From positions 186,001 to 250,000 of the IMG/VR virus record IMGVR_UViG_3300042558_003926: a stretch of DNA of 64,000 bases. The stretch is one strand, 5' to 3'. The notes under the pieces were generated by a model that saw only the letters and a program-made list of their open reading frames with translations, did no database searches and had not been told where the DNA came from. The translations under genes were made by a program, and so were the position numbers. This document shows positions 1 through 64,000 of the stretch, one piece after another. The stretch's first letter is position 1. Each line of letters opens with the position of its first letter. Origin of the DNA: a virus.

Positions 1-1592
1 TTTAGATCATACATACCACCAGCGATTAAAGCAGATCCTAGGAAAGGTGTTTTATAAACTTGCCCATATGATATTGTCCCCATATAAACTGCCTTCAGAT
101 TCGGTATCTTCGGGAACATAAACATTTGACCTCCTGCTAATGTTCCGTAAATAGAACCTCTTCCTTCAAATCCTACCGATAATGTTCCAGATAAAAGACC
201 AACACTTTTCTTATTTATCCATGCATGATATCCAGTTAGATTTGGCCCTTTCTGAGCAGATACGTAGTCTAGTAAACCCCCACGAGCAGTTTCTCCATCC
301 CATCTCATATTGTGATACCCACCTGTTAATTTTAGTCCTGTTCTGACTTCAGAATTTTGAAAATTAAATCCAACAAAATCACTTGATGCTATTACAGTAG
401 GCTTACCCCCATCCTTATTTTGATTTATAGTCTTCGTAGCTCCCTGTGTAATATTTGTTTGCCCACCTTGTTCTTCTTGAGGTTTCGTCGTTTCCTCCGA
501 ATTTGTAGTGTTTCCATTTTCATTAGGAGATCCACTATTTGAATTTCCACCGGAGTTAGAGTTGCTATTTGTTGAATTGGTAGGAGTAGGAGTAGGAGTA
601 GGATTACCGTTAGTTATTCCCTGATTCGTTTCTCCTTTTTCCCCTTGCCCGGAAGTACTAGACCCCATATTGCCATTCCCGACAGAGCCGCTAGGATTAT
701 TATTGACAGTGCTATTGATATTAGTTCCATTGGTATTTGAATTTTGATTATTTACAGACGGCAAAGTCTGTGTATTTCCATTTTCATTTGATCCATTTTG
801 AGCTGCATTGCTTCCTGTTGGTGTCTCACCTTGAGCTCCAGCATTTGAACCAGAGGTTCCAATTCCTCCATTGTTTGAGCCTCCTTCATTTGATCCAGAA
901 GTGGCTTGATTTCCTCCATTAGTGTTACCTGTTCCATTAGTTCCATTTTGATTATTTGATGCGGTGCTATTGGAGATTCCCCCTGAATTTGAATTTGTAC
1001 CGGTGCTATTGCTTGTACTGGTCTCTGAGTTATTATTAGGATTTAAGTTACTGTTTGAACTTCCCGCATTATTTGTAGATCCGCCGGCATTAGTTCCACT
1101 ATTTACAGTTCCTGAAGCCGTCTGCTGAGAATTAGCATTCCCACCGTTATTATTCTTTTTATCCCCTTTTTTTTCCCGTGTATTTGATGAATTTGATGCT
1201 GCTGTTAAAGTTCCACTTAAAAAATCAGTAGCACCATTAGATAAATCCATGAGGGAAGAAAGAGAGTTAATTATACTTATAGTATTAAGAGCAACATCCT
1301 GAGCCATGTTTATCTGGCCGCCAAGTCCAATTATCTCAGAGCATGGAGATCCATTATATTGGGAAAATATATTATTAGCCCATGATTCAAAATTCCCATT
1401 GGAGAAGTCCTGCTGTGAAAAATTACCAATAAATCCATAGTATCCCACAGTAACAGTACCGTTTATTGGTACTATTAGATTTTTAATATTGCCAGTACAT
1501 GGATCAGTGTAAGAATAATTATACGTTTGCGCATTTGTTTTTAAAAAAGCAAACACCAAAAAAAATAAAGATATAGAAATTCTTATTCTCAC
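1..1592 (-). CDS. Secreted Asn/Ser/Gly-rich protein, C-terminus beyond window
   Basis: The frame is open from a GTG at 1592, which overlaps the stop of the CsgG-like gene by four bases (GTGA), to the left edge. The first ~22 residues form a signal peptide: MRIRIS, then a hydrophobic run, then a cut near TNAQ. A ~100-residue globular part follows, with a Cys pair near its start, then a ~250-residue low-complexity linker rich in Asn, Ser, Gly and Thr with a run of Pro-Thr pairs near its end. The visible C-terminal part (WDGETARGG, Gly-rich strands) looks like a beta-structured exported domain. Its place after a CsgG-like gene suggests export or display at the host surface. I do not recognise the family. 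Late expression with the operon is inferred. Confidence 0.75.
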   Translation of the reverse strand, partial: MRIRISISLFFLVFAFLKTNAQTYNYSYTDPCTGNIKNLIVPINGTVTVGYYGFIGNFSQQDFSNGNFESWANNIFSQYNGSPCSEIIGLGGQINMAQDVALNTISIINSLSSLMDLSNGATDFLSGTLTAASNSSNTREKKGDKKNNNGGNANSQQTASGTVNSGTNAGGSTNNAGSSNSNLNPNNNSETSTSNSTGTNSNSGGISNSTASNNQNGTNGTGNTNGGNQATSGSNEGGSNNGGIGTSGSNAGAQGETPTGSNAAQNGSNENGNTQTLPSVNNQNSNTNGTNINSTVNNNPSGSVGNGNMGSSTSGQGEKGETNQGITNGNPTPTPTPTNSTNSNSNSGGNSNSGSPNENGNTTNSEETTKPQEEQGGQTNITQGATKTINQNKDGGKPTVIASSDFVGFNFQNSEVRTGLKLTGGYHNMRWDGETARGGLLDYVSAQKGPNLTGYHAWINKKSVGLLSGTLSVGFEGRGSIYGTLAGGQMFMFPKIPNLKAVYMGTISYGQVYKTPFLGSALIAGGMYDL

Positions 1593-2332
1593 CTTGGAAA
1601 TATCCCTTTCGATATAAGCCTAGTTACAACTCTTGATGAAGCTGTTTCTAAAGCTTTCTTTGTTGATATACCAACAGTAGATTGATTAAACTTCACATCA
1701 TCGCTAATGTCACCCAATATAGAAGATGTCTTGATTGTTACAGCTTCTCCCAGACCAGATCCAACTATAACCTGACTTGTTTCTGCATCAACGAATTTAA
1801 TCTGCAATCCTAATCTTGTAGTCTGATTTACTGTTTGCTGTCCATTTACCTTAATTATCTCATCTTCAGATACACTAAAGTCATAAACCTCTATATAAAC
1901 AAAATATTTAGCTAAAACCACATTACCTTTAACTTCAATCTTGTTCGAAGACACACCTTTATCTGAAGCCTTGTCCTGTGCGATCATCCTCTGCTTGATG
2001 TCTTCCTTTTCTTCGGTGAATATGAATCTGTTGGTATATTCTAGATACTCGATAACAATATTAGTTACACCAAGACCAACTCGTTTGTCTTTTAATTCTG
2101 GGTATAGATCATACAGTTCTTCGTTAATTCCGATTTTTAATAATTGTATTGGAACTTGTACTGATCCATCGTAATCAGCAACAGAATCTATCGATTGCTT
2201 CTTTTCAAAATCAGCAACGTACTGTTCTGTTTTAACAGAACCTATACCCCCTCCATTTTGAGGGGGTTGGGCCTGTAAGGTTTTACAGCTGAATAAGCTT
2301 AATATTAATGTTACAAATATTATATTTTTCAT
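1589..2332 (-). CDS. CsgG-like outer-membrane lipoprotein
   Basis: The start chosen is the ATG at 2332, giving MKNIIF and a lipoprotein signal with lipobox LFSC. A longer upstream reading adds only an Arg-rich stretch that overlaps the previous gene. The body has features I associate with CsgG/curli-export proteins: a lipidated N-terminus, alternating strands such as TRLGLQIKFVDAETSQVI, and a closing helix before VTRLISKGIFPR. CsgG-family proteins form outer-membrane export pores. It lies three bases after the membrane protein gene and overlaps the next secreted gene, so the three are probably co-translated. The family call rests on pattern recognition only; a structural lipoprotein is the alternative. 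Confidence 0.6.
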   Translation of the reverse strand: MKNIIFVTLILSLFSCKTLQAQPPQNGGGIGSVKTEQYVADFEKKQSIDSVADYDGSVQVPIQLLKIGINEELYDLYPELKDKRVGLGVTNIVIEYLEYTNRFIFTEEKEDIKQRMIAQDKASDKGVSSNKIEVKGNVVLAKYFVYIEVYDFSVSEDEIIKVNGQQTVNQTTRLGLQIKFVDAETSQVIVGSGLGEAVTIKTSSILGDISDDVKFNQSTVGISTKKALETASSRVVTRLISKGIFPR

Positions 2333-2334
2333 TA

Positions 2335-2982
2335 TTATTCTTCTATTTGGCTTCTTAATAATCCGCATTCTTGACATTCTTCGAATCCGTCTCCGTCTGC
2401 GTCTCCCCAAACATGTTCGCAATTTCTATGCTCGAAATATTCATCGATATCACCGTCTCCGTCTGTGTCGTATCCATCATTTATACCGTCTCCGTCTTCA
2501 TCAACTTCAGATTTTTGGAATTCCTCTGCAATAGGTTCTTCTATTATTGTCTCCTCTACTGCTGAAGGGTATTCAACTTCTGGTTCTTTGACGTAAACTT
2601 CCTCTACGACACTAGTTTTTTTTTCTCCTAAATGAGAGTCATCAGCTACATTAGAAATGCTTACTCCGTCTTCCTCGTCAACTTTTTGGATTAGCATTTT
2701 ATCTCGGTCTTCTGAGTTGAACCAGTAATCTACCACCTTATTCAAGTTACCTACAAAGGCTCCTAATAGGATCAATAACATTTCTTTCCAATCTTCTCCT
2801 ATAGTCTTACCAAAGAATACACCCGCATTAATACCCAATATGATAAGGGTAAATAATCCTAATACGATTGCTGTTATTCTCCATCTGTTTGCTTGCATTT
2901 GTTGAAGCATATAGTAGAATCTATTTTTATCTTCTACTTTTACGTAATCTGTTTTGCTGCTAAAGAATTTTTTAATTGCCAT
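2335..2982 (-). CDS. Membrane protein with acidic Ca-binding-type tail (holin-like N-half)
   Basis: 215 residues. The N-terminal half has two hydrophobic segments (about 35-60 and 68-85), the second followed by VVDYWFNSEDRDK. This resembles the end of 3TM-type phage holins, where a helix ends in Y-F-x-S-S and a charged stretch. The C-terminal half is acidic and ends in repeated DxDGDG loops (DEDGDGINDGYDTDGDGD, then DADGDG), the pattern of thrombospondin type-3 or EF-hand calcium loops, with CEHVW and CQECG adding possible metal ligands. Its place between endolysin and CsgG genes fits an envelope or lysis role. The holin function is inferred. Confidence 0.6.
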   Translation of the reverse strand: MAIKKFFSSKTDYVKVEDKNRFYYMLQQMQANRWRITAIVLGLFTLIILGINAGVFFGKTIGEDWKEMLLILLGAFVGNLNKVVDYWFNSEDRDKMLIQKVDEEDGVSISNVADDSHLGEKKTSVVEEVYVKEPEVEYPSAVEETIIEEPIAEEFQKSEVDEDGDGINDGYDTDGDGDIDEYFEHRNCEHVWGDADGDGFEECQECGLLRSQIEE

Positions 2983-3007
2983 TTTTATAATTTATTTTAT
3001 TTTTTAA

Positions 3008-3349
3008 TTACCAAGATTCCTCTTCCTTTTTAGGTTGAGTTTGGGTTGTCTGCTGAGGTGCAGGTTTTTCAATAACTCTTTCGTGTATTACTGTACCACC
3101 ACCGTTATTTTCAGTCTTTTGCTTGTTCTCTTGGTTTTGTTGTACATTTAAATTGATAACCGGTTGTTGTGCAGGAGCAGCTTGTTCAGTTTTATTTTCC
3201 TCGCTTTCTTCACCTCCACCACCAAAAATAGTAGTACTTATCCATACTCCACCTCCAGCAATTACTGTAGTTAATGTTCCGATAATTGTCTTTTTTAGTC
3301 CAGACCAAGTCCCGTCGTTGGTCTCTGGCGCATTTGTTTCTTCACTCAT
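3008..3349 (-). CDS. Small membrane protein with Gln/Pro-rich tail
   Basis: 113 residues. A short polar N-terminus is followed by one hydrophobic Gly-rich segment (about residues 20-45, TIIGTLTTVIAGGGVWIS) and a long disordered tail rich in Gln, Asn, Glu and Pro that ends in KKEEESW. I do not recognise a family. It sits in the same operon as the T9SS protein and the holin-like protein with short gaps. A spanin-like or holin-accessory role is possible but unsupported by motif. Confidence 0.6.
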   Translation of the reverse strand: MSEETNAPETNDGTWSGLKKTIIGTLTTVIAGGGVWISTTIFGGGGEESEENKTEQAAPAQQPVINLNVQQNQENKQKTENNGGGTVIHERVIEKPAPQQTTQTQPKKEEESW

Positions 3350-3357
3350 TTTTTATT

Positions 3358-5283
3358 TTATTTTATTTTAGCTATCTTTTCTACTATAGATGTTCCGTTC
3401 TCCGTATTTAGAGTTACGAAATATAATCCCGATTGTAATTTACCAAGATCTGTATAGTATGAAAATTGTCCGTTTGGCACCTGACCTGTTAATATAGTAG
3501 CTACCTTTCTACCTTGCAAATCTGATATGTATAACGAAGCATTTGAAGTTTCAGATAGGTTGAATGTTATCATAACATCCTTTTCAAATGGGTTAGGATA
3601 AACTAACATGGAGTTCGAGTCTATCAATTGTCCGTTAGAAATTTTCAATACCTGAAGTATACCATTTGTTGGGGTCAATGTTAAATCTTTAGAATTAGAA
3701 GAGTTACCCGCAAATTTTCTGGTAGTATATAATGGGCTCTCGTCCCATTGATTCTGTGGTTGGAGTGCTACAAATTGTAGTGTTACAACCTCATCTCCGT
3801 TTTTAAGGGTATTCTGATTATTGGTAATATCATATCCTCCCCAATCTATTTCCCCGTTATTTGGATTAATATAAGTTAACCATTGCATTGCAGAAGATGA
3901 TGAATAAACTCCCTTAAATGAAAGTAGGTCCTCGTTATATTTTAATCCAAATTGAAGTGAACTTAATTCGATGCCATTAGTTAATACCTTAACTGGTACG
4001 TTTACTAAATTTCCCTCTTGTACTGATATGTGTGGTACGTTAACTTCTATAGTAGAAGTTGGGAAATCATATTCCACTTTAGTATCGATTACATTGTAGA
4101 TTTGATTCTCTAATCCTGGAGCAGGCCCAACTATTACTTCGATTGGTGTTACACGAGCCATATTATAGCCAGTTCCATTGGCATCTCCCGGTACAGACAC
4201 GTAATAAACTACTGAATCAGGTTGACCTGGTAAAATTTCAAATGTGAAGTTTGTTGTTCCTGCTATTGATGCAGTGTAGTTAGTTGAAGATCCGTTGATT
4301 GTGTTATATTCTGATTGAGTAAAGAATTTAACGTCTTTAGTGTTATTTGGCCAAACGTTGAATCTGCCCGAGATTCTACCAAATACTCCCCAAGCGTCGG
4401 ATATTGTTACGTTGTTTGATCCATTAACATCTGCTGCATAGTAATCAAATCCTGTCATAGTACCGTTACCTAATACCCATTGGTTTATTAGCTGAGCATC
4501 CGCAGTTGAGATGATGTTACCGACTGTCATTGAATCACCTTGTACTGCTAATCTTACATCCCAATAGGTTGTATCCAGAGGAACAGATATAGCAAAGTCA
4601 CCATTTATGTCAGTAACGTATGTTGAGTGTTGTGTCCAAGTGTTACCTCCAAACGGTCTTCTCTGTAAAGCTAATGTTAAGTTCTTAGCTGGTGTTCCAG
4701 TTACGTTGGTGAATGTTCCATGGTAAGCAAAGTTTACTGGAGTAAATACACCGCCGTAATTGTGTACACTTAGTGTGGTATCCATACCGTCTTGTTTAGC
4801 AGCATACGGGGTAAAGGTCTGAGCTCCCGACCATGTCAAGTTGGATATGGAAACTAAGTTATTAAATGTAGCTGCTGGTGCATGAGTAAATGTTATTAAG
4901 AATCTCTCACCGTTTGGTATCGTATAAGTAGCACTTGAACCAGTGTAAACTAGAGTTATAGTAATGTATCCGTTTGCTGTGTTTGTTATGTACTGTAGAT
5001 CCAAGTTTGTCGGAGATCCGATCAAAGACACAGTAGCATTTGTGAAAGCTACATTATCGTAAAATACTCTAAATTGAACACCCGCAAATTTTGTAAGCGT
5101 TGTGTTTTGTAGAGTGATCTTAGCGTTTGTAGTTCCTTGAGCTGATGTTCCAATCTGATATTGAGCATCAATAATACCCCATAATCCGTTGGATGGAGCT
5201 GCCGGAACAGCCTGTGCAAAAAGGTGGTCCGTTGTTAACGAAAGCAAGCTTAAAAGCAGTGCTAAAATAATTTTGTTTTTCAT
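3358..5283 (-). CDS. Secreted cohesin-dockerin protein with T9SS type A sorting domain
   Basis: 641 residues. A signal peptide covers residues 1-24 and ends in LFAQA. An N-terminal cohesin-like beta domain is followed by a carbohydrate-binding-like strand region, then a dockerin-like pair of calcium loops (about 255-300: ISTADAQLINQWVLGN and YYAADVNGSNNVTISDA). A second cohesin-like domain covers about 415-520 (INVPHISVQEG-type start, LQFGLKYNEDLLSF). The last ~80 residues match the T9SS type A sorting domain: VYPNPF, LYISDLQGRKV, LQSGLYFVTL, then a basic end. T9SS is restricted to Bacteroidota, so the protein should be exported through the host's own machinery and attached to or released from the surface. 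Finding this in a late phage operon beside an endolysin is unusual. Confidence 0.85.
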   Translation of the reverse strand: MKNKIILALLLSLLSLTTDHLFAQAVPAAPSNGLWGIIDAQYQIGTSAQGTTNAKITLQNTTLTKFAGVQFRVFYDNVAFTNATVSLIGSPTNLDLQYITNTANGYITITLVYTGSSATYTIPNGERFLITFTHAPAATFNNLVSISNLTWSGAQTFTPYAAKQDGMDTTLSVHNYGGVFTPVNFAYHGTFTNVTGTPAKNLTLALQRRPFGGNTWTQHSTYVTDINGDFAISVPLDTTYWDVRLAVQGDSMTVGNIISTADAQLINQWVLGNGTMTGFDYYAADVNGSNNVTISDAWGVFGRISGRFNVWPNNTKDVKFFTQSEYNTINGSSTNYTASIAGTTNFTFEILPGQPDSVVYYVSVPGDANGTGYNMARVTPIEVIVGPAPGLENQIYNVIDTKVEYDFPTSTIEVNVPHISVQEGNLVNVPVKVLTNGIELSSLQFGLKYNEDLLSFKGVYSSSSAMQWLTYINPNNGEIDWGGYDITNNQNTLKNGDEVVTLQFVALQPQNQWDESPLYTTRKFAGNSSNSKDLTLTPTNGILQVLKISNGQLIDSNSMLVYPNPFEKDVMITFNLSETSNASLYISDLQGRKVATILTGQVPNGQFSYYTDLGKLQSGLYFVTLNTENGTSIVEKIAKIK

Positions 5284-5336
5284 GATCTAAAAATGTTTGT
5301 TTTGGTTGTTTTGGTTTTTTGGGTTCTTAGTAGGTA

Positions 5337-6167
5337 TTACGAGCTAAGAGCTTTGTAATATTCCTTAAAGTGTTTAATTCTATCAGCTAATCCGATTGTT
5401 CCTCCATTTACTCTTTTAGTAACTGCAGTAACAGTTGCATCATCAGCTCCTCTATCGCAAATAGACCAAAGTTTATTTGAATCAAAAAAGAATGCTGCTG
5501 AAGCTAAAGGATATTTAGTAGCAACTAGATCCGGATTTGAAACACAATCTTCTCCGATAAACTTTGTGAAATTTGTGTAGTTTGATTTTCCTGTCAATTG
5601 GATGTATCCTCTACCTCTGAACTTGAAACCTTCTTTAGATGATTCATCACCGTTACCCATTCTAGATGCGTAAACTCTGGAAGCTATCTTCTCAGGTTGG
5701 CGAGCGTATGATTCATTAAGATTACCCGGAAAATATTTTCCAAAGATTTTCTTTAGTCCATCAGCAGAATAGTTGAGATTTTCGCTAACCGCTTTGAAAC
5801 CACCAGATTCATGCCCGCACTGTGCTAAGAAGTGTGCTAGTCTCAGATTGTTTGTAATATTAAATTTCTTTGCAGTGTCTGGTATCTGGGCTAGAACTGC
5901 ATCCGGAACGTGACCTCTAAGACCCTCCAGATTTAAATTCTCCATTTTTGGAATGGATACCGGTGCTGCAGCTGGTGTATTACTTTCGCCAAACATCTTA
6001 CTCCAAGTTCCAGATCCGACAATTCCATCGGCTGTTAATCCATTGGCTGCTTGCCATTCTTTAACTTTAGCTTCTGTTCCTGCTCCAAAAGCCCCGTCTG
6101 CATTTAAACCTAATTTTTGCTGAAGTTTTTTTACATCTTCACCACTAGATCCTTTTTTTAGTAGCAT
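5337..6167 (-). CDS. Endolysin: peptidoglycan-binding domain plus GH19 chitinase-type lysozyme
   Basis: 276 residues. Residues 3-58 are a PG_binding_1 domain (GSSGEDVKKLQQKLG, DGIVGSGTWSKM). Residues ~85-275 form a GH19 domain with the two expected acids, Glu120 in CGHESGGF and Glu129 in SENLNYS, plus the family signature FRGRGYIQLTGKSNY. GH19 phage enzymes cut the glycan backbone of peptidoglycan. There is no signal peptide, so export would need a holin; the membrane proteins downstream in the operon could serve. A GATATATA late-type element lies 18 bases upstream of the ATG. Confidence 0.9.
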   Translation of the reverse strand: MLLKKGSSGEDVKKLQQKLGLNADGAFGAGTEAKVKEWQAANGLTADGIVGSGTWSKMFGESNTPAAAPVSIPKMENLNLEGLRGHVPDAVLAQIPDTAKKFNITNNLRLAHFLAQCGHESGGFKAVSENLNYSADGLKKIFGKYFPGNLNESYARQPEKIASRVYASRMGNGDESSKEGFKFRGRGYIQLTGKSNYTNFTKFIGEDCVSNPDLVATKYPLASAAFFFDSNKLWSICDRGADDATVTAVTKRVNGGTIGLADRIKHFKEYYKALSS

Positions 6168-6185
6168 AATTTTTTATTTTTTTTC

Positions 6186-6193
6186 TATATATC
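6186..6193 (-). promoter_or_regulatory. Late-type promoter GATATATA for the endolysin/secretion operon
   Basis: The minus strand reads GATATATAG here, about 18 bases before the ATG at 6167. It matches the box found before many leftward and tagged genes in the window and resembles the T4 late TATAAATA box. Confidence 0.55.
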
Positions 6194-6222
6194 CCCCCAT
6201 AAATCGAAAACATCCCCCTATA

Positions 6223-6255
6223 TTTTTTAATATCCGCAACTTTTTAATATGTTTG
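6223..6255 (+). promoter_or_regulatory. Early-type promoter
   Basis: T-tract then ATCCG (G at 6236), exactly 11 bases, then TATGTTTG at 6248-6255, a perfect TAnnTTTG box. The ATG at 6275 follows 19 bases later. Confidence 0.65.
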
Positions 6256-6274
6256 AGTTATATAAAAATAAAGG

Positions 6275-6556
6275 ATGCACGAAAAACCACTTTTACAGGA
6301 TTTTAAGGCAGAAACTGCTGGAGAGAATTGCATAAAAATAACCGTAGATCCGGATCTAAATCTGGAAGGAGCATGTTTAAAGATTCTGGGATCATCCAGA
6401 AATCTTTTGGTAACAGTTAAGCCGGTCAACCTCGTAAATGAGATATGTCTATCTACTGGCAATCCCATGTTTGTTGAGCTGGTAACTCCTTGTGGGATAT
6501 CTGTTCAATATGTAAAAGGATCTGGAAAGAATTTTTACATTCAAAATCTAAACTGA
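6275..6556 (+). CDS. Hypothetical protein, 93 aa
   Basis: A small predicted beta-rich protein (ITVDPDLNLEGACLKILGSSRNLLVTVKPVNLVNEICLST in pieces), without a signal peptide or membrane segment. It has its own early-type promoter 19 bases upstream and stands alone, divergent from the endolysin operon. I do not recognise it. Confidence 0.65.
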   Translation: MHEKPLLQDFKAETAGENCIKITVDPDLNLEGACLKILGSSRNLLVTVKPVNLVNEICLSTGNPMFVELVTPCGISVQYVKGSGKNFYIQNLN

Positions 6557-6606
6557 TGTCAGGATACGATCTATTCACTTTATTATTGGATAATAAGTCG
6601 ATTTAA

Positions 6607-6637
6607 TTTTTTTCCCCGAAACAGTTACTTATCTTTA
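6607..6637 (+). promoter_or_regulatory. Early-type promoter
   Basis: Seven T, CCCCG (G at 6618), 11 bases, TATCTTTA at 6630-6637. It drives the run starting at 6657. Confidence 0.7.
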
Positions 6638-6656
6638 CGTTAAGAAATTGAAAAAG

Positions 6657-7094
6657 ATGACACTTAAAAAAAGAATTAACACCGATTACATGATCGCTTT
6701 CAAGGAAAGAGACATGCTAAAGAAAAATTTACTTTCCGTAATCAAAGGAGGAATTGAATTGGCAGAAAAAAATAAAAACGTACAGGATCTAAGCGACGAG
6801 GATGTAACTGCCATTCTAAACCAAGCTGCTAAGGCATCGAAGGAAACTATCGGGAAGATGGAAGATGGACAAATTAGGGATTTCGCAAAAGAGGAGCTAA
6901 AGATCATAGAAAGCTATCTACCTAAGCAAATGACCGAGGATGAGATTGTAGATAAAATCAATGAGCTTATCTCGAATGGTGCTTCCTCTACAGGAGAAAT
7001 CATGAGAGGCTTTGCTGGTCTTCCTGCTGACAGAAAGATGGTTTCCGAGATCTACCTCTCGAAAATTAATAAGCTCGAAAATAAAATCGACTAA
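6657..7094 (+). CDS. YqeY/GatB-like protein
   Basis: The start is taken at the ATG at 6657 (MTLKKRINTDYM); a TTG nine bases upstream is in frame but less likely. The ~145 residues match the YqeY family: N-terminal KERDMLKKNLLSVIKGGIE, middle LKIIESYLPKQMTEDEI, C-terminal GEIMRGFAGLPADRKMVSEIY. YqeY proteins are homologous to the tail domain of the GatB amidotransferase subunit and may bind tRNA. The role in phage is unknown. First gene of a tight rightward run. Confidence 0.85.
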   Translation: MTLKKRINTDYMIAFKERDMLKKNLLSVIKGGIELAEKNKNVQDLSDEDVTAILNQAAKASKETIGKMEDGQIRDFAKEELKIIESYLPKQMTEDEIVDKINELISNGASSTGEIMRGFAGLPADRKMVSEIYLSKINKLENKID

Positions 7095-7095
7095 C

Positions 7096-7200
7096 ATGGA
7101 AAATTTACATCCAGTAGCACAAGTAGTAGCTATCATAGTAATTGGTGTAATCGCTTGTGTATACTTGCTAGGCATTACAGGTTATTTTGATAAGGAATGA
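7096..7200 (+). CDS. Small single-pass membrane protein, 34 aa
   Basis: The ATG at 7096 begins one base after the YqeY stop. The protein is MENLHPVAQVV, then a hydrophobic helix (VAIIVIGVIACVYLLGI), then a short charged end. Its stop overlaps the next ATG by four bases (ATGA). The coupling on both sides supports translation. Function unknown. Confidence 0.65.
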   Translation: MENLHPVAQVVAIIVIGVIACVYLLGITGYFDKE

Positions 7201-7550
7201 GAACCTTTGTTTTCTATAAAGAGATTAGCGGCAGATGGTATGTTGACTTACCCGAATGGGAAGGAAGCAAGGACGATCTCGAGATGATTGCTGGTGCCGA
7301 CTCTTTTTTAGAAATCTTATCGCAGGGGGAAGAGGAGATATGTGTCACTCTTTCGGTTCTTGATTTCGATGGATCTGGCAAACTAGAATTGATAAAACCA
7401 GGTAGAATCGAAGGCTGGGAAATGGGCGAAGGATCTTGGTACAGATTAAACAACTATATAGGGATAGAATATGAACTGGATATGTGGCTATGTGATGTTA
7501 CTAAGTTTGTATTTGGGTATTTCCCGGAAATAATTTATTTTAAAAGATGA
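7197..7550 (+). CDS. Hypothetical protein, 117 aa
   Basis: A soluble acidic protein with many aromatic residues (RWYVDLPEWEGSKDDLEMIAGADSF near the start, in two pieces). It overlaps both neighbours by four bases, so it belongs to the same transcript as the YqeY-like and HAD genes. No motif recognised. Confidence 0.7.
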   Translation: MRTFVFYKEISGRWYVDLPEWEGSKDDLEMIAGADSFLEILSQGEEEICVTLSVLDFDGSGKLELIKPGRIEGWEMGEGSWYRLNNYIGIEYELDMWLCDVTKFVFGYFPEIIYFKR

Positions 7551-8179
7551 GCGAAAAAGAAATAATCGTGAGAATTGAGACCCTGAAAAAATACATTAGT
7601 GAAAGCGCAGACTCGGATCCTAGAGATGCCTATGAAATCCGTCACTGGAAGATGGAGATAGCTGATCTTGAAAATGCTTTAAGCACGATTAGAGACAAGA
7701 AAAATTCTCCCGAGCCTTGGCTTAGAGCTAGTATCGAGATTACCAAGCCTATAGTTCTCATTGATATGGATGGCGTTATCTGCGATTTCGATAAGAGAGC
7801 TAAGGAATTGGAAGCTAAGGGTGTAAAGGGACACAGTCTTTTTAGACACACTGAAGCATATAAAGATCTTGAGCCAATCGAAGGAGCTATTGATGCTTGG
7901 ATCGCACTTCAGGAAAAATACGAAACCTATATCTTAAGCACACCACCGTGGAGTAATCCAGATGCATGGGCAGAGAAAAGATCATGGGTACAAAGGTATT
8001 TGGGTGACACATCTAAAAAGAAACTAATTCTTTGCCACAATAAAGGATTGGTTAAGGGGGATTTTCTTATAGATGACCGAATCGCCAACGGTGTTGCAGA
8101 TTTTAGCGGAGAACACATTCACTTCGGACAGGATAAATTTCCGGGATGGAAGGAGGTTATGACTTATTTAGGACATTGA
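7547..8179 (+). CDS. HAD-family 5'-nucleotidase-like protein
   Basis: 210 residues. A ~65-residue N-terminal helical extension precedes a HAD domain. Motif I is IDMDGVICDF (nucleophile and acid/base Asp), motif II is in YILSTPPWSNP (ST), and motif IV is FLIDDRIANG. The pattern with PWSNPDAW is that of small phage and bacterial 5'(3')-deoxyribonucleotidase-like proteins, which remove phosphate from (deoxy)nucleoside monophosphates. A role in nucleotide-pool control during infection is inferred. The N-terminal extension is unusual. Confidence 0.8.
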   Translation: MSEKEIIVRIETLKKYISESADSDPRDAYEIRHWKMEIADLENALSTIRDKKNSPEPWLRASIEITKPIVLIDMDGVICDFDKRAKELEAKGVKGHSLFRHTEAYKDLEPIEGAIDAWIALQEKYETYILSTPPWSNPDAWAEKRSWVQRYLGDTSKKKLILCHNKGLVKGDFLIDDRIANGVADFSGEHIHFGQDKFPGWKEVMTYLGH

Positions 8180-8212
8180 AAACAATGTCATACCATTTAA
8201 ACAACAAGAAAA

Positions 8213-8575
8213 ATGACAAAAGAATTTGTACCCTATGAGTTGGCTTTAAAACTCAAACAACTTGGATTTGATGAACCTTGTTTTGCGTGGTATGTTAGTG
8301 AGTCATATGGTTTAGCATATGGGGAAGCGGTTAAATCCGATTTGATAAAAGATGGAATAGTTGCACCAACATTTTCACAAGCATTTAGATGGTTTAGAGA
8401 AAAACAATTTCTTATTGATGTGACAAGTCTTAATAGCGATGAATATGAGTTTTATATTAAATGGTCATTTGCATATTCATTTCTTTCAGATATCTATAAA
8501 ACCTATGAAGAAGCGGAGCTTGCTTGTCTTGACAAATTGATTGAAATTGTAGAACTTAAACAACGGGAACAATGA
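8213..8575 (+). CDS. Conserved Bacteroidota hypothetical protein, 120 aa
   Basis: Starts MTKEFVPYELALKLKQLGFD and includes APTFSQAFRWFREK, a pattern I associate with small proteins common in Bacteroidota genomes and their mobile DNA. Function unknown. Codon choice (frequent CAA, CTT, TTT, few AGA) looks different from its neighbours, suggesting recent acquisition. Gaps of ~33 and ~70 bases separate it from neighbours that are otherwise tightly packed. Confidence 0.75.
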   Translation: MTKEFVPYELALKLKQLGFDEPCFAWYVSESYGLAYGEAVKSDLIKDGIVAPTFSQAFRWFREKQFLIDVTSLNSDEYEFYIKWSFAYSFLSDIYKTYEEAELACLDKLIEIVELKQREQ

Positions 8576-8644
8576 AAGATATAAACATTCATAACAAAGA
8601 GTATTACTTGTGGCGTATTGAAAACAATTAAAATAAAATAAAAT

Positions 8645-9322
8645 ATGATTTACTTATCAATCGATCTCGAAACTACCGGTCTAGAGAAGGACAAATACCA
8701 GATTCTTTCATTCGGAGCTATCCTTGAGGACACAGAAAAAAAACTCCCTTATGATGAAATTCCTAAATTCCATGCTGCAATCTTGCACAACGAGATAACG
8801 GGATCTCCATTTGCTATGAATATGAACAAGAAGATAATAGAGGCTATTGTCCAGTACCAAACAGCAAAGGATCAGGACGAGAAAAACGATATTGTTCAGA
8901 TGACGGGCATGCAATTCTACCACGAGAGCGATTTAGTCGAAGGATTTTATCGATGGCTATATGATAATGGTGTGGTGGAATTTAACCCGGATATGCTCAA
9001 TGGTCAAATGGTCAAGCTAGAAAACGGGAAAACATATCCCATGATTACATCCAAAACGAAGCCAGTTACTATAAATGTAGCAGGAAAGAATTTTGCTTCT
9101 TTTGATAAGCATTTCGTCGATCGTCTACCGAGATGGCAGCAGCTTATAAGAATCAGGCAGAGAATAATTGACCCCGCAGTTATTTTTACAGATTGGAAAA
9201 ACGATAAGGCATTACCTGCACTTTATGATTGTAAGAAGAGAGCTAAAGTGGAGGGAGTAGTTACTCACGATGCTTTGGAAGACTCTTGGGACGTAATACA
9301 GCTTTTAAGAACCCAGTATTGA
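8645..9322 (+). CDS. DEDDh 3'-5' exonuclease
   Basis: 225 residues with the DnaQ-type exonuclease motifs: Exo I LSIDLETTGL (Asp and Glu metal ligands), Exo II around NFASFDKHF, and Exo III THDALEDSWD (His and last Asp). An insertion of ~60 residues lies between motifs I and II. It could be a proofreading, DNA-repair or RNA-trimming nuclease; the sequence alone does not choose. Free-standing DEDDh exonucleases are common in large phages. Confidence 0.85.
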   Translation: MIYLSIDLETTGLEKDKYQILSFGAILEDTEKKLPYDEIPKFHAAILHNEITGSPFAMNMNKKIIEAIVQYQTAKDQDEKNDIVQMTGMQFYHESDLVEGFYRWLYDNGVVEFNPDMLNGQMVKLENGKTYPMITSKTKPVTINVAGKNFASFDKHFVDRLPRWQQLIRIRQRIIDPAVIFTDWKNDKALPALYDCKKRAKVEGVVTHDALEDSWDVIQLLRTQY

Positions 9323-9326
9323 TGGT

Positions 9327-9449
9327 ATGAGAAATAGAAATAAGGTAGCAGTAAATAAGGATCTTTCGTTAATTAGAAAAATTCTAAGATCGAAGAAGTT
9401 GAAGAAATTAAAATCTATAGATTTTTACAAAAATCCTGAATTTGATTAA
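9327..9449 (+). CDS. Small basic protein, 40 aa
   Basis: ATG at 9327, five bases after the exonuclease stop. The product is very Lys/Arg-rich in its first 30 residues (NKDLSLIRKILRSKKLKKLK). A terminator follows 13 bases after its stop, which supports it as the last gene of the transcript. It may bind nucleic acid; this is an inference from charge. Confidence 0.5.
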   Translation: MRNRNKVAVNKDLSLIRKILRSKKLKKLKSIDFYKNPEFD

Positions 9450-9460
9450 TCACAAAAAAA

Positions 9461-9489
9461 ACCTAGATCTTTCAATCTAGGTTTTTTTA
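9461..9489. terminator. Terminator between convergent genes
   Basis: Stem CCTAGAT (9462-9468) pairs with ATCTAGG (9475-9481) around a six-base loop. A-rich sequence lies on one side and T7 on the other, so it can work in both directions. Confidence 0.8.
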
Positions 9490-9504
9490 TTTTATTGTTA
9501 TCGT

Positions 9505-10920
9505 TTAATGAGAAGAATCTCTAAATCTAACACCATCAATCTTACTCACCCTTTCATAAAGTCCTCTTTGTTTAGACTCGTTTAGATATTTAGATAGTTC
9601 TTTTACCCTATCGAAGTCTCTAGCATCGATCGCATCGTCGATCAATCTACTAATTTCTTTTTGAGACATATTAGCGTAATCTGGTTCTCCCTCCGGCTCT
9701 TCTGTTGCGGTTGGATACTCCTTGTAATCATCTGAATCTATACCAGCCATTGCCAATTCATAGTCTTTCAATTCCTGAACTATCTCATCGATAATTTCCT
9801 GAACCCCTTCTTTGGCTTTAGGATCCTCTGATAAAATCATCAGCATTAACTTTAGAAAATCATCAGCAGGCATGAGCATGAGCTTACCAAAAACATGCTC
9901 TCTTAAGTTTGGTACATCTGCAGACTCTGGAAATTCGTTGATAAAATCTCTAAGGTCTCCTGCAATCTCCGGCCCATATCTAAGATCCTCAATTTCATCT
10001 GCTAAGGTATCAGTGTTATCTATAACCATTTGAGCGGATTCTTCGTCTTCCGGAATAGCACAAGCAGCGATTAGCTCATATATTCCTTTAACTGTTTCAT
10101 GCAAAAGCATAGCAAAGTCAGTACCAAGAACGTTTATCGTTGGTCTAACTGAATCGAAAAGCTCTTCAGTTTCTTCCTTAGGAAGTTCAGAATCGTCCAT
10201 TAGCTCATCTAAAATTTGCTGTGCTAAGTCTTCCGAATCCTTAGATTCTTCTGGAGTTTCCCACTGAACTGAAACGGATCCAGAAAAACCAGATTTGTCT
10301 CTTTCCCACATCTCTTTTTGAACCTCCATTGGAATCATCCAATCGAAGAATCCAGCAATTTCAGTGATCTTATTCAGGGTAACCCGATATTCCTCACCAA
10401 CTTCTCTACCAAGGATCTCATATAAACCATCTCTAACTTCCGGAAGGTTCAACATTTTCTTGGTGTTCTTAGCTTCTCCCTGAGTTATGTTGTTTGCGAT
10501 TTTTCTCTTGTGGATTTCTGAAATAATCCCAGCGTCTTGCAATTCTTTGAATTGTGGCATTTCTGCTGGTTCTGCTGGAACATTCTCCATGCTTTTCTTC
10601 ATCTGGTCACCTTTAGGAAATTTAATTCTTAATTCAACATCATTTAGAATATCTCCATACATGGTTCTGATAGCTCTTTCTGCTAAAGCCTCTAATTGAG
10701 CTTCCTTACCTTTTTGAATAGCTTTCGCTCTAGAGACAAGACTCATGAATTGAGGGATGTCCCTTCCGTGGGTTCTTTGCAATTGAGCGTTTCTTTCCTC
10801 CGCCTTTCTCTCTATATCGGCTAGGTATTTTTTTCTTTGATCTCCCTCTCCCTCACCAGGTATTCCTGGATTTCCTCTAAGAGAAGCTTCATTTAGTCTG
10901 TCATGGAATGATTTAATCAT
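9505..10920 (-). CDS. Tagged virion-protein candidate, 471 aa
   Basis: A long helical, acidic protein. Its N-terminus, MIKSFHDRLNEAS, matches the shared address-tag pattern (short amphipathic helix ending in N-E-A/S). A Gly/Pro-rich stretch follows. The rest is mostly charged helices, including a run of DDSELPKEETEEL-type acidic sequence. No enzyme motif is recognised. An internal, scaffold or core protein of the head is plausible. Its start overlaps the stop of the upstream 86-aa gene. Confidence 0.7.
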   Translation of the reverse strand: MIKSFHDRLNEASLRGNPGIPGEGEGDQRKKYLADIERKAEERNAQLQRTHGRDIPQFMSLVSRAKAIQKGKEAQLEALAERAIRTMYGDILNDVELRIKFPKGDQMKKSMENVPAEPAEMPQFKELQDAGIISEIHKRKIANNITQGEAKNTKKMLNLPEVRDGLYEILGREVGEEYRVTLNKITEIAGFFDWMIPMEVQKEMWERDKSGFSGSVSVQWETPEESKDSEDLAQQILDELMDDSELPKEETEELFDSVRPTINVLGTDFAMLLHETVKGIYELIAACAIPEDEESAQMVIDNTDTLADEIEDLRYGPEIAGDLRDFINEFPESADVPNLREHVFGKLMLMPADDFLKLMLMILSEDPKAKEGVQEIIDEIVQELKDYELAMAGIDSDDYKEYPTATEEPEGEPDYANMSQKEISRLIDDAIDARDFDRVKELSKYLNESKQRGLYERVSKIDGVRFRDSSH

Positions 10921-11173
10921 CGTATCTGGATTTTAGTTTTGATAAGTCGAATTTAATTGCCATTTTGCTTTTTCTTAATTCTGTCATGAATCTTTTCATA
11001 ACATCATCAATCTTAGCTTTAGGTCTAGGATCAACAGAAGGCTTGTCCCTTCTGATAGGTCCTGGCTTGGACGGAGTTGTGCCTGGGGTTGTTCCTGGCT
11101 TAATATCTGGCCTAGTCGGAGCTGTTCCGGGTCTGGTGGCCAAAAACTCATTCATTTTTGTAATTATTGCCAT
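10913..11173 (-). CDS. Pro/Thr-rich small protein, 86 aa
   Basis: Starts MAIITKMNEFLATRP, a loose relative of the tag, followed by a Pro/Gly/Thr-rich disordered stretch of ~35 residues (GTTPGTTPSKPG). It ends in a basic helix (VMKRFMTELRKSKMA). It overlaps the start of the 471-aa gene and shares its late-type promoter at 11195. Function unknown. Confidence 0.6.
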   Translation of the reverse strand: MAIITKMNEFLATRPGTAPTRPDIKPGTTPGTTPSKPGPIRRDKPSVDPRPKAKIDDVMKRFMTELRKSKMAIKFDLSKLKSRYDD

Positions 11174-11194
11174 TCTTTTATGATTTAGTTTTGA

Positions 11195-11202
11195 ATATAT
11201 AT
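11195..11202. promoter_or_regulatory. Shared late-type box between divergent genes
   Basis: ATATATAT lies between the leftward gene starting at 11173 and the rightward gene at 11226, about 22 bases from each start. The element is palindromic and could serve both. Confidence 0.45.
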
Positions 11203-11225
11203 CGAAAGTAAATTTGTATAAAATG

Positions 11226-12752
11226 ATGAAAAGCCTTAGCTTCCGAACTTTTTTTGAAGCTGTAGATCCTCTTAATGAGAGTCTTCAACCAGCCAAAGAT
11301 TATCTATTAAAGAAACATGCAGACAAAAAGGAGATAAAAATCTCAGATATTCCAGAGGAAGACAAGAGAAGGATTCTTCAGAACCCTAGATATATTCAGG
11401 TTCGAGATTTAACTCAGAAGAATACTGGGTATACGCTACCATTCTTAAAGTTCTATCTGGAACAGAATGCAACGCTAGAGGAACTACAGGAGATCTTCGC
11501 TCTGTTAACAAAATACAAGAACACTTTATCAGACCTTTCAATGTCTGTTGGTGACTATTCTAAATACGTACCAGGTGAGGATGACGAAGAGACTAAACCG
11601 GGATATGAACTTCTTGGTGATGAGCTAAGAAGCTTTGAAAGAAGAAAGAAGGTTAAAGATTTCTTCCAAGAGATGACTCCGAGAATGAAGAAAGAATTCA
11701 ACAAGGCATCGGAAGAAGAAATTGAGGACCTAACTGCAATATCTAACCAGTTAAAGACACTACCTGATGTTGACGGTGAGAATGCTTGGAAGTCTTTTTC
11801 TAAGAATATGAAGAAGTATGACGATACTAGAACATACACTGAATATTCAAATTCACGTACAGCATTCCTGGATATTAAAAAGGATGCTCTTAACTTTATA
11901 GAAGCATGGGGTAAAGGAGACGATGAGCTTCTAGCATCGCTGAAAAAATTAGGACCACAAGCTGGTATTCTCTATGCTAAAAACAAGTATATTGCAATGT
12001 CTGCAAGAACACCGGAAGCAAATAGAGCAGTTTGTTCTGATACTGGCTGGTGTATTAAAACGGACTCTACATTCTGGTCATACGGTGGAGGTAGAATCCA
12101 ATTAAATATTATCGATAGAAACCGTCCGGTTTCTGATCCTAAGAGTTTGCTTGGTATCACAATAAACCCAGATGGAAGTGTACACACATCCCACGATAGA
12201 CCAAATTCAAGAGTTAGCGGAAGAACTTATGTTGAAATTCTCAAGCAATATTACCCGCAGGAACTTGTTGATGCAGTTAAGGAAAGATTTGATAGAGAGG
12301 TTTCAATTAAGCTTGCTTTAGAGAAATACTTTAGAGATTCTTCCGGTCTAGACACTAAGAAAATCATAGAATCTCTAATCACATTAAGCAAAGGATTCCT
12401 ATCTGGAGCGGTTCCGCCGGAAGACTGGGAACAAATCTCAGGAACTGTTGCTGAAATTATCTTCATAGAAAGAAAACTGACCAAGAGCGAGTTCATGAAA
12501 GTATTTAGGGATCATGGAATTTTCTCAGCTGCAACTTGGCACGTTTTCGATGCTATTGTTGGCACTGATTATTCCAAAGATGATATGGAAAAAATCGGGG
12601 AATCAGTTAAGAGAAATCTGAAGAACATGCAGGATCTTATCGATCTTAAAAAACAGGGTGTCCTAGATATTAAACCGAAGGATATGGAAAGCATGGAGGA
12701 AATTATCAAAAACCGAGATGAGGTTATGTCGGAGATCTCTAAAAGAATGTAA
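11226..12752 (+). CDS. Tagged hypothetical protein with WCI motif
   Basis: Start taken at the second of two ATG codons (MKSLSFRTFFEA, then PLNES), which fits the shared tag; the first is at 11223. About 509 residues. A helical N-half is followed by a domain with RAVCSDTGWCIKTDSTFW and LNIIDRNRP, resembling a domain seen in phage proteins with a WCI/WCT signature before a strand that reads like a recognition surface. The C-terminal ~200 residues are helical. Function unknown. It precedes the 416-aa gene by 21 bases. Confidence 0.7.
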   Translation: MKSLSFRTFFEAVDPLNESLQPAKDYLLKKHADKKEIKISDIPEEDKRRILQNPRYIQVRDLTQKNTGYTLPFLKFYLEQNATLEELQEIFALLTKYKNTLSDLSMSVGDYSKYVPGEDDEETKPGYELLGDELRSFERRKKVKDFFQEMTPRMKKEFNKASEEEIEDLTAISNQLKTLPDVDGENAWKSFSKNMKKYDDTRTYTEYSNSRTAFLDIKKDALNFIEAWGKGDDELLASLKKLGPQAGILYAKNKYIAMSARTPEANRAVCSDTGWCIKTDSTFWSYGGGRIQLNIIDRNRPVSDPKSLLGITINPDGSVHTSHDRPNSRVSGRTYVEILKQYYPQELVDAVKERFDREVSIKLALEKYFRDSSGLDTKKIIESLITLSKGFLSGAVPPEDWEQISGTVAEIIFIERKLTKSEFMKVFRDHGIFSAATWHVFDAIVGTDYSKDDMEKIGESVKRNLKNMQDLIDLKKQGVLDIKPKDMESMEEIIKNRDEVMSEISKRM

Positions 12753-12773
12753 AATCAAAAGCATAAATATAAA

Positions 12774-14024
12774 ATGGAAGAATTCAAAAATAACACAGTA
12801 TCCATAGATGAAATGGCCAGAAGAGGTCAATGGTACGGAACGACCGAAACTACTAGAGAGCTTACTGACTCATTTAATAACAGCGAAGAAGGACGAGATC
12901 TTCAGGCGATTGGAGTCCAGATTGAAGCTAGGGATAGAGACACCATACTTCTAATTAGAAGAGGAGGTCCTATGGCAGACGTTGAGCTCTACAAGAATGA
13001 GGATGGCGAGTTCTGTTATGAGTACCTATCTAGCAAAGCTGGTGTTGAAAGATATGCACTTCACAAGTTCGATACTCCTGAGGCATGTTTAAGATCACTG
13101 CTCCTTAGAATTATTAGAAATAATATTCCGGCAGCGATTATTCCTAAGAAAGATATCCCGAATATCAACTTCAACGAATTAGTTCCTGTTGGAGCTGCTT
13201 TAAGTATGCAGGATATCCTATCCAGAATGAAAGAAACTATTGCAGCGGACGAGTTAATTGATCCAGATGCTAATGCAGTTGAGGCTTTACCAACAATCAG
13301 AAACCTGGAGAATATGGGTATTGTCGGTAAGAGTCTTACTGGAAGTACCAGAGGTGATGTTATTAAAAAAGTTGATGTTATTGCTCCAAAATATAAATTT
13401 TACTCAAGAGCAGCCTCTAGAGTAGGTGAAATCTATGGTGAGATGATAGCACAAATATTGGGAGTTAGATATACAGATCTTAGTGGTACTATAAGACAAA
13501 GCAATGAGGTTTGGCGTGTAAATAACACCAATCGATTACCATTAAATGGAATCAACTTCAGAACAGGTGACAATTCAGTTAGATGTAACATCCAGGACAA
13601 CGAGATCTTTGGATCGGTATTCATCGCTATCTTTAAAAGAACCTTTAAAAGGGCTAAGGGTAAATACGAGAAAGAACATTTACTTAAAGGAGGATATAGC
13701 TTTTTCACAACAGCAAGAGGTACGAACAAAGAGGAACTACTCGTAGAGCTTAATGCACTCCTGTCCGATTACTTTACCGAGGCAGCGGAAAAACTAGAGC
13801 CTACAGTATTTATAGATCCAGGAATGGAGGGATCACAAGTTCACGAGAACGCTAAAGCTCTCCTAATAAAATACCTTCTCAAAAAGGGATCAATGGATCT
13901 TAAAAGAGCAATCGGAGAGAATGACGAACTTAGCGATCTTGTAGATATGACTACTAGACACGAAGATATGGACGACTTAACAAGAAAACTAATCGACGTA
14001 TCTAGAGCACTTAGATTTGTATAA
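12774..14024 (+). CDS. Hypothetical protein, 416 aa
   Basis: A soluble mixed alpha/beta protein with many charged residues. No known motif was found. A region near residues 220-300 (AQILGVRYTDLSG to FKRTFKRAKGKYEKEH) is basic. It sits between the 509-aa tagged protein and the zinc-ribbon gene in one rightward unit, and the three may act together. Confidence 0.7.
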   Translation: MEEFKNNTVSIDEMARRGQWYGTTETTRELTDSFNNSEEGRDLQAIGVQIEARDRDTILLIRRGGPMADVELYKNEDGEFCYEYLSSKAGVERYALHKFDTPEACLRSLLLRIIRNNIPAAIIPKKDIPNINFNELVPVGAALSMQDILSRMKETIAADELIDPDANAVEALPTIRNLENMGIVGKSLTGSTRGDVIKKVDVIAPKYKFYSRAASRVGEIYGEMIAQILGVRYTDLSGTIRQSNEVWRVNNTNRLPLNGINFRTGDNSVRCNIQDNEIFGSVFIAIFKRTFKRAKGKYEKEHLLKGGYSFFTTARGTNKEELLVELNALLSDYFTEAAEKLEPTVFIDPGMEGSQVHENAKALLIKYLLKKGSMDLKRAIGENDELSDLVDMTTRHEDMDDLTRKLIDVSRALRFV

Positions 14025-14034
14025 AGAATAGAAC

Positions 14035-14280
14035 ATGGAATTACAAGAAAGAAAAAGACAGGACTTATGCTCAGGATGTGGAAAGTCAATAGCTGATCCG
14101 GAAAAAGAATGTCCCCACTGCGGAACATTCCCACATAAGGCATATCACGAAAGATCCGCTGCTAGTACTCTAGGTATAGCGAAATGGTTACAGAATGCTC
14201 CTGTCATGCAACCTAATCAGAAGCTAAGCGAAGATAATGGAGGTATGCAGAACCTAATTAGTTTCGAAGATTTCAAATAG
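14035..14280 (+). CDS. Zinc-ribbon protein, 81 aa
   Basis: Four cysteines in CSGCG and CPHCG (about residues 14-33) form a classic zinc ribbon. The rest is polar, and the C-terminus ends NLISFEDFK, which looks like the core of the address tag placed at the C-terminal end. Ten bases separate it from the previous gene and a terminator follows. Confidence 0.7.
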   Translation: MELQERKRQDLCSGCGKSIADPEKECPHCGTFPHKAYHERSAASTLGIAKWLQNAPVMQPNQKLSEDNGGMQNLISFEDFK

Positions 14281-14299
14281 TAAATAACTAGAATAAAAG

Positions 14300-14328
14300 A
14301 TCCGGAGTTTTCGCTTCGGATTTTTTTT
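14300..14328 (+). terminator. Rho-independent terminator
   Basis: ATCCGGAG (14300-14307, first base 14300) pairs with CTTCGGAT with one G-T pair across a six-base loop, followed by eight T. Confidence 0.75.
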
Positions 14329-14336
14329 GTGTTCTA

Positions 14337-14368
14337 TTTTTATTTCCCGAGTTACTTTTTTATCTTTA
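14337..14368 (+). promoter_or_regulatory. Early-type promoter
   Basis: T-rich tract, CCCG (G at 14349), 11 bases, TATCTTTA at 14361-14368. The ATG is 16 bases on. Confidence 0.7.
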
Positions 14369-14384
14369 TGGTAAATTCAAAAAA

Positions 14385-14603
14385 ATGAAGGCAACCAAAA
14401 GCGAGAGAGTAGGGATAAAAATTTCCAAGCACGAGGTTTATTCGATAATCATAAATCATTTGGCATCAAAGGGATTTGAGGTTAATCACTGTTCTGCTAT
14501 TATAGAAACGGTATATGATGGGACTATGGGCGATACTGGAACCGAAGAGTTCATCGGATTAACCATAGTGGCCAATGAGAAAAAGGAGGAGTTTGAGATA
14601 TGA
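14385..14603 (+). CDS. Hypothetical protein, 72 aa
   Basis: A small soluble protein, likely alpha/beta (EVYSIIINHLASKGFEVNH, then ITIVANEKKEEFEI-type strands). First gene after a strong early-type promoter, and it overlaps the next start by four bases (ATGA). Function unknown. Confidence 0.7.
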   Translation: MKATKSERVGIKISKHEVYSIIINHLASKGFEVNHCSAIIETVYDGTMGDTGTEEFIGLTIVANEKKEEFEI

Positions 14604-14869
14604 AAACAATTATTCACGTAAACCAACACAATATAAGGGCAAACTCTAAAGGTGAGAACAAGCCAGTGCTGACTTGCAAGACTTACAAGTCTAACGTTTA
14701 CTGTAATGAGGCAATAGTATATGGACAAGACGGACTTCCCGCTGCAAGAATAGTATATTCTCCAGAAAAACCGCTATCCTGCGGAGCTAAGGTTTGGATA
14801 GAAACGTATGGGGAAGTGAAAACAAACAGGGAAATTGAGATAATAGAAGAATCAAAGTGCATAATTTGA
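14600..14869 (+). CDS. Conserved phage protein, 89 aa
   Basis: Reads MKTIIHVNQHNIRAN, then KPVLTCKTYKSN, then PLSCGAKVWIETYGEV. I recognise this as a small protein conserved in many large phages, without known function. It is predicted all-beta. It overlaps the preceding stop and is in the early transcript. Confidence 0.75.
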   Translation: MKTIIHVNQHNIRANSKGENKPVLTCKTYKSNVYCNEAIVYGQDGLPAARIVYSPEKPLSCGAKVWIETYGEVKTNREIEIIEESKCII

Positions 14870-14883
14870 AATTAAAAGAGAAA

Positions 14884-15411
14884 ATGGAAAAGAAGATTGA
14901 GTATTTAGAATTTAGTAAAACAGAGAAAGAAAATTCTGTGGAAGAGCTATTCTGTGGGGAATTGGAAAGAACTGGGAAGATAAACCCTCTTGATGAGGGC
15001 ATGATGAAATTGCTGGTCACCCTTGTTACAAACAAATCGGCTATCGATGAGATCTACGAGGATGCACGTAAGATGTCATTTCTAATTCCAATACTAGAGG
15101 ATAGGTTAAAAACGATGAACCGAGAATTGGATAAGGCTGCTGCTATTTTCATCGGTCTTGCATGTCAAACACCAGGAGATTCCGTCATGTATTCATATTA
15201 CATTGCTTATCAGATGAAAAAGAAGGGAATTGGCAAAAAATTGACATTGGAAGAAATCTGTATGTCTATTTTCCCAAATGGTCTTTTTGATAGTGAATCA
15301 ATGGATGAGATTTGGGACAAACAGAAAGTTAATAGAGATGGATCAGGATCAGACAATCTCTTAGATTACAGGAAAGCTTCGGAAAGCTTAATATACGAAG
15401 CGAATGAGTAA
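14884..15411 (+). CDS. Hypothetical protein, 175 aa
   Basis: Start taken at the ATG at 14884 (MEKKIEYLEFSK) rather than an in-frame GTG at 14857 that would overlap the previous gene. A helical soluble protein that includes LACQTPGDSVMYSYYIAYQMKKKG. Its stop overlaps the start of the next gene. No family recognised. Confidence 0.7.
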   Translation: MEKKIEYLEFSKTEKENSVEELFCGELERTGKINPLDEGMMKLLVTLVTNKSAIDEIYEDARKMSFLIPILEDRLKTMNRELDKAAAIFIGLACQTPGDSVMYSYYIAYQMKKKGIGKKLTLEEICMSIFPNGLFDSESMDEIWDKQKVNRDGSGSDNLLDYRKASESLIYEANE

Positions 15412-16015
15412 AGTAAATAATTTTGATCTCATAAGGCCTCTGATAGTTTTTCCTGACGATCAGAGTTTCTATTTTCTCCAGATACTAAAGAGAAGAAAGG
15501 ATAATCCTGATCTAGAAAAGGATATGATCCATATAGCGGACTTCTACATCTACAGCACAGAGGAGTATGATAAGCTAAAACATCGGATTATTAAAATATG
15601 CGACAACGAGAATGCTAGAGCATACCTTAGACTTAACGTACGGGACTCAAAGAAGATCGCTATGCAGACTTTGAAGAGAATAGTGGACTACATATCATCT
15701 GAGAATTATAAGGCCGTAAAGAAAGCGTATGCGTCCTGTACAGGTGAGTTCGGATCGTCATCCGACAAGACTTGGATAGTTGACATAGATAACGTCTCTA
15801 TGGATTCTTTTGGTCACGCAGAAAAATACGCTAAGATCCGTGACTTCGTTTCTGATTTGCAGAGAGAAGCTGGAAAGGAACCGATGGTAGGGATCATACC
15901 AACTAAAAGCGGATTTCATCTCATCACCAGACCATTTAATCTGCAGAAATTCAAATCAGAGTATCCCGATATAGACGTTCATAAAGATAATCCAACAACT
16001 TTATATTGTCCATGA
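15404..16015 (+). CDS. Possible primase/polymerase-like (AEP-type) phage protein
   Basis: 203 residues. The C-half carries KTWIVDIDN, resembling the DxD metal site of archaeo-eukaryotic primases, and IPTKSGFHLITRPF, resembling their S-G-x-G-x-H strand, then YPDIDVHKDNP. The same layout occurs in a conserved phage family that I recall without a proven function. It overlaps the downstream helicase start by four bases, which fits a replication or repair pair. The primase assignment is tentative; it lacks the full length of known primases. Confidence 0.55.
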   Translation: MSKVNNFDLIRPLIVFPDDQSFYFLQILKRRKDNPDLEKDMIHIADFYIYSTEEYDKLKHRIIKICDNENARAYLRLNVRDSKKIAMQTLKRIVDYISSENYKAVKKAYASCTGEFGSSSDKTWIVDIDNVSMDSFGHAEKYAKIRDFVSDLQREAGKEPMVGIIPTKSGFHLITRPFNLQKFKSEYPDIDVHKDNPTTLYCP

Positions 16016-17457
16016 AGGTAAAGGAAAAAGATAAAAGGATAGTAGATCTAAGTACACTGAATTCTGATCAGTTGAAAGCTTTTGAGACCCTTCGAGACTA
16101 TCTCTCTGATAAGGAGGATCAAAGTGTCTATGTTTTAAAAGGATGGGCAGGAACCGGTAAAACATACTGTATAAGCGTTCTCATCAGGTACGTGCTAGAG
16201 GTTATGTACTCCTCACATGCATGGTATAAGGTAGCAGTGACTGGACCTACCAATAAATCAGTTAGAGTTATCAAAAAAACTGCGGGAATAAAAAATAGCA
16301 GGGTATCATTTCAAACGGTACATAAGCTTCTAGGATTAAAAGAGAAGATTACTCAGGATGGACAACAGGTTTTCGAGAACGATGGATTTCTTAAACCTGG
16401 AATAAACTCCATAAAGCTTCTGGTCATAGATGAGGTTTCCATGCTAAACGATGATCTATTTCAGAAGATTATAAAATATCGGGGTAAATTAAAGATTATC
16501 TGTATGGGAGATCCAGCTCAGATCCCTCCTGTGGGAAGACCTGACTGCATACCTTTTAGAGATGAATTGGCTGATTTTTATAACATCAAGACCATACAGT
16601 TAAAAAAGGTCATGAGGCAAAAGGATGGAAATTCAATTATAGGCGTCTCGGTAAGGATTAGATCGGATCTTGGTTCAACCCAACAGGTAGCTCCGGAGAA
16701 TTTAATAAATGACAGGGGGGAAGGAGTAGAATTTCTAAACCTGAACAGCGATAATATTCGTAAGGAATTTTCCAAAATACTAGAGGGATATTTTAAAACT
16801 AAGGAGTTTGAAAGAGATTCTGAATATGCTAAGATTATAGCATGGAGAAATAAGACCGTATCATCGATGAACTCTCTTATTAGGAAAGTTATTTATGGAG
16901 ACGAGTCATTGAGTTCCAAGATATTAGTTGGGGAAAAACTTATAGCAAATACTCCAATAATAGAAGGGGAGTCGATCATCTTTAATACAAATGACGAATT
17001 TACCGTAGAGAAATTTGAGATTAAAAGTAAGGATCATAGATTTAAAATATCAGACGATCCAGACGAGGAACTTTTCGGTATAAGTTTGAAATACTACAGT
17101 ACAACGGTGTCTTATTTTAACGAGGACGATGAGCTGGAGAGAAAGGTAATTCAGATCCTCCACGAAGATAGTGAGAGCGATTTCAACAAACTAGCTAACA
17201 TACTGAAACTTAGAGCTATTAGAAAGTCTGGTAAGGATAAGACATGGATTCAGTATTATAACTTCCTCCGAAGATTTGCTGATGCGAGTTACGCATACGC
17301 AATAACATGTCACAAATCTCAGGGAAGCACATATAACACAGCATTTGTTCTAGAGGATGATATCAATATGAACTTCGATATTGTCGAAAGAAATAGAATA
17401 AAATACACAGCCTATACAAGGGCGAGCAAAAAAGTTTACGTACTAAAAAGATTTTAA
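16012..17457 (+). CDS. dda: Dda-type SF1B DNA helicase
   Basis: Start taken at the ATG at 16012, overlapping the previous stop. About 481 residues with the SF1 motifs in order: Walker A GWAGTGKT (44-51), Ia TGPTNKS, II VIDEVSML, III GDPAQIPPVG, V/VI CHKSQGSTYNTAF and YTAYTRASKKVYVL. The order and length match T4 Dda, a 5'-3' helicase that helps start replication and clears proteins from DNA. A SH3-like insertion between motifs IV and V is expected and the sequence there is strand-rich. Confidence 0.9.
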   Translation: MKVKEKDKRIVDLSTLNSDQLKAFETLRDYLSDKEDQSVYVLKGWAGTGKTYCISVLIRYVLEVMYSSHAWYKVAVTGPTNKSVRVIKKTAGIKNSRVSFQTVHKLLGLKEKITQDGQQVFENDGFLKPGINSIKLLVIDEVSMLNDDLFQKIIKYRGKLKIICMGDPAQIPPVGRPDCIPFRDELADFYNIKTIQLKKVMRQKDGNSIIGVSVRIRSDLGSTQQVAPENLINDRGEGVEFLNLNSDNIRKEFSKILEGYFKTKEFERDSEYAKIIAWRNKTVSSMNSLIRKVIYGDESLSSKILVGEKLIANTPIIEGESIIFNTNDEFTVEKFEIKSKDHRFKISDDPDEELFGISLKYYSTTVSYFNEDDELERKVIQILHEDSESDFNKLANILKLRAIRKSGKDKTWIQYYNFLRRFADASYAYAITCHKSQGSTYNTAFVLEDDINMNFDIVERNRIKYTAYTRASKKVYVLKRF

Positions 17458-17458
17458 T

Positions 17459-17926
17459 ATGTTGGTAGATTTATCAAAGTCAGAACAGGAAGTTCTGAAT
17501 GGAATTAGAAATTCAGAACAGTATAACAATAAGGATTTCTCGGGTAATTATTTCAGACTTTCCGGAGAGTTAGGTATGGTTGTCGGAGCAGCAAAAATTT
17601 ATATTCTGGATAACTATGGGAAGGTAAAGGACTATTCGGATCTGGGTTTAATTCTTAGATGCGCTAACCACGAAGGAACAAAATATTTCGGAAAGAAGAG
17701 GGAGAGAAGATCTAAGAAGGAGGGTTCAGGTAGCAGGGTGATATCCGAAATGATGAGGGAATTAGACAAGGAGAGAATCGAGATAAAGGAGTTCAACAAA
17801 GCTGTTTATGATTGGTCAGATGGGGATTTTTCGGTTGTTTTCAATGGGGTTTCATACAATTGGATAGATTCCATGAGCATTATAGAGATTGCTTCCTATA
17901 TTGAAGAGAGAATTAAAGGAGAATAA
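17459..17926 (+). CDS. Hypothetical protein, 155 aa
   Basis: The ATG is one base after the helicase stop. A polar, basic middle (KKRERRSKKEGSGS) and acidic surroundings suggest a nucleic-acid-associated protein, but no family is recognised. Confidence 0.65.
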   Translation: MLVDLSKSEQEVLNGIRNSEQYNNKDFSGNYFRLSGELGMVVGAAKIYILDNYGKVKDYSDLGLILRCANHEGTKYFGKKRERRSKKEGSGSRVISEMMRELDKERIEIKEFNKAVYDWSDGDFSVVFNGVSYNWIDSMSIIEIASYIEERIKGE

Positions 17927-17945
17927 CGATCTAAAAATATCATGG

Positions 17946-18464
17946 ATGGAAACACCAAAAAAGAAATACCACTCTAAAATTCACGGAGCCTCCTTATTCC
18001 CCGATCTGGTATTAGTTCACTATGGATCATCCAAATATAAGTCCGAACTATTCAGAGAGGTAAAAAACGAGAACTGGGTTAAGCCCAGAGGAGGTTTATG
18101 GACATCTCCACTAAAATCTAACTGGGGATGGAAAGATTGGTGCTTGGCAGAAAACTTTAGAACTTGCGATGAATCGGATAGCTTTAATCTTAAATTTAAA
18201 GATGAGGCCAAAATATTGGTTATAGATAGTCTGCAAGATCTGGAAATGATCCCAAAATCTAAAGTAGCATACAGTAAAAGGTTTTCTAAGGAGTATCCAG
18301 ATTTCGAGTTATTAGCAAAAGAGTGTGACGCAATATGGCTAACAGAGAGTGGACAGAGAGAAACCCATTTATCCCACCCACTATCTCTATATGGATGGGA
18401 CTGCGAAAGTGTACTTATTCTTAACCCGAATTGTTGTTATGAAGTCACATCTACTCTAATTTAA
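17946..18464 (+). CDS. Hypothetical protein with HYGS/GGLWTSP motif
   Basis: Start at the ATG at 17946 (METPKKKYH). An earlier in-frame start at 17889 would overlap the previous gene. About 172 residues. LVHYGSSKY followed by RGGLWTSP and a Trp-rich KDWCLAENF resembles the first strands of ADP-ribosyltransferase folds (H-Y-x-S, then G-x-W-x-S), but the later motifs are not clear and the call is weak. Last gene before the promoter of the RNA-repair run. Confidence 0.55.
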   Translation: METPKKKYHSKIHGASLFPDLVLVHYGSSKYKSELFREVKNENWVKPRGGLWTSPLKSNWGWKDWCLAENFRTCDESDSFNLKFKDEAKILVIDSLQDLEMIPKSKVAYSKRFSKEYPDFELLAKECDAIWLTESGQRETHLSHPLSLYGWDCESVLILNPNCCYEVTSTLI

Positions 18465-18495
18465 TTTTTTTCCCCGTACAATTATATTATCTTTG
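18465..18495 (+). promoter_or_regulatory. Early-type promoter of the RNA-repair run
   Basis: Seven T, CCCCG (G at 18476), 11 bases, TATCTTTG at 18488-18495, a full consensus box. The ATG at 18515 is 19 bases on. Confidence 0.75.
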
Positions 18496-18514
18496 TGATT
18501 GTAAAATCTAACAG

Positions 18515-19588
18515 ATGAAATACGATCTCAAAATATTAAATGATTATATCGAAAGAGGGATGCTGGAAAGGAATCCACATCCTTATCTTTCTATAGACAT
18601 TTACAACTATACAAGAGATTGTCAGTTCACCCAAAGCTGGGACGATATAACTCTGAATATGAGAGGTACAGTACTAGATCTGGAGGGTAACGTCGTAGCA
18701 AGAACTTTTCCTAAGTTCTTTAATATGGAAGAACATACGCCAGATCAAATCCCTTCGGAGCCTTTTGACGTGTTCGAGAAAATGGACGGATCATTGGGAA
18801 TTCTTTTTCATTATGACAGCGATTGGCATTTGGCAACTCGAGGTTCGTTCGTCTCTGATCAGGCAGTAAAAGGAAAGGGGATACTCTCGAAATATAAATA
18901 CCAAGATCTAGATCCCGGATGCACCTATTTATTTGAGATCATATATTCGGAAAACAGAATAGTTGTTAGCTACGATTACGAGGACCTAGTTCTTCTTGCT
19001 ATAATAGACAACCAGACTGGATACGAGTATGATATACACAACGTTCTTTTTAGAGACTTTGAGGATGCTGGCTTTAAGATAGTTAAGAAATACAATGGAA
19101 TAGATGACTATAAGGAGCTTAAAAAGATAATCCCAGATAATTCAGAGGGATTTGTTATTAAGTTCGTCTCAGGCTTTAGAATGAAGATTAAAGGGGAAGA
19201 ATATGTTAGACTCCATAGACTTATTACTAATTTCTCCAATGTTGATATATGGGAGGTACTAAAAGAAGGCAAGAATTTAGAAGATTTTCTGGACAAAGTA
19301 CCCGATGAATTCGACTCTTGGGTAAAGAGGACAATGAATTCTATTTTAACAAATTACCAGAGAATAGAATCACAGGTTGGTAAAATCTATGAGTATCACA
19401 TGTTCGGTAAATTTGGCGACAAAGAGCCAGAGACTGACAAGAAAAAATACGCTGAGTGGGTAAAGGAACGGGATCCTAAAATTCAGCCCATATTATTTAA
19501 GATGTTTGACGGCGGAGACTATTCCAAATATCTATGGAGATTAGTTAGGCCAGAATACCAAAAACCATTTTGGAATAAAGAGGATTAA
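18515..19588 (+). CDS. T4 Rnl1-type RNA ligase
   Basis: 357 residues. The nucleotidyl-transfer motif is KMDGSLG with Lys89 as the AMP-accepting lysine. It is preceded by RGTVLDLEGNVVARTFPKFFN, the stretch typical of Rnl1-like enzymes, in two pieces here. Later motifs are LFEIIYSENRIVVSYD (IIIa), EGFVIKF (IV) and RMKIKGEEYVR (V), all in order. Rnl1 enzymes reseal tRNA cut in the anticodon loop by host nucleases. It is followed at once by phosphatase and kinase genes, which supports an RNA-repair role. Confidence 0.88.
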   Translation: MKYDLKILNDYIERGMLERNPHPYLSIDIYNYTRDCQFTQSWDDITLNMRGTVLDLEGNVVARTFPKFFNMEEHTPDQIPSEPFDVFEKMDGSLGILFHYDSDWHLATRGSFVSDQAVKGKGILSKYKYQDLDPGCTYLFEIIYSENRIVVSYDYEDLVLLAIIDNQTGYEYDIHNVLFRDFEDAGFKIVKKYNGIDDYKELKKIIPDNSEGFVIKFVSGFRMKIKGEEYVRLHRLITNFSNVDIWEVLKEGKNLEDFLDKVPDEFDSWVKRTMNSILTNYQRIESQVGKIYEYHMFGKFGDKEPETDKKKYAEWVKERDPKIQPILFKMFDGGDYSKYLWRLVRPEYQKPFWNKED

Positions 19589-19589
19589 T

Positions 19590-20231
19590 ATGAAAATAAT
19601 ACTAGCAAAAAATCAAAGACTATTCTTTACCTCAGATACACACTACAATCACACTAATATATGTAGGGGTATTTCTAATTGGGACGGAAGAAGGGGAACA
19701 AGAGATTTTAATTCCCTTGATGAAATGAATGCCTCAATTATCGATGGAATAAATTCCACTGTAGGAGAGGATGACGTTTTGGTTCACTTGGGGGATTGGA
19801 GTTTCGGTGGGTTTGATTCAATATCTGAATTCCGAGAAAAAATAAATTGTAAGAACGTTATTCTTTTCCTAGGAAACCACGATCATCATATCCGACGAAA
19901 CAAAGAGGAGATCCAAAAAATATTCGCTAACGTTACAGATTATGATGTATTGGATGTTCGTGTTCCTGAGGGTAAGGAAACCAAAAAATATCAATTTGTC
20001 TGTTCACACTATCCTATAGCTAGCTGGGATGGGATGGGAAAGGGTGTACCTCATTTGCATGGACATGTACACCTTCCCCCACATCTCCGATTACATGAGG
20101 GTAAAGCGATGGATGTTGGTATGGATGGGAACAACCTAATTCCTCATTTAATGGAGGACATTTTGGAAATGCTGAGTGGCCGACCGAATAAGTATCTGGT
20201 TTTACCTAAAGATCATCACACTGAAATTTAA
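19590..20231 (+). CDS. Calcineurin-type metallophosphoesterase
   Basis: 213 residues with all metal motifs: FTSDTHYNH (D-x-H), HLGDWSFGG (GD), FLGNHDHH (GNHD), CSHYPIASW (H) and HLHGHVHLP (GHxH). The start lies one base after the ligase stop. Bacterial Pnkp uses a phosphatase of this superfamily to remove 2',3'-cyclic or 3' phosphate ends before sealing, so with neighbouring ligase and kinase genes an RNA end-healing role is a reasonable inference. General phosphoesterases of this type are also common in phages. Confidence 0.85.
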   Translation: MKIILAKNQRLFFTSDTHYNHTNICRGISNWDGRRGTRDFNSLDEMNASIIDGINSTVGEDDVLVHLGDWSFGGFDSISEFREKINCKNVILFLGNHDHHIRRNKEEIQKIFANVTDYDVLDVRVPEGKETKKYQFVCSHYPIASWDGMGKGVPHLHGHVHLPPHLRLHEGKAMDVGMDGNNLIPHLMEDILEMLSGRPNKYLVLPKDHHTEI

Positions 20232-20239
20232 AAAAAGTT

Positions 20240-20383
20240 ATGCTAGAATACAATGTTGCCGTAAGAAGGTTTTATATTTGGAGGTTAGAACTATGGTGGA
20301 TCGCTTTCGATTCACCCAGATTCTATCCAGAGGGTAGAACCCATCTAAAAGGTAATTGGTTCTGGAGAAATAGAAAAAAATAA
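20240..20383 (+). CDS. Small Trp/Arg-rich protein, 47 aa
   Basis: ATG at 20240, eight bases after the phosphatase stop, ending six bases before the kinase start. The product is unusually rich in aromatic residues and arginine (FYIWRLELWWIAFDSPRF). It fills the only gap in the repair run. Function unknown. Confidence 0.55.
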   Translation: MLEYNVAVRRFYIWRLELWWIAFDSPRFYPEGRTHLKGNWFWRNRKK

Positions 20384-20389
20384 AAAATA

Positions 20390-20842
20390 ATGGAAAAGAC
20401 AAATTCTAGAAACGAGAACTCTGACGTTCTAAAGCCTACCCTCTTTATAGTGAGAGGTATACCAGGCTCTGGTAAATCTACATTTGCGAATCACATCTGG
20501 AACGAATATGCAATCTGCGAGGCAGATAAGTTCTTCTATGACAAAGAGGGAAACTACAACTTCGATGTCTCTAGATTAAGAGAAGCCCACGAATGGTGCA
20601 GAAAAGAAGTAGAGACTAGAATGCAGGACAATAAGGTCAATCCTCAGTTTTATCCGGAGATAGTAGTCTCCAATACATCCACTCAGGAGTGGGAGATGAA
20701 AGCATACTTTGATCTTGCCGAGAGATACGGGTATCGCGTGGTTTCCCTAATAGTTGAGAACAGACATGGTGCTAAAAACACCCACAATGTTCCTGATGAG
20801 GTATTGGATAACATGAGAAGTAGATTTGAGATTAAGCTATAA
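20390..20842 (+). CDS. P-loop kinase, polynucleotide-kinase-like
   Basis: 150 residues with Walker A GIPGSGKST at 23-31, then EADKFFYDKEGNYNFD and VSNTSTQEWEM. This is the AAA_33 / polynucleotide-kinase-like layout, in which a lid region and Arg-rich helices follow (EVETRMQDN, NMRSRFEIKL). It would phosphorylate 5'-OH RNA or DNA ends, or another small substrate. In context it completes a ligase-phosphatase-kinase set corresponding to the three domains of bacterial Pnkp. Confidence 0.8.
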   Translation: MEKTNSRNENSDVLKPTLFIVRGIPGSGKSTFANHIWNEYAICEADKFFYDKEGNYNFDVSRLREAHEWCRKEVETRMQDNKVNPQFYPEIVVSNTSTQEWEMKAYFDLAERYGYRVVSLIVENRHGAKNTHNVPDEVLDNMRSRFEIKL

Positions 20843-20900
20843 GAATAAAGAGGGTAAGATACCAGTATAAAAAGTAAAAATAAAAAGGGAAAGAAAGAAT

Positions 20901-21299
20901 ATGAGCGAACTCAGGATAAAAAAGCAAACAGTAAAGTACAGCGATTTCAAAATTAATTTCATAAAAATACAAAATAAGAAAGATATAGAGAGAAAGATAT
21001 CCAGATCACTGGAGGATGTATCATTTTTGATAACCTCTCTACTTTTCGAAATGCCCACAAAAAATACACTTCAGAAGCTGGCTAAAAGAATGGAACCATT
21101 GTTTTTACCGGACGATAAGAAATACAAAATAGAGCTAGTGGTTTCGGATGATAGCAGTAAGGGTCTTCCTGCATATTGGACTAATCTTGGATTCGAGGCC
21201 TATGTAAAGGACATAGAAAATAGAAACAGATTCGAGTTTCTGGACTATATTATAATGAAGGAGAAAGTCTCCGAAGTTGAAAACTGGATAAAGTTATAA
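20901..21299 (+). CDS. Hypothetical protein, 132 aa
   Basis: A basic N-terminus (MSELRIKKQTVKYSDF) and a mixed alpha/beta body. No motif recognised. It stands between the kinase and the cREC gene, one base before the latter, so it is probably part of the same unit. Confidence 0.65.
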   Translation: MSELRIKKQTVKYSDFKINFIKIQNKKDIERKISRSLEDVSFLITSLLFEMPTKNTLQKLAKRMEPLFLPDDKKYKIELVVSDDSSKGLPAYWTNLGFEAYVKDIENRNRFEFLDYIIMKEKVSEVENWIKL

Positions 21300-21300
21300 A

Positions 21301-21708
21301 ATGTACAATCTTTTTTTAGATGACTTCAGACACCCCTACGACTGCGTAGCATACATGGTGGATCCAATTAAATACGCAAAGTGGAACTGGGTAATCGTAA
21401 GAAGTCATGACGAGTTCGTGAAAAAAATCGAGGAGGATGGTTTACCCATTTTAATCTCGTTTGATCATGATCTAGCGGACGAACATTATGACAATTCAAT
21501 GTACCAAGGGGTGGATGAATATAATAAGAAGTACGATCATTTTAAAGAAAAAACGGGTCTAGATTGTGCTAAGTGGTTGACTGAACACTGCATGGACACC
21601 AACCAGAAACTTCCCGAGTTTGAGATCCACTCAATGAATCCAGCTGGTGGGGAGAATATAAGATCGCTGCTGATGAGTTTTAAGAAATTTCAGAATAGCG
21701 AAATTTAG
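21301..21708 (+). CDS. cREC (cyclic-phosphate-processing receiver-domain) protein
   Basis: 135 residues matching the cREC family: LFLDDFRHP near the start, VRSHDEFV, ISFDHDLADE, TGLDCAKWL, then HSMNPAGGENI at the end. The family, described from computational work on RNA-repair and stress systems, has a receiver-like fold with an altered active site predicted to process 2',3'-cyclic phosphate ends. Its place at the end of the ligase-phosphatase-kinase run fits that well. Confidence 0.85.
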   Translation: MYNLFLDDFRHPYDCVAYMVDPIKYAKWNWVIVRSHDEFVKKIEEDGLPILISFDHDLADEHYDNSMYQGVDEYNKKYDHFKEKTGLDCAKWLTEHCMDTNQKLPEFEIHSMNPAGGENIRSLLMSFKKFQNSEI

Positions 21709-21729
21709 TAATTTTAAAAAATCAAACTT

Positions 21730-21858
21730 ATGTCGGAATTAATCGAAATATCAAATTATCTGCTACTGAATTATTGGTGGATAATCGTACCTTCAGCTTT
21801 CGTATTTGGATGTGCTGCTGCATATCTAGAATGTAAAATAACAAATAACTGTAAATAA
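21730..21858 (+). CDS. Small membrane protein, 42 aa
   Basis: ATG at 21730. One hydrophobic helix (YWWIIVPSAFVFGCAAAYL) with a short polar N-terminus and CKITNNCK tail. It ends three bases before the ClpP start. Function unknown. Confidence 0.5.
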   Translation: MSELIEISNYLLLNYWWIIVPSAFVFGCAAAYLECKITNNCK

Positions 21859-21861
21859 AAA

Positions 21862-22533
21862 ATGGACGTCAATAAAGAATTTGAGAAATATTCTCTCAGC
21901 GAAGGTATAAGTTCTCTTAGCCTTGATTATTATAAAAAACAAATTGAGTCATCAATGACCCCGATGATTCTGGAGGAAAGAGAATTAAGAGTTACCCAGA
22001 TGACGGTCTTCGATCGATTAATGATGGATAGGATCCTCTGGGTTGCAGGCCCCGTCAACGATAGAATGTCTACAGTTGTTCAAGCTCAATTGATGTTCTT
22101 ATCTTCTTTCGATGCCAAGAAAGACATTACGATGCACATAGACTCACCCGGAGGATCGGTGAAGTCCGGATTAAGTATAGTTGATGTTATGCAATACATA
22201 AAACCGGACATCATCACAGTTAACACCGGTATGGCAGCTTCAATGGGATCTGTACTTTTAGGTGCGGGGACAAAGGGTAAAAGATCTTCACTTAGATTTA
22301 GTAAGGTGATGCTTCATCAATCCAGCGGCGGATTCAGAGGAAACATTCAGGATGCAGAGGTTGACTGGAAAGAATGGAAAGAGGTGAATCAGATTCTATT
22401 TGATCTTCTTGGAGAATTTTGCGATAAGGATCCTGAGGTAGTTAAGAACGATGCAACCAGAGATTTCTGGCTAAGCTCGGCCGAAGCAGTAGAATATGGA
22501 ATTATAGACGAGGTGATTAAGTCACAGAAATAG
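21862..22533 (+). CDS. clpP: ClpP-family serine protease
   Basis: 223 residues with the catalytic triad at family spacing: Ser127 in GMAASMGS, His152 in MLHQSSGG (25 on), Asp201 in TRDFWLS (49 on). The region MHIDSPGGSV forms the oxyanion strand. The N-terminus is longer than in bacterial ClpP, and no ATPase partner is encoded nearby, so it may borrow host ClpX/ClpA or act alone on small substrates. A prohead protease role is also possible in phages that use ClpP-fold enzymes for maturation; the sequence does not decide. Confidence 0.88.
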   Translation: MDVNKEFEKYSLSEGISSLSLDYYKKQIESSMTPMILEERELRVTQMTVFDRLMMDRILWVAGPVNDRMSTVVQAQLMFLSSFDAKKDITMHIDSPGGSVKSGLSIVDVMQYIKPDIITVNTGMAASMGSVLLGAGTKGKRSSLRFSKVMLHQSSGGFRGNIQDAEVDWKEWKEVNQILFDLLGEFCDKDPEVVKNDATRDFWLSSAEAVEYGIIDEVIKSQK

Positions 22534-22550
22534 TTAATTTCTCTTTGTTA

Positions 22551-22594
22551 TAGCAACTCTAAACGATAAATATCGTGTATAAAAACAGTTGCTA
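22551..22594 (+). repeat. Nested inverted repeat abutting a start codon
   Basis: TAGCAACT (22551-22558) pairs with AGTTGCTA (22587-22594). Inside it, ACGATA (22563-22568) pairs with TATCGT (22571-22576). The outer stem ends at the base before the ATG at 22595. Confidence 0.6.
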
Positions 22595-22777
22595 ATGGAA
22601 AGGGATAGAGATCCGGTCGGTATTTTTGTAGTTTCACTACTAGTTTCATTGCTTTATATTTTCGGAACGGTTAGCAAAAAAGAGAAAGATGCTATGAACT
22701 TAAAAAATGATAGCATCAGGAAAGAAAATAAGCGTAAAGAAAAATATATACAGCATGAAGAATATACTAGACTTTAA
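22595..22777 (+). CDS. Small membrane protein, 60 aa
   Basis: ATG at 22595; an in-frame TTG six bases earlier is less likely. A hydrophobic helix (VGIFVVSLLVSLLYIFGTV) follows a charged N-terminus, then a basic helical tail (KKEKDAMNLKNDSIRKENKRK). The size and layout recall Rz-type or holin-accessory proteins. It overlaps the start of the SleB-like hydrolase gene, which supports a lysis link, but this is inference. Confidence 0.55.
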   Translation: MERDRDPVGIFVVSLLVSLLYIFGTVSKKEKDAMNLKNDSIRKENKRKEKYIQHEEYTRL

Positions 22778-23441
22778 TCAGTTCAGTGAGATCAACGAGG
22801 CATATAAGCCATCCAGTGGGATGGATTATGTGAAGAATATGATAAAAGGTGGTGTAAAATCAGCAGCAGATTTTCTTAAAAAACCTAAGGTTGTCAAAAA
22901 AACCCCCATCGATAATTCGGAATATTGGACTCTAATAACTATAATGGCATGTGAGAATTTCTCAGATCAAAAACAAGGTATGTCCGATACAGCCCAATCA
23001 ATCTACAATAGATTAGCAGTTCCAAATAAACCTTACGGAAAAACGATTAAGGAGATAATTCTTGCTAAGGGACAATATGAGCCGGTTAGTGTAGGTAAAA
23101 AAAGAGGAGCAGATTGGAATAACATAAACTCAAAAGAGAAGGCTATAACGGTATACATGAAAACCAAAAAGCTAGACAGAAATAAAGCCACCGCTGCCAT
23201 TAATAACGCTATATTGGCTCAAAAAGATCCAAAATTGGCTAAGGAAGCTGGAAAGCACGTTCAATCCAGAACGGAGTTCTTAGCTGATAAACCAAAAAGC
23301 GGAGGAGCAGCTAAACCAGTAGAGAGACAAAGTCCTAAGACTAACAATGCCTTTTTCTGGAACTATGCAGGAAAAACTAGATTCTATTCTAAGAATGATT
23401 TAGCTCCTAAGCCTAAACCAGGAAACGTTAACGTAGCTTAA
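22755..23441 (+). CDS. Tagged SleB-like cell-wall hydrolase
   Basis: Start taken at the ATG at 22755 because it gives MKNILDFNQFSEINEA, an exact fit to the shared tag. About 228 residues. The middle has the Hydrolase_2 / SleB pattern: TIMACENFSDQKQGMSDTAQ with the catalytic Glu, then YNRLAVPNKPYG, then ILAKGQYEPV. SleB-type enzymes are lytic transglycosylases or amidases that open peptidoglycan. A tagged, virion-carried hydrolase would help DNA entry. It converges with the next gene with a four-base overlap. Confidence 0.75.
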   Translation: MKNILDFNQFSEINEAYKPSSGMDYVKNMIKGGVKSAADFLKKPKVVKKTPIDNSEYWTLITIMACENFSDQKQGMSDTAQSIYNRLAVPNKPYGKTIKEIILAKGQYEPVSVGKKRGADWNNINSKEKAITVYMKTKKLDRNKATAAINNAILAQKDPKLAKEAGKHVQSRTEFLADKPKSGGAAKPVERQSPKTNNAFFWNYAGKTRFYSKNDLAPKPKPGNVNVA

Positions 23442-24016
23442 TCCTTTTTATCTTTCATGTTTTTTCTAGCTCTTTTATAAAGAGCCTTATCTGACATTTC
23501 AGTAGTTCTCCCGCCGGTTACAAATGAGTTCACTCGTGCAAATGCCCACTGTTGTGGGGTAGTTCCTGGAACATGTCCAGTTTTCCAAGCTGCATACCCT
23601 CTGCTCCAGACTTGTTTCAATATACCGAGCGGGAATCCAGTCTTATCAGATTTTTTCTTCAAAGCTTTATAGACTGGTGAATTCTTACCCATTTTTTCAT
23701 TTAGAATCTCTTCGGTTAAAGAATCATCCTCCAAAACTATCTCCTCAAATACATTATCTGGAATATTAGAAAAATCTTCATATGATAATACCATACCTTC
23801 CGTATCATCGTCTTCCTCGAACATCTCCTTATACTTCTTGGTGTATTTACTAGGTTTAGTTTCTACTGGTTTACCCTTACCTGCCTTTCTACTTTTATAA
23901 TCAGCATCCCAAGGACCATAAGCTGAAGAATCATTATCCGATTTATCCGCATGTTTCTTGATTTCCCTCTTCATAACTTCGGGATTAGTTTTTAAGTATT
24001 TCTTTGGAAGTTTCAT
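23438..24016 (-). CDS. DUF5824-like protein
   Basis: 192 residues. The C-half matches the DUF5824 pattern: KTGFPLGILKQVWSRGYAAWKTGHVPG, then TPQQWAFARVNSFVTGG (given here in pieces). The N-half is charged and disordered, with an EEDDDTEG acidic stretch. DUF5824 proteins are common in large phages and are probably virion-associated; function unknown. It ends two bases before the GDPD gene on the same strand. Confidence 0.75.
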   Translation of the reverse strand: MKLPKKYLKTNPEVMKREIKKHADKSDNDSSAYGPWDADYKSRKAGKGKPVETKPSKYTKKYKEMFEEDDDTEGMVLSYEDFSNIPDNVFEEIVLEDDSLTEEILNEKMGKNSPVYKALKKKSDKTGFPLGILKQVWSRGYAAWKTGHVPGTTPQQWAFARVNSFVTGGRTTEMSDKALYKRARKNMKDKKD

Positions 24017-24017
24017 A

Positions 24018-25106
24018 TTATTTAAGATATCCTTTTAGTTGACTTGGTCGATTAGTCATGATTAGACTAGGTTTTATGTTTTTAACTATTTTTTCCCATG
24101 CTGTCTTAGAATCTCCTCTGTAAGAAGCACCGTTTGTATTTTTGGTTCCTCCTACCGCAACTACCATGGGATAAACACCCTTAGTTCTCAGAGAATCCGA
24201 CATATATCCATTAAGTATATAGGAGTCAGAGTCACTGAACTGATATTCGAAAAACCCCGGGGTTGTTTTTGATACTATATCATCAGCCGAGATCTTAGAT
24301 TTTATTTTCCCCACATTAGTGGTGGGGAGAATGGGCATCCATTTGATACCCATTGTCTTAACTATGGATGGAGGATAGTATGATTGACCCTTTGCTACTA
24401 TTTGATTTTCTATCCCTCTAAGCATTCCAATTTTATTGATCACTGACAATTCTTTAGCGTCGCATTTATCTAATTGTAGCATTGTTTTGGATGAGTATTT
24501 TTTTATAAGATTCACAACATCCTGAAGGGAACATATTTTCTGGGATGGGTCGGAATTATAAGAAATCACTTTAACCTGGCTCCAATTCAGATTCTGTATC
24601 TTTCCTTTACCATTAGTTTTAGAATCAAGACGGGAGTCATGGAAAAGAACAGGAACACCATCGGCTGTTATTTGTATATCTATTTCTATCATGTCTATCT
24701 TGGCCTTGATATTCTCCTCGATGTTCTTTAGACAATTCTCTGCCTTGGATGCACCGGGACCATCCCATTTACCAGCATGTGAGCAGATCATAGTTGATGT
24801 GTTCGTGGAAGGAATAAAGTCCTGTTTATTACCTGGTGTTAAATTAGTAGCCGTATTTGTAGGTGTATTTGTAGGTGTGTTGGAATAAGTTGTTTGCTGG
24901 GCTACTTTTTTTCTAGCCTGTGGATGTCTAGAATCAAGAATGTCCGTTGCCGTCTGGTTACCTGATAAGGACTTCCAGTCCTTTATATCTTTACCCTTGG
25001 TCATCCATACGTTATTAATCACTTTGTATTGATACGGATCTCCTGGGGTTTTATAGATCTTCTCAGATTCTAAAATAAACTCGTTAAATTCTAAGATTAT
25101 TCTCAT
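24018..25106 (-). CDS. Tagged glycerophosphodiester phosphodiesterase (GDPD-like)
   Basis: 362 residues. The N-terminus MRIILEFNEFILESE is a clear tag. A Thr/Asn-rich linker (about 80-100) leads to a GDPD TIM-barrel domain: ICSHAGKWDGPG with the first catalytic His, then AENCLKNI, IEIDIQITADGVPVLFHDSRLD (Glu, Asp, His; pieces), then MLQLDKCD. GDPD enzymes split glycerophosphodiesters, including teichoic-acid or lipid-derived ones. Packaged in a virion it might modify the host envelope during entry; this is inference. Confidence 0.8.
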   Translation of the reverse strand: MRIILEFNEFILESEKIYKTPGDPYQYKVINNVWMTKGKDIKDWKSLSGNQTATDILDSRHPQARKKVAQQTTYSNTPTNTPTNTATNLTPGNKQDFIPSTNTSTMICSHAGKWDGPGASKAENCLKNIEENIKAKIDMIEIDIQITADGVPVLFHDSRLDSKTNGKGKIQNLNWSQVKVISYNSDPSQKICSLQDVVNLIKKYSSKTMLQLDKCDAKELSVINKIGMLRGIENQIVAKGQSYYPPSIVKTMGIKWMPILPTTNVGKIKSKISADDIVSKTTPGFFEYQFSDSDSYILNGYMSDSLRTKGVYPMVVAVGGTKNTNGASYRGDSKTAWEKIVKNIKPSLIMTNRPSQLKGYLK

Positions 25107-25110
25107 AGTT

Positions 25111-25118
25111 TATATATC
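25111..25118 (-). promoter_or_regulatory. Late-type box GATATATA, four bases from ATG
   Basis: The minus strand reads GATATATA, four bases, ATG (25106). The close spacing would give an almost leaderless transcript if this is a promoter. Confidence 0.5.
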
Positions 25119-25121
25119 CTT

Positions 25122-25155
25122 AATTTTTTATTACCGTCTTCCTGGATTACTTTTA
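25122..25155 (+). promoter_or_regulatory. Early-type promoter
   Basis: T-tract, ACCG (G at 25136), 11 bases, TACTTTTA at 25148-25155; ATG 16 bases on. The -7 box is one base off consensus. Confidence 0.5.
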
Positions 25156-25171
25156 TGAAAAAAAAAACGAT

Positions 25172-26038
25172 ATGTCACACTTTACAGTAATGGTAATTGG
25201 CAACGATCCAGAAAACCAATTAGCCCCCTATCAGGAAAACAATATGGAAGATTGTCCGGAAGAGTATTTGTCCTTTGTAGACGAAACTGAATATTTAAAG
25301 GATGGATGGGATAAACTCACGGAGGATGAAAAGAATGGATACGGAAATTCGTTCGAAGAGTATGCTAAGGACGAGGGTTACAAAAAGCATCCAGAGGAAG
25401 AAAAATATGGGTTCTATGAAAATGCAAATGCCAAGTGGGACTGGTATCTTCTGGGAGGAAGATGGACTGGATTCTTAAAATTGAAAGACGGTGCCGAAGG
25501 TCAAATAGGAGAAGCGGGCATTATGACAAGAAGTGCAATACCAGGATTTGCAGATAGTGCAAGAAAAAAGGACATAGACTTTAACGGTATGAGAAAATCG
25601 GAGGCTGAGGATGCAGGTAAAACGTGGGACAAGGTAAATAAGATCCTCGGTGATGTTGAAATACCACATTCATGGGAACACGTTAGAGAAGTTATGTTCC
25701 CTGGCGACCTTCAAGCAGCTAGGGAGTACTACCACAATCAGGATGCAAACAAGAAAATAGATGAATGGAACAGAAAAAATAATCACTCACTATTTGGGGT
25801 GGATCCACTTGATTTTCTGACTGTTTCGAAGGAAGAGCATTGTCAAAAAGCTGCGGATTCTGCAATATCTACATTTGCTGTCTTAAAGGACGGTGTATGG
25901 TACGAGAAAGGAGAAATGGGATGGTGGGGAACAGTAAGTGGAGAAAAAGACCAATCCGACTGGAACAAAGAGGTCTCCAAAATGATAGAATCATTGGATG
26001 ATGATACCATGATCTCAATCTACGATTGTCACATATAA
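25172..26038 (+). CDS. Conserved phage hypothetical protein, 288 aa
   Basis: Begins MSHFTVMVIGNDPENQLAPYQENN, the start of a widespread but uncharacterised family found in phages and bacterial genomes. WDWYLLGGRWTGFLKLK and MMSIYDCHI-like ends are typical. It is cytosolic and acidic. Function unknown. Confidence 0.75.
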   Translation: MSHFTVMVIGNDPENQLAPYQENNMEDCPEEYLSFVDETEYLKDGWDKLTEDEKNGYGNSFEEYAKDEGYKKHPEEEKYGFYENANAKWDWYLLGGRWTGFLKLKDGAEGQIGEAGIMTRSAIPGFADSARKKDIDFNGMRKSEAEDAGKTWDKVNKILGDVEIPHSWEHVREVMFPGDLQAAREYYHNQDANKKIDEWNRKNNHSLFGVDPLDFLTVSKEEHCQKAADSAISTFAVLKDGVWYEKGEMGWWGTVSGEKDQSDWNKEVSKMIESLDDDTMISIYDCHI

Positions 26039-26047
26039 GTATTAAAA

Positions 26048-27190
26048 ATGGAAAGAAAATTAGCCTCCATACAGAGAGTAAAGGAAATCCTTCATATAGA
26101 AGGAGCTGATGCTATTGAGATAGCAGTAATTAATTCTTGGAAAGTAGTAACTAAGAAAGGAGAATATAGTCCTGGTGATCTTTGCATCTACTGTGAAATA
26201 GACTCTTTCCTCCCAGTAAGAGATGATCTTGAATTTCTAAGAAAATCATCCTACAAGAAAATGGGAGATCTAGAGGGATTCAGATTAAAAACAATCCGTC
26301 TCAGAGGACAGATTAGTCAAGGACTCATTTTGCCGCTACATGTCTTGGAAGATGATGGTGAAATGAAGATCGGAACTAGCAAACAGCCCTGGGGAGATCA
26401 GCTCCAATTGGGTCCATATGATAATGCCTTAGTGATAGAGGAAGGAACCGACGTAACTGGAATTCTTGGAGTGGTTAAATATGAGCCACCGATACCTGCA
26501 GAGTTATCGGGTAAGGTTAAAGGATTTTTTCCTGGATTTATCAGAAAGACTGATGAGGAGAGAATCCAAAATATGACCAAGGAGTTTGATAATATGAAAT
26601 CCCAGAAGTATTACGTCACAGAGAAACTTGACGGTTCTTCTGCAACATACTACTTCAGAGACGGTGTTTTTGGTGTCTGTTCAAGGAATCTAGAATTGGC
26701 AGATCCCGGGGAGTTCCAACCAGGAACGGTCTTATGTGAAGATGGAGTGGAAAGACCTAAGAAGGAGAATACTTTCTGGAAGATTGCTAGGGAATTTTTC
26801 ATCGCAGAAAAACTCGGAACCCAGAATCAAAACTACGCAATCCAGGGAGAATTGATAGGTGAGGGCATTCAAGGAAATCCATACAGAATTAAAGGACATA
26901 AGGTTATGATCTTCAACGTTTTCAACATAGACGAACAGGAGTACCTTGGTCTTGATGAGATGAGAGACTTTTTAGATAAAATCAACGTAGACGGAAACCC
27001 CCTTGAATTAGTTCCAATTATATCAGAAGACTATCAACTTCCTGAAACTATAGATGAGATTCTAAATCAGGCGGAAGGAAAGTCGATCTTAAATAATCAA
27101 ACGGAAAGAGAGGGTATAGTTATTAGAAACCGTAACAAGACAGTTTCTTTCAAAGCTATCTCTAATAATTTTCTACTTAAAGAAAAATAA
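26048..27190 (+). CDS. DraRnl (Rnl5)-type RNA ligase
   Basis: 380 residues. An N-terminal OB-like domain (about 1-150, IYCEIDSFLPV) precedes the ligase core: motif I EKLDGSSATYYF with Lys193, motif III/IIIa YAIQGELIGEGIQGNPY and MIFNVFNID, motif IV EGIVIRN, motif V VSFKAISNNFLLK. This N-terminal OB plus ligase arrangement is that of Deinococcus DraRnl, which seals nicks with a 3'-OH RNA end. It gives the phage a second RNA ligase of a different family from the one at 18515. Confidence 0.82.
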   Translation: MERKLASIQRVKEILHIEGADAIEIAVINSWKVVTKKGEYSPGDLCIYCEIDSFLPVRDDLEFLRKSSYKKMGDLEGFRLKTIRLRGQISQGLILPLHVLEDDGEMKIGTSKQPWGDQLQLGPYDNALVIEEGTDVTGILGVVKYEPPIPAELSGKVKGFFPGFIRKTDEERIQNMTKEFDNMKSQKYYVTEKLDGSSATYYFRDGVFGVCSRNLELADPGEFQPGTVLCEDGVERPKKENTFWKIAREFFIAEKLGTQNQNYAIQGELIGEGIQGNPYRIKGHKVMIFNVFNIDEQEYLGLDEMRDFLDKINVDGNPLELVPIISEDYQLPETIDEILNQAEGKSILNNQTEREGIVIRNRNKTVSFKAISNNFLLKEK

Positions 27191-27197
27191 AAAACGC

Positions 27198-27635
27198 ATG
27201 AATAAAACAATCTTGTTAATAGCAATATCCATTATCCTCGTTTCTTGTGAGGATGTAAATATCAAGAAGGCTTCTGATAAGGATAAGATTTCTTTAGATA
27301 CTACCGCAGAATTTTCGGATCAGAATTATAGCGTATATCGTTTAAATAACTGCGAGTACATTGTATACGGTTCAGGGAATAACAGATGGGGATCACATAG
27401 AGGCGATTGTAAAAATCCAATTCACAATAAATCAGAGGACAAAAATTCTTTCCCTTATGATTCCTCTATTTATCGGGAAAAGCATTTTGATTGTTATGTT
27501 GAAGAAATAATGGAGGAGGAGAATGAAAAATATAAGTATTGGGTTTACACTGAATGCGGGATTGCATTTTTAACCAATAGGAAATATAAAATAGGAGAAA
27601 AGCTTAAAGGATTTAAATCACCTAAGCACAAATGA
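27198..27635 (+). CDS. Lipoprotein, 145 aa
   Basis: A signal peptide with lipobox ILVSC at residues 13-17, then an acidic polar domain with several Cys. It is eight bases after the ligase stop and overlaps the GalE start. Exported to the host envelope by the lipoprotein path. A superinfection-exclusion role is a common one for phage lipoproteins but is not shown here. Confidence 0.7.
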   Translation: MNKTILLIAISIILVSCEDVNIKKASDKDKISLDTTAEFSDQNYSVYRLNNCEYIVYGSGNNRWGSHRGDCKNPIHNKSEDKNSFPYDSSIYREKHFDCYVEEIMEEENEKYKYWVYTECGIAFLTNRKYKIGEKLKGFKSPKHK

Positions 27636-28675
27636 GAATTTTAATAACCGGAGGTGCGGGGTACATTGGATCTCACACCGCAGTAGAAGCTTTAAGGGAG
27701 GGACACGATGTTGTAATCTTGGACTCATTCATAAATTCAGATAGATCTGCTGTAGAGAATATAGAAAAAGCCAGCGGAAAGAAAGTAGATCTAGTAGAAT
27801 GTGATCTCAGCTTACCTATGCACATGGTTTTTGAAAAATTAGACTCTCTTGATCCTAATTTTGATTCGGTGATACACTTTGCAGCATTAAAATCTTCTCC
27901 AGAATCGGTTTCCAATCCAATAGAATATTATGATAACAATCTGAAATCACTTCTTAATATTCTGAAATTCTGCAAGATTCGGAATGTTAAAAATTTTATA
28001 TTCTCAAGTTCCGCTACTGTTTATGGCGATCCCCAATTTTTACCAATTACAGAGGAACATCCAATCGGGAAGGGCACTACTCCCTACGGATCTTCTAAGG
28101 TTATGGGTGAGTGGATAGTTGAGGACACGACAAAATCACAGAACATTAGATCAGTTGCTCTGAGATATTTTAATCCAGCAGGAGCTGATAACAGCTTATT
28201 AATAGGGGAACTACCAAAAGGGAAACCGAGCAACCTTGTCCCCATCATAACACAATCTGCTGCAGGAGTATATGGACCGATGACTATAACAGGGTCGGAT
28301 TTTCCAACTCCTGATGGTACAGCTATTAGGGATTATATACACGTGACAGATCTCGCAATCGCTCATCTAAAAGCTTTATCTTGGCTGGAATCTCAGAATA
28401 TCGGGACTTTCGATTACTTCAACATAGGAACAGGAAAGGGGACATCAGTTTATGAAATGGCGGAAACATTTGTCTTCTGCGTTGAGCCGGATCTTTTAGT
28501 TTGCGAAAGAGGACCAAGAAGGCCAGGAGATCCTGCTGAAGTTTGGTGCGACAGTACCAAGGCTAATTCTATTCTGGGATGGGAGTCTAAATTCGGTGTG
28601 AAGGATATTTTAAATAGCGCATGGGAGTGGGAAAAGAAAATTCGTTGGGAAGATACTGATAATATTTATCACTAA
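27632..28675 (+). CDS. galE: UDP-glucose 4-epimerase
   Basis: 347 residues, the usual GalE length. NAD-binding GGAGYIGSHT at 7-16, the VIHFAALK strand, the active-site Ser/Thr region FSSSATVYG, the catalytic YGSSK pair, and ALRYFNPAGA with LVPIITQSA. It interconverts UDP-glucose and UDP-galactose. In a phage it may feed glycosylation of DNA, virion proteins or host surface sugars. It overlaps the lipoprotein stop by four bases. Confidence 0.92.
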   Translation: MRILITGGAGYIGSHTAVEALREGHDVVILDSFINSDRSAVENIEKASGKKVDLVECDLSLPMHMVFEKLDSLDPNFDSVIHFAALKSSPESVSNPIEYYDNNLKSLLNILKFCKIRNVKNFIFSSSATVYGDPQFLPITEEHPIGKGTTPYGSSKVMGEWIVEDTTKSQNIRSVALRYFNPAGADNSLLIGELPKGKPSNLVPIITQSAAGVYGPMTITGSDFPTPDGTAIRDYIHVTDLAIAHLKALSWLESQNIGTFDYFNIGTGKGTSVYEMAETFVFCVEPDLLVCERGPRRPGDPAEVWCDSTKANSILGWESKFGVKDILNSAWEWEKKIRWEDTDNIYH

Positions 28676-28693
28676 AAGGAAACATAAGATCCA

Positions 28694-28699
28694 TATATA
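28694..28699 (+). promoter_or_regulatory. Late-type box TATATA
   Basis: ATATATAG 15 bases before the ATG at 28715; the preceding base is A rather than G. Confidence 0.35.
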
Positions 28700-28714
28700 G
28701 ATAAAATATCTAAT

Positions 28715-28906
28715 ATGATGATCTACTGTCTAATATTTTTTGCTCCTGGAGTTCCCATCTGGATAACTATGGAGCTATTGTCTCTTTTTTCTAAGGATGA
28801 GGAATATAGAATGGACAGCTTTATTGAGAGGGTCATCATTTTCCACTTTTGGCCTTTTGTCGGTTATTTTCTATACCACAAATTATTCAGGTCTAGGTGT
28901 GATTAG
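28715..28906 (+). CDS. Small membrane protein, 63 aa
   Basis: Two hydrophobic segments (MIYCLIFFAPGVPIWITMEL and VIIFHFWPFVGYFLY) separated by a charged loop. No family recognised. Confidence 0.55.
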   Translation: MMIYCLIFFAPGVPIWITMELLSLFSKDEEYRMDSFIERVIIFHFWPFVGYFLYHKLFRSRCD

Positions 28907-28922
28907 ATAAAACATTCTAAAT

Positions 28923-29330
28923 ATGAGGAAAGGTAAACAAAACAAGCCTAAGGAGACGGAGGTTACGGATCTAGAAGTAGCCAAAAAAATGCTAAAAATA
29001 CACCAGAGCGCACAAGACAGAAAATTAGAATTCGATCTTTCATTCGAATCAGTAAAGAAACTTTTAGCTTACCAGACATGTTATTACACTGGTAAAAAAT
29101 TCGAGGAAGAGGGATTACTCGCAAGAAGCTTTGATAGAATAGATTCAGCAAAGGGTTACATCGAGGGAAATGTTGTAGCTTGTACCGTTGATATAAACGG
29201 GAAGAAAAGCAATTTAAGTTTGGATGAAATAGAGTGTCTCTACAATAAACTAATAGTAAAAATGTGTCCAAAAAAGGATCCGGATTTAATAAGTGTAGAG
29301 ATAACCGATATTAAGGATGTTGAATCCTAG
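28923..29330 (+). CDS. HNH-type endonuclease
   Basis: 135 residues. CYYTGKKF, then SFDRIDSAKGYIEGNVVAC and INGKKSNLS fit the HNH subfamily whose motif reads L-D-R-I-D-S-x-K-G-Y-x-x-G-N-V, with Asp in place of the first His. The N-terminus is basic. It may be a homing-type or DNA-processing nuclease. It stands alone, with no intein or intron signal nearby. Confidence 0.75.
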   Translation: MRKGKQNKPKETEVTDLEVAKKMLKIHQSAQDRKLEFDLSFESVKKLLAYQTCYYTGKKFEEEGLLARSFDRIDSAKGYIEGNVVACTVDINGKKSNLSLDEIECLYNKLIVKMCPKKDPDLISVEITDIKDVES

Positions 29331-29337
29331 ATATATA
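29330..29337 (+). promoter_or_regulatory. Late-type box GATATATA, five bases from ATG
   Basis: GATATATA overlaps the end of the HNH gene; five bases later comes the ATG of a tagged gene (29343). Confidence 0.5.
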
Positions 29338-29342
29338 CCTAC

Positions 29343-30179
29343 ATGAACCTAAAACACATAAAGAAATACTCCATAAACGAATCCGAAGATGCTTTGAAAT
29401 CCGGTGGAATAACTTTAACCGATGACCAGATTGACTATCTAAACAGCGAAGGAGTAGATCTTGTGGTGAAGGTAAATAAAAATCTTAAGAAAAACGGTGG
29501 GCTTCCATGCATATCAAATAAAAAATGGGGGCAAAACTCCATATCTATTTCAATAGGTTTAAAAGAATTAGGTATATCAGAAAATATAGATAAGCTTGAA
29601 AAATATTCGGATAGCGATATAATCCCAAAATATCCTATCTCCGAAAATAATATGCAATTCCAATATTTTTTAGATCCTTCTCTAGCTTCGGGTAGTTATA
29701 AATTGAATAATTATAACTTCTCCCAGTACGGAGCTCAAACTATAAGGGTAGACATTAATTTTGAAACATTCGAAGATATCACAAGGATTATTAACGAATC
29801 GATTACTGAGATCTTTCAGGACTTCAAAAAGGTTAGAATTTTTGTCAATTGGAATTTGAAAAGACTCCCATCGATATCTTCGCATATAAAAAAAGAGGTG
29901 AAAGAGATTTACTGTAATCTGCTTGATCAATTTTTGGAAAATGGTAGGATAGAAGGAGACGACATAGACGAAAGCTTACATGCTATTCTCCTCGGTGATG
30001 CTTTAGAAAAAAATCAAGACGAGATCGAAAAATTTAATTCTCTACCCGAAGAAGCGAGAAAATCCCTTCTCTCCGGGTGGAGCCAAATACTTAAAAGCGA
30101 CGATCTAACGATATCTCTTAGAAAAATAGAAGCTCTTAAGAAATACATTAGCGTAAAAAAATCCTGGGATTTTATTTAG
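29343..30179 (+). CDS. Tagged hypothetical protein, 278 aa
   Basis: The N-terminus MNLKHIKKYSINESED is a tag variant ending in N-E-S. The remainder is mixed alpha/beta, with DITRIINESITEIFQDFKKVRIF and a helical C-terminus. No known family. Confidence 0.65.
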   Translation: MNLKHIKKYSINESEDALKSGGITLTDDQIDYLNSEGVDLVVKVNKNLKKNGGLPCISNKKWGQNSISISIGLKELGISENIDKLEKYSDSDIIPKYPISENNMQFQYFLDPSLASGSYKLNNYNFSQYGAQTIRVDINFETFEDITRIINESITEIFQDFKKVRIFVNWNLKRLPSISSHIKKEVKEIYCNLLDQFLENGRIEGDDIDESLHAILLGDALEKNQDEIEKFNSLPEEARKSLLSGWSQILKSDDLTISLRKIEALKKYISVKKSWDFI

Positions 30180-30223
30180 GGGGTTTGAACATGGATAAGG
30201 ACAAAAATTAGATAATAGGTAAG

Positions 30224-30478
30224 ATGGAACATATAGAACTGTACGAGAATTTCAGTAAGCCTGAAAAAAAAGAGTTTACTGATGCAGAGATCCAGTACTA
30301 CCAGAAGCTCTGGGACTGGTTACCCCAGAAGTATAGATTCAATCCTTTTTTCTCTAAGTTATGGAATCAGGTTAAGGATAAAAAGTACCTAACGAAAAAA
30401 CAATGGACCCAGCTAGAATATCTTCTTAAGAATGGCAAATCGCAATACGAAGCAGGAATTCTACCGTCTAATTATTGA
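30224..30478 (+). CDS. Tagged small protein, 84 aa
   Basis: MEHIELYENFSKPE matches the tag. The rest is aromatic and helical (YYQKLWDWLPQKYRFNPFF). It is followed three bases later by another tagged gene. Function unknown. Confidence 0.65.
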   Translation: MEHIELYENFSKPEKKEFTDAEIQYYQKLWDWLPQKYRFNPFFSKLWNQVKDKKYLTKKQWTQLEYLLKNGKSQYEAGILPSNY

Positions 30479-30481
30479 TCG

Positions 30482-30865
30482 ATGAAAAATATAGAACTAT
30501 ACGAATCTTTTGAGGAAGAAGATCCAAAGGAACTTTTAAATGATTTTATAAAAGAGATATGGCCGGATATAGAAAAGTACCTGGAGTCAGCGGGATTGGA
30601 GAGTGATTACGTTTGGATTGACGAGGAAGAATTCGCAATTGAATATTGGCCAACCAGCATGGATGGATCTGTACCTAACAGAATTTCCTATATAGTAGAC
30701 GATTTAAAAACCATTCTGGAGAAAGAAATGGGTACAGGTATATCGTGGAGATTTGCACCAAACGGGAACTGTCAAAGACTTATCTTTGTTCTGGATTCTC
30801 CTATAGAAACTGGGTCTGTCACGGACAAAATACTTAAGGTTAAAAAGGCTTTAAAGTTCACATAA
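30482..30865 (+). CDS. Tagged small protein, 127 aa
   Basis: MKNIELYESFEEED matches the tag closely. An acidic alpha/beta body follows (ESDYVWIDEEEFAIEYWP). Paired with the preceding tagged gene. Confidence 0.65.
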   Translation: MKNIELYESFEEEDPKELLNDFIKEIWPDIEKYLESAGLESDYVWIDEEEFAIEYWPTSMDGSVPNRISYIVDDLKTILEKEMGTGISWRFAPNGNCQRLIFVLDSPIETGSVTDKILKVKKALKFT

Positions 30866-30896
30866 TTTTTATTTCCGGGATTTGTTATTATATTTA
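30866..30896 (+). promoter_or_regulatory. Early-type promoter
   Basis: T-tract, TTCCG (G at 30877), 11 bases, TATATTTA at 30889-30896; ATG 16 bases on. Confidence 0.65.
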
Positions 30897-30912
30897 CCTA
30901 AATTTTAAAACA

Positions 30913-31263
30913 ATGAAAGTAATCATAGCCGGAGGTAGAGACTTTATGGAATATGAACTTCTATATGAATCATGCAGAAGAATCTTTGAAAATCGTGAAA
31001 TAAGAGAAATTGTTAGTGGATGCGCTAAAGGGGCTGATAGGGTTGGAGAAAAATACGCTGAATTCAACAAGATACCGATTAAAAAATTTCCTGCAGAATG
31101 GGATAAGTATGGTAAATCAGCAGGTTACCGTAGAAACAAGGAAATGGCAGACTATGGTGACGTTCTAGTTGCTTTCTGGAATGGTGAGAGCAAAGGAACT
31201 AAGCACATGATAGATCTAGCAACGGCAAATAAATTAGAAGTACACGTAATAAAATACACATGA
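30913..31263 (+). CDS. SLOG-family (DUF2493, YspA-like) protein
   Basis: 116 residues: MKVIIAGGRDF, IVSGCAKGADRVGEKYAEF, KFPAEWDKYGKSAGYRRN, MADYGDVLVAFWNGESKGT. This is the DUF2493 branch of the SLOG superfamily, Rossmann-like domains that bind nucleotide-derived ligands and act as sensors or nucleotide-processing enzymes. Its early promoter and overlap with the next gene place it in an early unit. Confidence 0.85.
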   Translation: MKVIIAGGRDFMEYELLYESCRRIFENREIREIVSGCAKGADRVGEKYAEFNKIPIKKFPAEWDKYGKSAGYRRNKEMADYGDVLVAFWNGESKGTKHMIDLATANKLEVHVIKYT

Positions 31264-31478
31264 GCACATTTATTAAATTAACACACTCCGACGTACAAGG
31301 AGATCTTAGGATTAATCCTATTTTTATATCTGCAATGAATAGATTAGATGATAGAACTGAGGTCTATTGCATGGGGGTAGAATATGCTTGGGAGGTAAAG
31401 GAAACCCCCGAAGAAATTATAAAACTTTCAGAGACTAAGAAATATTTTACCACCTATAATAAACCAGGAAATGAGTAG
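31260..31478 (+). CDS. Hypothetical protein, 72 aa
   Basis: A small soluble protein (MSTFIKLTHSDVQGDLRINP) reading like a phage protein with a small beta domain. Overlaps both neighbours, so it is translated with the SLOG gene. Confidence 0.65.
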   Translation: MSTFIKLTHSDVQGDLRINPIFISAMNRLDDRTEVYCMGVEYAWEVKETPEEIIKLSETKKYFTTYNKPGNE

Positions 31479-31716
31479 ATACGTTATAAAAAACCAGGAG
31501 ACCAATAGAACATTGACATATGGATGGGATCACGCTCTTGGGTACTTCTATGACATTACCGATTCGTCTAAAAATGAAGATGAGCCTGGATATCTGATAG
31601 AGGAAAAATGTTATTTTCTGAATCGGCTATCGCGAAACGATTTTGCTGAGGTACTTTTAGAATGGAAGGCTCCGGAAAAACATCTAACTTCTCTGAGCTT
31701 AGATCTGCCTTTTTAG
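31471..31716 (+). CDS. Hypothetical protein, 81 aa
   Basis: Aromatic-rich soluble protein (TYGWDHALGYFYDI). Last gene of the SLOG run; its end overlaps the convergent tagged gene by four bases. Function unknown. Confidence 0.6.
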   Translation: MSRYVIKNQETNRTLTYGWDHALGYFYDITDSSKNEDEPGYLIEEKCYFLNRLSRNDFAEVLLEWKAPEKHLTSLSLDLPF

Positions 31717-32264
31717 GAGTATGTGATTCTCCCAGCAGCCCTGCTACCAAGTTCTTTTAAAACACTATCTACGAAATCTTCCCAATTTACATAGGATACC
31801 TCCGGGGTTCCATTTATTTCTGCAGTTACCCTAAATTCGTTATAGGTAAATTTTCCTCTTTCTACGGTCCAGCTTATAGTGCAATCCCCTGTGTATATCG
31901 ATTCAACAAAATCTCTCCCGTCATCATTGTTGCCTATCGCATCATATATCGCTTTTTCTATCTCGCTCGCCGTAAATAGAGGGGTTTCTTCAGAAGGATT
32001 TATATAGGCGAAAAGGTCATTCGATATCTGTTCATTGTCCATCTCTATATAGTAGTCGCTTGGATGATCGCTTAGTTCCGCAGTGATTTTTAGTTCTGTA
32101 TCATCCTCCGAATAATCTAATTCCGGACTATGATCATCCATGTTTATTATGAAATATGATTCAGCTTGACTCTTCAGAGACTCTAATCCTTCTTTAATGT
32201 CCATGATATTGAAATATTCATCATCGGACTCGTTAAGTTTTTTAAAACTTCTTATGTGCCTCAC
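31713..32264 (-). CDS. Tagged acidic protein, 183 aa
   Basis: GTG start at 32264, giving MRHIRSFKKLNESDD, a tag ending in N-E-S. The rest is acidic and strand-rich (SYVNWEDFVDSVLKEL near the end). A GATATATA box lies 16 bases upstream. No family recognised. Confidence 0.65.
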   Translation of the reverse strand: MRHIRSFKKLNESDDEYFNIMDIKEGLESLKSQAESYFIINMDDHSPELDYSEDDTELKITAELSDHPSDYYIEMDNEQISNDLFAYINPSEETPLFTASEIEKAIYDAIGNNDDGRDFVESIYTGDCTISWTVERGKFTYNEFRVTAEINGTPEVSYVNWEDFVDSVLKELGSRAAGRITYS

Positions 32265-32280
32265 TTGTAGATTTTTTCTC

Positions 32281-32288
32281 TATATATC
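32281..32288 (-). promoter_or_regulatory. Late-type box GATATATA
   Basis: The minus strand reads GATATATAG, 16 bases before the GTG at 32264. Confidence 0.5.
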
Positions 32289-32299
32289 GATAGATTATC

Positions 32300-32878
32300 C
32301 TAGAGCTTTACTAAAAGATCCTTCATCACATAAGCATCCCTATCCTGTATAGGGATATGACTTAAATCGACATATGGAATCTTTTCAAGTTCTAGATAAT
32401 TCTTGATAATCGAATCAAGTTTTATGATCTCTGCCTTATTGTGATATCTGATACCATCCTGCTCATCCTCTTCAAGAAAGGGTGGTACGTAGTATATCTT
32501 GTGCCACTGATTGAGAGATTTCAGAATCTCCTTCTGGATATGATTTATCGTTGCTATGTCTTTCTGCGATAGAGTTGAATTGAATCTGGATCTAAAATAG
32601 AAATAGTTTAGGATTGAGCTCGAGTCGCATATGATCCAATCTTTACTACCATCGTACATTCTTTCTCTTCCTAGCTGCTTATAAAAGATAACTATTTGGT
32701 CAACAGGGGTATCCGGAATTCCCCACTCGGCTATATAATCAGTAGCTGCTTCTCCGACAAAGATCGAATTCTGTTTTCTTATTTTTAATCCATGATGCAC
32801 AGAAGCTGCCAGTGTGCTTTTCCCTGATGATGGAGCTCCTATTATAGAAACCAATTTAGACTTTATCTCACCTTTCAT
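32300..32878 (-). CDS. P-loop NTPase / kinase-like protein (NadR or AAA_28 type)
   Basis: 192 residues. Walker A GAPSSGKST near residue 14, VGEAATDYIAEWG, then DWIICDSSSILNYFYFRSRF and a lid region. This fits the AAA_28 / NadR nicotinamide-riboside-kinase-like group, or a nucleoside kinase. Substrate not predictable from the sequence. No tag. Confidence 0.7.
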   Translation of the reverse strand: MKGEIKSKLVSIIGAPSSGKSTLAASVHHGLKIRKQNSIFVGEAATDYIAEWGIPDTPVDQIVIFYKQLGRERMYDGSKDWIICDSSSILNYFYFRSRFNSTLSQKDIATINHIQKEILKSLNQWHKIYYVPPFLEEDEQDGIRYHNKAEIIKLDSIIKNYLELEKIPYVDLSHIPIQDRDAYVMKDLLVKL

Positions 32879-32957
32879 TACCTCAAATTTAATTTTTATA
32901 TCGTAAAAGACATCTATTATTTCAGATCATTTAAAAAATATAATAATCTGATTTATC

Positions 32958-32988
32958 TTTTTTATCCCGTAACGTTGTTGTAAATTAG
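32958..32988 (+). promoter_or_regulatory. Early-type promoter
   Basis: T-tract, ATCCCG (G at 32969), 11 bases, TAAATTAG at 32981-32988 (two bases from consensus); ATG 17 bases on. Confidence 0.55.
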
Positions 32989-33005
32989 CTCTTAAATATA
33001 AGGAC

Positions 33006-33758
33006 ATGAACAAGATATTAGAATCATTAGCACCATTCTGCCAAGAAAAAAACGCAGGAAATGCTACATTAAATACTGAAGAGCCAACTCCACGAGTAAA
33101 GTTTCTATTGTCTTTGTTAGATGGACTTGAGATTCCCTACGAGTTAGATAGTTTCCTAGCTAGAGAAACAACATACCATAATATCATTCTTCGTGGAACT
33201 AGTAATAGAATGGTAATAGCTCATCATGATATAGTGAACCCAGATTCGGATAATGCTAACGATAACTCAGCATCTGTAATAAATGCAATCTACTTAAAAT
33301 CCTTAGTCCCTGATCTTAATGTTGTTCTTACAGATGGTGAGGAAGTTGGATTTATTGGTGCTAATCATTTAGCTAAACAAATCCTCTGTGGGGATTTTGG
33401 TGATATTGAATGGGTTCTTAATATAGAGCTAAGTGGTAAGGGGGGTAAGAACTTTATGATCGGGGCACATTCAGGGAAACTAACAGAGCACATTCTTGGT
33501 ATATTCGATGCACCTGTAGTTCAAACTCCTCCCAGTGACTGTTATGCTATTTCCAGGTATGGAATCGATACCAATGTCATCAATCCTCTTCCGATGCTAT
33601 TAGAAGGAGAGTCTGGTATTAAGCAAGGAGATTCTTTCCTAGATAATTCTTCTTGGTATTTATGTCATAGCAAAGGTGATTCATTGGATAAAATCTCTCT
33701 TAAGGATATGAACGAATTCGTGACTGAAGTTCTATATCCGATCGTAACACATAGATAA
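33006..33758 (+). CDS. M28-like zinc aminopeptidase
   Basis: 250 residues with the M28 metal pattern: MVIAHHDIVNPDSDNANDNSAS (His, Asp bridging; pieces), VLTDGEEVGFIGA (Glu-Glu), then SHSGKLT and CYAISRYGIDT, and a final LCHSKGDSLDKI with His. M28 enzymes remove N-terminal residues or act as carboxypeptidases. No signal peptide, so it acts in the cytosol. An early promoter precedes it. Phage M28-like peptidases are rare, so this is notable. Confidence 0.75.
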   Translation: MNKILESLAPFCQEKNAGNATLNTEEPTPRVKFLLSLLDGLEIPYELDSFLARETTYHNIILRGTSNRMVIAHHDIVNPDSDNANDNSASVINAIYLKSLVPDLNVVLTDGEEVGFIGANHLAKQILCGDFGDIEWVLNIELSGKGGKNFMIGAHSGKLTEHILGIFDAPVVQTPPSDCYAISRYGIDTNVINPLPMLLEGESGIKQGDSFLDNSSWYLCHSKGDSLDKISLKDMNEFVTEVLYPIVTHR

Positions 33759-33763
33759 GGTTG

Positions 33764-33771
33764 GATATATA
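33764..33771 (+). promoter_or_regulatory. Late-type box GATATATA, five bases from ATG
   Basis: GATATATA, then AGTAC, then the ATG at 33777 of a tagged gene. Confidence 0.5.
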
Positions 33772-33776
33772 AGTAC

Positions 33777-33959
33777 ATGATACTTAAATTCCAAGAATTT
33801 ATCACCGAGTCCAAAAAAGAGGACAAAAAAATCACAAAATCCAAATCGAAGAAGTCCACAAATTGCAATGAATGTGGACAGAAAATTAGAGAGTGTTCCT
33901 GTCAGGATTATGGTGGAGGGTATCTAGGGCCAGAGATGCCATCAAATTTACTTTACTAA
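33777..33959 (+). CDS. Tagged small Cys-rich protein, 60 aa
   Basis: MILKFQEFITESKKE is the tag form closest to the T4 internal-protein signal. A Lys/Ser-rich link follows, then CNECG and CSC, likely a small zinc site, then a Gly-rich end. It is little more than a tag plus a metal-binding knot, which supports the idea that the tag is a separable unit. Confidence 0.65.
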   Translation: MILKFQEFITESKKEDKKITKSKSKKSTNCNECGQKIRECSCQDYGGGYLGPEMPSNLLY

Positions 33960-33961
33960 TT

Positions 33962-34162
33962 ATGATTAAAGCTTTTGTTATTAAATCCCAGACCATTAAG
34001 GAGGCTAAAGAGGTTTGGGGGGAATCCATATTGAATGATGTTTTCTCCATTACTCGAAAGGTTAAGCCAAATGAAGCTCTAGAAATTCTAAAAAACGAGA
34101 ATAAATCTAAGCATTCCGACTGTTTACGATATATTTTTAGCGAAATGCTGATTAATAGGTGA
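33962..34162 (+). CDS. Hypothetical protein, 66 aa
   Basis: ATG at 33962, two bases after the previous stop. A short alpha/beta protein (MIKAFVIKSQTIKEAKEVWG). A longer upstream frame overlaps the tagged gene and is rejected. Confidence 0.55.
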   Translation: MIKAFVIKSQTIKEAKEVWGESILNDVFSITRKVKPNEALEILKNENKSKHSDCLRYIFSEMLINR

Positions 34163-34236
34163 AACCATTTATTCTTTCTGATATAGAACACTAGCAACAT
34201 TTAGGAGGTTCTCTAAAAATGTTTGTTTTGGTTTAG

Positions 34237-34264
34237 AATCAGGGAACACGGTTCCCTGATTTTT
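34237..34264 (+). terminator. Rho-independent terminator
   Basis: AATCAGGGAAC (34237-34247) pairs fully with GTTCCCTGATT across a three-base loop, then a T-run. Confidence 0.85.
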
Positions 34265-34275
34265 ACTTCTAAGTA

Positions 34276-34283
34276 AATATATA
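34276..34283 (+). promoter_or_regulatory. Late-type box AATATATA, seven bases from ATG
   Basis: AATATATA, then seven bases, then the ATG at 34291. It follows a strong terminator, so a new start is expected here. Confidence 0.45.
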
Positions 34284-34290
34284 ACGGACT

Positions 34291-34497
34291 ATGAGCAACT
34301 CCGAATTTCTAGAAGAAATCCTTTTTGAAGGCCACAAATTGGGAATTATAGATCCATTAATGAATGAGGCTAAAATAGAAATAGATAAGGGTGTACATGC
34401 TCATCCCTGTGATGCTTACCTCTCAGCATTAGTTAGACTCATAAGGGAAATGGACATTAAGGAATCCTCTTTTTATTCCCTATCCCTGGTATCCTAA
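34291..34497 (+). CDS. Hypothetical protein, 68 aa
   Basis: A short helical protein (EFLEEILFEGHKLGI, then ALVRLIREMDI). It sits alone between a terminator and the homing-endonuclease remnant. Function unknown. Confidence 0.55.
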   Translation: MSNSEFLEEILFEGHKLGIIDPLMNEAKIEIDKGVHAHPCDAYLSALVRLIREMDIKESSFYSLSLVS

Positions 34498-34546
34498 TAG
34501 GTTTATCCGAAAGCCAAAAATATAAGCCAGAAAAAAGTAATGGAAA

Positions 34547-34870
34547 TTACTCCTTCCATTTCCATTTACATCCTAATCTCGTTTTTTCTGGATGATTGAT
34601 ACCTGTAAATAAGCTGCCACAACTAGCATTATAGAATTTGGCAGCCTCTGATAAACTGTTCCATTCTCTAATAAAATTCATATTTAAATCCATCTGGATT
34701 AGGATTTTTGCTCTAGTTCTGTGGTTTCTTTCCTTTCCCTTCTGTGATTTACTCATTTTTTCCCTAGATTCTTGAGTATGAGATTTTCCTAACCATGATA
34801 TTTTTTTCTTATGCTCTTCTGTAAACTTCCTGCATTTATTAATGCTAACTAATTCTCCATTTAGATATCT
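34547..34870 (-). pseudogene. Remnant of a GIY-YIG-type homing endonuclease (NUMOD3 + NUMOD1)
   Basis: The frame is open from 34870 to the stop at 34547, but no ATG lies upstream of the one at 34756. Its first ~35 residues read as a NUMOD3 DNA-binding element (FTEEHKKKISWLGKSH, SREKMSKSQKGK), and the last ~45 as NUMOD1 (QMDLNMNFIREWNSLSEAAKFY, pieces). These are the C-terminal DNA-binding parts of mobile homing nucleases; the nuclease domain is missing. A short protein from 34756 could still be made. It overlaps the end of the next leftward gene. Confidence 0.7.
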
Positions 34871-35076
34871 TTATTAGGGGTGTTATTTTTTACATTGATA
34901 CCCATAAAAAAATATAATCCAAAAAATAGGAGAGATGTGAAATAGAAGATTAAATCGGTTGCCCAATATGACCCTGTCCACTTCATCACAAGAGCGAATA
35001 AAGCGTCGAATCCTAGTGGATTGAAAAACGTTGCTAGGATCAGGGCAACTGTCTGGATCTTTTTTCTGTGATTCAT
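34861..35076 (-). CDS. Small two-helix membrane protein, 71 aa
   Basis: Start taken at the ATG at 35076 (MNHRKKIQTVALIL). Two hydrophobic helices surround FNPLGFDALFALVMKWTGSYW. The layout resembles small conserved membrane proteins in Bacteroidota. A second frame across the same DNA is also open, so the reading is not certain. Confidence 0.5.
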   Translation of the reverse strand: MNHRKKIQTVALILATFFNPLGFDALFALVMKWTGSYWATDLIFYFTSLLFFGLYFFMGINVKNNTPNKDI

Positions 35077-35237
35077 TATCCTTATGCTCAGGGTCCATAG
35101 TGGAAAATTTTTGCACAATTTTTATTCATAGTGGAAAAAAATTGAGGGATTCGAGTTATCCGATTGTATATATTGGAAAATTTTTAATTTTGCCGAAATA
35201 TTTTGAATGACACTCATATAAATTAAAAATAATAATT

Positions 35238-35546
35238 ATGGCAAATTTTGAAGCATGGGTAGATGTTGATCCAGATGATTACTGGAGAGAAATGTCTAAA
35301 AGGGAAAAGAAGGAAATGATCGGTATACTTGTGGAAGAGGCATCAGAAGATAATGATCTCATGGATTCACTAAAAGAAAACTTAAGCGAATATTCTAAAG
35401 GAAAAGCCGCATTAATATTTAGCTCGGATGCCTCTTATGATCAGATAGATTTTGAGAAGTCTCTTGTTGCTCTACAGGGAGCTTATTATAGTTTATCCAA
35501 GGAAAAGATCGACCAGATAAACGAGATTGCTAAGTTATACAAATAA
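35238..35546 (+). CDS. Hypothetical protein, 102 aa
   Basis: An acidic helical protein (DPDDYWREMSKREKKEMIGIL). One base before the thioesterase gene, so translated with it. No family recognised. Confidence 0.65.
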   Translation: MANFEAWVDVDPDDYWREMSKREKKEMIGILVEEASEDNDLMDSLKENLSEYSKGKAALIFSSDASYDQIDFEKSLVALQGAYYSLSKEKIDQINEIAKLYK

Positions 35547-35547
35547 A

Positions 35548-35955
35548 ATGGAGTTACTAAACACACATCCAATTAAGAAGTCTGATTTGGGTTTCCATGG
35601 GAATCTATTTGGAGGAAAACTATTGGCTTGGATCGATGCAGCTGCAGCTGGTTATTCGATGCAGCTATGTGATACGCCAAGAATGGTAACTGTACAGATA
35701 GACAAGTGCAATTTTGAAAAACCAGCAAGAGAAGGACAGCTACTTAAAATATATGGTTATCCGACAGGAGTTGGTAACAGTTCTATTACTTTAATTATGG
35801 AGGCTAGAGCTCATAATGTTTATACTGGTAAGCAAATATTAGTTCTTAGAACACACATTAAATTTGTTCATATAGATGAGGAGGGACATCCGATACCTAT
35901 CGGTGAGAAGGGGAAAAATAGAATCAACGATCTTATCGCTGATTTATCAAAATAA
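35548..35955 (+). CDS. Hot-dog acyl-CoA thioesterase
   Basis: Start taken at the ATG at 35548. About 135 residues with the hot-dog signature: GFHGNLFGGKLLAWIDAAAAG, VTVQIDKCNFEKPAREGQLL (pieces), TLIMEARAHNV and IKFVHIDEEGHPIPI. Family members split acyl-CoA. In a phage it could alter host lipid or CoA pools. Unusual in phage genomes. Confidence 0.82.
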   Translation: MELLNTHPIKKSDLGFHGNLFGGKLLAWIDAAAAGYSMQLCDTPRMVTVQIDKCNFEKPAREGQLLKIYGYPTGVGNSSITLIMEARAHNVYTGKQILVLRTHIKFVHIDEEGHPIPIGEKGKNRINDLIADLSK

Positions 35956-35968
35956 ATTTTTCAAATTA

Positions 35969-36000
35969 TTTTTTTCCCCCGTAATCCTTTAATATATTTG
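35969..36000 (+). promoter_or_regulatory. Early-type promoter
   Basis: Seven T, CCCCCG (G at 35981), 11 bases, TATATTTG at 35993-36000, full consensus. ATG 24 bases on. Confidence 0.75.
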
Positions 36001-36024
36001 AGTATAATTTAAAAAACATTATTT

Positions 36025-36462
36025 ATGGCTTACGAAAAAAAACCAGTTAACACAGCCGCTCCTTCTAACAATAAGGCGTGGACAAAAGATGATCTAAACA
36101 TCCTACAGTCTTTGGCTGCAAAGGGTGCTTCAACCGTAGAGATCGCTAAGATCTTAGGAAGAACTAAAGCTTCTATATGGTGCAGAAAAAGCTCCATGGG
36201 CATTGATAGAAGATTGGCTTCCTCTAAAGGGAAGGGAATCGTTGCTCCGACTACAGTTAGCACCAAGATGCGAGGAGGTAAAAAGAAATTAAAAATCGAA
36301 ACTCCTAAAATGGAAACTCAGAAAAATGAAACTAAGATGAGTCTCCCTAAGGCAAATCCAGCACCACAGACCACTGTATATGCTAACGCAGTTCAAGGTC
36401 TAATGGATCTTAAGAAGTTAGCTAAGGTAACCGGAGCTAAAATTGTCATCACACTGGAGTAA
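36025..36462 (+). CDS. Helix-turn-helix protein, 145 aa
   Basis: Residues ~18-60 form a helix-turn-helix of SANT/GcrA or sigma-region-4 type (DLNILQSLAAKGASTVEIAKILG, RTKASIWCRKSSMGI). A basic, disordered middle (KMRGGKKKLK) and a short C-terminal domain follow. It has a strong early promoter and its own terminator, which suits a transcription regulator. Confidence 0.75.
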   Translation: MAYEKKPVNTAAPSNNKAWTKDDLNILQSLAAKGASTVEIAKILGRTKASIWCRKSSMGIDRRLASSKGKGIVAPTTVSTKMRGGKKKLKIETPKMETQKNETKMSLPKANPAPQTTVYANAVQGLMDLKKLAKVTGAKIVITLE

Positions 36463-36484
36463 TTAAACTCTTATACCGAAATAA

Positions 36485-36516
36485 AATCCCTGTCTCTAAT
36501 AGGCAGGGATTTTTTG
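36485..36516 (+). terminator. Rho-independent terminator
   Basis: ATCCCTG (36486-36492) pairs with CAGGGAT (36504-36510), followed by six T. Confidence 0.8.
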
Positions 36517-36517
36517 T

Positions 36518-36525
36518 GATATATA
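36518..36525 (+). promoter_or_regulatory. Late-type box GATATATA, five bases from ATG
   Basis: Immediately after the terminator, GATATATA then GATTC then the ATG of a tagged gene at 36531. Confidence 0.55.
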
Positions 36526-36530
36526 GATTC

Positions 36531-37016
36531 ATGAGGTATATCCAGCTATTCGAATCATACACAGCAACTAATGCCGACTATAGTGCTATGGTATTCAACG
36601 TTCCTAATTTCAAGGAGGATTTTGAAAAATTAGCTGAGGCATTTCTCAGAGATTTGGGAAAGGATTATGATCTTAGAAAGGGAGAGAAATTCGATCCAAA
36701 GATAGGGAACTGTGCATGGTACTCCAAGAAGTTCTTCGAGTGGTGTGAGAATCAGAGACTGCCGATTAAACTTATCTACTTCGACGAAACAAAGAAGAAC
36801 AAGGAGGCTCATATAGCTCCTTATTTGGAAGGATGGGTTATAGATTTTACATATAAGCAATTCTCCGATAACTCCAAACAATCTTTTAGAGTTGGTAAGC
36901 CAGAGGATTATGAAAAGTTAGGGTATGTTCTTAGTCCAGAAAACATCTACGAGGAATTCCCTAATTGGATAGAGACGATATATAGTTTGAAAAAAAAGGA
37001 AGATGAGGTACATTAA
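36531..37016 (+). CDS. Tagged papain-like (Cys/His/Asp) protein
   Basis: Start at the ATG at 36531 (MRYIQLFESYTA, a tag). 161 residues. IGNCAWYSKKFFEWC, then EAHIAPYLEGWVIDFTYKQF give Cys61, His94 and Asp105 in papain order with the Q-F end seen in papain-fold enzymes. It may be a peptidase, deamidase or transglutaminase-like enzyme. First of three tagged genes in a row with overlapping ends. Confidence 0.65.
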   Translation: MRYIQLFESYTATNADYSAMVFNVPNFKEDFEKLAEAFLRDLGKDYDLRKGEKFDPKIGNCAWYSKKFFEWCENQRLPIKLIYFDETKKNKEAHIAPYLEGWVIDFTYKQFSDNSKQSFRVGKPEDYEKLGYVLSPENIYEEFPNWIETIYSLKKKEDEVH

Positions 37017-37821
37017 GCTATTTGAATATTTCTCTCCTGGAGATGGCAATAAGCTAAAGCATTTTATATTGGATGGTGCATCTTCCGCAGGTAAAAGCTC
37101 AGCTTTGGTTAATCTAGATTCATCTTGGTGTGTATTAGCGGTAGACTCTTTTTACAATGTTATGTTTGAAGAATTGGGAATGGAAGATTTTGGTAATAGG
37201 GGAAAGCCAACTATTTCAGAGATCTATCCAGGATGTCCATATAAGTATACTAGTCCAGAGGATTATCCTAATTACGATAAGGCTGCTAGATGGTATATGG
37301 CACAAGAAGCTATGTATGGTAAGATTTTTGAAACAGGTCTAAAAGATGCTTCGGGAAATCTATTCGGTAAGCCACACGATAAGAATAAGGTGATATATGA
37401 TGATGTTGAGGGGAGGGTGATCGATATGTTTAATAAGGCGGATAAACCAAAATGGTTACTTATTCATGCTCCCATAGATCACACTATTAAGAATGTTCAG
37501 AGAAGGGGAGACAGACCTTTGGATGGTGTTCTTAAGAATTCCTACTGTTTTAAGTATTATGCAAAACCTATTCGAGGTGGTGTTGACCCAGATAAGTCAT
37601 GGACTGCCGATGAGATAAGATCTTTACTACCGAAAGAAGAATGGGTAGAAGTATTTCTAACGGATCTCGGTATATCGGATGAGAATAGAGAATATTGGAT
37701 TTACCCTAAACCACAGCCTCAGGGTGAATATGACGTGATTATTAACACAAGAGACAGTAAAGGAAATCAAAAGTCGATAGAGCAAATTGCAAAAGAGGCT
37801 AAAATAAAATTTGAACAGTGA
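37003..37821 (+). CDS. Tagged P-loop kinase-like protein
   Basis: MRYIKLFEYFSPGDG is the tag, identical over ten residues to that of the next gene. The body has Walker A LDGASSAGKSS and VLAVDSFYNVMFEELG, resembling chloramphenicol-phosphotransferase-type kinases, then LLIHAPIDHTIKNVQRRGDRP. Substrate unknown. Overlaps both neighbours (start 14 bases inside the previous gene). Confidence 0.7.
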   Translation: MRYIKLFEYFSPGDGNKLKHFILDGASSAGKSSALVNLDSSWCVLAVDSFYNVMFEELGMEDFGNRGKPTISEIYPGCPYKYTSPEDYPNYDKAARWYMAQEAMYGKIFETGLKDASGNLFGKPHDKNKVIYDDVEGRVIDMFNKADKPKWLLIHAPIDHTIKNVQRRGDRPLDGVLKNSYCFKYYAKPIRGGVDPDKSWTADEIRSLLPKEEWVEVFLTDLGISDENREYWIYPKPQPQGEYDVIINTRDSKGNQKSIEQIAKEAKIKFEQ

Positions 37822-38633
37822 GATACATTAAATTATTTGAATATTTTCAAAAAACCAGACAGACATCGGATATCACTCTAGCGTGGTCTACGAGAAGACT
37901 AAATCCTCTGGACATTGGGGTATGGAAAGGAAAGGGCATAGAACCCAATAGAAAAGTCTATAAGAAAGGAACGATGGACGGAATACCGTATTCTAGTAGA
38001 ACCATGTTTACATTCCCGAATGACGGAACCCTTTTAGAAAATATCAAATACATCTCAGGAGGAATAACAAGAAAAGATGTTGCTGAATTGGTTGATTATG
38101 GGATTTCTTTGCTCCCTAGTAAAATGGAGCTGGAGAATTATGATGTTGTTCTTATACCGGATAGCAGATCTAGGTTATTGGTTGAAATGGTTGATGCTCT
38201 TTTAGACATAGCTCCATCATATTCATCACATAAAAAGGAATGGAAGCCAAATGTAATAAGCAGAGCTTTTAGTAAAAGAAACTGTAACGAGGTAGAGTGG
38301 GATATGGATAAATTGAATAGGGTAAACTCTCAGGACACGAGAAATCAAGTACTGAGGATTATAGAAAAAGTAAGGGGAAGAACTGAGCCCTTTAGATTAT
38401 CCGATCATTTACAATATCCGCCACATAGAAAATTTGTAGCCAGATTCATGGATATAAGCCCGATAGCTCAAGAGGATGTCAGAGGTAAAAGAGTCTTAAT
38501 CGTTGATGACTTTGTTACAGACGGAACAACTAAAAGACAGATGAGGGATCTAGTTTTACCCTTTGGTCCTAGAGAGGTTACTAACTTGGCTCTATTTAAT
38601 ATCAAGGGAGCGAGAGACTCCGACGAGGCTTAG
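37818..38633 (+). CDS. Tagged phosphoribosyltransferase-like protein
   Basis: GTG start (GTGA overlap) giving MRYIKLFEYFQKT. 271 residues. RVLIVDDFVTDGTTKRQM is the PRPP-binding loop of type I phosphoribosyltransferases, and VVLIPDSRSRLLVEMVDAL looks like its partner strand. It could salvage bases or modify a substrate by ribosyl transfer. Together with the kinase it might process a host nucleotide or signal. Confidence 0.72.
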   Translation: MRYIKLFEYFQKTRQTSDITLAWSTRRLNPLDIGVWKGKGIEPNRKVYKKGTMDGIPYSSRTMFTFPNDGTLLENIKYISGGITRKDVAELVDYGISLLPSKMELENYDVVLIPDSRSRLLVEMVDALLDIAPSYSSHKKEWKPNVISRAFSKRNCNEVEWDMDKLNRVNSQDTRNQVLRIIEKVRGRTEPFRLSDHLQYPPHRKFVARFMDISPIAQEDVRGKRVLIVDDFVTDGTTKRQMRDLVLPFGPREVTNLALFNIKGARDSDEA

Positions 38634-38723
38634 TATTTATTAATTTTAAAGCACTTTAAAGAGCTTTATTAGAGAAGCTAAGTTATCCGATAGATTTATC
38701 TAAATAATGTCTTATAACACAAA

Positions 38724-38747
38724 AAAAGGAGCTAAAAAGCTCCTTTT
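38724..38747. terminator. Bidirectional terminator between convergent genes
   Basis: GGAGCT (38728-38733) pairs with AGCTCC (38738-38743), flanked by A-tract and T-tract on both sides. Confidence 0.85.
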
Positions 38748-38766
38748 ATTATTTATTTTGATAGTC

Positions 38767-39222
38767 TTATTGTGCTTGATTAAATAGACCTCCTAATTTA
38801 GAAAAGAAAGAAACCTTCGAGGGATCTGGTCTAAGTTCTTTAGAGGTATCTATATCAGTTTGGGAGATGCTACCAAGAACAGTAGGTATAGCCTCAACCA
38901 TAGATTTAGCAAGCTTAGGTGCCTGTGATTTTATCTGATTGATAAATCCAGGATCTATACCGGGAACATCATTTAGAATGCCTTCAATTCTTTGCTGAAG
39001 ATAAGATGCTGCACTTGCGGGATTGGTATCCGCCATTTTTGCAATTCTCTCAGCCTCACCCGATACTAAAACTGATTTAGCCATTAAACCAGCGATAAGC
39101 TTCATAGCCTCATCCGAAACACCGGATACTGTGAAGTCGATCTCACCAAAAATAGGTGGAGCTGCTTCTACCCCAGCTTCCTGAGATTCGAACATTTTTC
39201 TGAAGTGTACTATATTTTCCAT
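38767..39222 (-). CDS. Tagged helical protein, 151 aa
   Basis: MENIVHFRKMFESQEAG is a tag ending in F-E-S. The body is helical and Ala-rich (ASYLQQRIEGILNDV, APKLAKSMVEAI). A virion-internal role is inferred from the tag. It is the last gene of a leftward group. Confidence 0.65.
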   Translation of the reverse strand: MENIVHFRKMFESQEAGVEAAPPIFGEIDFTVSGVSDEAMKLIAGLMAKSVLVSGEAERIAKMADTNPASAASYLQQRIEGILNDVPGIDPGFINQIKSQAPKLAKSMVEAIPTVLGSISQTDIDTSKELRPDPSKVSFFSKLGGLFNQAQ

Positions 39223-39229
39223 TTATTAA

Positions 39230-39886
39230 TTATTTTTTAGTTGAATATTTCGCTGCTATATCAGCAAGTTTACCGAATAGGATTAACCATTTAGGGTCAG
39301 TCTCTCCCAATTGCTGCATAGTGTATCTTGTTGGTGAATTCTCAAAATCTATTTCGTTACCAACCTTCTTGTAAAGGAAAGAATATCCACCAAAGTTTTC
39401 CGGGCCTAATTTTATCATATTTCTGACGTCCTCCGGTGATTTATCTATGAATGGGTTATAGAAATTAAATCTAAGATTCTCGATATCATAAAATACGTCA
39501 ATAAAGAATGAGCATTTAGGAAACCCTGCATCTACCTTAGATTTTTCGGTTCTTGTTGCTTCAACAACTAGACCTGCTCCACTTTTTTCTCCTACACATC
39601 CCCAGTAAATGTCCTCGTAATTTCCAAATTTAAATGATGCCGGCTTTATCACACCATATCCAGGAACCTTGTAAACCTTACCTGTTAAATCTGAGGTGAT
39701 TAAATCCTTAATATCCTTAGTGTATCTAGTTAGGACATCAGTTTGAGGTTTAAGCATTCCTCTAGACTTTGCTTCCACTGCTTTACGAACAGAAGTTCCC
39801 TTCATTAACTTATTAGTTTCCAGATAATTTACAGCAGATTGCTCGGCTTGTTGAGTAAAAGCTTCAAAAAGATTAATATATTTCAT
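39230..39886 (-). CDS. Tagged hypothetical protein, 218 aa
   Basis: MKYINLFEAFTQQAE is the tag. The body is alpha/beta with SKVDAGFPKCSFFIDVFYDIENLRFNFYNP (pieces) and a C-terminal LADIAAKYSTKK. No family recognised. Confidence 0.65.
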   Translation of the reverse strand: MKYINLFEAFTQQAEQSAVNYLETNKLMKGTSVRKAVEAKSRGMLKPQTDVLTRYTKDIKDLITSDLTGKVYKVPGYGVIKPASFKFGNYEDIYWGCVGEKSGAGLVVEATRTEKSKVDAGFPKCSFFIDVFYDIENLRFNFYNPFIDKSPEDVRNMIKLGPENFGGYSFLYKKVGNEIDFENSPTRYTMQQLGETDPKWLILFGKLADIAAKYSTKK

Positions 39887-39909
39887 TTTGATTGGATTTA
39901 TATTTACCC

Positions 39910-39918
39910 TATATATTC
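39910..39918 (-). promoter_or_regulatory. Late-type box GAATATATA
   Basis: The minus strand reads GAATATATAG about 23 bases before the ATG at 39886. Confidence 0.4.
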
Positions 39919-39922
39919 AACC

Positions 39923-41017
39923 CTAGATTTGTTTTAATGCGAATCCTAAATCCGAAAAATCCCTCATACCTGTTCTTTTCAATATACCATCCTTAATATC
40001 TGGATGATTTTTAAGGTACTGTAGGTCCAACGGATTTTTTTGGAAATGACTATCTGGCAAAGCCGTTGCAATAAATTCCTTAAATTTATCATCATCCTTA
40101 CTAAATGCCATATAATGCGAAATTTGATAGTGATGGTCTATATATGAGCCAGGACCCTTATCCATTATCATAGGAAGTACCTCTATATCGAAAGGAGAAG
40201 CGTAAAAGTAATCACACTGGAAAGCAACTATTTTTCTTTCCCTATCGAAATATCCAGCTAGAGAATTTAATGCAGGTGATTCTGACATGGTTCTTCTTTC
40301 ATGGTTTACCGATAAAATTCTAAGAGGTTCCGAAACCTCTATAGTAGGAAATGTCATTAGATCTTTGATTCCTCCCAGAGAGTATAGTAGCATTTCTCCG
40401 CCAACTTTTTCGGGGAGAAATTCCAATGACTCCAGATCATTCAACCGAATGATCACAAATTTACCCTTCACTGTACCAAAATTTATAGATGCTAGTATAT
40501 CTGGATCAGATGTTTGAGGATCCTGTGAGAATGTTCCCGAAATATCCACTGCTTGACTTACTCTATTCCATTTCCATTTAGATTTAGTCCCCTTGTTTAT
40601 CTCGATAATCTGATTAGCCGTCAAAGGACCAGTATTTTCATTTGGCTCATTCCTTTTTATTTCTCCGGAAAATCTATCAAGTAGATTAAGAAGCATATCA
40701 TACAGGGTGAAATCACTCTGGTATCTTTTAATAAATCCAGAGGTTGCCGCTTTATCTCTTATATAACCGGATTTCTGTAAAACGATTCCGTCTGGGTACA
40801 TATAAGAAATTGATGGATTATTGGTTTTTAACATGATGGTAGAGTTCTTGGCTTGAAGTGGGGTTGTGACTTCTACAAATCCGATATCCTCTAAAGACTT
40901 CCATATTCCCATTTCTTTCCAGTTAGAAGGCCAATGTTCTTTTTCTATATCAGATAGATTTGAATTCTCGTAGATATAACCAGAATTAAACTCCTTGAAC
41001 CCCTTTATATTTTTCAT
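39923..41017 (-). CDS. Tagged hypothetical protein, 364 aa
   Basis: MKNIKGFKEFNSGYIYENS is the tag with a second E-N-S end. The body has alpha/beta regions (KFVIIRLNDLESLEFLPEK) and a C-terminal HYQISHYMAFSKDD. No enzyme motif recognised. Late group. Confidence 0.65.
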   Translation of the reverse strand: MKNIKGFKEFNSGYIYENSNLSDIEKEHWPSNWKEMGIWKSLEDIGFVEVTTPLQAKNSTIMLKTNNPSISYMYPDGIVLQKSGYIRDKAATSGFIKRYQSDFTLYDMLLNLLDRFSGEIKRNEPNENTGPLTANQIIEINKGTKSKWKWNRVSQAVDISGTFSQDPQTSDPDILASINFGTVKGKFVIIRLNDLESLEFLPEKVGGEMLLYSLGGIKDLMTFPTIEVSEPLRILSVNHERRTMSESPALNSLAGYFDRERKIVAFQCDYFYASPFDIEVLPMIMDKGPGSYIDHHYQISHYMAFSKDDDKFKEFIATALPDSHFQKNPLDLQYLKNHPDIKDGILKRTGMRDFSDLGFALKQI

Positions 41018-41118
41018 ATATAAAATTAATTTTTTGCAATTTATTAAATCATTACGATGGATAAAAAATATTAATATATTTCATTCCAATTATATTTACC
41101 GTGTATCCATAAATTTTT

Positions 41119-41349
41119 CTATTCCTCAGCAGAAACCTCAAATTGGTAGGGTTCCCCGAGGATGGGCTCTGTCCCCTCGTAATATTCGATATACCAAAAC
41201 ACTGGATTATCCAAACTTGCTTCCTTGTAGTCGACGTAATATTTAGTTACGTCTTCAGCTGTTTTAGGAAGTCCGTAGTAATCAGCACACGATTTCCTTG
41301 CATCTATAGCCTCTTGTTCAGTTGTATATTTATATCCATCAATAAACAT
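41119..41349 (-). CDS. Hypothetical protein, 76 aa
   Basis: Soluble, acidic and aromatic (YKYTTEQEAIDARKSCADYYG). The start overlaps the stop of the large adhesin gene by 11 bases, suggesting a chaperone or accessory to it. The role is inferred from position only. Confidence 0.6.
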   Translation of the reverse strand: MFIDGYKYTTEQEAIDARKSCADYYGLPKTAEDVTKYYVDYKEASLDNPVFWYIEYYEGTEPILGEPYQFEVSAEE

Positions 41350-43036
41350 CCCAGTAAGTATTTATGTTTGATTCTATTCCTGTTCTATTTGCACTCTGAT
41401 CAGAATCCCAATATATGTATTCAGCATATCTACCCGAAGTTGTGCCCGATCCGGTTCGGCCAAAGTAAATAAAATTAGCACCAGTTGCTGGAATTTGGGT
41501 GGCTGTCGTAGCCGAAGCGCTACCGTTAACATAAGCAGTTTTTAAATCACTTGAATTTTTTTCCGAAGTAATTATAAACGCACCTACATTAACATCGAAC
41601 CCATGGCTTACCAGAGAACTCATGTCGCTCCTCAATCTTCCCGTTGTAGCTTGCCAATATAAAGGTTGCTGACCCTGTATGCCGCCAATAGTACTATTAC
41701 CAATTGAACCGATATTAATAGTATTCGAAGTTCTATTGACAACACCTACCGATAAATATCGTGTATTTGGACTTATCCCAGATGCTAATGAATAACTATC
41801 ATTTACCCAAGTAGTGGTTATTTTACCTGTATTTGGGTCTGTTATAATTGAACCACCTGAAACAATTTGAGCTTGATCTGCTGTTGCTGCTTGTGTTGAA
41901 TTATTCGAGTTTGTACTTTGGTCATACCAGGTTGTTACAAAACCACCACCTGCTGAAGCTAACGTTTTTTGATATGCCCTAAGATCTGCTGTTTTACTTA
42001 ATTGAAAGCCCCAAACATAAGCACCAGAAGTACCGTCCCCCGCATAGGCTAACTCTCCATTCGCAGCTCTTAAATAAATTCTAAAACAATTTGAAGTAGA
42101 AGTTTGCCCAGCAGTAATTTTAACTGAAAATCTATACCACCCGTTAGATTCTGCTGATATTACGGGCGAATTCGTAAAATTGCTACCCGATATAGTTCCA
42201 TCTATTAAATTTATGACGCAAGCTTGTGTAGTTCCGGGTAGGAGTGATTCAAATCTTACGCTTGTTCTTTCTCCTTGTTTTAGATATAGAGATAAATTAT
42301 AATCCGCTCCAATTACAGCAGTAACTCCTCCAGTTTTGTTCAATATATGGGTTGCATCTGATGTACCTTCGATAAGTTTATCACCGGATAGGGTATTGTC
42401 TGGAGCTGTTATAACATTTAAATAGGGAGGAGTCCCAGTTACATTTAAAGAGGCATACGAGTAGGTGGACGTCTGACTTATATCTTCCGAATATGTTGTT
42501 ATATTATAACCTATGAAATCGAGTAAACCTACCGTGTCCAGATCATTGGAAGAAAATCCTATATCTTGTTCAGCGTCATCCAACGATCTTCTTACCCTTA
42601 TGGCACTTCCAGAGTAAGCTGTTCTGAGTTTACGCAACGAATAAGCTAATGCTGCATTTGGGTATAGATCAAGTAAAGGTGTAATTAGGGGGAAAGAAGT
42701 CCAATATCCATTATTATTTAAATATGTCTTTGCGGAAGATCCGTCCGAAAAAGATTGGCCAAATATACTGTTTGTTAGATCAACAAAAGATTGCTCCGTT
42801 AATGATCCGCTTCTCCAAAATCCAACTGATGCTCCCAATCCATCTGGTGTGGGTTGATTCCCCCCGGGAACTGATGCCGCTATAACATATCCTAGATCCT
42901 CATCCGGACCATTCCACCAGCTAACCCCAGTAGATCCAAACCCAGATGATGGGTATCCGACAGCCAGGTTACCAACCTGTTCGGTTCCTGCAATAGAAGC
43001 TCCTGTGTTATATGCGAATGGTCTTGCTGTTGGCAT
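41339..43036 (-). CDS. Tail fibre/adhesin candidate with arabinofuranosidase-B-like region
   Basis: 565 residues, beta-rich and Ser/Thr/Gly-rich. A collagen-free N-terminus (MPTARPFAYNTGASI, then GNLAVGYPSSGFG) leads to ALAYSLRKLRTAYSGSAIRVRRS, then EQDIGFSSNDLDTVGLLDFIG, a pattern of alpha-L-arabinofuranosidase-B-like or ConA-like lectin domains in phage and Bacteroidota proteins. Repeats of YFGRTG and TTWYDQST type occur later. It is likely a receptor-binding or tail-tip protein; the sugar ligand is unknown. Confidence 0.7.
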   Translation of the reverse strand: MPTARPFAYNTGASIAGTEQVGNLAVGYPSSGFGSTGVSWWNGPDEDLGYVIAASVPGGNQPTPDGLGASVGFWRSGSLTEQSFVDLTNSIFGQSFSDGSSAKTYLNNNGYWTSFPLITPLLDLYPNAALAYSLRKLRTAYSGSAIRVRRSLDDAEQDIGFSSNDLDTVGLLDFIGYNITTYSEDISQTSTYSYASLNVTGTPPYLNVITAPDNTLSGDKLIEGTSDATHILNKTGGVTAVIGADYNLSLYLKQGERTSVRFESLLPGTTQACVINLIDGTISGSNFTNSPVISAESNGWYRFSVKITAGQTSTSNCFRIYLRAANGELAYAGDGTSGAYVWGFQLSKTADLRAYQKTLASAGGGFVTTWYDQSTNSNNSTQAATADQAQIVSGGSIITDPNTGKITTTWVNDSYSLASGISPNTRYLSVGVVNRTSNTINIGSIGNSTIGGIQGQQPLYWQATTGRLRSDMSSLVSHGFDVNVGAFIITSEKNSSDLKTAYVNGSASATTATQIPATGANFIYFGRTGSGTTSGRYAEYIYWDSDQSANRTGIESNINTYWDVY

Positions 43037-43041
43037 CTCTT

Positions 43042-43049
43042 TATATATT
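43042..43049 (-). promoter_or_regulatory. Late-type box AATATATA, five bases from ATG
   Basis: The minus strand reads GAATATATA, five bases, ATG (43036). Confidence 0.5.
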
Positions 43050-43086
43050 CTAAATAAATATATAGATCACAAATAGAATTAAAATA

Positions 43087-43656
43087 ATGGCATCGTCAAT
43101 TAACCCTATATCGGTTACTCTCCATGAGTTGGGATCATATCTAGCAGATAATGGAATAGAAGTAAATCTATGGGGCAGAGGAGCTGCTAAAACGGTAGAT
43201 CATCTCTTACAGGAGATACGATCTGGGGAATGCGAATTAACAGAAACGGAAGATGGATTAATCCGAGTAATCCACGTGGTCTCTGCTAATATCTACTATG
43301 AGGACACATTCGGAATGTTTATTCTAAAAGAGGACAAACAGGTTTTCAAAGGAGGCAGAACAAAAACAAGATCTTTAAACACTTCTCTATCAGAAAAGAT
43401 TGGACCGAATGAAATACCCCTGGAAGGGATCATCCGAGGAATAAAGGAAGAATTAAACATAACGATATCACCAGACCAGATAAAAGAGGTTTCCAAATTT
43501 AATGAGTCTAGGGAATCGAATTCTTTTCCTGGTCTATCTACAATCTATATGGGAACTAGGTTTTCTTGCAGATTAAACAGGGATCAATATAAACCGAATG
43601 GCTATATAGAGGTTCAGAATGACAAGACCGTTTATTTTAAATGGGAGAAGGCTTAA
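43087..43656 (+). CDS. Nudix-like protein with altered box
   Basis: 189 residues. GPNEIPLEGIIRGIKEELNI fits the Nudix box G-x5-E-x7-R-E-U-x-E-E-x-G-U, with Gly in place of the first Glu after Arg and Asn in place of the last Gly; the two catalytic Glu of EE remain. The family cleaves nucleoside diphosphate derivatives. The changes suggest reduced or altered activity, or a non-enzymatic role. It has no evident promoter of its own class; its stop is a few bases from the terminator of the candidate RNA on the other strand. Confidence 0.65.
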   Translation: MASSINPISVTLHELGSYLADNGIEVNLWGRGAAKTVDHLLQEIRSGECELTETEDGLIRVIHVVSANIYYEDTFGMFILKEDKQVFKGGRTKTRSLNTSLSEKIGPNEIPLEGIIRGIKEELNITISPDQIKEVSKFNESRESNSFPGLSTIYMGTRFSCRLNRDQYKPNGYIEVQNDKTVYFKWEKA

Positions 43657-43658
43657 AT

Positions 43659-43860
43659 AAAAAAGGATCGGAGTAGCGAATTCCGATCCTTAGTAGTCGT
43701 AACTACTCCGGTCCTAAAATGGGGGATTAAACCCGCCGGATATCTTTATGATAATTTATTCGAGGTATTAGCCCTACTGCCAATGGCACCCCGCTAAGAG
43801 TGCCATTGGAGGGAGATGATTCTGACACGAGGTCCGAATTTCTTAAATACCTTCTCTTTC
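43659..43860 (-). ncRNA. Candidate structured noncoding RNA, ~200 nt
   Basis: The region holds no ORF on either strand but many perfect helices. CCAATGGCAC (43780-43789) pairs with GTGCCATTGG (43800-43809). AGTAG pairs with CTACT (43692-43707). AGGTATT (43763-43769) can pair with AATACCT (43846-43852), enclosing the first. On the minus strand it ends in a strong terminator (AAGGATCGGA/TCCGATCCTT, 43663-43691, then T6). A late-type TATATATTA box lies at 43863-43871, placing a start near 43857. It could be a stand-alone RNA or a long 3' UTR of the gene at 43897. Confidence 0.55.
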
Positions 43861-43862
43861 GT

Positions 43863-43871
43863 CTATATATT
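43863..43871 (-). promoter_or_regulatory. Late-type box upstream of candidate RNA
   Basis: The minus strand reads TAATATATAGAC; it has no protein-coding gene downstream other than the structured region. Confidence 0.4.
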
Positions 43872-43896
43872 ACAGTTGAGGATAAAAATATGTGAA

Positions 43897-45300
43897 TTAT
43901 TTTAGTGAAATGCTAATATCCCCATAATCGATACTCGTATTCATTTTCTTCTTATGGTGAACCCAATATTTTTCGTGATTGGTGAATTGGGTTTGTTCCT
44001 TGAGCAAAGATAAATTTGTATGAAGAAATCCATTATAATATGGTGGAGTCACTATCTTAGAGAGAATGTTAAATCGGAAATCAATAAATTCTTCTCTAAT
44101 CGATGAAATATCTCCGGTATAAGACTTTATTGCTTGAGATTCATCAACACCTTTTAATATTTTTTCACGAATCTCCTCGCGATTACTATTATGATTAAAT
44201 CCAGGTAGCGAAGCTATTAAGAATTTTTCATTATACTTGGTCCGTTTATCCAGATCCCCCAACATCTCTTGAGCTTTATCAAAGCTGTCAAAAAGATTTT
44301 TTCTGCGTAATTTTTCACAGTTTTTATTCCACAGAATTCTTGGAACCAGAGCAACTTCTTGGAGCAAATCATTAACATACAAATGGACTTTATATGTATT
44401 ATCCGTTGTACCGTCCTCTTTTCTTAATTCTATCCTCAGATTATACCATTTCTTCAATTCAAACTTATAATCTGTGTAGACTGTTTGGGATCCGGAGGCT
44501 AATGGAAAGGCAACCCCTATCGAAAATGGACTTCTTTTCTCTTTATAGGATTCTTTGTATCTATATTTATTGCCTTCCGTCTCGACAGGTATGATAGAGT
44601 AAGGGGCAACTGCTCCTATCGAGATAAAGTTATGAGGAGGATCAGTATAAAGCTTAGTACCCTTTTCATTTTCACCGTTTTCTCGTGAATACTGAAATCT
44701 CATTATCTCCGTACGTCTAGTTGTATTGGTTTTATAGATAGAATCTATCGATCTGTAAAATGTTCTAGTTGGAAATCTATTTAATCTAAATGAACAGCTA
44801 ATCGTATATTCGCTAGTCATCTTATTATCAGTAGAATCATATATCGGTTTCCAGTTATCCTCCGAAAGTTCATTTCTACCCAATATTTGTAAAGTTGGTT
44901 GATGACCAAATGCAAATAGATCATCAGGTAATCCCTTAAATTTTTTATTAGCACCATTAATGGTTGCCTGGTTTATTTCAGTAGAGGTAACAACAATCAG
45001 ATCCGATGCGGATGTTTTTGGCTGATAAGTAAAAACTGTTCTCTTATCATCCTTAGTCCCTACAATCGATTGGACTTTAACTAGAGTTGGAGCATCCACA
45101 AACTTATAAGCATCCTTAGTGGTATTTTCAACCGACTTCATTAACTTATCCTTTAAGTCCGAGTATTTTTGAACCTCTTGTTCGCTCAATTCTTTCTCCC
45201 CCTTAGATTCTATCTTAGTTCTAAGTTTTTCATATTCAGGATAGAATCTTCTAATCTCGCTGGATAGCTCAAGAGCTTTCGATTTATTAACAGAACTCAT
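43897..45300 (-). CDS. Structural/LamG-like protein candidate, 467 aa
   Basis: An N-terminal coiled-coil-like region (residues ~5-70, SKALELSSEIRRFYPEYEKL) leads to a beta-rich domain with features of a ConA/LamG-like fold (YTISCSFRLNRFPTRTFYRS, WYNLRIELRKEDGTTDNTYKVHLYVND in pieces). Such domains are found in tail-associated proteins. It lacks the tag. It is in a leftward group with the tagged gene at 45317. Confidence 0.6.
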   Translation of the reverse strand: MSSVNKSKALELSSEIRRFYPEYEKLRTKIESKGEKELSEQEVQKYSDLKDKLMKSVENTTKDAYKFVDAPTLVKVQSIVGTKDDKRTVFTYQPKTSASDLIVVTSTEINQATINGANKKFKGLPDDLFAFGHQPTLQILGRNELSEDNWKPIYDSTDNKMTSEYTISCSFRLNRFPTRTFYRSIDSIYKTNTTRRTEIMRFQYSRENGENEKGTKLYTDPPHNFISIGAVAPYSIIPVETEGNKYRYKESYKEKRSPFSIGVAFPLASGSQTVYTDYKFELKKWYNLRIELRKEDGTTDNTYKVHLYVNDLLQEVALVPRILWNKNCEKLRRKNLFDSFDKAQEMLGDLDKRTKYNEKFLIASLPGFNHNSNREEIREKILKGVDESQAIKSYTGDISSIREEFIDFRFNILSKIVTPPYYNGFLHTNLSLLKEQTQFTNHEKYWVHHKKKMNTSIDYGDISISLK

Positions 45301-45316
45301 TTATTAAAAATTTATT

Positions 45317-45769
45317 TTATGCTACTTTAGTAAGTGTTGCATCATAGTCTCCCTCGACTCCTTTAATCTCTCCGGTCCCACTAAAAGCTATACTTGATGC
45401 TTTTGTCTTAACCTTGGATGCAAGAGTGTTTAGAGTTGCATCGTCCAATTTAAATACCTTATCTGTGTTGTCCTTAACGTAGATGTCTCCGGTCTCCTTG
45501 CTTTTCCAAACCACTTCAACAGCTATAGGTCCTTCATACCAAGTTACAAGGAGTTTTTTAACTTTGACATTTACCTTATAATAAAGTTCTGTGTTGTTAT
45601 AGATGAAAACTATTCTACCGGTCAAATCCTTTGGCTTACCAGTTTTGGGATCCTTACCCCCGTGTGTTCTGGCAGAAACTATCTCTACCCCCTTCCACTC
45701 TACTGATTCTAAAATTGGTTGATTTAAAGATTCGTTTACGAAATCTTGATATCCCTTAATGTTTTCCAT
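45317..45769 (-). CDS. Tagged hypothetical protein, 150 aa
   Basis: MENIKGYQDFVNESLNQ is the tag with N-E-S at the expected cleavage point, followed by a second I-L-E-S. The body is beta-rich (GRIVFIYNNTELYYKVNVKVKKLLV, pieces). Function unknown. Confidence 0.65.
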   Translation of the reverse strand: MENIKGYQDFVNESLNQPILESVEWKGVEIVSARTHGGKDPKTGKPKDLTGRIVFIYNNTELYYKVNVKVKKLLVTWYEGPIAVEVVWKSKETGDIYVKDNTDKVFKLDDATLNTLASKVKTKASSIAFSGTGEIKGVEGDYDATLTKVA

Positions 45770-45790
45770 TGAACTCTATATCTCTTTCTG

Positions 45791-45798
45791 TATATATT
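45791..45798 (-). promoter_or_regulatory. Late-type box AATATATA
   Basis: The minus strand reads GGAATATATAC, 21 bases before the ATG at 45769; a second partial box (GATATAG) lies closer. Confidence 0.4.
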
Positions 45799-45833
45799 CC
45801 AATGGAACGGATAAATTGGAAAGAGATCCGGAT

Positions 45834-46148
45834 CTAAACTAGATGCTTCAGAAGTTCATGCTTTCTAGATCTGTGTCTTCGCTGTGTCTCTGCCCACTCG
45901 ACTCCGCCTTTATAGTAGATCTTACTTCCTCCTCTTTCGGCTCTTCTCTGTAGATCTATCTCCTTCTTCTTGGGATCTTGGATAAATGTAATTAGTCTTC
46001 TGGAAACCTTAAATAGTTTTGCGAGGTTTCTCTGACTCATGCCTCTCTCGGTCCAGTACAATACCATTTCTTTCTGGCATGGCAACAGCTTAACCCTTTT
46101 ATCCAGAAAGGGTGAATCGAGCTTAAGTTTTTCAGTTTTGTATGGCAT
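45834..46148 (-). CDS. Helix-turn-helix protein, 104 aa
   Basis: QKEMVLYWTERGMSQRNLAKLFKVSRRLITFIQDP is a helix-turn-helix of resolvase/terminase-small-subunit style (given in pieces of it: MSQRNLAKLFKVSRR). The C-terminus is very basic (RRHRSRKHELLKHL). I recognise the layout from small phage DNA-binding proteins. Possible regulator. Confidence 0.7.
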   Translation of the reverse strand: MPYKTEKLKLDSPFLDKRVKLLPCQKEMVLYWTERGMSQRNLAKLFKVSRRLITFIQDPKKKEIDLQRRAERGGSKIYYKGGVEWAETQRRHRSRKHELLKHLV

Positions 46149-46158
46149 CTTGCTTTAT

Positions 46159-46389
46159 TTAGACATCTTCTGAATTAGTTTTGCTTTCCTTGTCTTCCTG
46201 TTTTTGCTCTACGAATTCATACTCCATTGTTTCTGTTGGTCGATAGTACTCGCATCTTTCCTCCTCCCTCTTATAAGGGGCTTCGGAAAAATATGCTTCC
46301 ATAAAAGAATCTTTTAAATACATGTGTCTGCTGCAGGTTTTCTTTAAAGGACAATCCTTTCCCACGCAAAATGTAATATCAATGTCCAT
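46159..46389 (-). CDS. Small Cys-rich protein, 76 aa
   Basis: ATG at 46389 (MDIDITFCVG), preferred to a TTG six bases upstream. Cysteines in CVGKDCPLKKTC and later RCEYY could bind a metal or cluster. It precedes the HTH gene by ten bases, so the pair may act together. Confidence 0.6.
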   Translation of the reverse strand: MDIDITFCVGKDCPLKKTCSRHMYLKDSFMEAYFSEAPYKREEERCEYYRPTETMEYEFVEQKQEDKESKTNSEDV

Positions 46390-46469
46390 TCTCAAGTTCT
46401 TTTATTTGTTGTTATCTATCAATTTTCTCAATATTAATAATACATTCCGTGAATAAAAAATTGTGATTT

Positions 46470-46502
46470 ATTTTTTCATCCCGTATATGGTGTCTATATT
46501 TG
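46470..46502 (+). promoter_or_regulatory. Early-type promoter
   Basis: T-tract, ATCCCG (G at 46483), 11 bases, TATATTTG at 46495-46502, full consensus; ATG 16 bases on. Confidence 0.75.
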
Positions 46503-46518
46503 CTCAAAACTAAAAGAA

Positions 46519-47064
46519 ATGAAAAACCAAAAATCAGAATCAGAACAGGGTCTAAAAGCTTTCCCTGGACCACCGATGGGCATGGGTATGATCATACCAA
46601 TTAAGATCAAACAGGCTTCAGAATTTCTAAGTAGAGGAAATGATAGGAGTCAGAAGCTAGGAAAAATCCTATCTGGAATATTCGAAGCAATGGTTAAAGG
46701 CGGCGAAACCTATTTCAATCTCTACGAGAATATTGGACGTTCCTATCCAAAAATGTCCAAATTCTGGAACGATGAGATTTTTCATAAGATGAACGGGAAG
46801 GAAGGACCTACTGAGATTGGTGACGTTAAGAAGAACACTGGCATCGACTTCGAGGTTCTTGTTTCTGGAATAGATCCAGAGGGATTCAATTATTTACAGG
46901 CAACTATCATGTTCGTGAAGAATGTACGGAATCATGCTCAGAAAGAATCGGAGGATGAGATCGAAAGATTTGAGATCTTCTATCCTATGATCTGGGGGGT
47001 GTACATCTCGGTATTTAATGACGAGTATCTGGACGAAATTCTAGATATAGTCGAGAGAGCATAG
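46519..47064 (+). CDS. Hypothetical protein, 181 aa
   Basis: A soluble helical protein with a Pro/Gly/Met-rich N-terminal stretch (FPGPPMGMGMIIPI). Stands alone under an early promoter, its end touching the convergent lipoprotein gene. Function unknown. Confidence 0.7.
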   Translation: MKNQKSESEQGLKAFPGPPMGMGMIIPIKIKQASEFLSRGNDRSQKLGKILSGIFEAMVKGGETYFNLYENIGRSYPKMSKFWNDEIFHKMNGKEGPTEIGDVKKNTGIDFEVLVSGIDPEGFNYLQATIMFVKNVRNHAQKESEDEIERFEIFYPMIWGVYISVFNDEYLDEILDIVERA

Positions 47065-47745
47065 TTAGTTCCCGATCATCACGGGAATCGGTGTTCCCAC
47101 TGGATAAGGAAATCCTTCCTTAGCTGCTGTTACTGAGGTCTGTCCGTTTTTGACAGGGATTGCAACACGAAGAGGAACTGCATCCTCATTCAAAGGCCCG
47201 TAAACTCTAGCCAGTACAATACCGGTTTCGGTTGTATCGAATATTACACCAGGCATGGCAAACATGTTGCTCTCGCTTGTTGCTGGATCTGACATATCAA
47301 TTACAAATGCACGATTAACCGGTGACATCAACTCCCATTTCTTGCTATCAGGATTGAACTGTGGGATAACGGTTGTGGTGTCAAAGTACCAGAATAGAGA
47401 CCAAACGGTGTTGTCAGTGCCATCTGGGGTTTGAAAATTGCTGGCAACATTAAAGTCTCCCCAGGTTCCACCACTACCGTACATGGCCAAGTTAGAGATA
47501 GAAGGTCCATTAAGTACAGGACAGATAGCGCACCCTTCACGATACTCAACGCCCTGAATTGTTATGGTCTTTCCAGTAGGAACTGCTGCAGAAGCTCCAC
47601 AGAAAGCGAATTGACCTTCGTGAATTCTAAGAACCCCCGCTTCTTTCTCTTGTGCAACTTCGATTTGTGTCTCATGCTTCTTATCCGAGCATGATGTAAA
47701 AGCAAGAATTGCGGCTACCATTAATAGTATTTTTGTTCTTTTCAT
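47065..47745 (-). CDS. Lipoprotein, 226 aa
   Basis: Signal peptide with lipobox LAFTSC (residues 15-20). The mature part is beta-rich with a Cys pair (GCAICPV) and ends in PVGTPIPVMIGN. No family recognised. It is alone, with a distant GATATATA 38 bases upstream. Confidence 0.7.
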   Translation of the reverse strand: MKRTKILLMVAAILAFTSCSDKKHETQIEVAQEKEAGVLRIHEGQFAFCGASAAVPTGKTITIQGVEYREGCAICPVLNGPSISNLAMYGSGGTWGDFNVASNFQTPDGTDNTVWSLFWYFDTTTVIPQFNPDSKKWELMSPVNRAFVIDMSDPATSESNMFAMPGVIFDTTETGIVLARVYGPLNEDAVPLRVAIPVKNGQTSVTAAKEGFPYPVGTPIPVMIGN

Positions 47746-47783
47746 TTTTGTTTATTTGTTATTTATAATTATTTCTCTGAACT

Positions 47784-47791
47784 TATATATC
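47784..47791 (-). promoter_or_regulatory. Late-type box GATATATA
   Basis: The minus strand reads GGATATATAAG, 38 bases before the ATG at 47745. Confidence 0.4.
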
Positions 47792-47850
47792 CACCGATTT
47801 CTGACAGCTATCAAAGAATATAGCCCGCTTCAACATCAAGTAACTTACCC

Positions 47851-47880
47851 CACAAAAAAAGCAGACCGGAATCTGCTTTC
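47851..47880 (-). terminator. Rho-independent terminator
   Basis: On the minus strand, AAAGCAGA pairs with TCTGCTTT (paired core 47861-47865 with 47872-47876), then a run of T. It ends the 153-aa tagged gene's transcript. Confidence 0.8.
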
Positions 47881-47899
47881 TAAATGCTTATGAGTTTAC

Positions 47900-48361
47900 T
47901 TATCCTATGTAAGTTTTGATGAATTCATCAACACCCATTAATTCTGTGTGACCGTGATGGTCGATACAAAGCAATTTACCTTCAACTAGGTCAAATAAAC
48001 GAGCTTCTTCGTAAACTTGGAAAGAATCACTACCGTTGTTCTCATTACCAAGTCTACCATCTTTAGCTATGTAGTAAGCATAATCCTCTGTGTTAGTGCT
48101 ATTCGGCACCGCCTCAAATTCTCCATTCTCGTCATGAATTACATAACCCATTCCTGTTACATCGACATCGAAGATTTTTAATTCGTCTTCAGTTCCAGGA
48201 AATTCGGCAGCAAGTCTGTCAATAGCACTTTGCAATTTCTCTTTCTGAACTTCGTCGATGATTCCTACTGCTGCATAAGCATCTCCCTGAAAGCAAGTAG
48301 CATATCTTCTACCGGATCTTTGTGTGGGACCGAAGTTCTCAAATAATCTAAGGTGTTTCAT
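47900..48361 (-). CDS. Tagged hypothetical protein, 153 aa
   Basis: MKHLRLFENFGPTQ is the tag. An acidic alpha/beta body (AYYIAKDGRLGNENNGSDSF) follows. It has a GATATATA box 21 bases upstream and its own terminator, so it is a stand-alone late unit. Confidence 0.65.
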   Translation of the reverse strand: MKHLRLFENFGPTQRSGRRYATCFQGDAYAAVGIIDEVQKEKLQSAIDRLAAEFPGTEDELKIFDVDVTGMGYVIHDENGEFEAVPNSTNTEDYAYYIAKDGRLGNENNGSDSFQVYEEARLFDLVEGKLLCIDHHGHTELMGVDEFIKTYIG

Positions 48362-48382
48362 TTTAGTTTATTTTTTTTGGTT

Positions 48383-48390
48383 TATATATC
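48383..48390 (-). promoter_or_regulatory. Late-type box GATATATA
   Basis: The minus strand reads AGATATATAAA, 21 bases before the ATG at 48361. Confidence 0.5.
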
Positions 48391-48423
48391 TCCAAATATA
48401 AGGAAGAATTGCGGAAGAATCAT

Positions 48424-49098
48424 TTATATCATACCCTTAAATCCATGGTAAGCCCTTATCAATTCCAGTCTCTTTATTTCTTCCGGCCCCACCCACTCGA
48501 ACTCTGGTTTGTAGAGTAGCATCTGATCCTCTAACGGGATCTCGCTCCAAAGTGACTCTACAGCCTCCTGATAGCTCATCTCATCTTCCATTTGGTAGAA
48601 TATACTCCTGAGTGTATCCTCAGAAACCGGATTATTTACACATTTGAACATCCCTCCGATTTTCTGAGGGGCACCTTCGAGAGAGGTGAGCTGGTTGTTG
48701 CTACAATTGAAATCGCTACCGATTTCCTGTGGTGCTCCCTCCAGTGAGGTAAGCTGGTTGTTGTTACAAAAGAAATCAAGGCCAACTCTCTTTGGTGATC
48801 CCACCAGCGAGGTGAGCTGATTGTCGTCACAATAGAAACCCTCAGCCTCCTGTGGTGCTCCCTCCAGTGAGGTGAGACGGTTGTCCTCGCATGAAAAATA
48901 TGCTCTCACTACACCAAATCTAACTCCTTTAAAATCTGTCAGATCCTGTCCAGTGCAGCTAAAGCTCCCATCCACATCAACAAGTCCGGTATGAGGATTA
49001 ATAGTCCATTTATCAGAGCACTCATCAAGCCACTCGATCTGCTCCGGGGTAAGCTCTACCGCACTCTCAAACATCTTATATGTCTTTAGATTCTTCAT
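48424..49098 (-). CDS. Tagged leucine-rich-repeat paralogue A (4 repeats)
   Basis: 224 residues. Tag MKNLKTYKMFESA, then a conserved ~60-residue head (ELTPEQIEWLDECSDKW to DLTDFKGVRFG), four ~21-residue repeats of the form N-N-Q-L-T-S-L-E-G-A-P-Q-x-V-G-x-D-F-x-C, and a C-terminal cap (LLYKPEFEWVGPEE, then AYHGFKGMI). The repeats resemble LPX-type leucine-rich repeats with one Cys per turn. Most diverged copy of the array and its last gene. Confidence 0.82.
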   Translation of the reverse strand: MKNLKTYKMFESAVELTPEQIEWLDECSDKWTINPHTGLVDVDGSFSCTGQDLTDFKGVRFGVVRAYFSCEDNRLTSLEGAPQEAEGFYCDDNQLTSLVGSPKRVGLDFFCNNNQLTSLEGAPQEIGSDFNCSNNQLTSLEGAPQKIGGMFKCVNNPVSEDTLRSIFYQMEDEMSYQEAVESLWSEIPLEDQMLLYKPEFEWVGPEEIKRLELIRAYHGFKGMI

Positions 49099-49100
49099 TC

Positions 49101-50156
49101 CTATATCATACCCTTAAATCCTTGGTAAGCCTTTAACGCTTCCAGCTTCCTTCCCTCCTCTGGACTCACCCACTCGAACTCTGGTCTGTACAGCAGAGCC
49201 TGATCCTCTATAGGGATCTCATTCCAGAGTGATTCCATAGCCTGGATGTAACTCTTCCCTTTCTCCATGGGGTATAATATTCTCCTGAGTGTCTCTTCAG
49301 AAACCGGATTGCTCTCGGAATAGAAAATCCCATTAATCTCCCGTGGTGCCCCATCCAGTGAGGTGAGCTGGTTGTTTTCGCAGAAGAAACCCCCTCTGAC
49401 CCGCTGTGGTGCTCCCTCCAGTGAGGTGAGCTGGTTGTTCCTGCAAATGAAATCCTCTCCAACCTCCTGTGGTGCTCCCTCTAGTGTGGTGAGCTGATTG
49501 TGGTCACAACTGAACCAAAATCCAACCTTCTGTGGTGCTCCCACCAGTGAGGTGAGCTGGTTGTTGCTACAATTGAAAGCCTGTCCAACACTCTGCGGTG
49601 CTCCCTCCAGAGAGGTGAGCTGGTTGTTGGTACACTTGAAACTCCCTCTGACCCGCTGTGGTGCTCCCACCAGTGATGTGAGCCGGTTGTTCTCACAATA
49701 GAAATACCCAGCAATCTCCTGTGGTGCTCCCACCAGTGATGTGAGCCGGTTGTTCTGGCAATAGAAATACCCACCAACATCCTGTGGTGCTCCCTCCAGT
49801 GAGGTGAGCTGGTTGTTGCTACAATTGAAATCCTGCCCAACACTCTGTGGTGCTCCCACCAGTGAGGTGAGCTGGTTGTCGTGGCAATAGAAATCCCCTC
49901 CAACATCCTGTGGTGCTCCCTCCAGTGAGGTGAGCTGATTGTTCCGGCAAATGAAATCCTCACTGACCACTCCAAACCTAACGTCTTTAAAATCTGTCAG
50001 ATCCTGTTCAGAGCAATCGAAATCCCCATCCACATCAACCAGTCCGGTTTGTGGATTAATAGTCCATTCATCAGTGCACTTGTCCAACCACTCGATCTGC
50101 TCTGGTGTAAGCTCTACCGCACTCTCAAACATCTTATATGTCTTTAGATTCTTCAT
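49101..50156 (-). CDS. Tagged leucine-rich-repeat paralogue B (10 repeats)
   Basis: 351 residues with the same tag, head and cap as paralogue A but ten repeats, the most in the array. Repeat pairs differ by whole 63-base units with very similar DNA, so copy number probably changes by recombination. Its start lies directly after the stop of the next upstream paralogue, in a run sharing the junction ATGATATAA-ATG. Confidence 0.82.
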   Translation of the reverse strand: MKNLKTYKMFESAVELTPEQIEWLDKCTDEWTINPQTGLVDVDGDFDCSEQDLTDFKDVRFGVVSEDFICRNNQLTSLEGAPQDVGGDFYCHDNQLTSLVGAPQSVGQDFNCSNNQLTSLEGAPQDVGGYFYCQNNRLTSLVGAPQEIAGYFYCENNRLTSLVGAPQRVRGSFKCTNNQLTSLEGAPQSVGQAFNCSNNQLTSLVGAPQKVGFWFSCDHNQLTTLEGAPQEVGEDFICRNNQLTSLEGAPQRVRGGFFCENNQLTSLDGAPREINGIFYSESNPVSEETLRRILYPMEKGKSYIQAMESLWNEIPIEDQALLYRPEFEWVSPEEGRKLEALKAYQGFKGMI

Positions 50157-50157
50157 T

Positions 50158-50841
50158 TTATATCATACCTTTAAATCCTTGGTAAGCTCTTAACGCTTCC
50201 AGCTTCCTTCTCTCCTCTGGACTCACCCACTCGAACTCTGGTCTGTACAACAGAGTCTGATCTTCTAACGGAATCTTGCTCCAGAGTGATTCCACAGCCT
50301 GCATGTGACTCTCCCCTTTCTTCATGAGGGAGAATATTCTCTTGAGTGTTTCATTAGAAACTGGGTTGCCGTAGCAATAGAAAATCAATCTCACCCGCTG
50401 TGGTGCTCCCACTAGAGAAGTGAGCTGGTTGTTGTCACATCTAAAATCCCCTTCAACCTCCCGTGGTGCACCCTCCAGTGAGGTGAGCTGATTGTTGTTA
50501 CAATAGAAATCCCATCCAACCTTCTGTGGTGCTCCCTCCAGTGTGGTGAGCTGGTTGTCACTACAACTGAAACCCCCACCAACCCGCTGTGGTGCTCCCT
50601 CCAGTGTGGTGAGCTGGTTGCCGTAGCAATAGAAATACCCACTGACCACTCCAAACCTAACGTCTTTAAAATCTGGCAGATCCATACGAGAGCAGCCAAA
50701 ATCCCCATCCACATCAACCAGTCCGGTTTGTGGATTGAGTGTCCAGGTACCATCAATGCACTCGTCAAGCCACTCGATCTGCTCTGGTGTAAGTTCTCCT
50801 ACACTCTCAAACAGTTGGCGATATGTCTTTAGATTCTTCAT
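50158..50841 (-). CDS. Tagged leucine-rich-repeat paralogue C (4 repeats)
   Basis: Start placed at the second of two ATG codons so that it matches its paralogues (MKNLKTYRQLFESVG); the first is at 50844. Four repeats, then the cap ALRAYQGFKGMI. Two Asn/Ser-containing turns (YGNQLTTLEGAP) show variant residues. Confidence 0.8.
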   Translation of the reverse strand: MKNLKTYRQLFESVGELTPEQIEWLDECIDGTWTLNPQTGLVDVDGDFGCSRMDLPDFKDVRFGVVSGYFYCYGNQLTTLEGAPQRVGGGFSCSDNQLTTLEGAPQKVGWDFYCNNNQLTSLEGAPREVEGDFRCDNNQLTSLVGAPQRVRLIFYCYGNPVSNETLKRIFSLMKKGESHMQAVESLWSKIPLEDQTLLYRPEFEWVSPEERRKLEALRAYQGFKGMI

Positions 50842-50848
50842 CATAATA

Positions 50849-51661
50849 CTATATCATACCTTTAAATCCTTGGTAAGCTCTTAACGCTTCCAGTTTTCTT
50901 ACCTCCTCTGGACTCACCCACTCGAACTCTGGTCTGTACAACAGAGCCTGATCCTCTACTGGAATCTCGTTCCAGAGTGTCTCCACAGCCTGAATGTAAC
51001 TCTCCCCTTTCTTCATGAGGGAGAATATGCTCTTAAGAGTCTCCACAGAAACTGGGTTGTTCTCACAATAGAAATAATCCCGTCCGATCTCCAGTGTTGC
51101 TCCCTCCAATGAGGTGAGCTGGTTGTCCCCACAATAGAAATACCCATCCACCTTCTGTGGTGCTCCCTCCAGTGTGGTGAGCTGATTGTTCTCACAATTG
51201 AACCTCCCTCCAACCCGCTGTGGTGCTCCCTTCAGTGAGGTGATCTGGTTGCCGTTACACTCGAAATACCCTCCAACCTTCTGTGGTGCTCCCTCCAGTG
51301 TGGTGAGCTGATTGTTGTTACAAAAGAAACCACTTCTGACCCGCTGTGGTGCTCCCACCAGTGAGGTGAGCTGGTTGTTGCTACAACTGAAATGCTCTCC
51401 AACCTCCTGTGGCGATCCCTCCAATGAGGTGAGCTGGTTGTTCCTACAATTGAAACTCCCACTCACCACTCCAAACTTAACGCCTTTAAAATCTGTCAGG
51501 TCCTGTCTAAAGCAATCGAAGTCTCCTTTCACATCAACCAGTCCTGTTCGTGGATTGATCTTCCAGGTACCATCAGTGAACTTGTCCAGCCACTCGATCT
51601 GCTCTGGTGTGAGCTCTTGTGTGTTCTCAAACATTTGGCGATATGTCTTTAGATTCTTCAT
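50849..51661 (-). CDS. Tagged leucine-rich-repeat paralogue D (6 repeats)
   Basis: 270 residues: tag MKNLKTYRQMFENTQ (N-T in place of the usual S-V), common head, six repeats, cap. The last repeat is one residue longer (EIGRDYFYC) than the rest. Confidence 0.8.
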   Translation of the reverse strand: MKNLKTYRQMFENTQELTPEQIEWLDKFTDGTWKINPRTGLVDVKGDFDCFRQDLTDFKGVKFGVVSGSFNCRNNQLTSLEGSPQEVGEHFSCSNNQLTSLVGAPQRVRSGFFCNNNQLTTLEGAPQKVGGYFECNGNQITSLKGAPQRVGGRFNCENNQLTTLEGAPQKVDGYFYCGDNQLTSLEGATLEIGRDYFYCENNPVSVETLKSIFSLMKKGESYIQAVETLWNEIPVEDQALLYRPEFEWVSPEEVRKLEALRAYQGFKGMI

Positions 51662-52408
51662 TTATATCATACCTTTAAATCCTTGGTAAGCCTGGAGAGC
51701 TTCCAGCTTTCTTCTCTCCTCTGGACTCACCCACTCGAACTCTGGTCTGTACAGCAGAGCCTGATCCCCTAATGGAATCTCACCCCAGAGAGACTCCACA
51801 GCCTGAAGATAGCTCTCACCCTTCGTCATGGTGGAGAAGATGCTCTTGAGTGTCCCTTTGGAAACTGGGTTGCCCTCACAATTGAAATGCCGTCCGATCT
51901 CCCGTGGTGCTCCCTCCAGTGAGGTGAGCTGGTTGTTACTACAATAGAAATACCTCCCAACCTTCTGTGGTGCTCCCTCCAGTGTGGTGAGCTGATTTCC
52001 CTCACAAATGAAATCACCCTCAACCTTCTGTGGTGCCCCCACCAGTGAGGTGAGCTGGTTGTTGTCACACCTGAAACGCTCTCCTACCTCCTGTGGTGCC
52101 CCCACCAGTGAGGTGAGCTGGTTGTTGTTACAATAGAAACCCTCACCAACCTTCTGTGGTGCTCCCTCCAGTGAGGTGAGCTGGTTGTAGTCACAACCGA
52201 AATCCTTACTCACCACTCCAAACCTAATCCCTTTGAAATCCGTCAGATCATGTTCAGAGCAATCGAAGTCTCCTTTCACATCAACCAGTCCTGTTCGTGG
52301 ATTGATCTTCCAGGTACCATCAATGCACTCGTCAAGCCACTCGATCTGCTCTGGTGTGAGCTCTCCCACACTCTCAAACAGTTGGCTATATGTCTTTAGA
52401 TTCTTCAT
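51662..52408 (-). CDS. Tagged leucine-rich-repeat paralogue E (5 repeats)
   Basis: 248 residues: tag MKNLKTYSQLFESVG, head, five repeats, cap with LQAYQGFKGMI. Its start directly abuts the stop of the upstream paralogue. Confidence 0.8.
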   Translation of the reverse strand: MKNLKTYSQLFESVGELTPEQIEWLDECIDGTWKINPRTGLVDVKGDFDCSEHDLTDFKGIRFGVVSKDFGCDYNQLTSLEGAPQKVGEGFYCNNNQLTSLVGAPQEVGERFRCDNNQLTSLVGAPQKVEGDFICEGNQLTTLEGAPQKVGRYFYCSNNQLTSLEGAPREIGRHFNCEGNPVSKGTLKSIFSTMTKGESYLQAVESLWGEIPLGDQALLYRPEFEWVSPEERRKLEALQAYQGFKGMI

Positions 52409-53281
52409 TTATATCATGCCTTTAAATCCAGCGTAAGCCTTAATGACATCCAGCTTCTTACCAAACTCTGGACTCACCCACTCGAACTCTGGTCTGTATA
52501 ACAGAGCCTGATCATCTAATGGAATCTCGTTCCAGAGTGTCTCCACAGCCTGCAGGTAGCTATTCCCTTCCTTCGTGAGGGAGAATATGCTCTTGAGTGT
52601 CTCTTCAGAAACGGGGTTTTTCTCACAATAGAAACCCCCTCCAACCTTTTGTGGTGCTCCCTCCAGAGAGGTAAGTTGGTTTCTATCGCAATTGAAACTT
52701 CCACCGACCTCCTGTGGTGCTCCCTCCAGTGAGGTGAGGTTGTTGCCCTCACAAAGGAAACGCTCTCCTACCTCCTGTGGTGCCCCCTCCAGCGAGGTGA
52801 GCTGGTTGTTGTTACAACTGAAACCTCTTCCGACCCGCTGTGGTGCTCCCTCCAGTGAGGTGAGCTGGTTGTCGCTGCAATAGAAATCATGTCCAACCCG
52901 CTGAGGTGCTCCCTCTAGGGAGATGAGCTGGTTGTCCTCACAATTGAAATTCGCTCCGACTTCCTGAGGTGCTCCCACCAGCGAGGTGAGCTGGTTGTAC
53001 CTACAATAGAAATCCTCTCCAACCTTCTGTGGTGCTCCCTCTAGGGAGATGAGCTGGTTGTTGCTGCAATAGAAATACCCACTGACCACTCCAAACCTAA
53101 TCCCTTTGAAATCTGTCAGGTCCTGTTCAGAGCAATTGAAATCCCCATCCACATCAACAAGTCCGGTTTGTGGATTGATCTTCCAGGTACCATCAGTGCA
53201 CTTGTCCAACCACTCGATCTGCTCTGGTGTAAGCTCTCCCACACTCTCAAACAGTTGGCGATACGTCTTCAGATTTTTCAT
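52409..53281 (-). CDS. Tagged leucine-rich-repeat paralogue F (7 repeats)
   Basis: 290 residues: tag MKNLKTYRQLFESVG, head, seven repeats, cap with VIKAYAGFKGMI. First gene of the array, five bases after a GATATATA box, which probably drives all six. Confidence 0.82.
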   Translation of the reverse strand: MKNLKTYRQLFESVGELTPEQIEWLDKCTDGTWKINPQTGLVDVDGDFNCSEQDLTDFKGIRFGVVSGYFYCSNNQLISLEGAPQKVGEDFYCRYNQLTSLVGAPQEVGANFNCEDNQLISLEGAPQRVGHDFYCSDNQLTSLEGAPQRVGRGFSCNNNQLTSLEGAPQEVGERFLCEGNNLTSLEGAPQEVGGSFNCDRNQLTSLEGAPQKVGGGFYCEKNPVSEETLKSIFSLTKEGNSYLQAVETLWNEIPLDDQALLYRPEFEWVSPEFGKKLDVIKAYAGFKGMI

Positions 53282-53286
53282 CCCAC

Positions 53287-53294
53287 TATATATC
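53287..53294 (-). promoter_or_regulatory. Late-type box GATATATA for the repeat-protein array
   Basis: The minus strand reads GAGATATATAG, five bases before the ATG at 53281. Confidence 0.55.
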
Positions 53295-53456
53295 TCTCAA
53301 TATAAGGCATCATCCCGGTCTAAAAAAAAATGTGTTGGGGGCTTTTGGGACCAAATCCCCAGGAGGGGCCCGCCCACCAAATAGATGTAGTATATGTTCC
53401 GTCTCCTATAGATAGAGGTAGTGATAGATAGAGTACAGTCACACACACTAAAGAGC

Positions 53457-53843
53457 ATGAGCACACAATCGCATATAGACAAGGTAAACATGAAACCTAA
53501 TCTACTACCTTATCCACACCATGTAGCAGCACCTAAGATAGAGACAGTAGATCTATCAGCGTTCAATACACTACAGGCACACAAGGTGAGCAAGTCACTA
53601 CAGAAGAGAGCAGAGGAGATAGCTAGTGCTGTGAAATCCCTACAAGAAGACTATGCACTCAACCTACAGCTATACTCTGCAACCAGATCATTCGAGCCTG
53701 TACTAGGAGAGGTGTATCATCTATATGAGAAGGCAGATGGCACCCAGTTCCTAAGTCTCATATCTCCCAGAGAATGGAAGCAGAAGTACCTGTATTCTGG
53801 TGTGCTAAACTCCGATGGTACCTGGACCCGAGTAGATCTGTAG
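53457..53843 (+). CDS. DUF2452 protein
   Basis: Start at the ATG at 53457 (MSTQSHIDKVN), preferred to an in-frame GTG at 53421. About 128 residues matching DUF2452: LLPYPHHVAAPKIE, SKSLQKRAEEIASAVKSLQ, then SFEPVLGEVYHLYEKADGTQ and LSLISPREW, ending DGTWTRVDL. Function unknown; found in bacteria, eukaryotes and phages. Codon use differs from the AT-rich neighbours and the surrounding DNA is GC-richer. Confidence 0.82.
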   Translation: MSTQSHIDKVNMKPNLLPYPHHVAAPKIETVDLSAFNTLQAHKVSKSLQKRAEEIASAVKSLQEDYALNLQLYSATRSFEPVLGEVYHLYEKADGTQFLSLISPREWKQKYLYSGVLNSDGTWTRVDL

Positions 53844-54048
53844 GAGATCCCAGAACTGATCCCAAACTAACCCCCAACAACATAGTATGTTAGTAAGATA
53901 GTATGCACAGCCATGTTCATCTGAGTGGGAAGCACGTGGAGGCACTCATATAGGTACTCGTATGCGAAAACTTGGCCCTCCCGGCAGCCCCTCTCCAGGG
54001 CCGAGCAACCACCCAGGGTGCGAACAAGGGTGTTCTCGGATAGCCCCG

Positions 54049-54159
54049 TTAGCCCGGGTTAACCACCCCCGCTTAGCCCGGGTTAACCCAGCCTCCCACT
54101 AACCCGGGGTAATTCCTGGTAAGCAATGGTAAAAACTGGAATTTTAGCCCGGGTTAACT
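54049..54159. repeat. Iteron-like repeats TTAGCCCGGGTTAAC
   Basis: Exact TTAGCCCGGGTTAAC at 54049, 54073 and 54144, plus a variant (TAACCCGGGGTAA) near 54100. The core CCCGGG is palindromic. Spacing is irregular. Confidence 0.65.
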
Positions 54160-54355
54160 AGGTTAACTCGGCCCGCCCCGAATCCCTAGGATTTCTCGCC
54201 CCGATTCCAGCCTCAGACACCGCGGTTATCTCTTAGGTATCTCGCCTCGCCTCACTCTACCTCTCTCTATAGGATCAGGAGACGGAATCTACTCATGTCT
54301 ACTCTATCTATAGGGAGAAGGATAAGGATAATACATAACTATTTGGGGCGGGTTT

Positions 54356-54370
54356 CCCACGGTGTTACCC
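54356..54370 (+). repeat. Dispersed 15-base element, copy 1
   Basis: CCCACGGTGTTACCC; identical to the copy at 55479. It lies 25 bases before the late-type box of the tagged gene at 54411. Confidence 0.6.
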
Positions 54371-54395
54371 CTCAGAAAACCCCCCGAAGAATTTG

Positions 54396-54403
54396 GATAT
54401 ATA
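54396..54403 (+). promoter_or_regulatory. Late-type box GATATATA, seven bases from ATG
   Basis: GATATATA then GATCACT then the ATG at 54411. Confidence 0.55.
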
Positions 54404-54410
54404 GATCACT

Positions 54411-55205
54411 ATGAAACATGTTAAAATATTTGAAGAGTATATCCCAGGAGGCAGAGCCTCTGGCAAGAGCCTAAAGGATCTCGCCAAGATCCACGGTGTA
54501 GGAATCAAGAGCCTGGAGAAGCAGCTGAAGGTTGGCGTAGCCGTTGAGATGGAACACACCAACAGTGAGGCCAAGGCCGAGGAGATAGCTATGGATCACC
54601 TAGCAGAAAACCCACGGTATTACACTCGGCTTATCCGGAAGGGATTCGTGGATGAACCAAAGGCTCTGAAGATCTATAAGGAACTCTATGAGGGAGACTG
54701 GTTTGATAATCTAAGTTACCACCCGGCAAACCAACCAGATGGACCTGATCCAACAAGGGAGATCGAATACACCCCGGCCCAACAGAAGTTTACCACTATG
54801 TCATTCCTAGGTGATAGCAGCATTGGCTTTACTCTGCTGCATGGCAAGGACTCCGTGGGAGGTGGAGCTTGGGTGCTTAACATCGATGAGGTTCCGGATG
54901 ACTATCAGCTGATCACTGTCTATGGAGATGATGAAGAGAATGAGACGGAGATTGATGAGGACACTTGCATCAACTACGCTACTGATCTCTGGGATGCTAG
55001 AGATAGAGATGTTGAGAATGTAGGAGAAGGCATGGAAGGCTGGGAAGATGGTAAGTTGCTATGTAAGCTAGATGCTGAACTGGCAGAGGATTTGATTGGC
55101 ACTATGGAGTTCGTGATGAGAAGAGGTAATTACGGTCCTGGTTCTAATATCAAGAAAAAAGTCTCTGGTGCTGTCTATGAGCTAAGCAAACTATTTGAGC
55201 TGTGA
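54411..55205 (+). CDS. Tagged DUF5661-like protein
   Basis: 264 residues. MKHVKIFEEYIPGG is the tag. KQLKVGVAVEMEHTNSEAKAEEIAMDHLAENPRYYTRLI (pieces) matches the DUF5661 pattern of E-H-T, I-A-x-D-H-L and Y-Y-T-x-L, with conserved His and Glu residues that could bind a metal. An acidic C-terminal domain follows. The DUF5661 function is not known to me. Confidence 0.8.
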   Translation: MKHVKIFEEYIPGGRASGKSLKDLAKIHGVGIKSLEKQLKVGVAVEMEHTNSEAKAEEIAMDHLAENPRYYTRLIRKGFVDEPKALKIYKELYEGDWFDNLSYHPANQPDGPDPTREIEYTPAQQKFTTMSFLGDSSIGFTLLHGKDSVGGGAWVLNIDEVPDDYQLITVYGDDEENETEIDEDTCINYATDLWDARDRDVENVGEGMEGWEDGKLLCKLDAELAEDLIGTMEFVMRRGNYGPGSNIKKKVSGAVYELSKLFEL

Positions 55206-55256
55206 AAGATAGTATCTTCGTAACATACTCTGTGGTCGGGCGCAAAACCTGGCCAT

Positions 55257-55290
55257 TATTTTTTTACCCCGAGTCTAAACGTTATATTTG
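55257..55290 (+). promoter_or_regulatory. Early-type promoter
   Basis: T-tract, ACCCCG (G at 55271), 11 bases, TATATTTG at 55283-55290. The ATG of a small gene is only five bases on, so the transcript would be nearly leaderless. Confidence 0.65.
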
Positions 55291-55295
55291 AAAGT

Positions 55296-55391
55296 ATGAA
55301 GAATCCAAAAGATAAAAGCGATCTAGTGATAGCACTGATAATAGCTGGATGGTTCTTGGCAATAGGTGTTGTAGCTTATCTCTTTACTTAA
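55296..55391 (+). CDS. Small membrane protein, 31 aa
   Basis: ATG at 55296: MKNPKDKSDL, then a hydrophobic helix (VIALIIAGWFLAIGVVAYLF). Its promoter and lone position support it. Function unknown. Confidence 0.5.
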   Translation: MKNPKDKSDLVIALIIAGWFLAIGVVAYLFT

Positions 55392-55478
55392 GAGCCATCC
55401 CGGCTCTTGCCAATAGATCATGCTATCCCAAAGAATTATAAGACTGGGGCTAAAGGTTAGACCCCTTACCACACCTCA

Positions 55479-55493
55479 CCCACGGTGTTACCC
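55479..55493 (+). repeat. Dispersed 15-base element, copy 2
   Basis: CCCACGGTGTTACCC, identical to copy 1, 45 bases before a GATATATA box. Confidence 0.6.
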
Positions 55494-55538
55494 TCTTCAA
55501 CCGCTAAACACAACACCGAACTTCATAAATAGAATTCC

Positions 55539-55546
55539 GATATATA
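55539..55546 (+). promoter_or_regulatory. Late-type box GATATATA, four bases from ATG
   Basis: GATATATA then AAGC then the ATG at 55551. Confidence 0.5.
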
Positions 55547-55550
55547 AAGC

Positions 55551-55766
55551 ATGGGAATCAAAAGATTTAAGTGCTGCAAAGAGAGCAACAGATTTGCCTT
55601 TATGAAACAAGGTAAATTTCTAGTCTTTAGTTTTTTAATCATATGGCTCGGTCTCTCACTACATTTAAACGAGATTAATCCTATTGAATGGCCGAACATC
55701 TATAAGCCATTCCTCTTTCTTTTTATCTGCCCGATGTTCGCGTATCTCTCTCAAGAAAAAGTTTAG
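55551..55766 (+). CDS. Membrane protein, 71 aa
   Basis: Two hydrophobic helices (KFLVFSFLIIWLGLSL and YKPFLFLFICPMFAYL) after a basic Cys-containing N-terminus (MGIKRFKCCKESNRF). Function unknown. Confidence 0.55.
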   Translation: MGIKRFKCCKESNRFAFMKQGKFLVFSFLIIWLGLSLHLNEINPIEWPNIYKPFLFLFICPMFAYLSQEKV

Positions 55767-55769
55767 TAA

Positions 55770-55804
55770 TTATTTTTTTTCCTGGAACCGAATGGTTATC
55801 TTTG
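55770..55804 (+). promoter_or_regulatory. Early-type promoter
   Basis: T-tract, CCTGG core (last G at 55785), 11 bases, TATCTTTG at 55797-55804; ATG 22 bases on. Confidence 0.65.
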
Positions 55805-55826
55805 ATTTAACCAAAAAAAGAACACC

Positions 55827-56222
55827 ATGAAAATTACCTTTGAAAAGAAAGAAGCAGAAGAGATCTTCTACAGCGCATTATGCAACGGCTTAGGCTACAT
55901 TGGAGGCTACGGTCTAGTCCTCGACTTCGAAGACAAGGCATACGAAAAAGCAAAGAAAACACTTAAGAAGGCCACGCCTAACGAAACTATCTGTTATGAG
56001 GACGTGCTCATGCAGATCCTCAGAGAAGGAGGAGAGCTGGTTCTGATCGACGAGGAATGCGACGGTGAATACACCAGCCGAATCAAAATGGAAGACGTCT
56101 ATGAAAGACTTCCTCTTACACCCACACGATTCTTAATGGACATGATCAACGAACAGGACGACGCTGAGACAGCAGACTGTATTATCCAGACCGTGTTCTT
56201 TAAAGATATAGTGTTTGGTTAA
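55827..56222 (+). CDS. Hypothetical protein, 131 aa
   Basis: Soluble acidic alpha/beta protein (FEKKEAEEIFYSALCNGLGY). Similar in layout to small phage proteins with a single domain. No family recognised. Confidence 0.7.
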   Translation: MKITFEKKEAEEIFYSALCNGLGYIGGYGLVLDFEDKAYEKAKKTLKKATPNETICYEDVLMQILREGGELVLIDEECDGEYTSRIKMEDVYERLPLTPTRFLMDMINEQDDAETADCIIQTVFFKDIVFG

Positions 56223-56227
56223 TCCAA

Positions 56228-56233
56228 TATATA
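56228..56233 (+). promoter_or_regulatory. Late-type box TATATA
   Basis: AATATATAA 21 bases before the small gene at 56255. Confidence 0.3.
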
Positions 56234-56254
56234 ATTTACACCAAATCAAATTAT

Positions 56255-56416
56255 ATGAAGACCACTAAAGATAAAACAAAGGGTAAATGGACTCAGGAAT
56301 CTTTTCAAGGTAAGAGTCAAAGAAACTACGAAACTTCCGCGACCATTATTCTTTGGTGCTCAATCCTTACAGCAGTAATTTCTATCTCCGCAATTTTTTT
56401 CAAAATTTTTTTCTAA
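56255..56416 (+). CDS. Small membrane protein, 53 aa
   Basis: ATG at 56255. A polar basic N-half (TTKDKTKGKWTQESFQGK) and one helix (TIILWCSILTAVISISAIFF) at the end. Function unknown. Confidence 0.5.
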   Translation: MKTTKDKTKGKWTQESFQGKSQRNYETSATIILWCSILTAVISISAIFFKIFF

Positions 56417-56465
56417 AGGGGTTTACTTTTTCCATTTTTTTCCTTATAATTAGATAAAGAAAAAA

Positions 56466-56496
56466 TTTTTTTCCTGGAACTGAATACTTAATTTAG
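56466..56496 (+). promoter_or_regulatory. Early-type promoter
   Basis: T-tract, CCTGG (last G at 56477), 11 bases, TAATTTAG at 56489-56496; ATG 19 bases on. One of two promoters that share CCTGGAAC. Confidence 0.6.
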
Positions 56497-56515
56497 AATT
56501 ATCAAAACAAACAAA

Positions 56516-57163
56516 ATGAAAACAATTTGCATTTACGAATTTTCTGAATTGAATCCGGAGGCTAAAGAATTAGCAATCGAATCGGTTAGAGAAGAGATGG
56601 AATCGAACGAATGGCACGAGGCTTACAACTGGGCCGTTGATGACTGTGCTCTCTTCGAACCCAAGCATGAGGAAATGGTTAAGACCTGTGGGGACAACTA
56701 CTATGAGGAGAACAGAACTTCCGACGGTAAGTATGGGCAGTTCGTTTTCAAGAACCGCAGGAAGATCAAGAGCTTCGATCCGGATCCGGGAGCAACCATT
56801 ATCTTAGGAGAAGCCTTAGAGATAACCAACGATCGTATGTTCAAACTCTGGTTAGGAATCCCGGAGATATTCCACGAGAGTGTTGAATATCGCATAGGGG
56901 CTTCTATCCCTGAGGACTTCATCAGATGGTCTAAGTCCACCACCATAGAATTTGAACACAATGAATTGAATGGGGAGATCATGGGAGACGTGTTGATAGG
57001 TATCTTGGAATTGGCCAAGGAAAAGTTCGACTCACACATTTCTGATATCCATGACAGAATCCTTACCGGGATAGATGCTTACTTCGATGACGAGAACGTA
57101 GAATACAGAATAGAAGAAAGAGAATACGAGTTTCTAGAAGACGGATCTATCTGGAATAGCTAA
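56516..57163 (+). CDS. Conserved phage hypothetical protein, 215 aa
   Basis: Begins MKTICIYEFSELNPEAKELAIE, a start shared by many phage proteins of unknown role (the L-x-P-E-A-K-x-x-A-I element). The body is acidic and ends in a Glu-rich stretch (EYRIEEREYEFLEDG). It has a strong early promoter. Confidence 0.75.
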   Translation: MKTICIYEFSELNPEAKELAIESVREEMESNEWHEAYNWAVDDCALFEPKHEEMVKTCGDNYYEENRTSDGKYGQFVFKNRRKIKSFDPDPGATIILGEALEITNDRMFKLWLGIPEIFHESVEYRIGASIPEDFIRWSKSTTIEFEHNELNGEIMGDVLIGILELAKEKFDSHISDIHDRILTGIDAYFDDENVEYRIEEREYEFLEDGSIWNS

Positions 57164-57194
57164 TTAACAAGTAAACAATTAAAATCCAAATATC

Positions 57195-57359
57195 ATGAAC
57201 AAAGCAAAGAAAAACACAAGCACTCGCTCTTTAGAGCAATTAGTAGCAGACTTCCAAGCATCTGCAGGATCATTCCTAACATTTCACGGAACGCTAAACG
57301 GAAAAGAGCGAAGCTTATTTAAAGGTTGGTTAGCAGATATGCGTCAACCCGCGGTGTAA
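57195..57359 (+). CDS. Small basic protein, 54 aa
   Basis: ATG at 57195: MNKAKKNTSTRSLEQ, then a short helical domain. Its stop codon lies inside copy 3 of the dispersed 15-base element. No family recognised. Confidence 0.5.
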   Translation: MNKAKKNTSTRSLEQLVADFQASAGSFLTFHGTLNGKERSLFKGWLADMRQPAV

Positions 57360-57362
57360 CCC
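57348..57362 (+). repeat. Dispersed 15-base element, copy 3
   Basis: CCCGCGGTGTAACCC, two bases different from copies 1 and 2, overlapping the end of a small gene. Confidence 0.5.
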
Positions 57363-57404
57363 AAGACCGTCCGATACGAAATCTTTTTCCACTAGAAATC
57401 TATA

Positions 57405-57653
57405 ATGATAGATACAGAAAAGAAAGATATGGCAGCTATTAGATTTGTATGCACCACAGATAACAAGGCCAAGCACTACGATATCAAGAATCGTGCTTAT
57501 CTGGCCGGCGGTGCTATCCTCAGAGAGAAAATCAGAAAAGATACCAGTTCAGAATTCGAGGGTGAGATGGAGATCGTATCGGAAGGCGGAACACTATACC
57601 GAGAGGTTAAGGAATTAGGTCTAAGTAAGACTGAAATGATAATTACACAATAG
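57405..57653 (+). CDS. Hypothetical protein, 82 aa
   Basis: A small soluble protein (MAAIRFVCTTDNKAKHYDIK); an internal ATG at 57429 is an alternative start. Followed 12 bases later by the next gene. Function unknown. Confidence 0.6.
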   Translation: MIDTEKKDMAAIRFVCTTDNKAKHYDIKNRAYLAGGAILREKIRKDTSSEFEGEMEIVSEGGTLYREVKELGLSKTEMIITQ

Positions 57654-57665
57654 GAAAGGGAAATT

Positions 57666-58031
57666 ATGTTTGATGATGAAAGAAGCGATGATCACCCGTA
57701 TTTCGGAGATGATATCCACAAGAAGATCAAGACAACCCAACAGAGAATGAGAGAAGCAGCGGTGAGAGAGTTTGTTGATGGTTGTTACGCGGCATACAGT
57801 GTGCTACACGTTAGAGGGGTAGAGGCCCTCGAGGATGGAGATCCAGACGCGATCAAAATGGCTATCAATCGCATGATGGCTCTTTTCCTACACAGGGAAG
57901 AATATGAGAGATGCTCATTTGTTAAATGGTTTGTTGAGAAACATATTCCTGACTTTGTGATAGAACCAGATTGGAAAGTGATTGAAGATATGGAAGAAGT
58001 AAAAAGTTTATCCAATGGCACTAAGAGTTAA
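57666..58031 (+). CDS. Hypothetical protein, 121 aa
   Basis: Helical soluble protein (REAAVREFVDGCYAAYSVLH). Overlaps the start of the zinc-ribbon gene by 17 bases. Function unknown. Confidence 0.65.
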   Translation: MFDDERSDDHPYFGDDIHKKIKTTQQRMREAAVREFVDGCYAAYSVLHVRGVEALEDGDPDAIKMAINRMMALFLHREEYERCSFVKWFVEKHIPDFVIEPDWKVIEDMEEVKSLSNGTKS

Positions 58032-58221
58032 TAAACCGACCGGAAGGGGTAACACTCCAAGGTCTAGTCAAACCCTTCCTTGTAAACTTTGTGGAGAGAA
58101 GGTACGTAACGTAGATAGTAAAGCGGACGCGGTAACGTGCTTCCGCTGTGTTAGTAAGATGTGCGGTGGTGGTGGAATGATAGAACCTGAAAAACCAAAG
58201 ATTAAAAAATCAGATAAATAG
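58015..58221 (+). CDS. Zinc-ribbon small protein, 68 aa
   Basis: CKLCG and CFRCVSKMC provide four or five cysteines for a zinc site, with a basic N-terminus (RVNKPTGRGNTPRS). It is probably nucleic-acid or protein binding. Confidence 0.65.
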   Translation: MALRVNKPTGRGNTPRSSQTLPCKLCGEKVRNVDSKADAVTCFRCVSKMCGGGGMIEPEKPKIKKSDK

Positions 58222-58224
58222 TAT

Positions 58225-58413
58225 ATGGATCCTAGAACAGAAGAGCTACTTCAAGATTACCGAAAGATGGTGGAGAAGACCGCAAAAAGTCTATACCTCC
58301 AAACAATAGCAGTCCGAAGAGAGTTAGAGAACAGCAAAATTAATCCAGAGGATAAACACGAAATATTGCTACATTGTGTGGGATTACTAATCTCCAAAGA
58401 AAATAAAAAATGA
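58225..58413 (+). CDS. Small helical protein, 62 aa
   Basis: MDPRTEELLQDYRKMVEKTAKSL, then a second helix. It overlaps the next start by four bases. Function unknown. Confidence 0.6.
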   Translation: MDPRTEELLQDYRKMVEKTAKSLYLQTIAVRRELENSKINPEDKHEILLHCVGLLISKENKK

Positions 58414-58616
58414 GAATGAAACCATCAGACAGAGAACTTGAACAGGACGTCATCTTTCAAGAAATCAAAAAAGACCACGAGAAACACGGAGACATTAACC
58501 TTCCAAGGGTTAAGGGAGAACTTGAAAAGAAATCCGTTCATTTGGTTAACTCAGTGTTAGAGTCAAGGAGAGATGCTTATCTAGCCTACGTTAAGAAGTC
58601 TAGTTCTAGAGTTTAG
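58410..58616 (+). CDS. Small helical protein, 68 aa
   Basis: MRMKPSDRELEQDVIFQEIKKDHEK followed by two short helices. Last gene of the run from 56516. Function unknown. Confidence 0.6.
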   Translation: MRMKPSDRELEQDVIFQEIKKDHEKHGDINLPRVKGELEKKSVHLVNSVLESRRDAYLAYVKKSSSRV

Positions 58617-58758
58617 AATTCTAGAAACTCCTTCAATACACCGTGAGAGACTCTCCGAGGTGTAACACATTCTGCTCTGAATATTTTTCTTACGTTTCGA
58701 AAGAAATGAATTGCATCAACAATATATAGAGACATAGCCCAATTTCAAAAGATAAAAG

Positions 58759-58789
58759 AGCGGACACGAATTTACGGTCCGCTTTTTTT
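58759..58789 (+). terminator. Rho-independent terminator
   Basis: GCGGAC (58760-58765) pairs with GTCCGC (58777-58782), then seven T. Confidence 0.85.
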
Positions 58790-58793
58790 ATGG

Positions 58794-58829
58794 TTTATTT
58801 TTTTATCCCGTGTTAGTGGATTAATTTAG
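58794..58829 (+). promoter_or_regulatory. Early-type promoter
   Basis: T-tract, ATCCCG (G at 58810), 11 bases, TAATTTAG at 58822-58829; ATG 24 bases on. Confidence 0.65.
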
Positions 58830-58853
58830 TTGAGTAAATCAAAAGGGTGTATT

Positions 58854-59471
58854 ATGGAAAATCTAAGTTTAACAATGGATACTGGTATTTATAAGATACT
58901 AGGTCAGATCAAGAAAGCCTTGATCACCTCGCTAATGCTTGGCGGGATATTTATAGTTCTAATTGGCGTGTACGCTATATTCGTTTCACTACTCATGGCA
59001 GTAGGTGTTTCAGCAGAAGGAGCAGGTTACGTTGTGGGTATGATGCCATTCATCAACGGTGCATTCCATGCAGATTTTGGTCATCTCTTCGGAAATCTCC
59101 TTATACTATTCATCTTTCTCCTGCCAGAGGTAAACCAGGGTTATGATCTGAAGAAGCTGTTCTGGACCTCAGCAATTCTATCCACTATTTACATACCAAT
59201 ATTCATTCTGGGTCTATCATGGCCGGTAATTGGATCCTCTGGAGTATTCTACTTTTTAATGGGGAGATTCATATTTAGCAGAAAGTTAGTTGTGTCTAAG
59301 ATATTTGCCTATGGATTCTTTTTCCTTATTATGATGGGTGATTTGGGTATGATGGCCTCTGACGACGGTGTAGCTCATCTCTTCCATGTGATGTGTGCAG
59401 TAATTGGAATCGTAACAGTTACGAGACTAAGTAAAAGAATTCCAGAAGGGATACATAAGTTAATAGCATAA
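58854..59471 (+). CDS. Rhomboid-family intramembrane protease
   Basis: Start taken at the ATG at 58854 (MENLSLTMDTG). 205 residues with about six hydrophobic segments. All rhomboid landmarks are present: HADFGHLFGN (H72, H77, N81; the H-x4-H-L-x2-N motif), GSSG (127-130) with Ser129 as nucleophile, and AHLFHVMCAVIG with His175 as its partner. The spacing H77 to S129 (52) is close to that of E. coli GlpG (51). Rhomboids cut membrane-spanning helices. It is early-expressed and would act in the host inner membrane; substrate unknown. Confidence 0.82.
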   Translation: MENLSLTMDTGIYKILGQIKKALITSLMLGGIFIVLIGVYAIFVSLLMAVGVSAEGAGYVVGMMPFINGAFHADFGHLFGNLLILFIFLLPEVNQGYDLKKLFWTSAILSTIYIPIFILGLSWPVIGSSGVFYFLMGRFIFSRKLVVSKIFAYGFFFLIMMGDLGMMASDDGVAHLFHVMCAVIGIVTVTRLSKRIPEGIHKLIA

Positions 59472-59487
59472 AAATAATTTTTAGAAA

Positions 59488-59826
59488 ATGATATTCTACG
59501 GTATAGCGGATGCACATGGTATAGAGAGTTTCAAACCTCAGCAGTTTGATTCAGAGGTCGAGCAATTTAATGCTGATCCCAAAGAGCTGTCGATAATGGC
59601 ATTGAGAGCAAATGCTAATAGACACAGACATGCTGTTGTTTATCAAGCAGAGGTTGAAAGTCATACGGCTAAAGAGATTCTGGATCTTCTTAAAGATGGA
59701 GATTATGTTGAAGCTTTGGTGAAACTAAAGGAGGAGGCAACATCTATAAGTCTTATGAGAAGTCCAGGAGCTGAGAAGAGCTGGAATCTAATTCCAAACT
59801 CAGATCTGGATCCGTACCGAGATTAA
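59488..59826 (+). CDS. Hypothetical protein, 112 aa
   Basis: Acidic helical protein: MIFYGIADAHGIESFKPQQF, then KELSIMALRANANRHRHAVV. The early part resembles small phosphatase- or metal-binding strand starts (ADAHGIESF), but no catalytic set is visible. Between the rhomboid gene and the next. Confidence 0.65.
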   Translation: MIFYGIADAHGIESFKPQQFDSEVEQFNADPKELSIMALRANANRHRHAVVYQAEVESHTAKEILDLLKDGDYVEALVKLKEEATSISLMRSPGAEKSWNLIPNSDLDPYRD

Positions 59827-59844
59827 CGTTTTAAATAATAACAT

Positions 59845-60120
59845 ATGCCAGTCAAAGTAAAAGACGAGTACAGAACAAATCCACTAAGTGTGGAGCCAGG
59901 AGGACACGAGGTAACTGTAATCCACGAAGGAGGAAAGACCTTCATTTATGATAAGGTTAAGAGACCGGGAGCTTATATCAAGGGTATCTCTAGTGTAACT
60001 CAAACCAAGAACGGACCAATCATCAAGATTAACATCGACGGTGAAGAGGTGTGGAACGTGAGACACGATGAAACAGAACCTTGGGATAGTCCAGCTATTA
60101 AGAATCTAGGAAAGAAGTAG
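59845..60120 (+). CDS. Hypothetical protein, 91 aa
   Basis: A small beta-rich soluble protein (GGHEVTVIHEGGKTFIYDKV). Followed four bases later by a membrane protein gene. Function unknown. Confidence 0.65.
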   Translation: MPVKVKDEYRTNPLSVEPGGHEVTVIHEGGKTFIYDKVKRPGAYIKGISSVTQTKNGPIIKINIDGEEVWNVRHDETEPWDSPAIKNLGKK

Positions 60121-60124
60121 GACT

Positions 60125-60394
60125 ATGAAAAAGATTTTAAGAAAAATAGCAGAAGCGGGTAAGACGATATCATCTGGGAACTTCAAAGCCTCACAATTGT
60201 TAATAGCAGTACCGTTAGTTATTTTAGCAGCAGCTATCATACTATCGATTCCTCTATTACTAGTATGGGGATTACAGCTTTTAGGTTTCGATGAGGTTAG
60301 GGTTGGTTTTAGAAGTTGGTTTGGTGCAATCCTTATTATGCTATTTCTAGCTTATGCCTCAGTTATAAGAGTTAACGGAAATAAGAATCAGTAA
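60125..60394 (+). CDS. Two-helix membrane protein, 89 aa
   Basis: A basic N-terminus (MKKILRKIAEAGKTISSG) precedes two hydrophobic helices (LLIAVPLVILAAAIILSIPL and WFGAILIMLFLAYASVI). A holin-like or envelope role is possible. In the rhomboid transcript. Confidence 0.6.
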   Translation: MKKILRKIAEAGKTISSGNFKASQLLIAVPLVILAAAIILSIPLLLVWGLQLLGFDEVRVGFRSWFGAILIMLFLAYASVIRVNGNKNQ

Positions 60395-60405
60395 ACTAAA
60401 GGAAG

Positions 60406-60678
60406 ATGAGAACTATAGAGTTATATAAAAACCAATCCCAGATGGTGGAAGGGTTAAAGCTTAGACAGAGTTTAAGCAACATCGTGGAGGATGCCGAGGT
60501 GATTGATCTGAAAGCTCTTGGGTATCTCATGCTTCAAAAGGAATGGACAGAGGAAGAAATTGAATCTGATCTTGGATCAGTAGCTATCGAAGCTCTCCTT
60601 GATGAGATTGAAAATGCTGACCACTCTAAGATAGTTACCGTTGTTAAGACTTTAAGAGATCAAGGGGCAATTATCTAA
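60406..60678 (+). CDS. Hypothetical protein, 90 aa (weak tag-like start)
   Basis: MRTIELYKNQSQMVEGL starts like the tag but lacks the second aromatic and the Glu, so I do not count it. The body is helical and acidic (LMLQKEWTEEEIESDLG). End of the transcript. Confidence 0.6.
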   Translation: MRTIELYKNQSQMVEGLKLRQSLSNIVEDAEVIDLKALGYLMLQKEWTEEEIESDLGSVAIEALLDEIENADHSKIVTVVKTLRDQGAII

Positions 60679-60755
60679 AAAATTGATTCACTTTCGAATA
60701 TATAAGTTTCCACTCGGAATCTCAGATTCCGTCCATATACACCCAAAAAAGAAAT

Positions 60756-60787
60756 CCTCCGGACGCCAAGCGACTGGAGGGTTTTTT
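60756..60787 (+). terminator. Rho-independent terminator
   Basis: CCTCC (60756 or 60757 onward) pairs with GGAGG (to 60780) around an 11-base loop, then six T. Confidence 0.75.
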
Positions 60788-60796
60788 ATCAGAGAT

Positions 60797-60830
60797 TATT
60801 TTTTTTCCCAGAACTGGTTAATTAAATTTA
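60797..60830 (+). promoter_or_regulatory. Early-type promoter
   Basis: T-tract, CCCAG (G at 60811), 11 bases, TAAATTTA at 60823-60830; ATG 19 bases on. Confidence 0.6.
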
Positions 60831-60849
60831 CTTAACAAACAAACAAATT

Positions 60850-61380
60850 ATGGGATTAGATATCGTAGCTTACAGCAAATTAGAGCCACAAAGAGATGAA
60901 AGGGTAGAAGAGGTTATGCAATCTCTCTTCACTCCTCTTGGTGAAGAAGTTATGGAGATTGGGGAAGCATCCGAAAGACTCCGATGTATGGACATGAAGG
61001 TTGGCAAATGGCATCGAACAGAGGAGACTAAGGAAACGCATTTCCGAGCGGGTTCATACTCTACTTACAATTATTTTCGAAATCTCTTATCGAGATGCTT
61101 CCATGGGGTTGATCCTAGTGTTATCTGGGAAGATGAGATGAGCTGGGAAGGTGCTCGTTTCGTCGAAATGATAAATGCTAGTGACTGCGACGGTGTTTAT
61201 GGTCCGACTGATTCTGAAAAACTTTACAAAGACTTCGAAGAGGGAGAAGAGTTATTTCAGGAATTCCTCGCTGATAGATTCGAGGATGATGACGAGGGAG
61301 AATATTATCTCGACGTTTATCGTAACTTCAAAGAGGCATATGGATTAGCTGCTGAAGAGGGAGTACTAATCTTCTGTTAA
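60850..61380 (+). CDS. Conserved phage hypothetical protein, 176 aa
   Basis: Begins MGLDIVAYSKLEP, a start I know from a phage and bacterial protein family of unknown function. Includes HFRAGSYSTYNYFR and an acidic stretch FEDDDEGEYYLDVYRNF. Alone under an early promoter. Confidence 0.75.
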   Translation: MGLDIVAYSKLEPQRDERVEEVMQSLFTPLGEEVMEIGEASERLRCMDMKVGKWHRTEETKETHFRAGSYSTYNYFRNLLSRCFHGVDPSVIWEDEMSWEGARFVEMINASDCDGVYGPTDSEKLYKDFEEGEELFQEFLADRFEDDDEGEYYLDVYRNFKEAYGLAAEEGVLIFC

Positions 61381-61412
61381 TTTTTTTGTCTCGGAGATTT
61401 AATCTAATTTTA
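61381..61412 (+). promoter_or_regulatory. Early-type promoter (degenerate)
   Basis: Seven T, GTCTCG core (first G of CGG at 61393), 11 bases, TAATTTTA at 61405-61412; ATG only five bases on. Confidence 0.4.
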
Positions 61413-61417
61413 TACCA

Positions 61418-61630
61418 ATGAAGAATCAAAGTCATATCAACGATCTACTTAGAACTCAAAAGGTTCTAGCTTCTTGCAACAGTAAGGAGCACGTGGATGC
61501 TGCTATCCGATACTTCCGCTTATTTATTAAAAAATGGAAACACTTATTTAGTGTTGAGGTGGTGACGGATTTGGAGATGAATTTCACTATCGATGTTGCA
61601 AAGAAACTAAAACAAATACAATTGAAATGA
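61418..61630 (+). CDS. Small helical protein, 70 aa
   Basis: MKNQSHINDLLRTQKVLAS, then a basic helix (YFRLFIKKWKHLF). Overlaps the lipoprotein start by four bases. Function unknown. Confidence 0.6.
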   Translation: MKNQSHINDLLRTQKVLASCNSKEHVDAAIRYFRLFIKKWKHLFSVEVVTDLEMNFTIDVAKKLKQIQLK

Positions 61631-61929
61631 AAAACATAGTTTACATATTAGCTTTGTCTTCTATTCTTCTTGGATTGGCTTCATGTCAGATAAAGGAGGA
61701 AAAGATCATTAAAGAAGGTGATAAGGAATTTGTTGTTTTAGGTGGAGATACTCTTGGAGTAGTTTACGAAAAACACACGGTGATATCATGTGAGAGAACA
61801 ACCCCTAATAATATCCACGAGGAAATGAATCCATCATTCGACATAAAACTAGAGAATGGAAGTTCTTTTGAATCAAGAAAAACTTACGAGGTTGGTGATA
61901 GCATAATTTATACAATCTACACTAAATGA
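61627..61929 (+). CDS. Small lipoprotein, 100 aa
   Basis: Signal peptide with lipobox LGLASC (residues 15-20), then a beta-rich domain (FDIKLENGSSFESRKTYEVG). Overlaps both neighbours by four bases. Phage lipoproteins of this size often affect receptor or superinfection; not shown here. Confidence 0.7.
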   Translation: MKNIVYILALSSILLGLASCQIKEEKIIKEGDKEFVVLGGDTLGVVYEKHTVISCERTTPNNIHEEMNPSFDIKLENGSSFESRKTYEVGDSIIYTIYTK

Positions 61930-62201
61930 AGTTAATCACCATAATAAAAGAAACCGTAATCGGAGATAACCAAAACCAAGATAAGTTATTCTTTGAGTAT
62001 TGTGACGAGTATTCAATAGAACACAAAATAATAAACGAAAACTTAGAAACCTCATCATATCCTGATATAGAGTTTAAATCAGGTCCAGTTGCTTTAAGTA
62101 ATATGCTAAAGGAAAGATTTGGCTACACACAAGAAGAAATCAACGAGGAGTTTCCTCAAATAAAAGAAGCCTTAGAAGAAGATACAGCCAATCAAAACTA
62201 A
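61926..62201 (+). CDS. Hypothetical protein, 91 aa
   Basis: Acidic soluble protein (MKLITIIKETVIGDNQNQD to LEEDTANQN). Last gene of the early run, before a terminator. Function unknown. Confidence 0.6.
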   Translation: MKLITIIKETVIGDNQNQDKLFFEYCDEYSIEHKIINENLETSSYPDIEFKSGPVALSNMLKERFGYTQEEINEEFPQIKEALEEDTANQN

Positions 62202-62258
62202 GAAACCGGGTGCCTCTTCCCGCCATAAGAGGATTGTTTGTTTGTTTTGATTATGGGA

Positions 62259-62284
62259 AAGGTCCAGTTTATCTGGACCTTTTT
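62259..62284 (+). terminator. Rho-independent terminator
   Basis: GGTCCAG (62261-62267) pairs with CTGGACC (62273-62279) across TTTAT, then a T-run. Confidence 0.85.
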
Positions 62285-62319
62285 CTATTTGCGTGGATTT
62301 ATTATTGCTAAGAGCTGCG

Positions 62320-62334
62320 GGGAAACACCGCGGG
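62320..62334 (-). repeat. Dispersed 15-base element, copy 4
   Basis: The minus strand reads CCCGCGGTGTTTCCC, two bases off copies 1 and 2, directly after the stop of the CHAP gene. Confidence 0.45.
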
Positions 62335-63168
62335 TTATTTCAACTGAGTAAGAACCCCTTGAATCTCCGACGGTGAAAGATCTAGTTCCTTATTGTGTAG
62401 TACTTTAGATAAACCACCAAAGATAGATTGTGCTAATGTTTTTCCTTTAATTGCTGAATCAAATTGAGAACCAACAACAGAACTAGAAGGCATTGATGTT
62501 GAATCAGGAAGAGGAGTTGTAGGTATTGGACCTAAAGAACCACTTACTGCTTTAGCACCTTTAATTAGATCGTTTTCAAATTCTTTAGTTCTAGTAGTTC
62601 TGAAGTAATCAATAAATCCATATAGAGTTTTCGAATCCAATTTTCTAACATTAACACCAACTCTATCTCCTTCTCCTGATTGCTGGTCGTTAGTGTTACC
62701 TTCTATTGTAGTAAATGTTCTTTTCTGCGGATCAACACCTAGGACTATACCAGTATGACCCAAACCTTTACCAGGTCTACTCATAATAAATATCTGTCCA
62801 GGTCTTACTAGGTTAGGATCCTTCCTTGCTTGGTCTATAGTAATCTTTGCATCTGCTGGTGCTTTAGTCCAGTGATTCATAACTCCCGCGGTTTTTGGGA
62901 GAGGATTCGTTTGACCTAATTGTTTACTTAATTCGTTAAACACGTAGTAGACAAAAGCCATACACCAAGGATAGCCTGCTCCTAATCCAGTAGATGCAAG
63001 ATAAGCTGAAACCATTTGACCTCTGTTAGAACCTTTTGGTTCTTCTTTAACATTTCTGTTTATTGAAAGAATCTTTGCAAACTTGTCTCCATCACCACCT
63101 GGGTTTTTTAAAGAGAACTGAGCCTCGTTTACAAAATCGCAAAAGTTCTTTATTCTTTTCTCTACCAT
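62335..63168 (-). CDS. Tagged CHAP-type cell-wall amidase/peptidase
   Basis: 277 residues. MVEKRIKNFCDFVNEAQF contains the tag pattern (F-x-x-F-x-N-E-A) a few residues in. A CHAP domain follows: GAGYPWCMAFVYYVF with the catalytic Cys, LGHTGIVLGVD with His, and IEGNTNDQ with the last polar residue. CHAP domains cut peptide bonds in peptidoglycan. The C-terminal ~80 residues are a linker and helical end. As a tagged hydrolase it may act from the virion. Confidence 0.8.
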   Translation of the reverse strand: MVEKRIKNFCDFVNEAQFSLKNPGGDGDKFAKILSINRNVKEEPKGSNRGQMVSAYLASTGLGAGYPWCMAFVYYVFNELSKQLGQTNPLPKTAGVMNHWTKAPADAKITIDQARKDPNLVRPGQIFIMSRPGKGLGHTGIVLGVDPQKRTFTTIEGNTNDQQSGEGDRVGVNVRKLDSKTLYGFIDYFRTTRTKEFENDLIKGAKAVSGSLGPIPTTPLPDSTSMPSSSVVGSQFDSAIKGKTLAQSIFGGLSKVLHNKELDLSPSEIQGVLTQLK

Positions 63169-63189
63169 CTCTAGATTATTTAATTATTC

Positions 63190-63197
63190 TATATATC
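63190..63197 (-). promoter_or_regulatory. Late-type box GATATATA
   Basis: The minus strand reads AGATATATAG, 21 bases before the ATG at 63168. Confidence 0.5.
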
Positions 63198-63211
63198 TAA
63201 AAAAACATTGC

Positions 63212-63248
63212 TTTTATTTTTTTAACACGATAAACATAGATATATTTG
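63212..63248 (+). promoter_or_regulatory. Early-type promoter with no gene downstream
   Basis: T-tract, ACACG (G at 63229), 11 bases, TATATTTG at 63241-63248, full consensus -7 box. The only downstream feature on this strand is the structured region ending in a terminator. Confidence 0.65.
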
Positions 63249-63253
63249 TATCA

Positions 63254-63379
63254 TAACAATCAGCCATTAAGGTATTAGAGTATAAAAGCTCTAAGAGAAA
63301 CTGTGATTCTCTGCTTTGTTCTGCAATCACGGTGTTTTAATTGGTTAGAGACTGGATCCGCAAGGGTCCAGTTTCGTTT
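63254..63379 (+). ncRNA. Candidate small RNA, ~125 nt
   Basis: From the expected start about six bases after the -7 box to a terminator, the DNA has no ORF but three hairpins. TTAGAG (63275-63280) pairs with CTCTAA (63289-63294). CTGTGATT (63301-63308) pairs with AATCACGG (63325-63332). ACTGGATCC (63351-63359) pairs with GGGTCCAGT (63364-63372) over a GCAA tetraloop, then a T-rich tail. It is antisense to nothing and lies between two leftward hydrolase genes. Confidence 0.65.
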
Positions 63380-63380
63380 T
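63351..63380 (+). terminator. Terminator of the candidate small RNA
   Basis: Nine-pair stem with one G-T pair, GCAA loop, and a T-rich run (TTTCGTTTT). No T-run on the other strand, so it works rightward. Confidence 0.75.
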
Positions 63381-64000
63381 ATGCAAGATTGTTAGTCCAA
63401 GACCCTACATTAAGAGAAGCCCAATCGCCACCTAATGTTTTTTTGAATTCTTTAATGTTATCAGCTAGAAGAGCAATACCAGCTTCTGCATTAACATAAG
63501 GATCTTTCCAGTTTGCTCCCATAGGTTTAACTACTCCACCGTAATTACTTTCGGGCCTCATAGCAAATAGACCTTTATATGTTCCTCCTCCTGCTAAAGG
63601 GTTTAAACCAGATTCAATCATAGCTACAGTTACTGCGAAATCGAATGGTACATTATACTTAGCACCGAATTTGGTAATAGCATCTTTAACTGCAGCGTTC
63701 TTAGGTTGATTGATTGCTTTAAGAGCCTGATTCTGTTTATCGAACCATTTCTCTTTCCACATGTTAAGGAAAAGTCCAGCAGCAGTCTTCTGATCACCGT
63801 TGTCTAATGCCTTAATTAGATCTGTTTTAACTTGAGGTCTATCGGAAGGTATGTTACCTACTAGATTAGCATATTTAACACCGCTCTTAGTCTTAATCGT
63901 TTCTGGGTGCATCTCACCAGTTCCATTAAGAGCTTTGATTATACCCGTTGCCCCTGCAAGACCTTGTTGATGCTGCATGTATAAAGCAAAGTCATCGTTT
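63379..64000 (-). CDS. Lytic transglycosylase, 5' end beyond window
   Basis: The frame stays open to the right edge (NDDFALYMQHQQGLAGA precedes an internal Met at 63978), so the start lies outside. The C-terminal domain has DFAVTVAMIESGLNPLAGG with the SLT catalytic Glu, then YKGLFAMRPESNYGG. The N-terminal part (FALYMQHQQG, GAT) matches a stretch common in phage tail lysozymes and packaged transglycosylases. It cuts glycan strands, probably in the tail or head of the virion. Confidence 0.8.
   Translation of the reverse strand, partial: NDDFALYMQHQQGLAGATGIIKALNGTGEMHPETIKTKSGVKYANLVGNIPSDRPQVKTDLIKALDNGDQKTAAGLFLNMWKEKWFDKQNQALKAINQPKNAAVKDAITKFGAKYNVPFDFAVTVAMIESGLNPLAGGGTYKGLFAMRPESNYGGVVKPMGANWKDPYVNAEAGIALLADNIKEFKKTLGGDWASLNVGSWTNNLA

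Follow-up and report, generated by a model that had tools for sequence, protein, structure and literature searches.

A short N-terminal tag resembling the T4 capsid-targeting sequence on about 70 proteins of a large phage genome

Results

Tagged genes in the analyzed window

The window analyzed here, a stretch of 64,000 nucleotides, corresponds to 186-250 kb within a phage record of 289,651 bp and contains 26 genes, grouped in 20 body families, whose products begin with variants of a short common sequence, hereafter the tag. All the starts listed in the initial annotation (25/25) are valid ATG or GTG codons with tag-like N-termini, the weakest being those at 10920, 11226 and 63168. The leftmost gene, at 9505..10920 (-), encodes a 471 aa protein beginning MIKSFHDRLNE/AS (the slash marks a predicted cut, here NE-AS), and its ortholog in phage genome G003 reads MNLKSFTQLVDE, followed by AS after the cut. 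Next to it, 11226..12752 (+) encodes a 508 aa protein of weak tag score (MKSLSFRTFFE, then A). The product of 22755..23441 (+) carries MKNILDFNQFSEINE, then A (MINVLEFNQFNELNE in the G003 ortholog), on a Hydrolase_2 body, which is cell-wall hydrolase-like, and that of 24018..25106 (-) carries MRIILEFNEFILE, then S, on a GDPD phosphodiesterase. No body family was assigned to the proteins of 29343..30179 (+) (MNLKHIKKYSINE, then S), 30224..30478 (+) (MEHIELYENF) and 30482..30865 (+) (MKNIELYE, then SF). They are followed by 31713..32264 (-), with a GTG start (MRHIRSFKKLNE, then S), and 33777..33959 (+), encoding a 60 aa protein with a Cys cluster (MILKFQEFITE, then S).

Further along, 36531..37016 (+) encodes MRYIQLFE, then SY, and MRYIKLFEYF opens both a P-loop kinase-like protein with a weak CPT match (37003..37821, +) and a phosphoribosyltransferase-domain protein with a GTG start (37818..38633, +). 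On the opposite strand lie 38767..39222 (-) (MENIVHFRKMFE, then S), 39230..39886 (-) (MKYINLFE, then AF), 39923..41017 (-) (MKNIKGFKEFNSGYIYE, then N), whose body groups with the LRR family by BLASTP, 45317..45769 (-) (MENIKGYQDFVNE, then S), which is the closest to the T4 capsid-targeting sequence (CTS), and 47900..48361 (-) (MKHLRLFE, then NF). Six tandem LRR genes occupy 48424..53281 (-), at 48424-49098, 49101-50156, 50158-50841, 50849-51661, 51662-52408 and 52409-53281, and share MKNLKTYxxLFE, then S. These six are paralogs, which corrects the statement that the bodies differ entirely, and were counted as one body family. Finally, a DUF5661 protein (MKHVKIFE, then EY) is encoded at 54411..55205 (+) and a CHAP-domain hydrolase (MVEKRIKNFCDFVNE, then A) at 62335..63168 (-).

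The tag across the genome

The tag had been described as M-K-x-I-K-x-F-E-x-F-x-x-E-S on about two dozen proteins. A shared tag is indeed present, but the broader pattern M-[KRE]-x-[ILV]-x-x-[FY]-x-x-[FLMY]-x(0-6)-[LIVMF]-x-E-[SAN], with a cut predicted after E, fits better, and the number, accurate for the window, is too low for the genome, where about 70 of about 340 genes (heuristic gene calls) are tagged. These 70 proteins form 57 body families without detectable similarity to one another in BLASTP (E<=1e-3). The genome-wide search with a profile built from the N-termini, which the initial annotation had proposed, found 58 genes at >=8 bits with a gapped profile (59 in G003 and 69 in phage genome G004), compared with 4/6284 decoys, which are internal positions of proteins. 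A leave-one-out PSSM on residues 2-10 detected 39/344 genes at >=8 bits and 0/1308 internal Met positions, a set of decoys that rules out a chance or composition artefact. Unsupervised position counts single out F10, F7, I4, K5 and N3, and I/L/V4 and F/Y7 are enriched in the tags. Tagged genes cluster at 208-241 kb and 265-289 kb of the genome, and further copies are scattered over 112-180 kb and the head module.

The recognized tagged bodies include adenylate kinase, GDPD, ATP-grasp ligase, CHAP, SLT and PRTase, as well as ClpP, a RimK-like ligase and LRR proteins, ten of the LRR type (among them the six in tandem) forming one BLASTP cluster; Pfam matches point to many unrelated folds (adenylate kinase, GDPD, CHAP, SLT, LRR). 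PADLOC returned only four family matches among the tagged proteins. In the adenylate kinase, solved structures align from query residue 21-24, leaving a complete domain after the tag, and in the predicted structure residues 1-19 are of low confidence and the remainder folds. Normal enzymes carry the tag as an added extension. Phage GDPD matches likewise cover the enzyme part only (residues 94-362), and a short-pattern search of viral contigs found no GDPD relative. Families matched among the untagged proteins include DNA polymerase (polB), RNR, TS, helicases, clamp loader, ligase, terminase, portal, sheath and baseplate; the identifiable genes of replication and DNA metabolism, of the packaging motor and of the tail lack the tag.

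A predicted cut site matching the prohead protease and capsid protein

No head gene had been seen, and the window indeed contains none; elsewhere in the genome, however, there are genes for a T4-type (S77) prohead protease (PF03420; PHROG 207, 9.5e-39), its S77 domain lying at 43277-45307 of the genome, and for a gp23-like major capsid protein (MCP), of which 173 relatives were recovered. The MCP N-terminus reads ...HYHSLNE/SAGAYN in this phage, G003 and G004 and ...HYHELYE/NAYN in LR756500; its site HSLNE/SA, where a cut is predicted, resembles the tag ends. The C-terminal half of the protease consists of about 16 repeats of YLAE/N, and [LIVMF][NA]E[SANG] occurs in 17 copies in the protease/scaffold ORF, four in 24941, two in the MCP and two in 49484.

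Among the tagged proteins, [LIVMF]NE[SANGT] is present in 19/68 N-termini; the corresponding figures are 0/264 for untagged N-termini and 26/2310 for body windows. The tagged set had here been picked with a profile overlapping the cut site. This overlap is avoided in a held-out test, in which a PSSM on residues 2-10, seeded only from the window, was used to define the tag and [LIVMF]xE was sought downstream (E at about residue 11 onwards). In the three phages not used for training the motif was commoner after the tag than expected by chance: G003, tagged 30/33 vs. untagged 129/361 (p=4e-10); G004, 32/42 vs. 178/485 (p=7e-7); and LR756500, 29/37 vs. 209/577 (p=5e-7). The figures for the genome itself were 28/40 and 104/288 (p=5e-5). 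Proteins 37003 and 37818 have no convincing cut site beyond LFE/Y, and 118510 has none.

An upstream element at tagged genes

The sequence GATATATA appears to be a late-promoter-like element, new here, 5' of both virion genes and tagged genes. It stands before the genes for sheath, head closure, protease and endolysin, and tagged genes have it more often than others (p=7e-6 in this genome, 5e-11 in G003 and 7e-15 in G004), with no such association in LR756500, where the tag is present. In the window it lies at 25111..25118 (-), 4 nt upstream of the 25106 start; at 29330..29337 (+), 36518..36525 (+) and 53287..53294 (-), 5 nt upstream of the 29343, 36531 and 53281 starts, respectively; and at 54396..54403 (+), 7 nt upstream of the 54411 start. 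As the genes with GATATATA 2-8 nt before the start codon are mostly tagged, upstream DNA and tag co-occur.

Relatives and orthologs

No close DNA relatives were found among known phages. Assignment of the genome to the bS21 phage group was discarded, as it gave no bS21 match; G003 does encode bS21. Cargo sets differ almost completely between lineages, and a 462-kb relative has an almost non-orthologous tagged set with its own tag dialect. The tag can be swapped or lost on bodies still 74-84% identical, and the G003 ortholog of the kinase-like protein 37003 has a completely different N-terminus that is still tag-like. The GDPD (25106) and its counterpart in G003 agree in tag columns M1, I4, L5, F7, F10, I11 and E13, and positions 4 and 7 are invariant in the GDPD and adenylate kinase orthologs. 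Overall, the ortholog-invariant positions are I4, F7, F10, P3 and P1, plus L5; the constraint falls on exactly the presumed targeting and cleavage residues. In Lak-B1 (TAG read as Gln), PTm1, PAU and MaF61 the tag is at background level; it is therefore not common to all phages with a related capsid protein, and because homologs of the protease and of the capsid protein are present in Lak-B1, PTm1 and PAU, such machinery alone does not imply the tag.

Discussion

A likely capsid-targeting propeptide

The T4 CTS is a short N-terminal propeptide found on IPI, IPII and IPIII and in the Alt propeptide, and cut by gp21. As in T4, the tag is N-terminal, about 10-20 residues long and common to unrelated proteins, with the core [FY]xxF[LIV]xE/[SA], key residues at 4 and 7 and a prohead-protease site [LI]-x-E. 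IPIII needs residues 4 and 7 for targeting and residues 8 and 10 for processing, and in T4 an Asp instead of the Glu at P1 stops processing and leaves targeting intact (PMC9026906); the two targeting positions are conserved here. The alignment to the IPII/IPIII tag is direct (MENIKG-YQDFVNE/S vs. MKT-YQEFIAE/A), and the T4 control, IPII/IPIII MKTYQEFIAE/A, was recovered. The resemblance, first proposed by analogy, goes further because the genome holds a T4-type protease and a gp23-like MCP whose LNE/S matches the tag ends, a shared cut motif here predicted from the genes. The initial interpretation is thereby partly supported, with virion presence, cutting and injection as its predicted consequences. 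There are also differences. T4 has a handful of tagged genes and this phage about 70; most tags show one more hydrophobic position towards the N-terminus (I4 + F7 + F10); the recognized cargo families (Pfam) differ from the T4 internal proteins and include full enzymes; a subset of tags has the late-promoter-like element nearby; and the phage lineage is of Bacteroidota type.

We thus consider it quite likely that the N-terminal 11-16 or so residues are a capsid-targeting propeptide working like the T4 CTS, and from the same sequences we infer the successive steps of docking, cleavage, virion residence and injection. Late in infection, I/L4, F/Y7 and F10 would form a hydrophobic/aromatic face that docks the cargo onto the prohead core; the S77 protease would cut on the C-terminal side of Glu in [LIVMF]-x-E/[SAN], a motif that the capsid protein and the scaffold-like repeats of the protease itself also contain; and the freed cargo would remain in the head and probably enter the host with the DNA. 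With about 70 otherwise unrelated proteins bearing the same, apparently cut-off, address, the capsid probably holds a big enzyme kit. We found no virion proteomics of any tag-bearing phage in the literature.

The signal might instead target the prohead and be processed there on proteins that are core, scaffold or structural head parts, mostly not injected effectors. The tagged genes 47161, 48335 and 49218 directly follow the MCP, and at least two of their products (47161 and 48335) are coiled-coil and charged like T4 gp22/67/68, which speaks for this reading; it is nevertheless rather unlikely, since most tagged bodies of recognized family are ordinary enzymes or hydrolases without scaffold character and the cargo sets are almost wholly different between lineages. 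Short amphipathic N-termini serve membrane targeting in other systems, and an address for another cell site (membrane, replication compartment, host or phage ClpP), its CTS likeness being coincidental, would suit such metabolic-looking proteins as adenylate kinase, ClpP and the RimK-like ligase. These need not be virion cargo, and to that extent count against the capsid reading. Such an address is nevertheless improbable, given that the downstream E-site matches the motif of the capsid protein and protease repeats and recurs in the three non-training genomes, that DNA-metabolism genes are untagged, and that the positions kept between orthologs are those listed above.

The mostly tagged genes behind GATATATA could also suggest that the common beginning is no protein signal and that promoter and initial codons together form a 5' coding element serving late expression or translation; we regard this as very improbable, because conserved residues use different codons (TTT/TTC/TAT/TAC at position 7), LR756500 is tagged without the element, and the amino-acid pattern is conserved on to residues 10-16. 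Inheritance of the N-terminus by duplication, true to the extent that the LRR-type genes are paralogs, is scarcely credible for the whole set in view of the 57 dissimilar body families and of the loss or replacement of the tag on near-identical bodies.

Comparison with other systems and implications

Many internal head proteins with prohead-protease propeptides, here predicted, are also known from the giant Salmonella phage SPN3US and phiKZ-like heads; according to the available part of that account, their propeptides mostly exceed 100 residues, only gp45 having about 20, and it describes no brief tag shared by dozens of genes (PMC5694885). The Bacteroidetes lake phages with bS21 (Chen et al. 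2022, PMC9723584) resemble this one in being large, of Bacteroidetes type and equipped with genes for an MCP and a prohead scaffold-protease; the part of that article available to us suggests that bS21 is possibly packaged and describes no N-terminal tag. T4 IPI and IPIII counter host defences (PMC9026906, PMC9391042).

On a broader scale, the chances seem to us about even that huge Bacteroidota-type phages possess a general export-like system into their own capsid, in which a cassette of late promoter and N-terminal address makes any gene cargo, and a fifth of the genes encode an exchangeable kit of injected enzymes and counter-defence proteins, with lineage-specific address dialects. If the capsid-targeting reading is right, a simple sequence rule would predict which uncharacterized huge-phage genes have packaged products, probably delivered at the very onset of infection; about 70 genes, most without assigned function, would become testable candidates for early host-takeover or anti-defence proteins; and a natural address would be available for protein loading into very large capsids.

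As for the DUF5661 protein, its relatives in cyanophages have N-termini without the tag, and in two cyanophages such relatives adjoin terminase genes.

Extent and consensus of the N-terminal tag

All 25 proteins listed in the initial annotation as sharing an N-terminal tag translated from valid starts, with N-termini of the described kind. The window spans bases 186001-250000 of a 289,651-bp virus record, and the analysis was extended to the portions of the record beyond it, with genes called by a simple codon-usage method and N-termini scored genome-wide with a position matrix of residues 2-10 (each gene's own sequence left out when scored; cut-off of at least 8 bits). By this matrix, 39 of 344 genes passed, whereas 1,308 internal Met positions yielded no hit. 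A gapped profile at the same cut-off retrieved 58 genes in this genome and 59 and 69 in two relatives whose major capsid proteins (MCP) are 83% and 82% identical to its own, against 4 of 6,284 decoys, a signal far above chance. F10, F7, I4, K5 and N3 also stand out in model-free per-position residue counts. With manual cases added to the profile matches, the tagged genes number about 70 and their unrelated bodies about 57 (26 and 20, respectively, within the window); the tag extends well past the window. The motif first proposed was right in kind but is better written M-[KRE]-x-[ILV]-x-x-[FY]-x-x-[FLMY]-x(0-6)-[LIVMF]-x-E-[SAN].

Judged from sequence, a huge-phage lineage has here a real, genome-wide address system that is unusually large and resembles the T4 capsid-targeting sequence (CTS). 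The tagged proteins are likely packaged and processed in the prohead, and most of this cargo is probably, with less assurance, injected.

Resemblance to the T4 capsid-targeting sequence

The T4 control genome yielded MKTYQEFIAE/ASVV and MKTYQEFIAE/ARVG (a slash marks the cut site, predicted outside T4), which we take from sequence and position to be IPIII and IPII. MENIKG-YQDFVNE/S of this genome and MKYIKE-YEEFLLE/A of the 462-kb huge phage LR756500 align directly with T4 MKT-YQEFIAE/A. Positions 4 and 7, which carry the targeting information in T4, where processing depends on 8 and 10 (PMC9026906), are among the most constrained here, and the sole invariant tag columns in a GDPD ortholog pair are M1, I4, L5, F7, F10, I11 and E13. 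The likeness originally drawn by analogy extends to every CTS feature that sequence can test, and on those features the tag works like the T4 CTS. The literature searched yielded propeptides of the T4 and SPN3US types only; others may be described elsewhere. At T4 114210, a 76-aa reading frame begins with the CTS-like MLLEFKQFLYEAS.

Head genes and the predicted cut site

The remark that no head gene was in view holds for the window but not for the genome, which has a prohead protease and a gp23-like MCP at 40-52 kb. A single 676-aa ORF (genome 43277-45307) joins a T4-type prohead protease (PF03420; PHROG 207 at 9.5e-39) to a scaffold-like half and holds about 16 tandem Y-x-x-Y-L-A-E-N repeats (Y[ST]xYLAEN), each a predicted cut site. 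The MCP N-terminal region has HYHSLNE/SAGAYN at the position of the T4 gp23 cleavage site, and that of the relative LR756500 has HYHELYE/NAYN. The genes directly following the MCP (genome 47161, 48335 and 49218) bear tags too; of these, 47161 and 48335 at least resemble core proteins in seeming charged and coiled-coil. Two adjacent portal-protein paralogs (genome 29170-30843 and 30866-32476) both match PHROG 213.

Of the 68 tagged N-termini, 19 contained [LIVMF]NE[SANGT]; none of 264 untagged ones did, and among 2,310 body windows the motif occurred in 26. Copies of the related [LIVMF][NA]E[SANG] cluster in the protease/scaffold ORF, which has 17, and a few more occur in the MCP and in two further large proteins. 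Because the tagged set counted had been picked by a profile overlapping the cut site, an independent test used genes picked on residues 2-10 only, by a matrix trained on seeds from the window, and sought [LIVMF]xE downstream; the relatives G003 and G004 and LR756500 were outside training. Enrichment was found in G003 (p=4e-10), G004 (p=7e-7), LR756500 (p=5e-7) and the genome itself (p=5e-5), and the tag ends in what reads as a prohead-protease motif.

Tagged families and the tag as a module

A tag equally frequent in early non-virion genes would, by the initial annotation, have argued against packaging; no such even spread is seen. Among the families recognised in proteins without the tag are DNA polymerase B, RNR, thymidylate synthase, helicases, clamp loader, ligase and topoisomerase, as well as sigma factor, terminase, portal, sheath and baseplate. 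Those recognised in tagged proteins comprise, among others, CHAP, SLT, cell-wall hydrolases, GDPD, RimK-like ATP-grasp, PRTase, LRR, DUF5661, adenylate kinase and ClpP, of which the last two could be placed on either side of the argument.

The tag is a module. In adenylate kinase it forms an extension of about 20 residues ahead of the normal domain, and in the predicted structure residues 1-19 are of low confidence while the remainder folds. The protein at window 37003 and its G003 ortholog have bodies 75% identical with the tag replaced, and that at genome 142255 has an 84%-identical ortholog without a tag. LR756500 has just three reciprocal-best orthologs of this genome's tagged genes, yet about 35-41 of its genes are tagged, including LRR (six), ATP-grasp and DUF5661 as here; its tags follow their own dialect, MKYIKxYExF..E. 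Four relatives known as isolates or MAGs (Lak-B1, PTm1, PAU and MaF61) were tested and lacked the tag; possession of homologous machinery is therefore not enough to predict it. Ribosomal protein bS21 is encoded by G003 (G003:C1:40696-40851), with no hit in either G004 or the genome that holds the window. The tandem LRR cluster at window 48000-54500 has a GC content of 0.47-0.485 versus about 0.37 elsewhere, suggesting recent acquisition.

An upstream element and a capsid-like protein

The late-promoter-like element GATATATA precedes the genes for tail sheath, head closure, protease and endolysin and is over-represented in front of tagged genes (p=7e-6 in this genome, 5e-11 in G003, 7e-15 in G004); it is absent from LR756500. 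Its spacing to the start codon in this genome is mainly 4-7 and 15-25 nt. Picking genes solely by an element ending 2-8 nt before the start codon returned mostly tagged genes, whose transcripts would start at about the ATG.

Short proteins at genome 119164-119634 and in G003 and G004 contain a stretch of about 46 residues resembling MCP residues 50-95, which lie just past the predicted MCP cut site. The protein of this genome has a tag-like C-terminal end, NLISYMDFI, and is possibly a mimic of the capsid N-arm.
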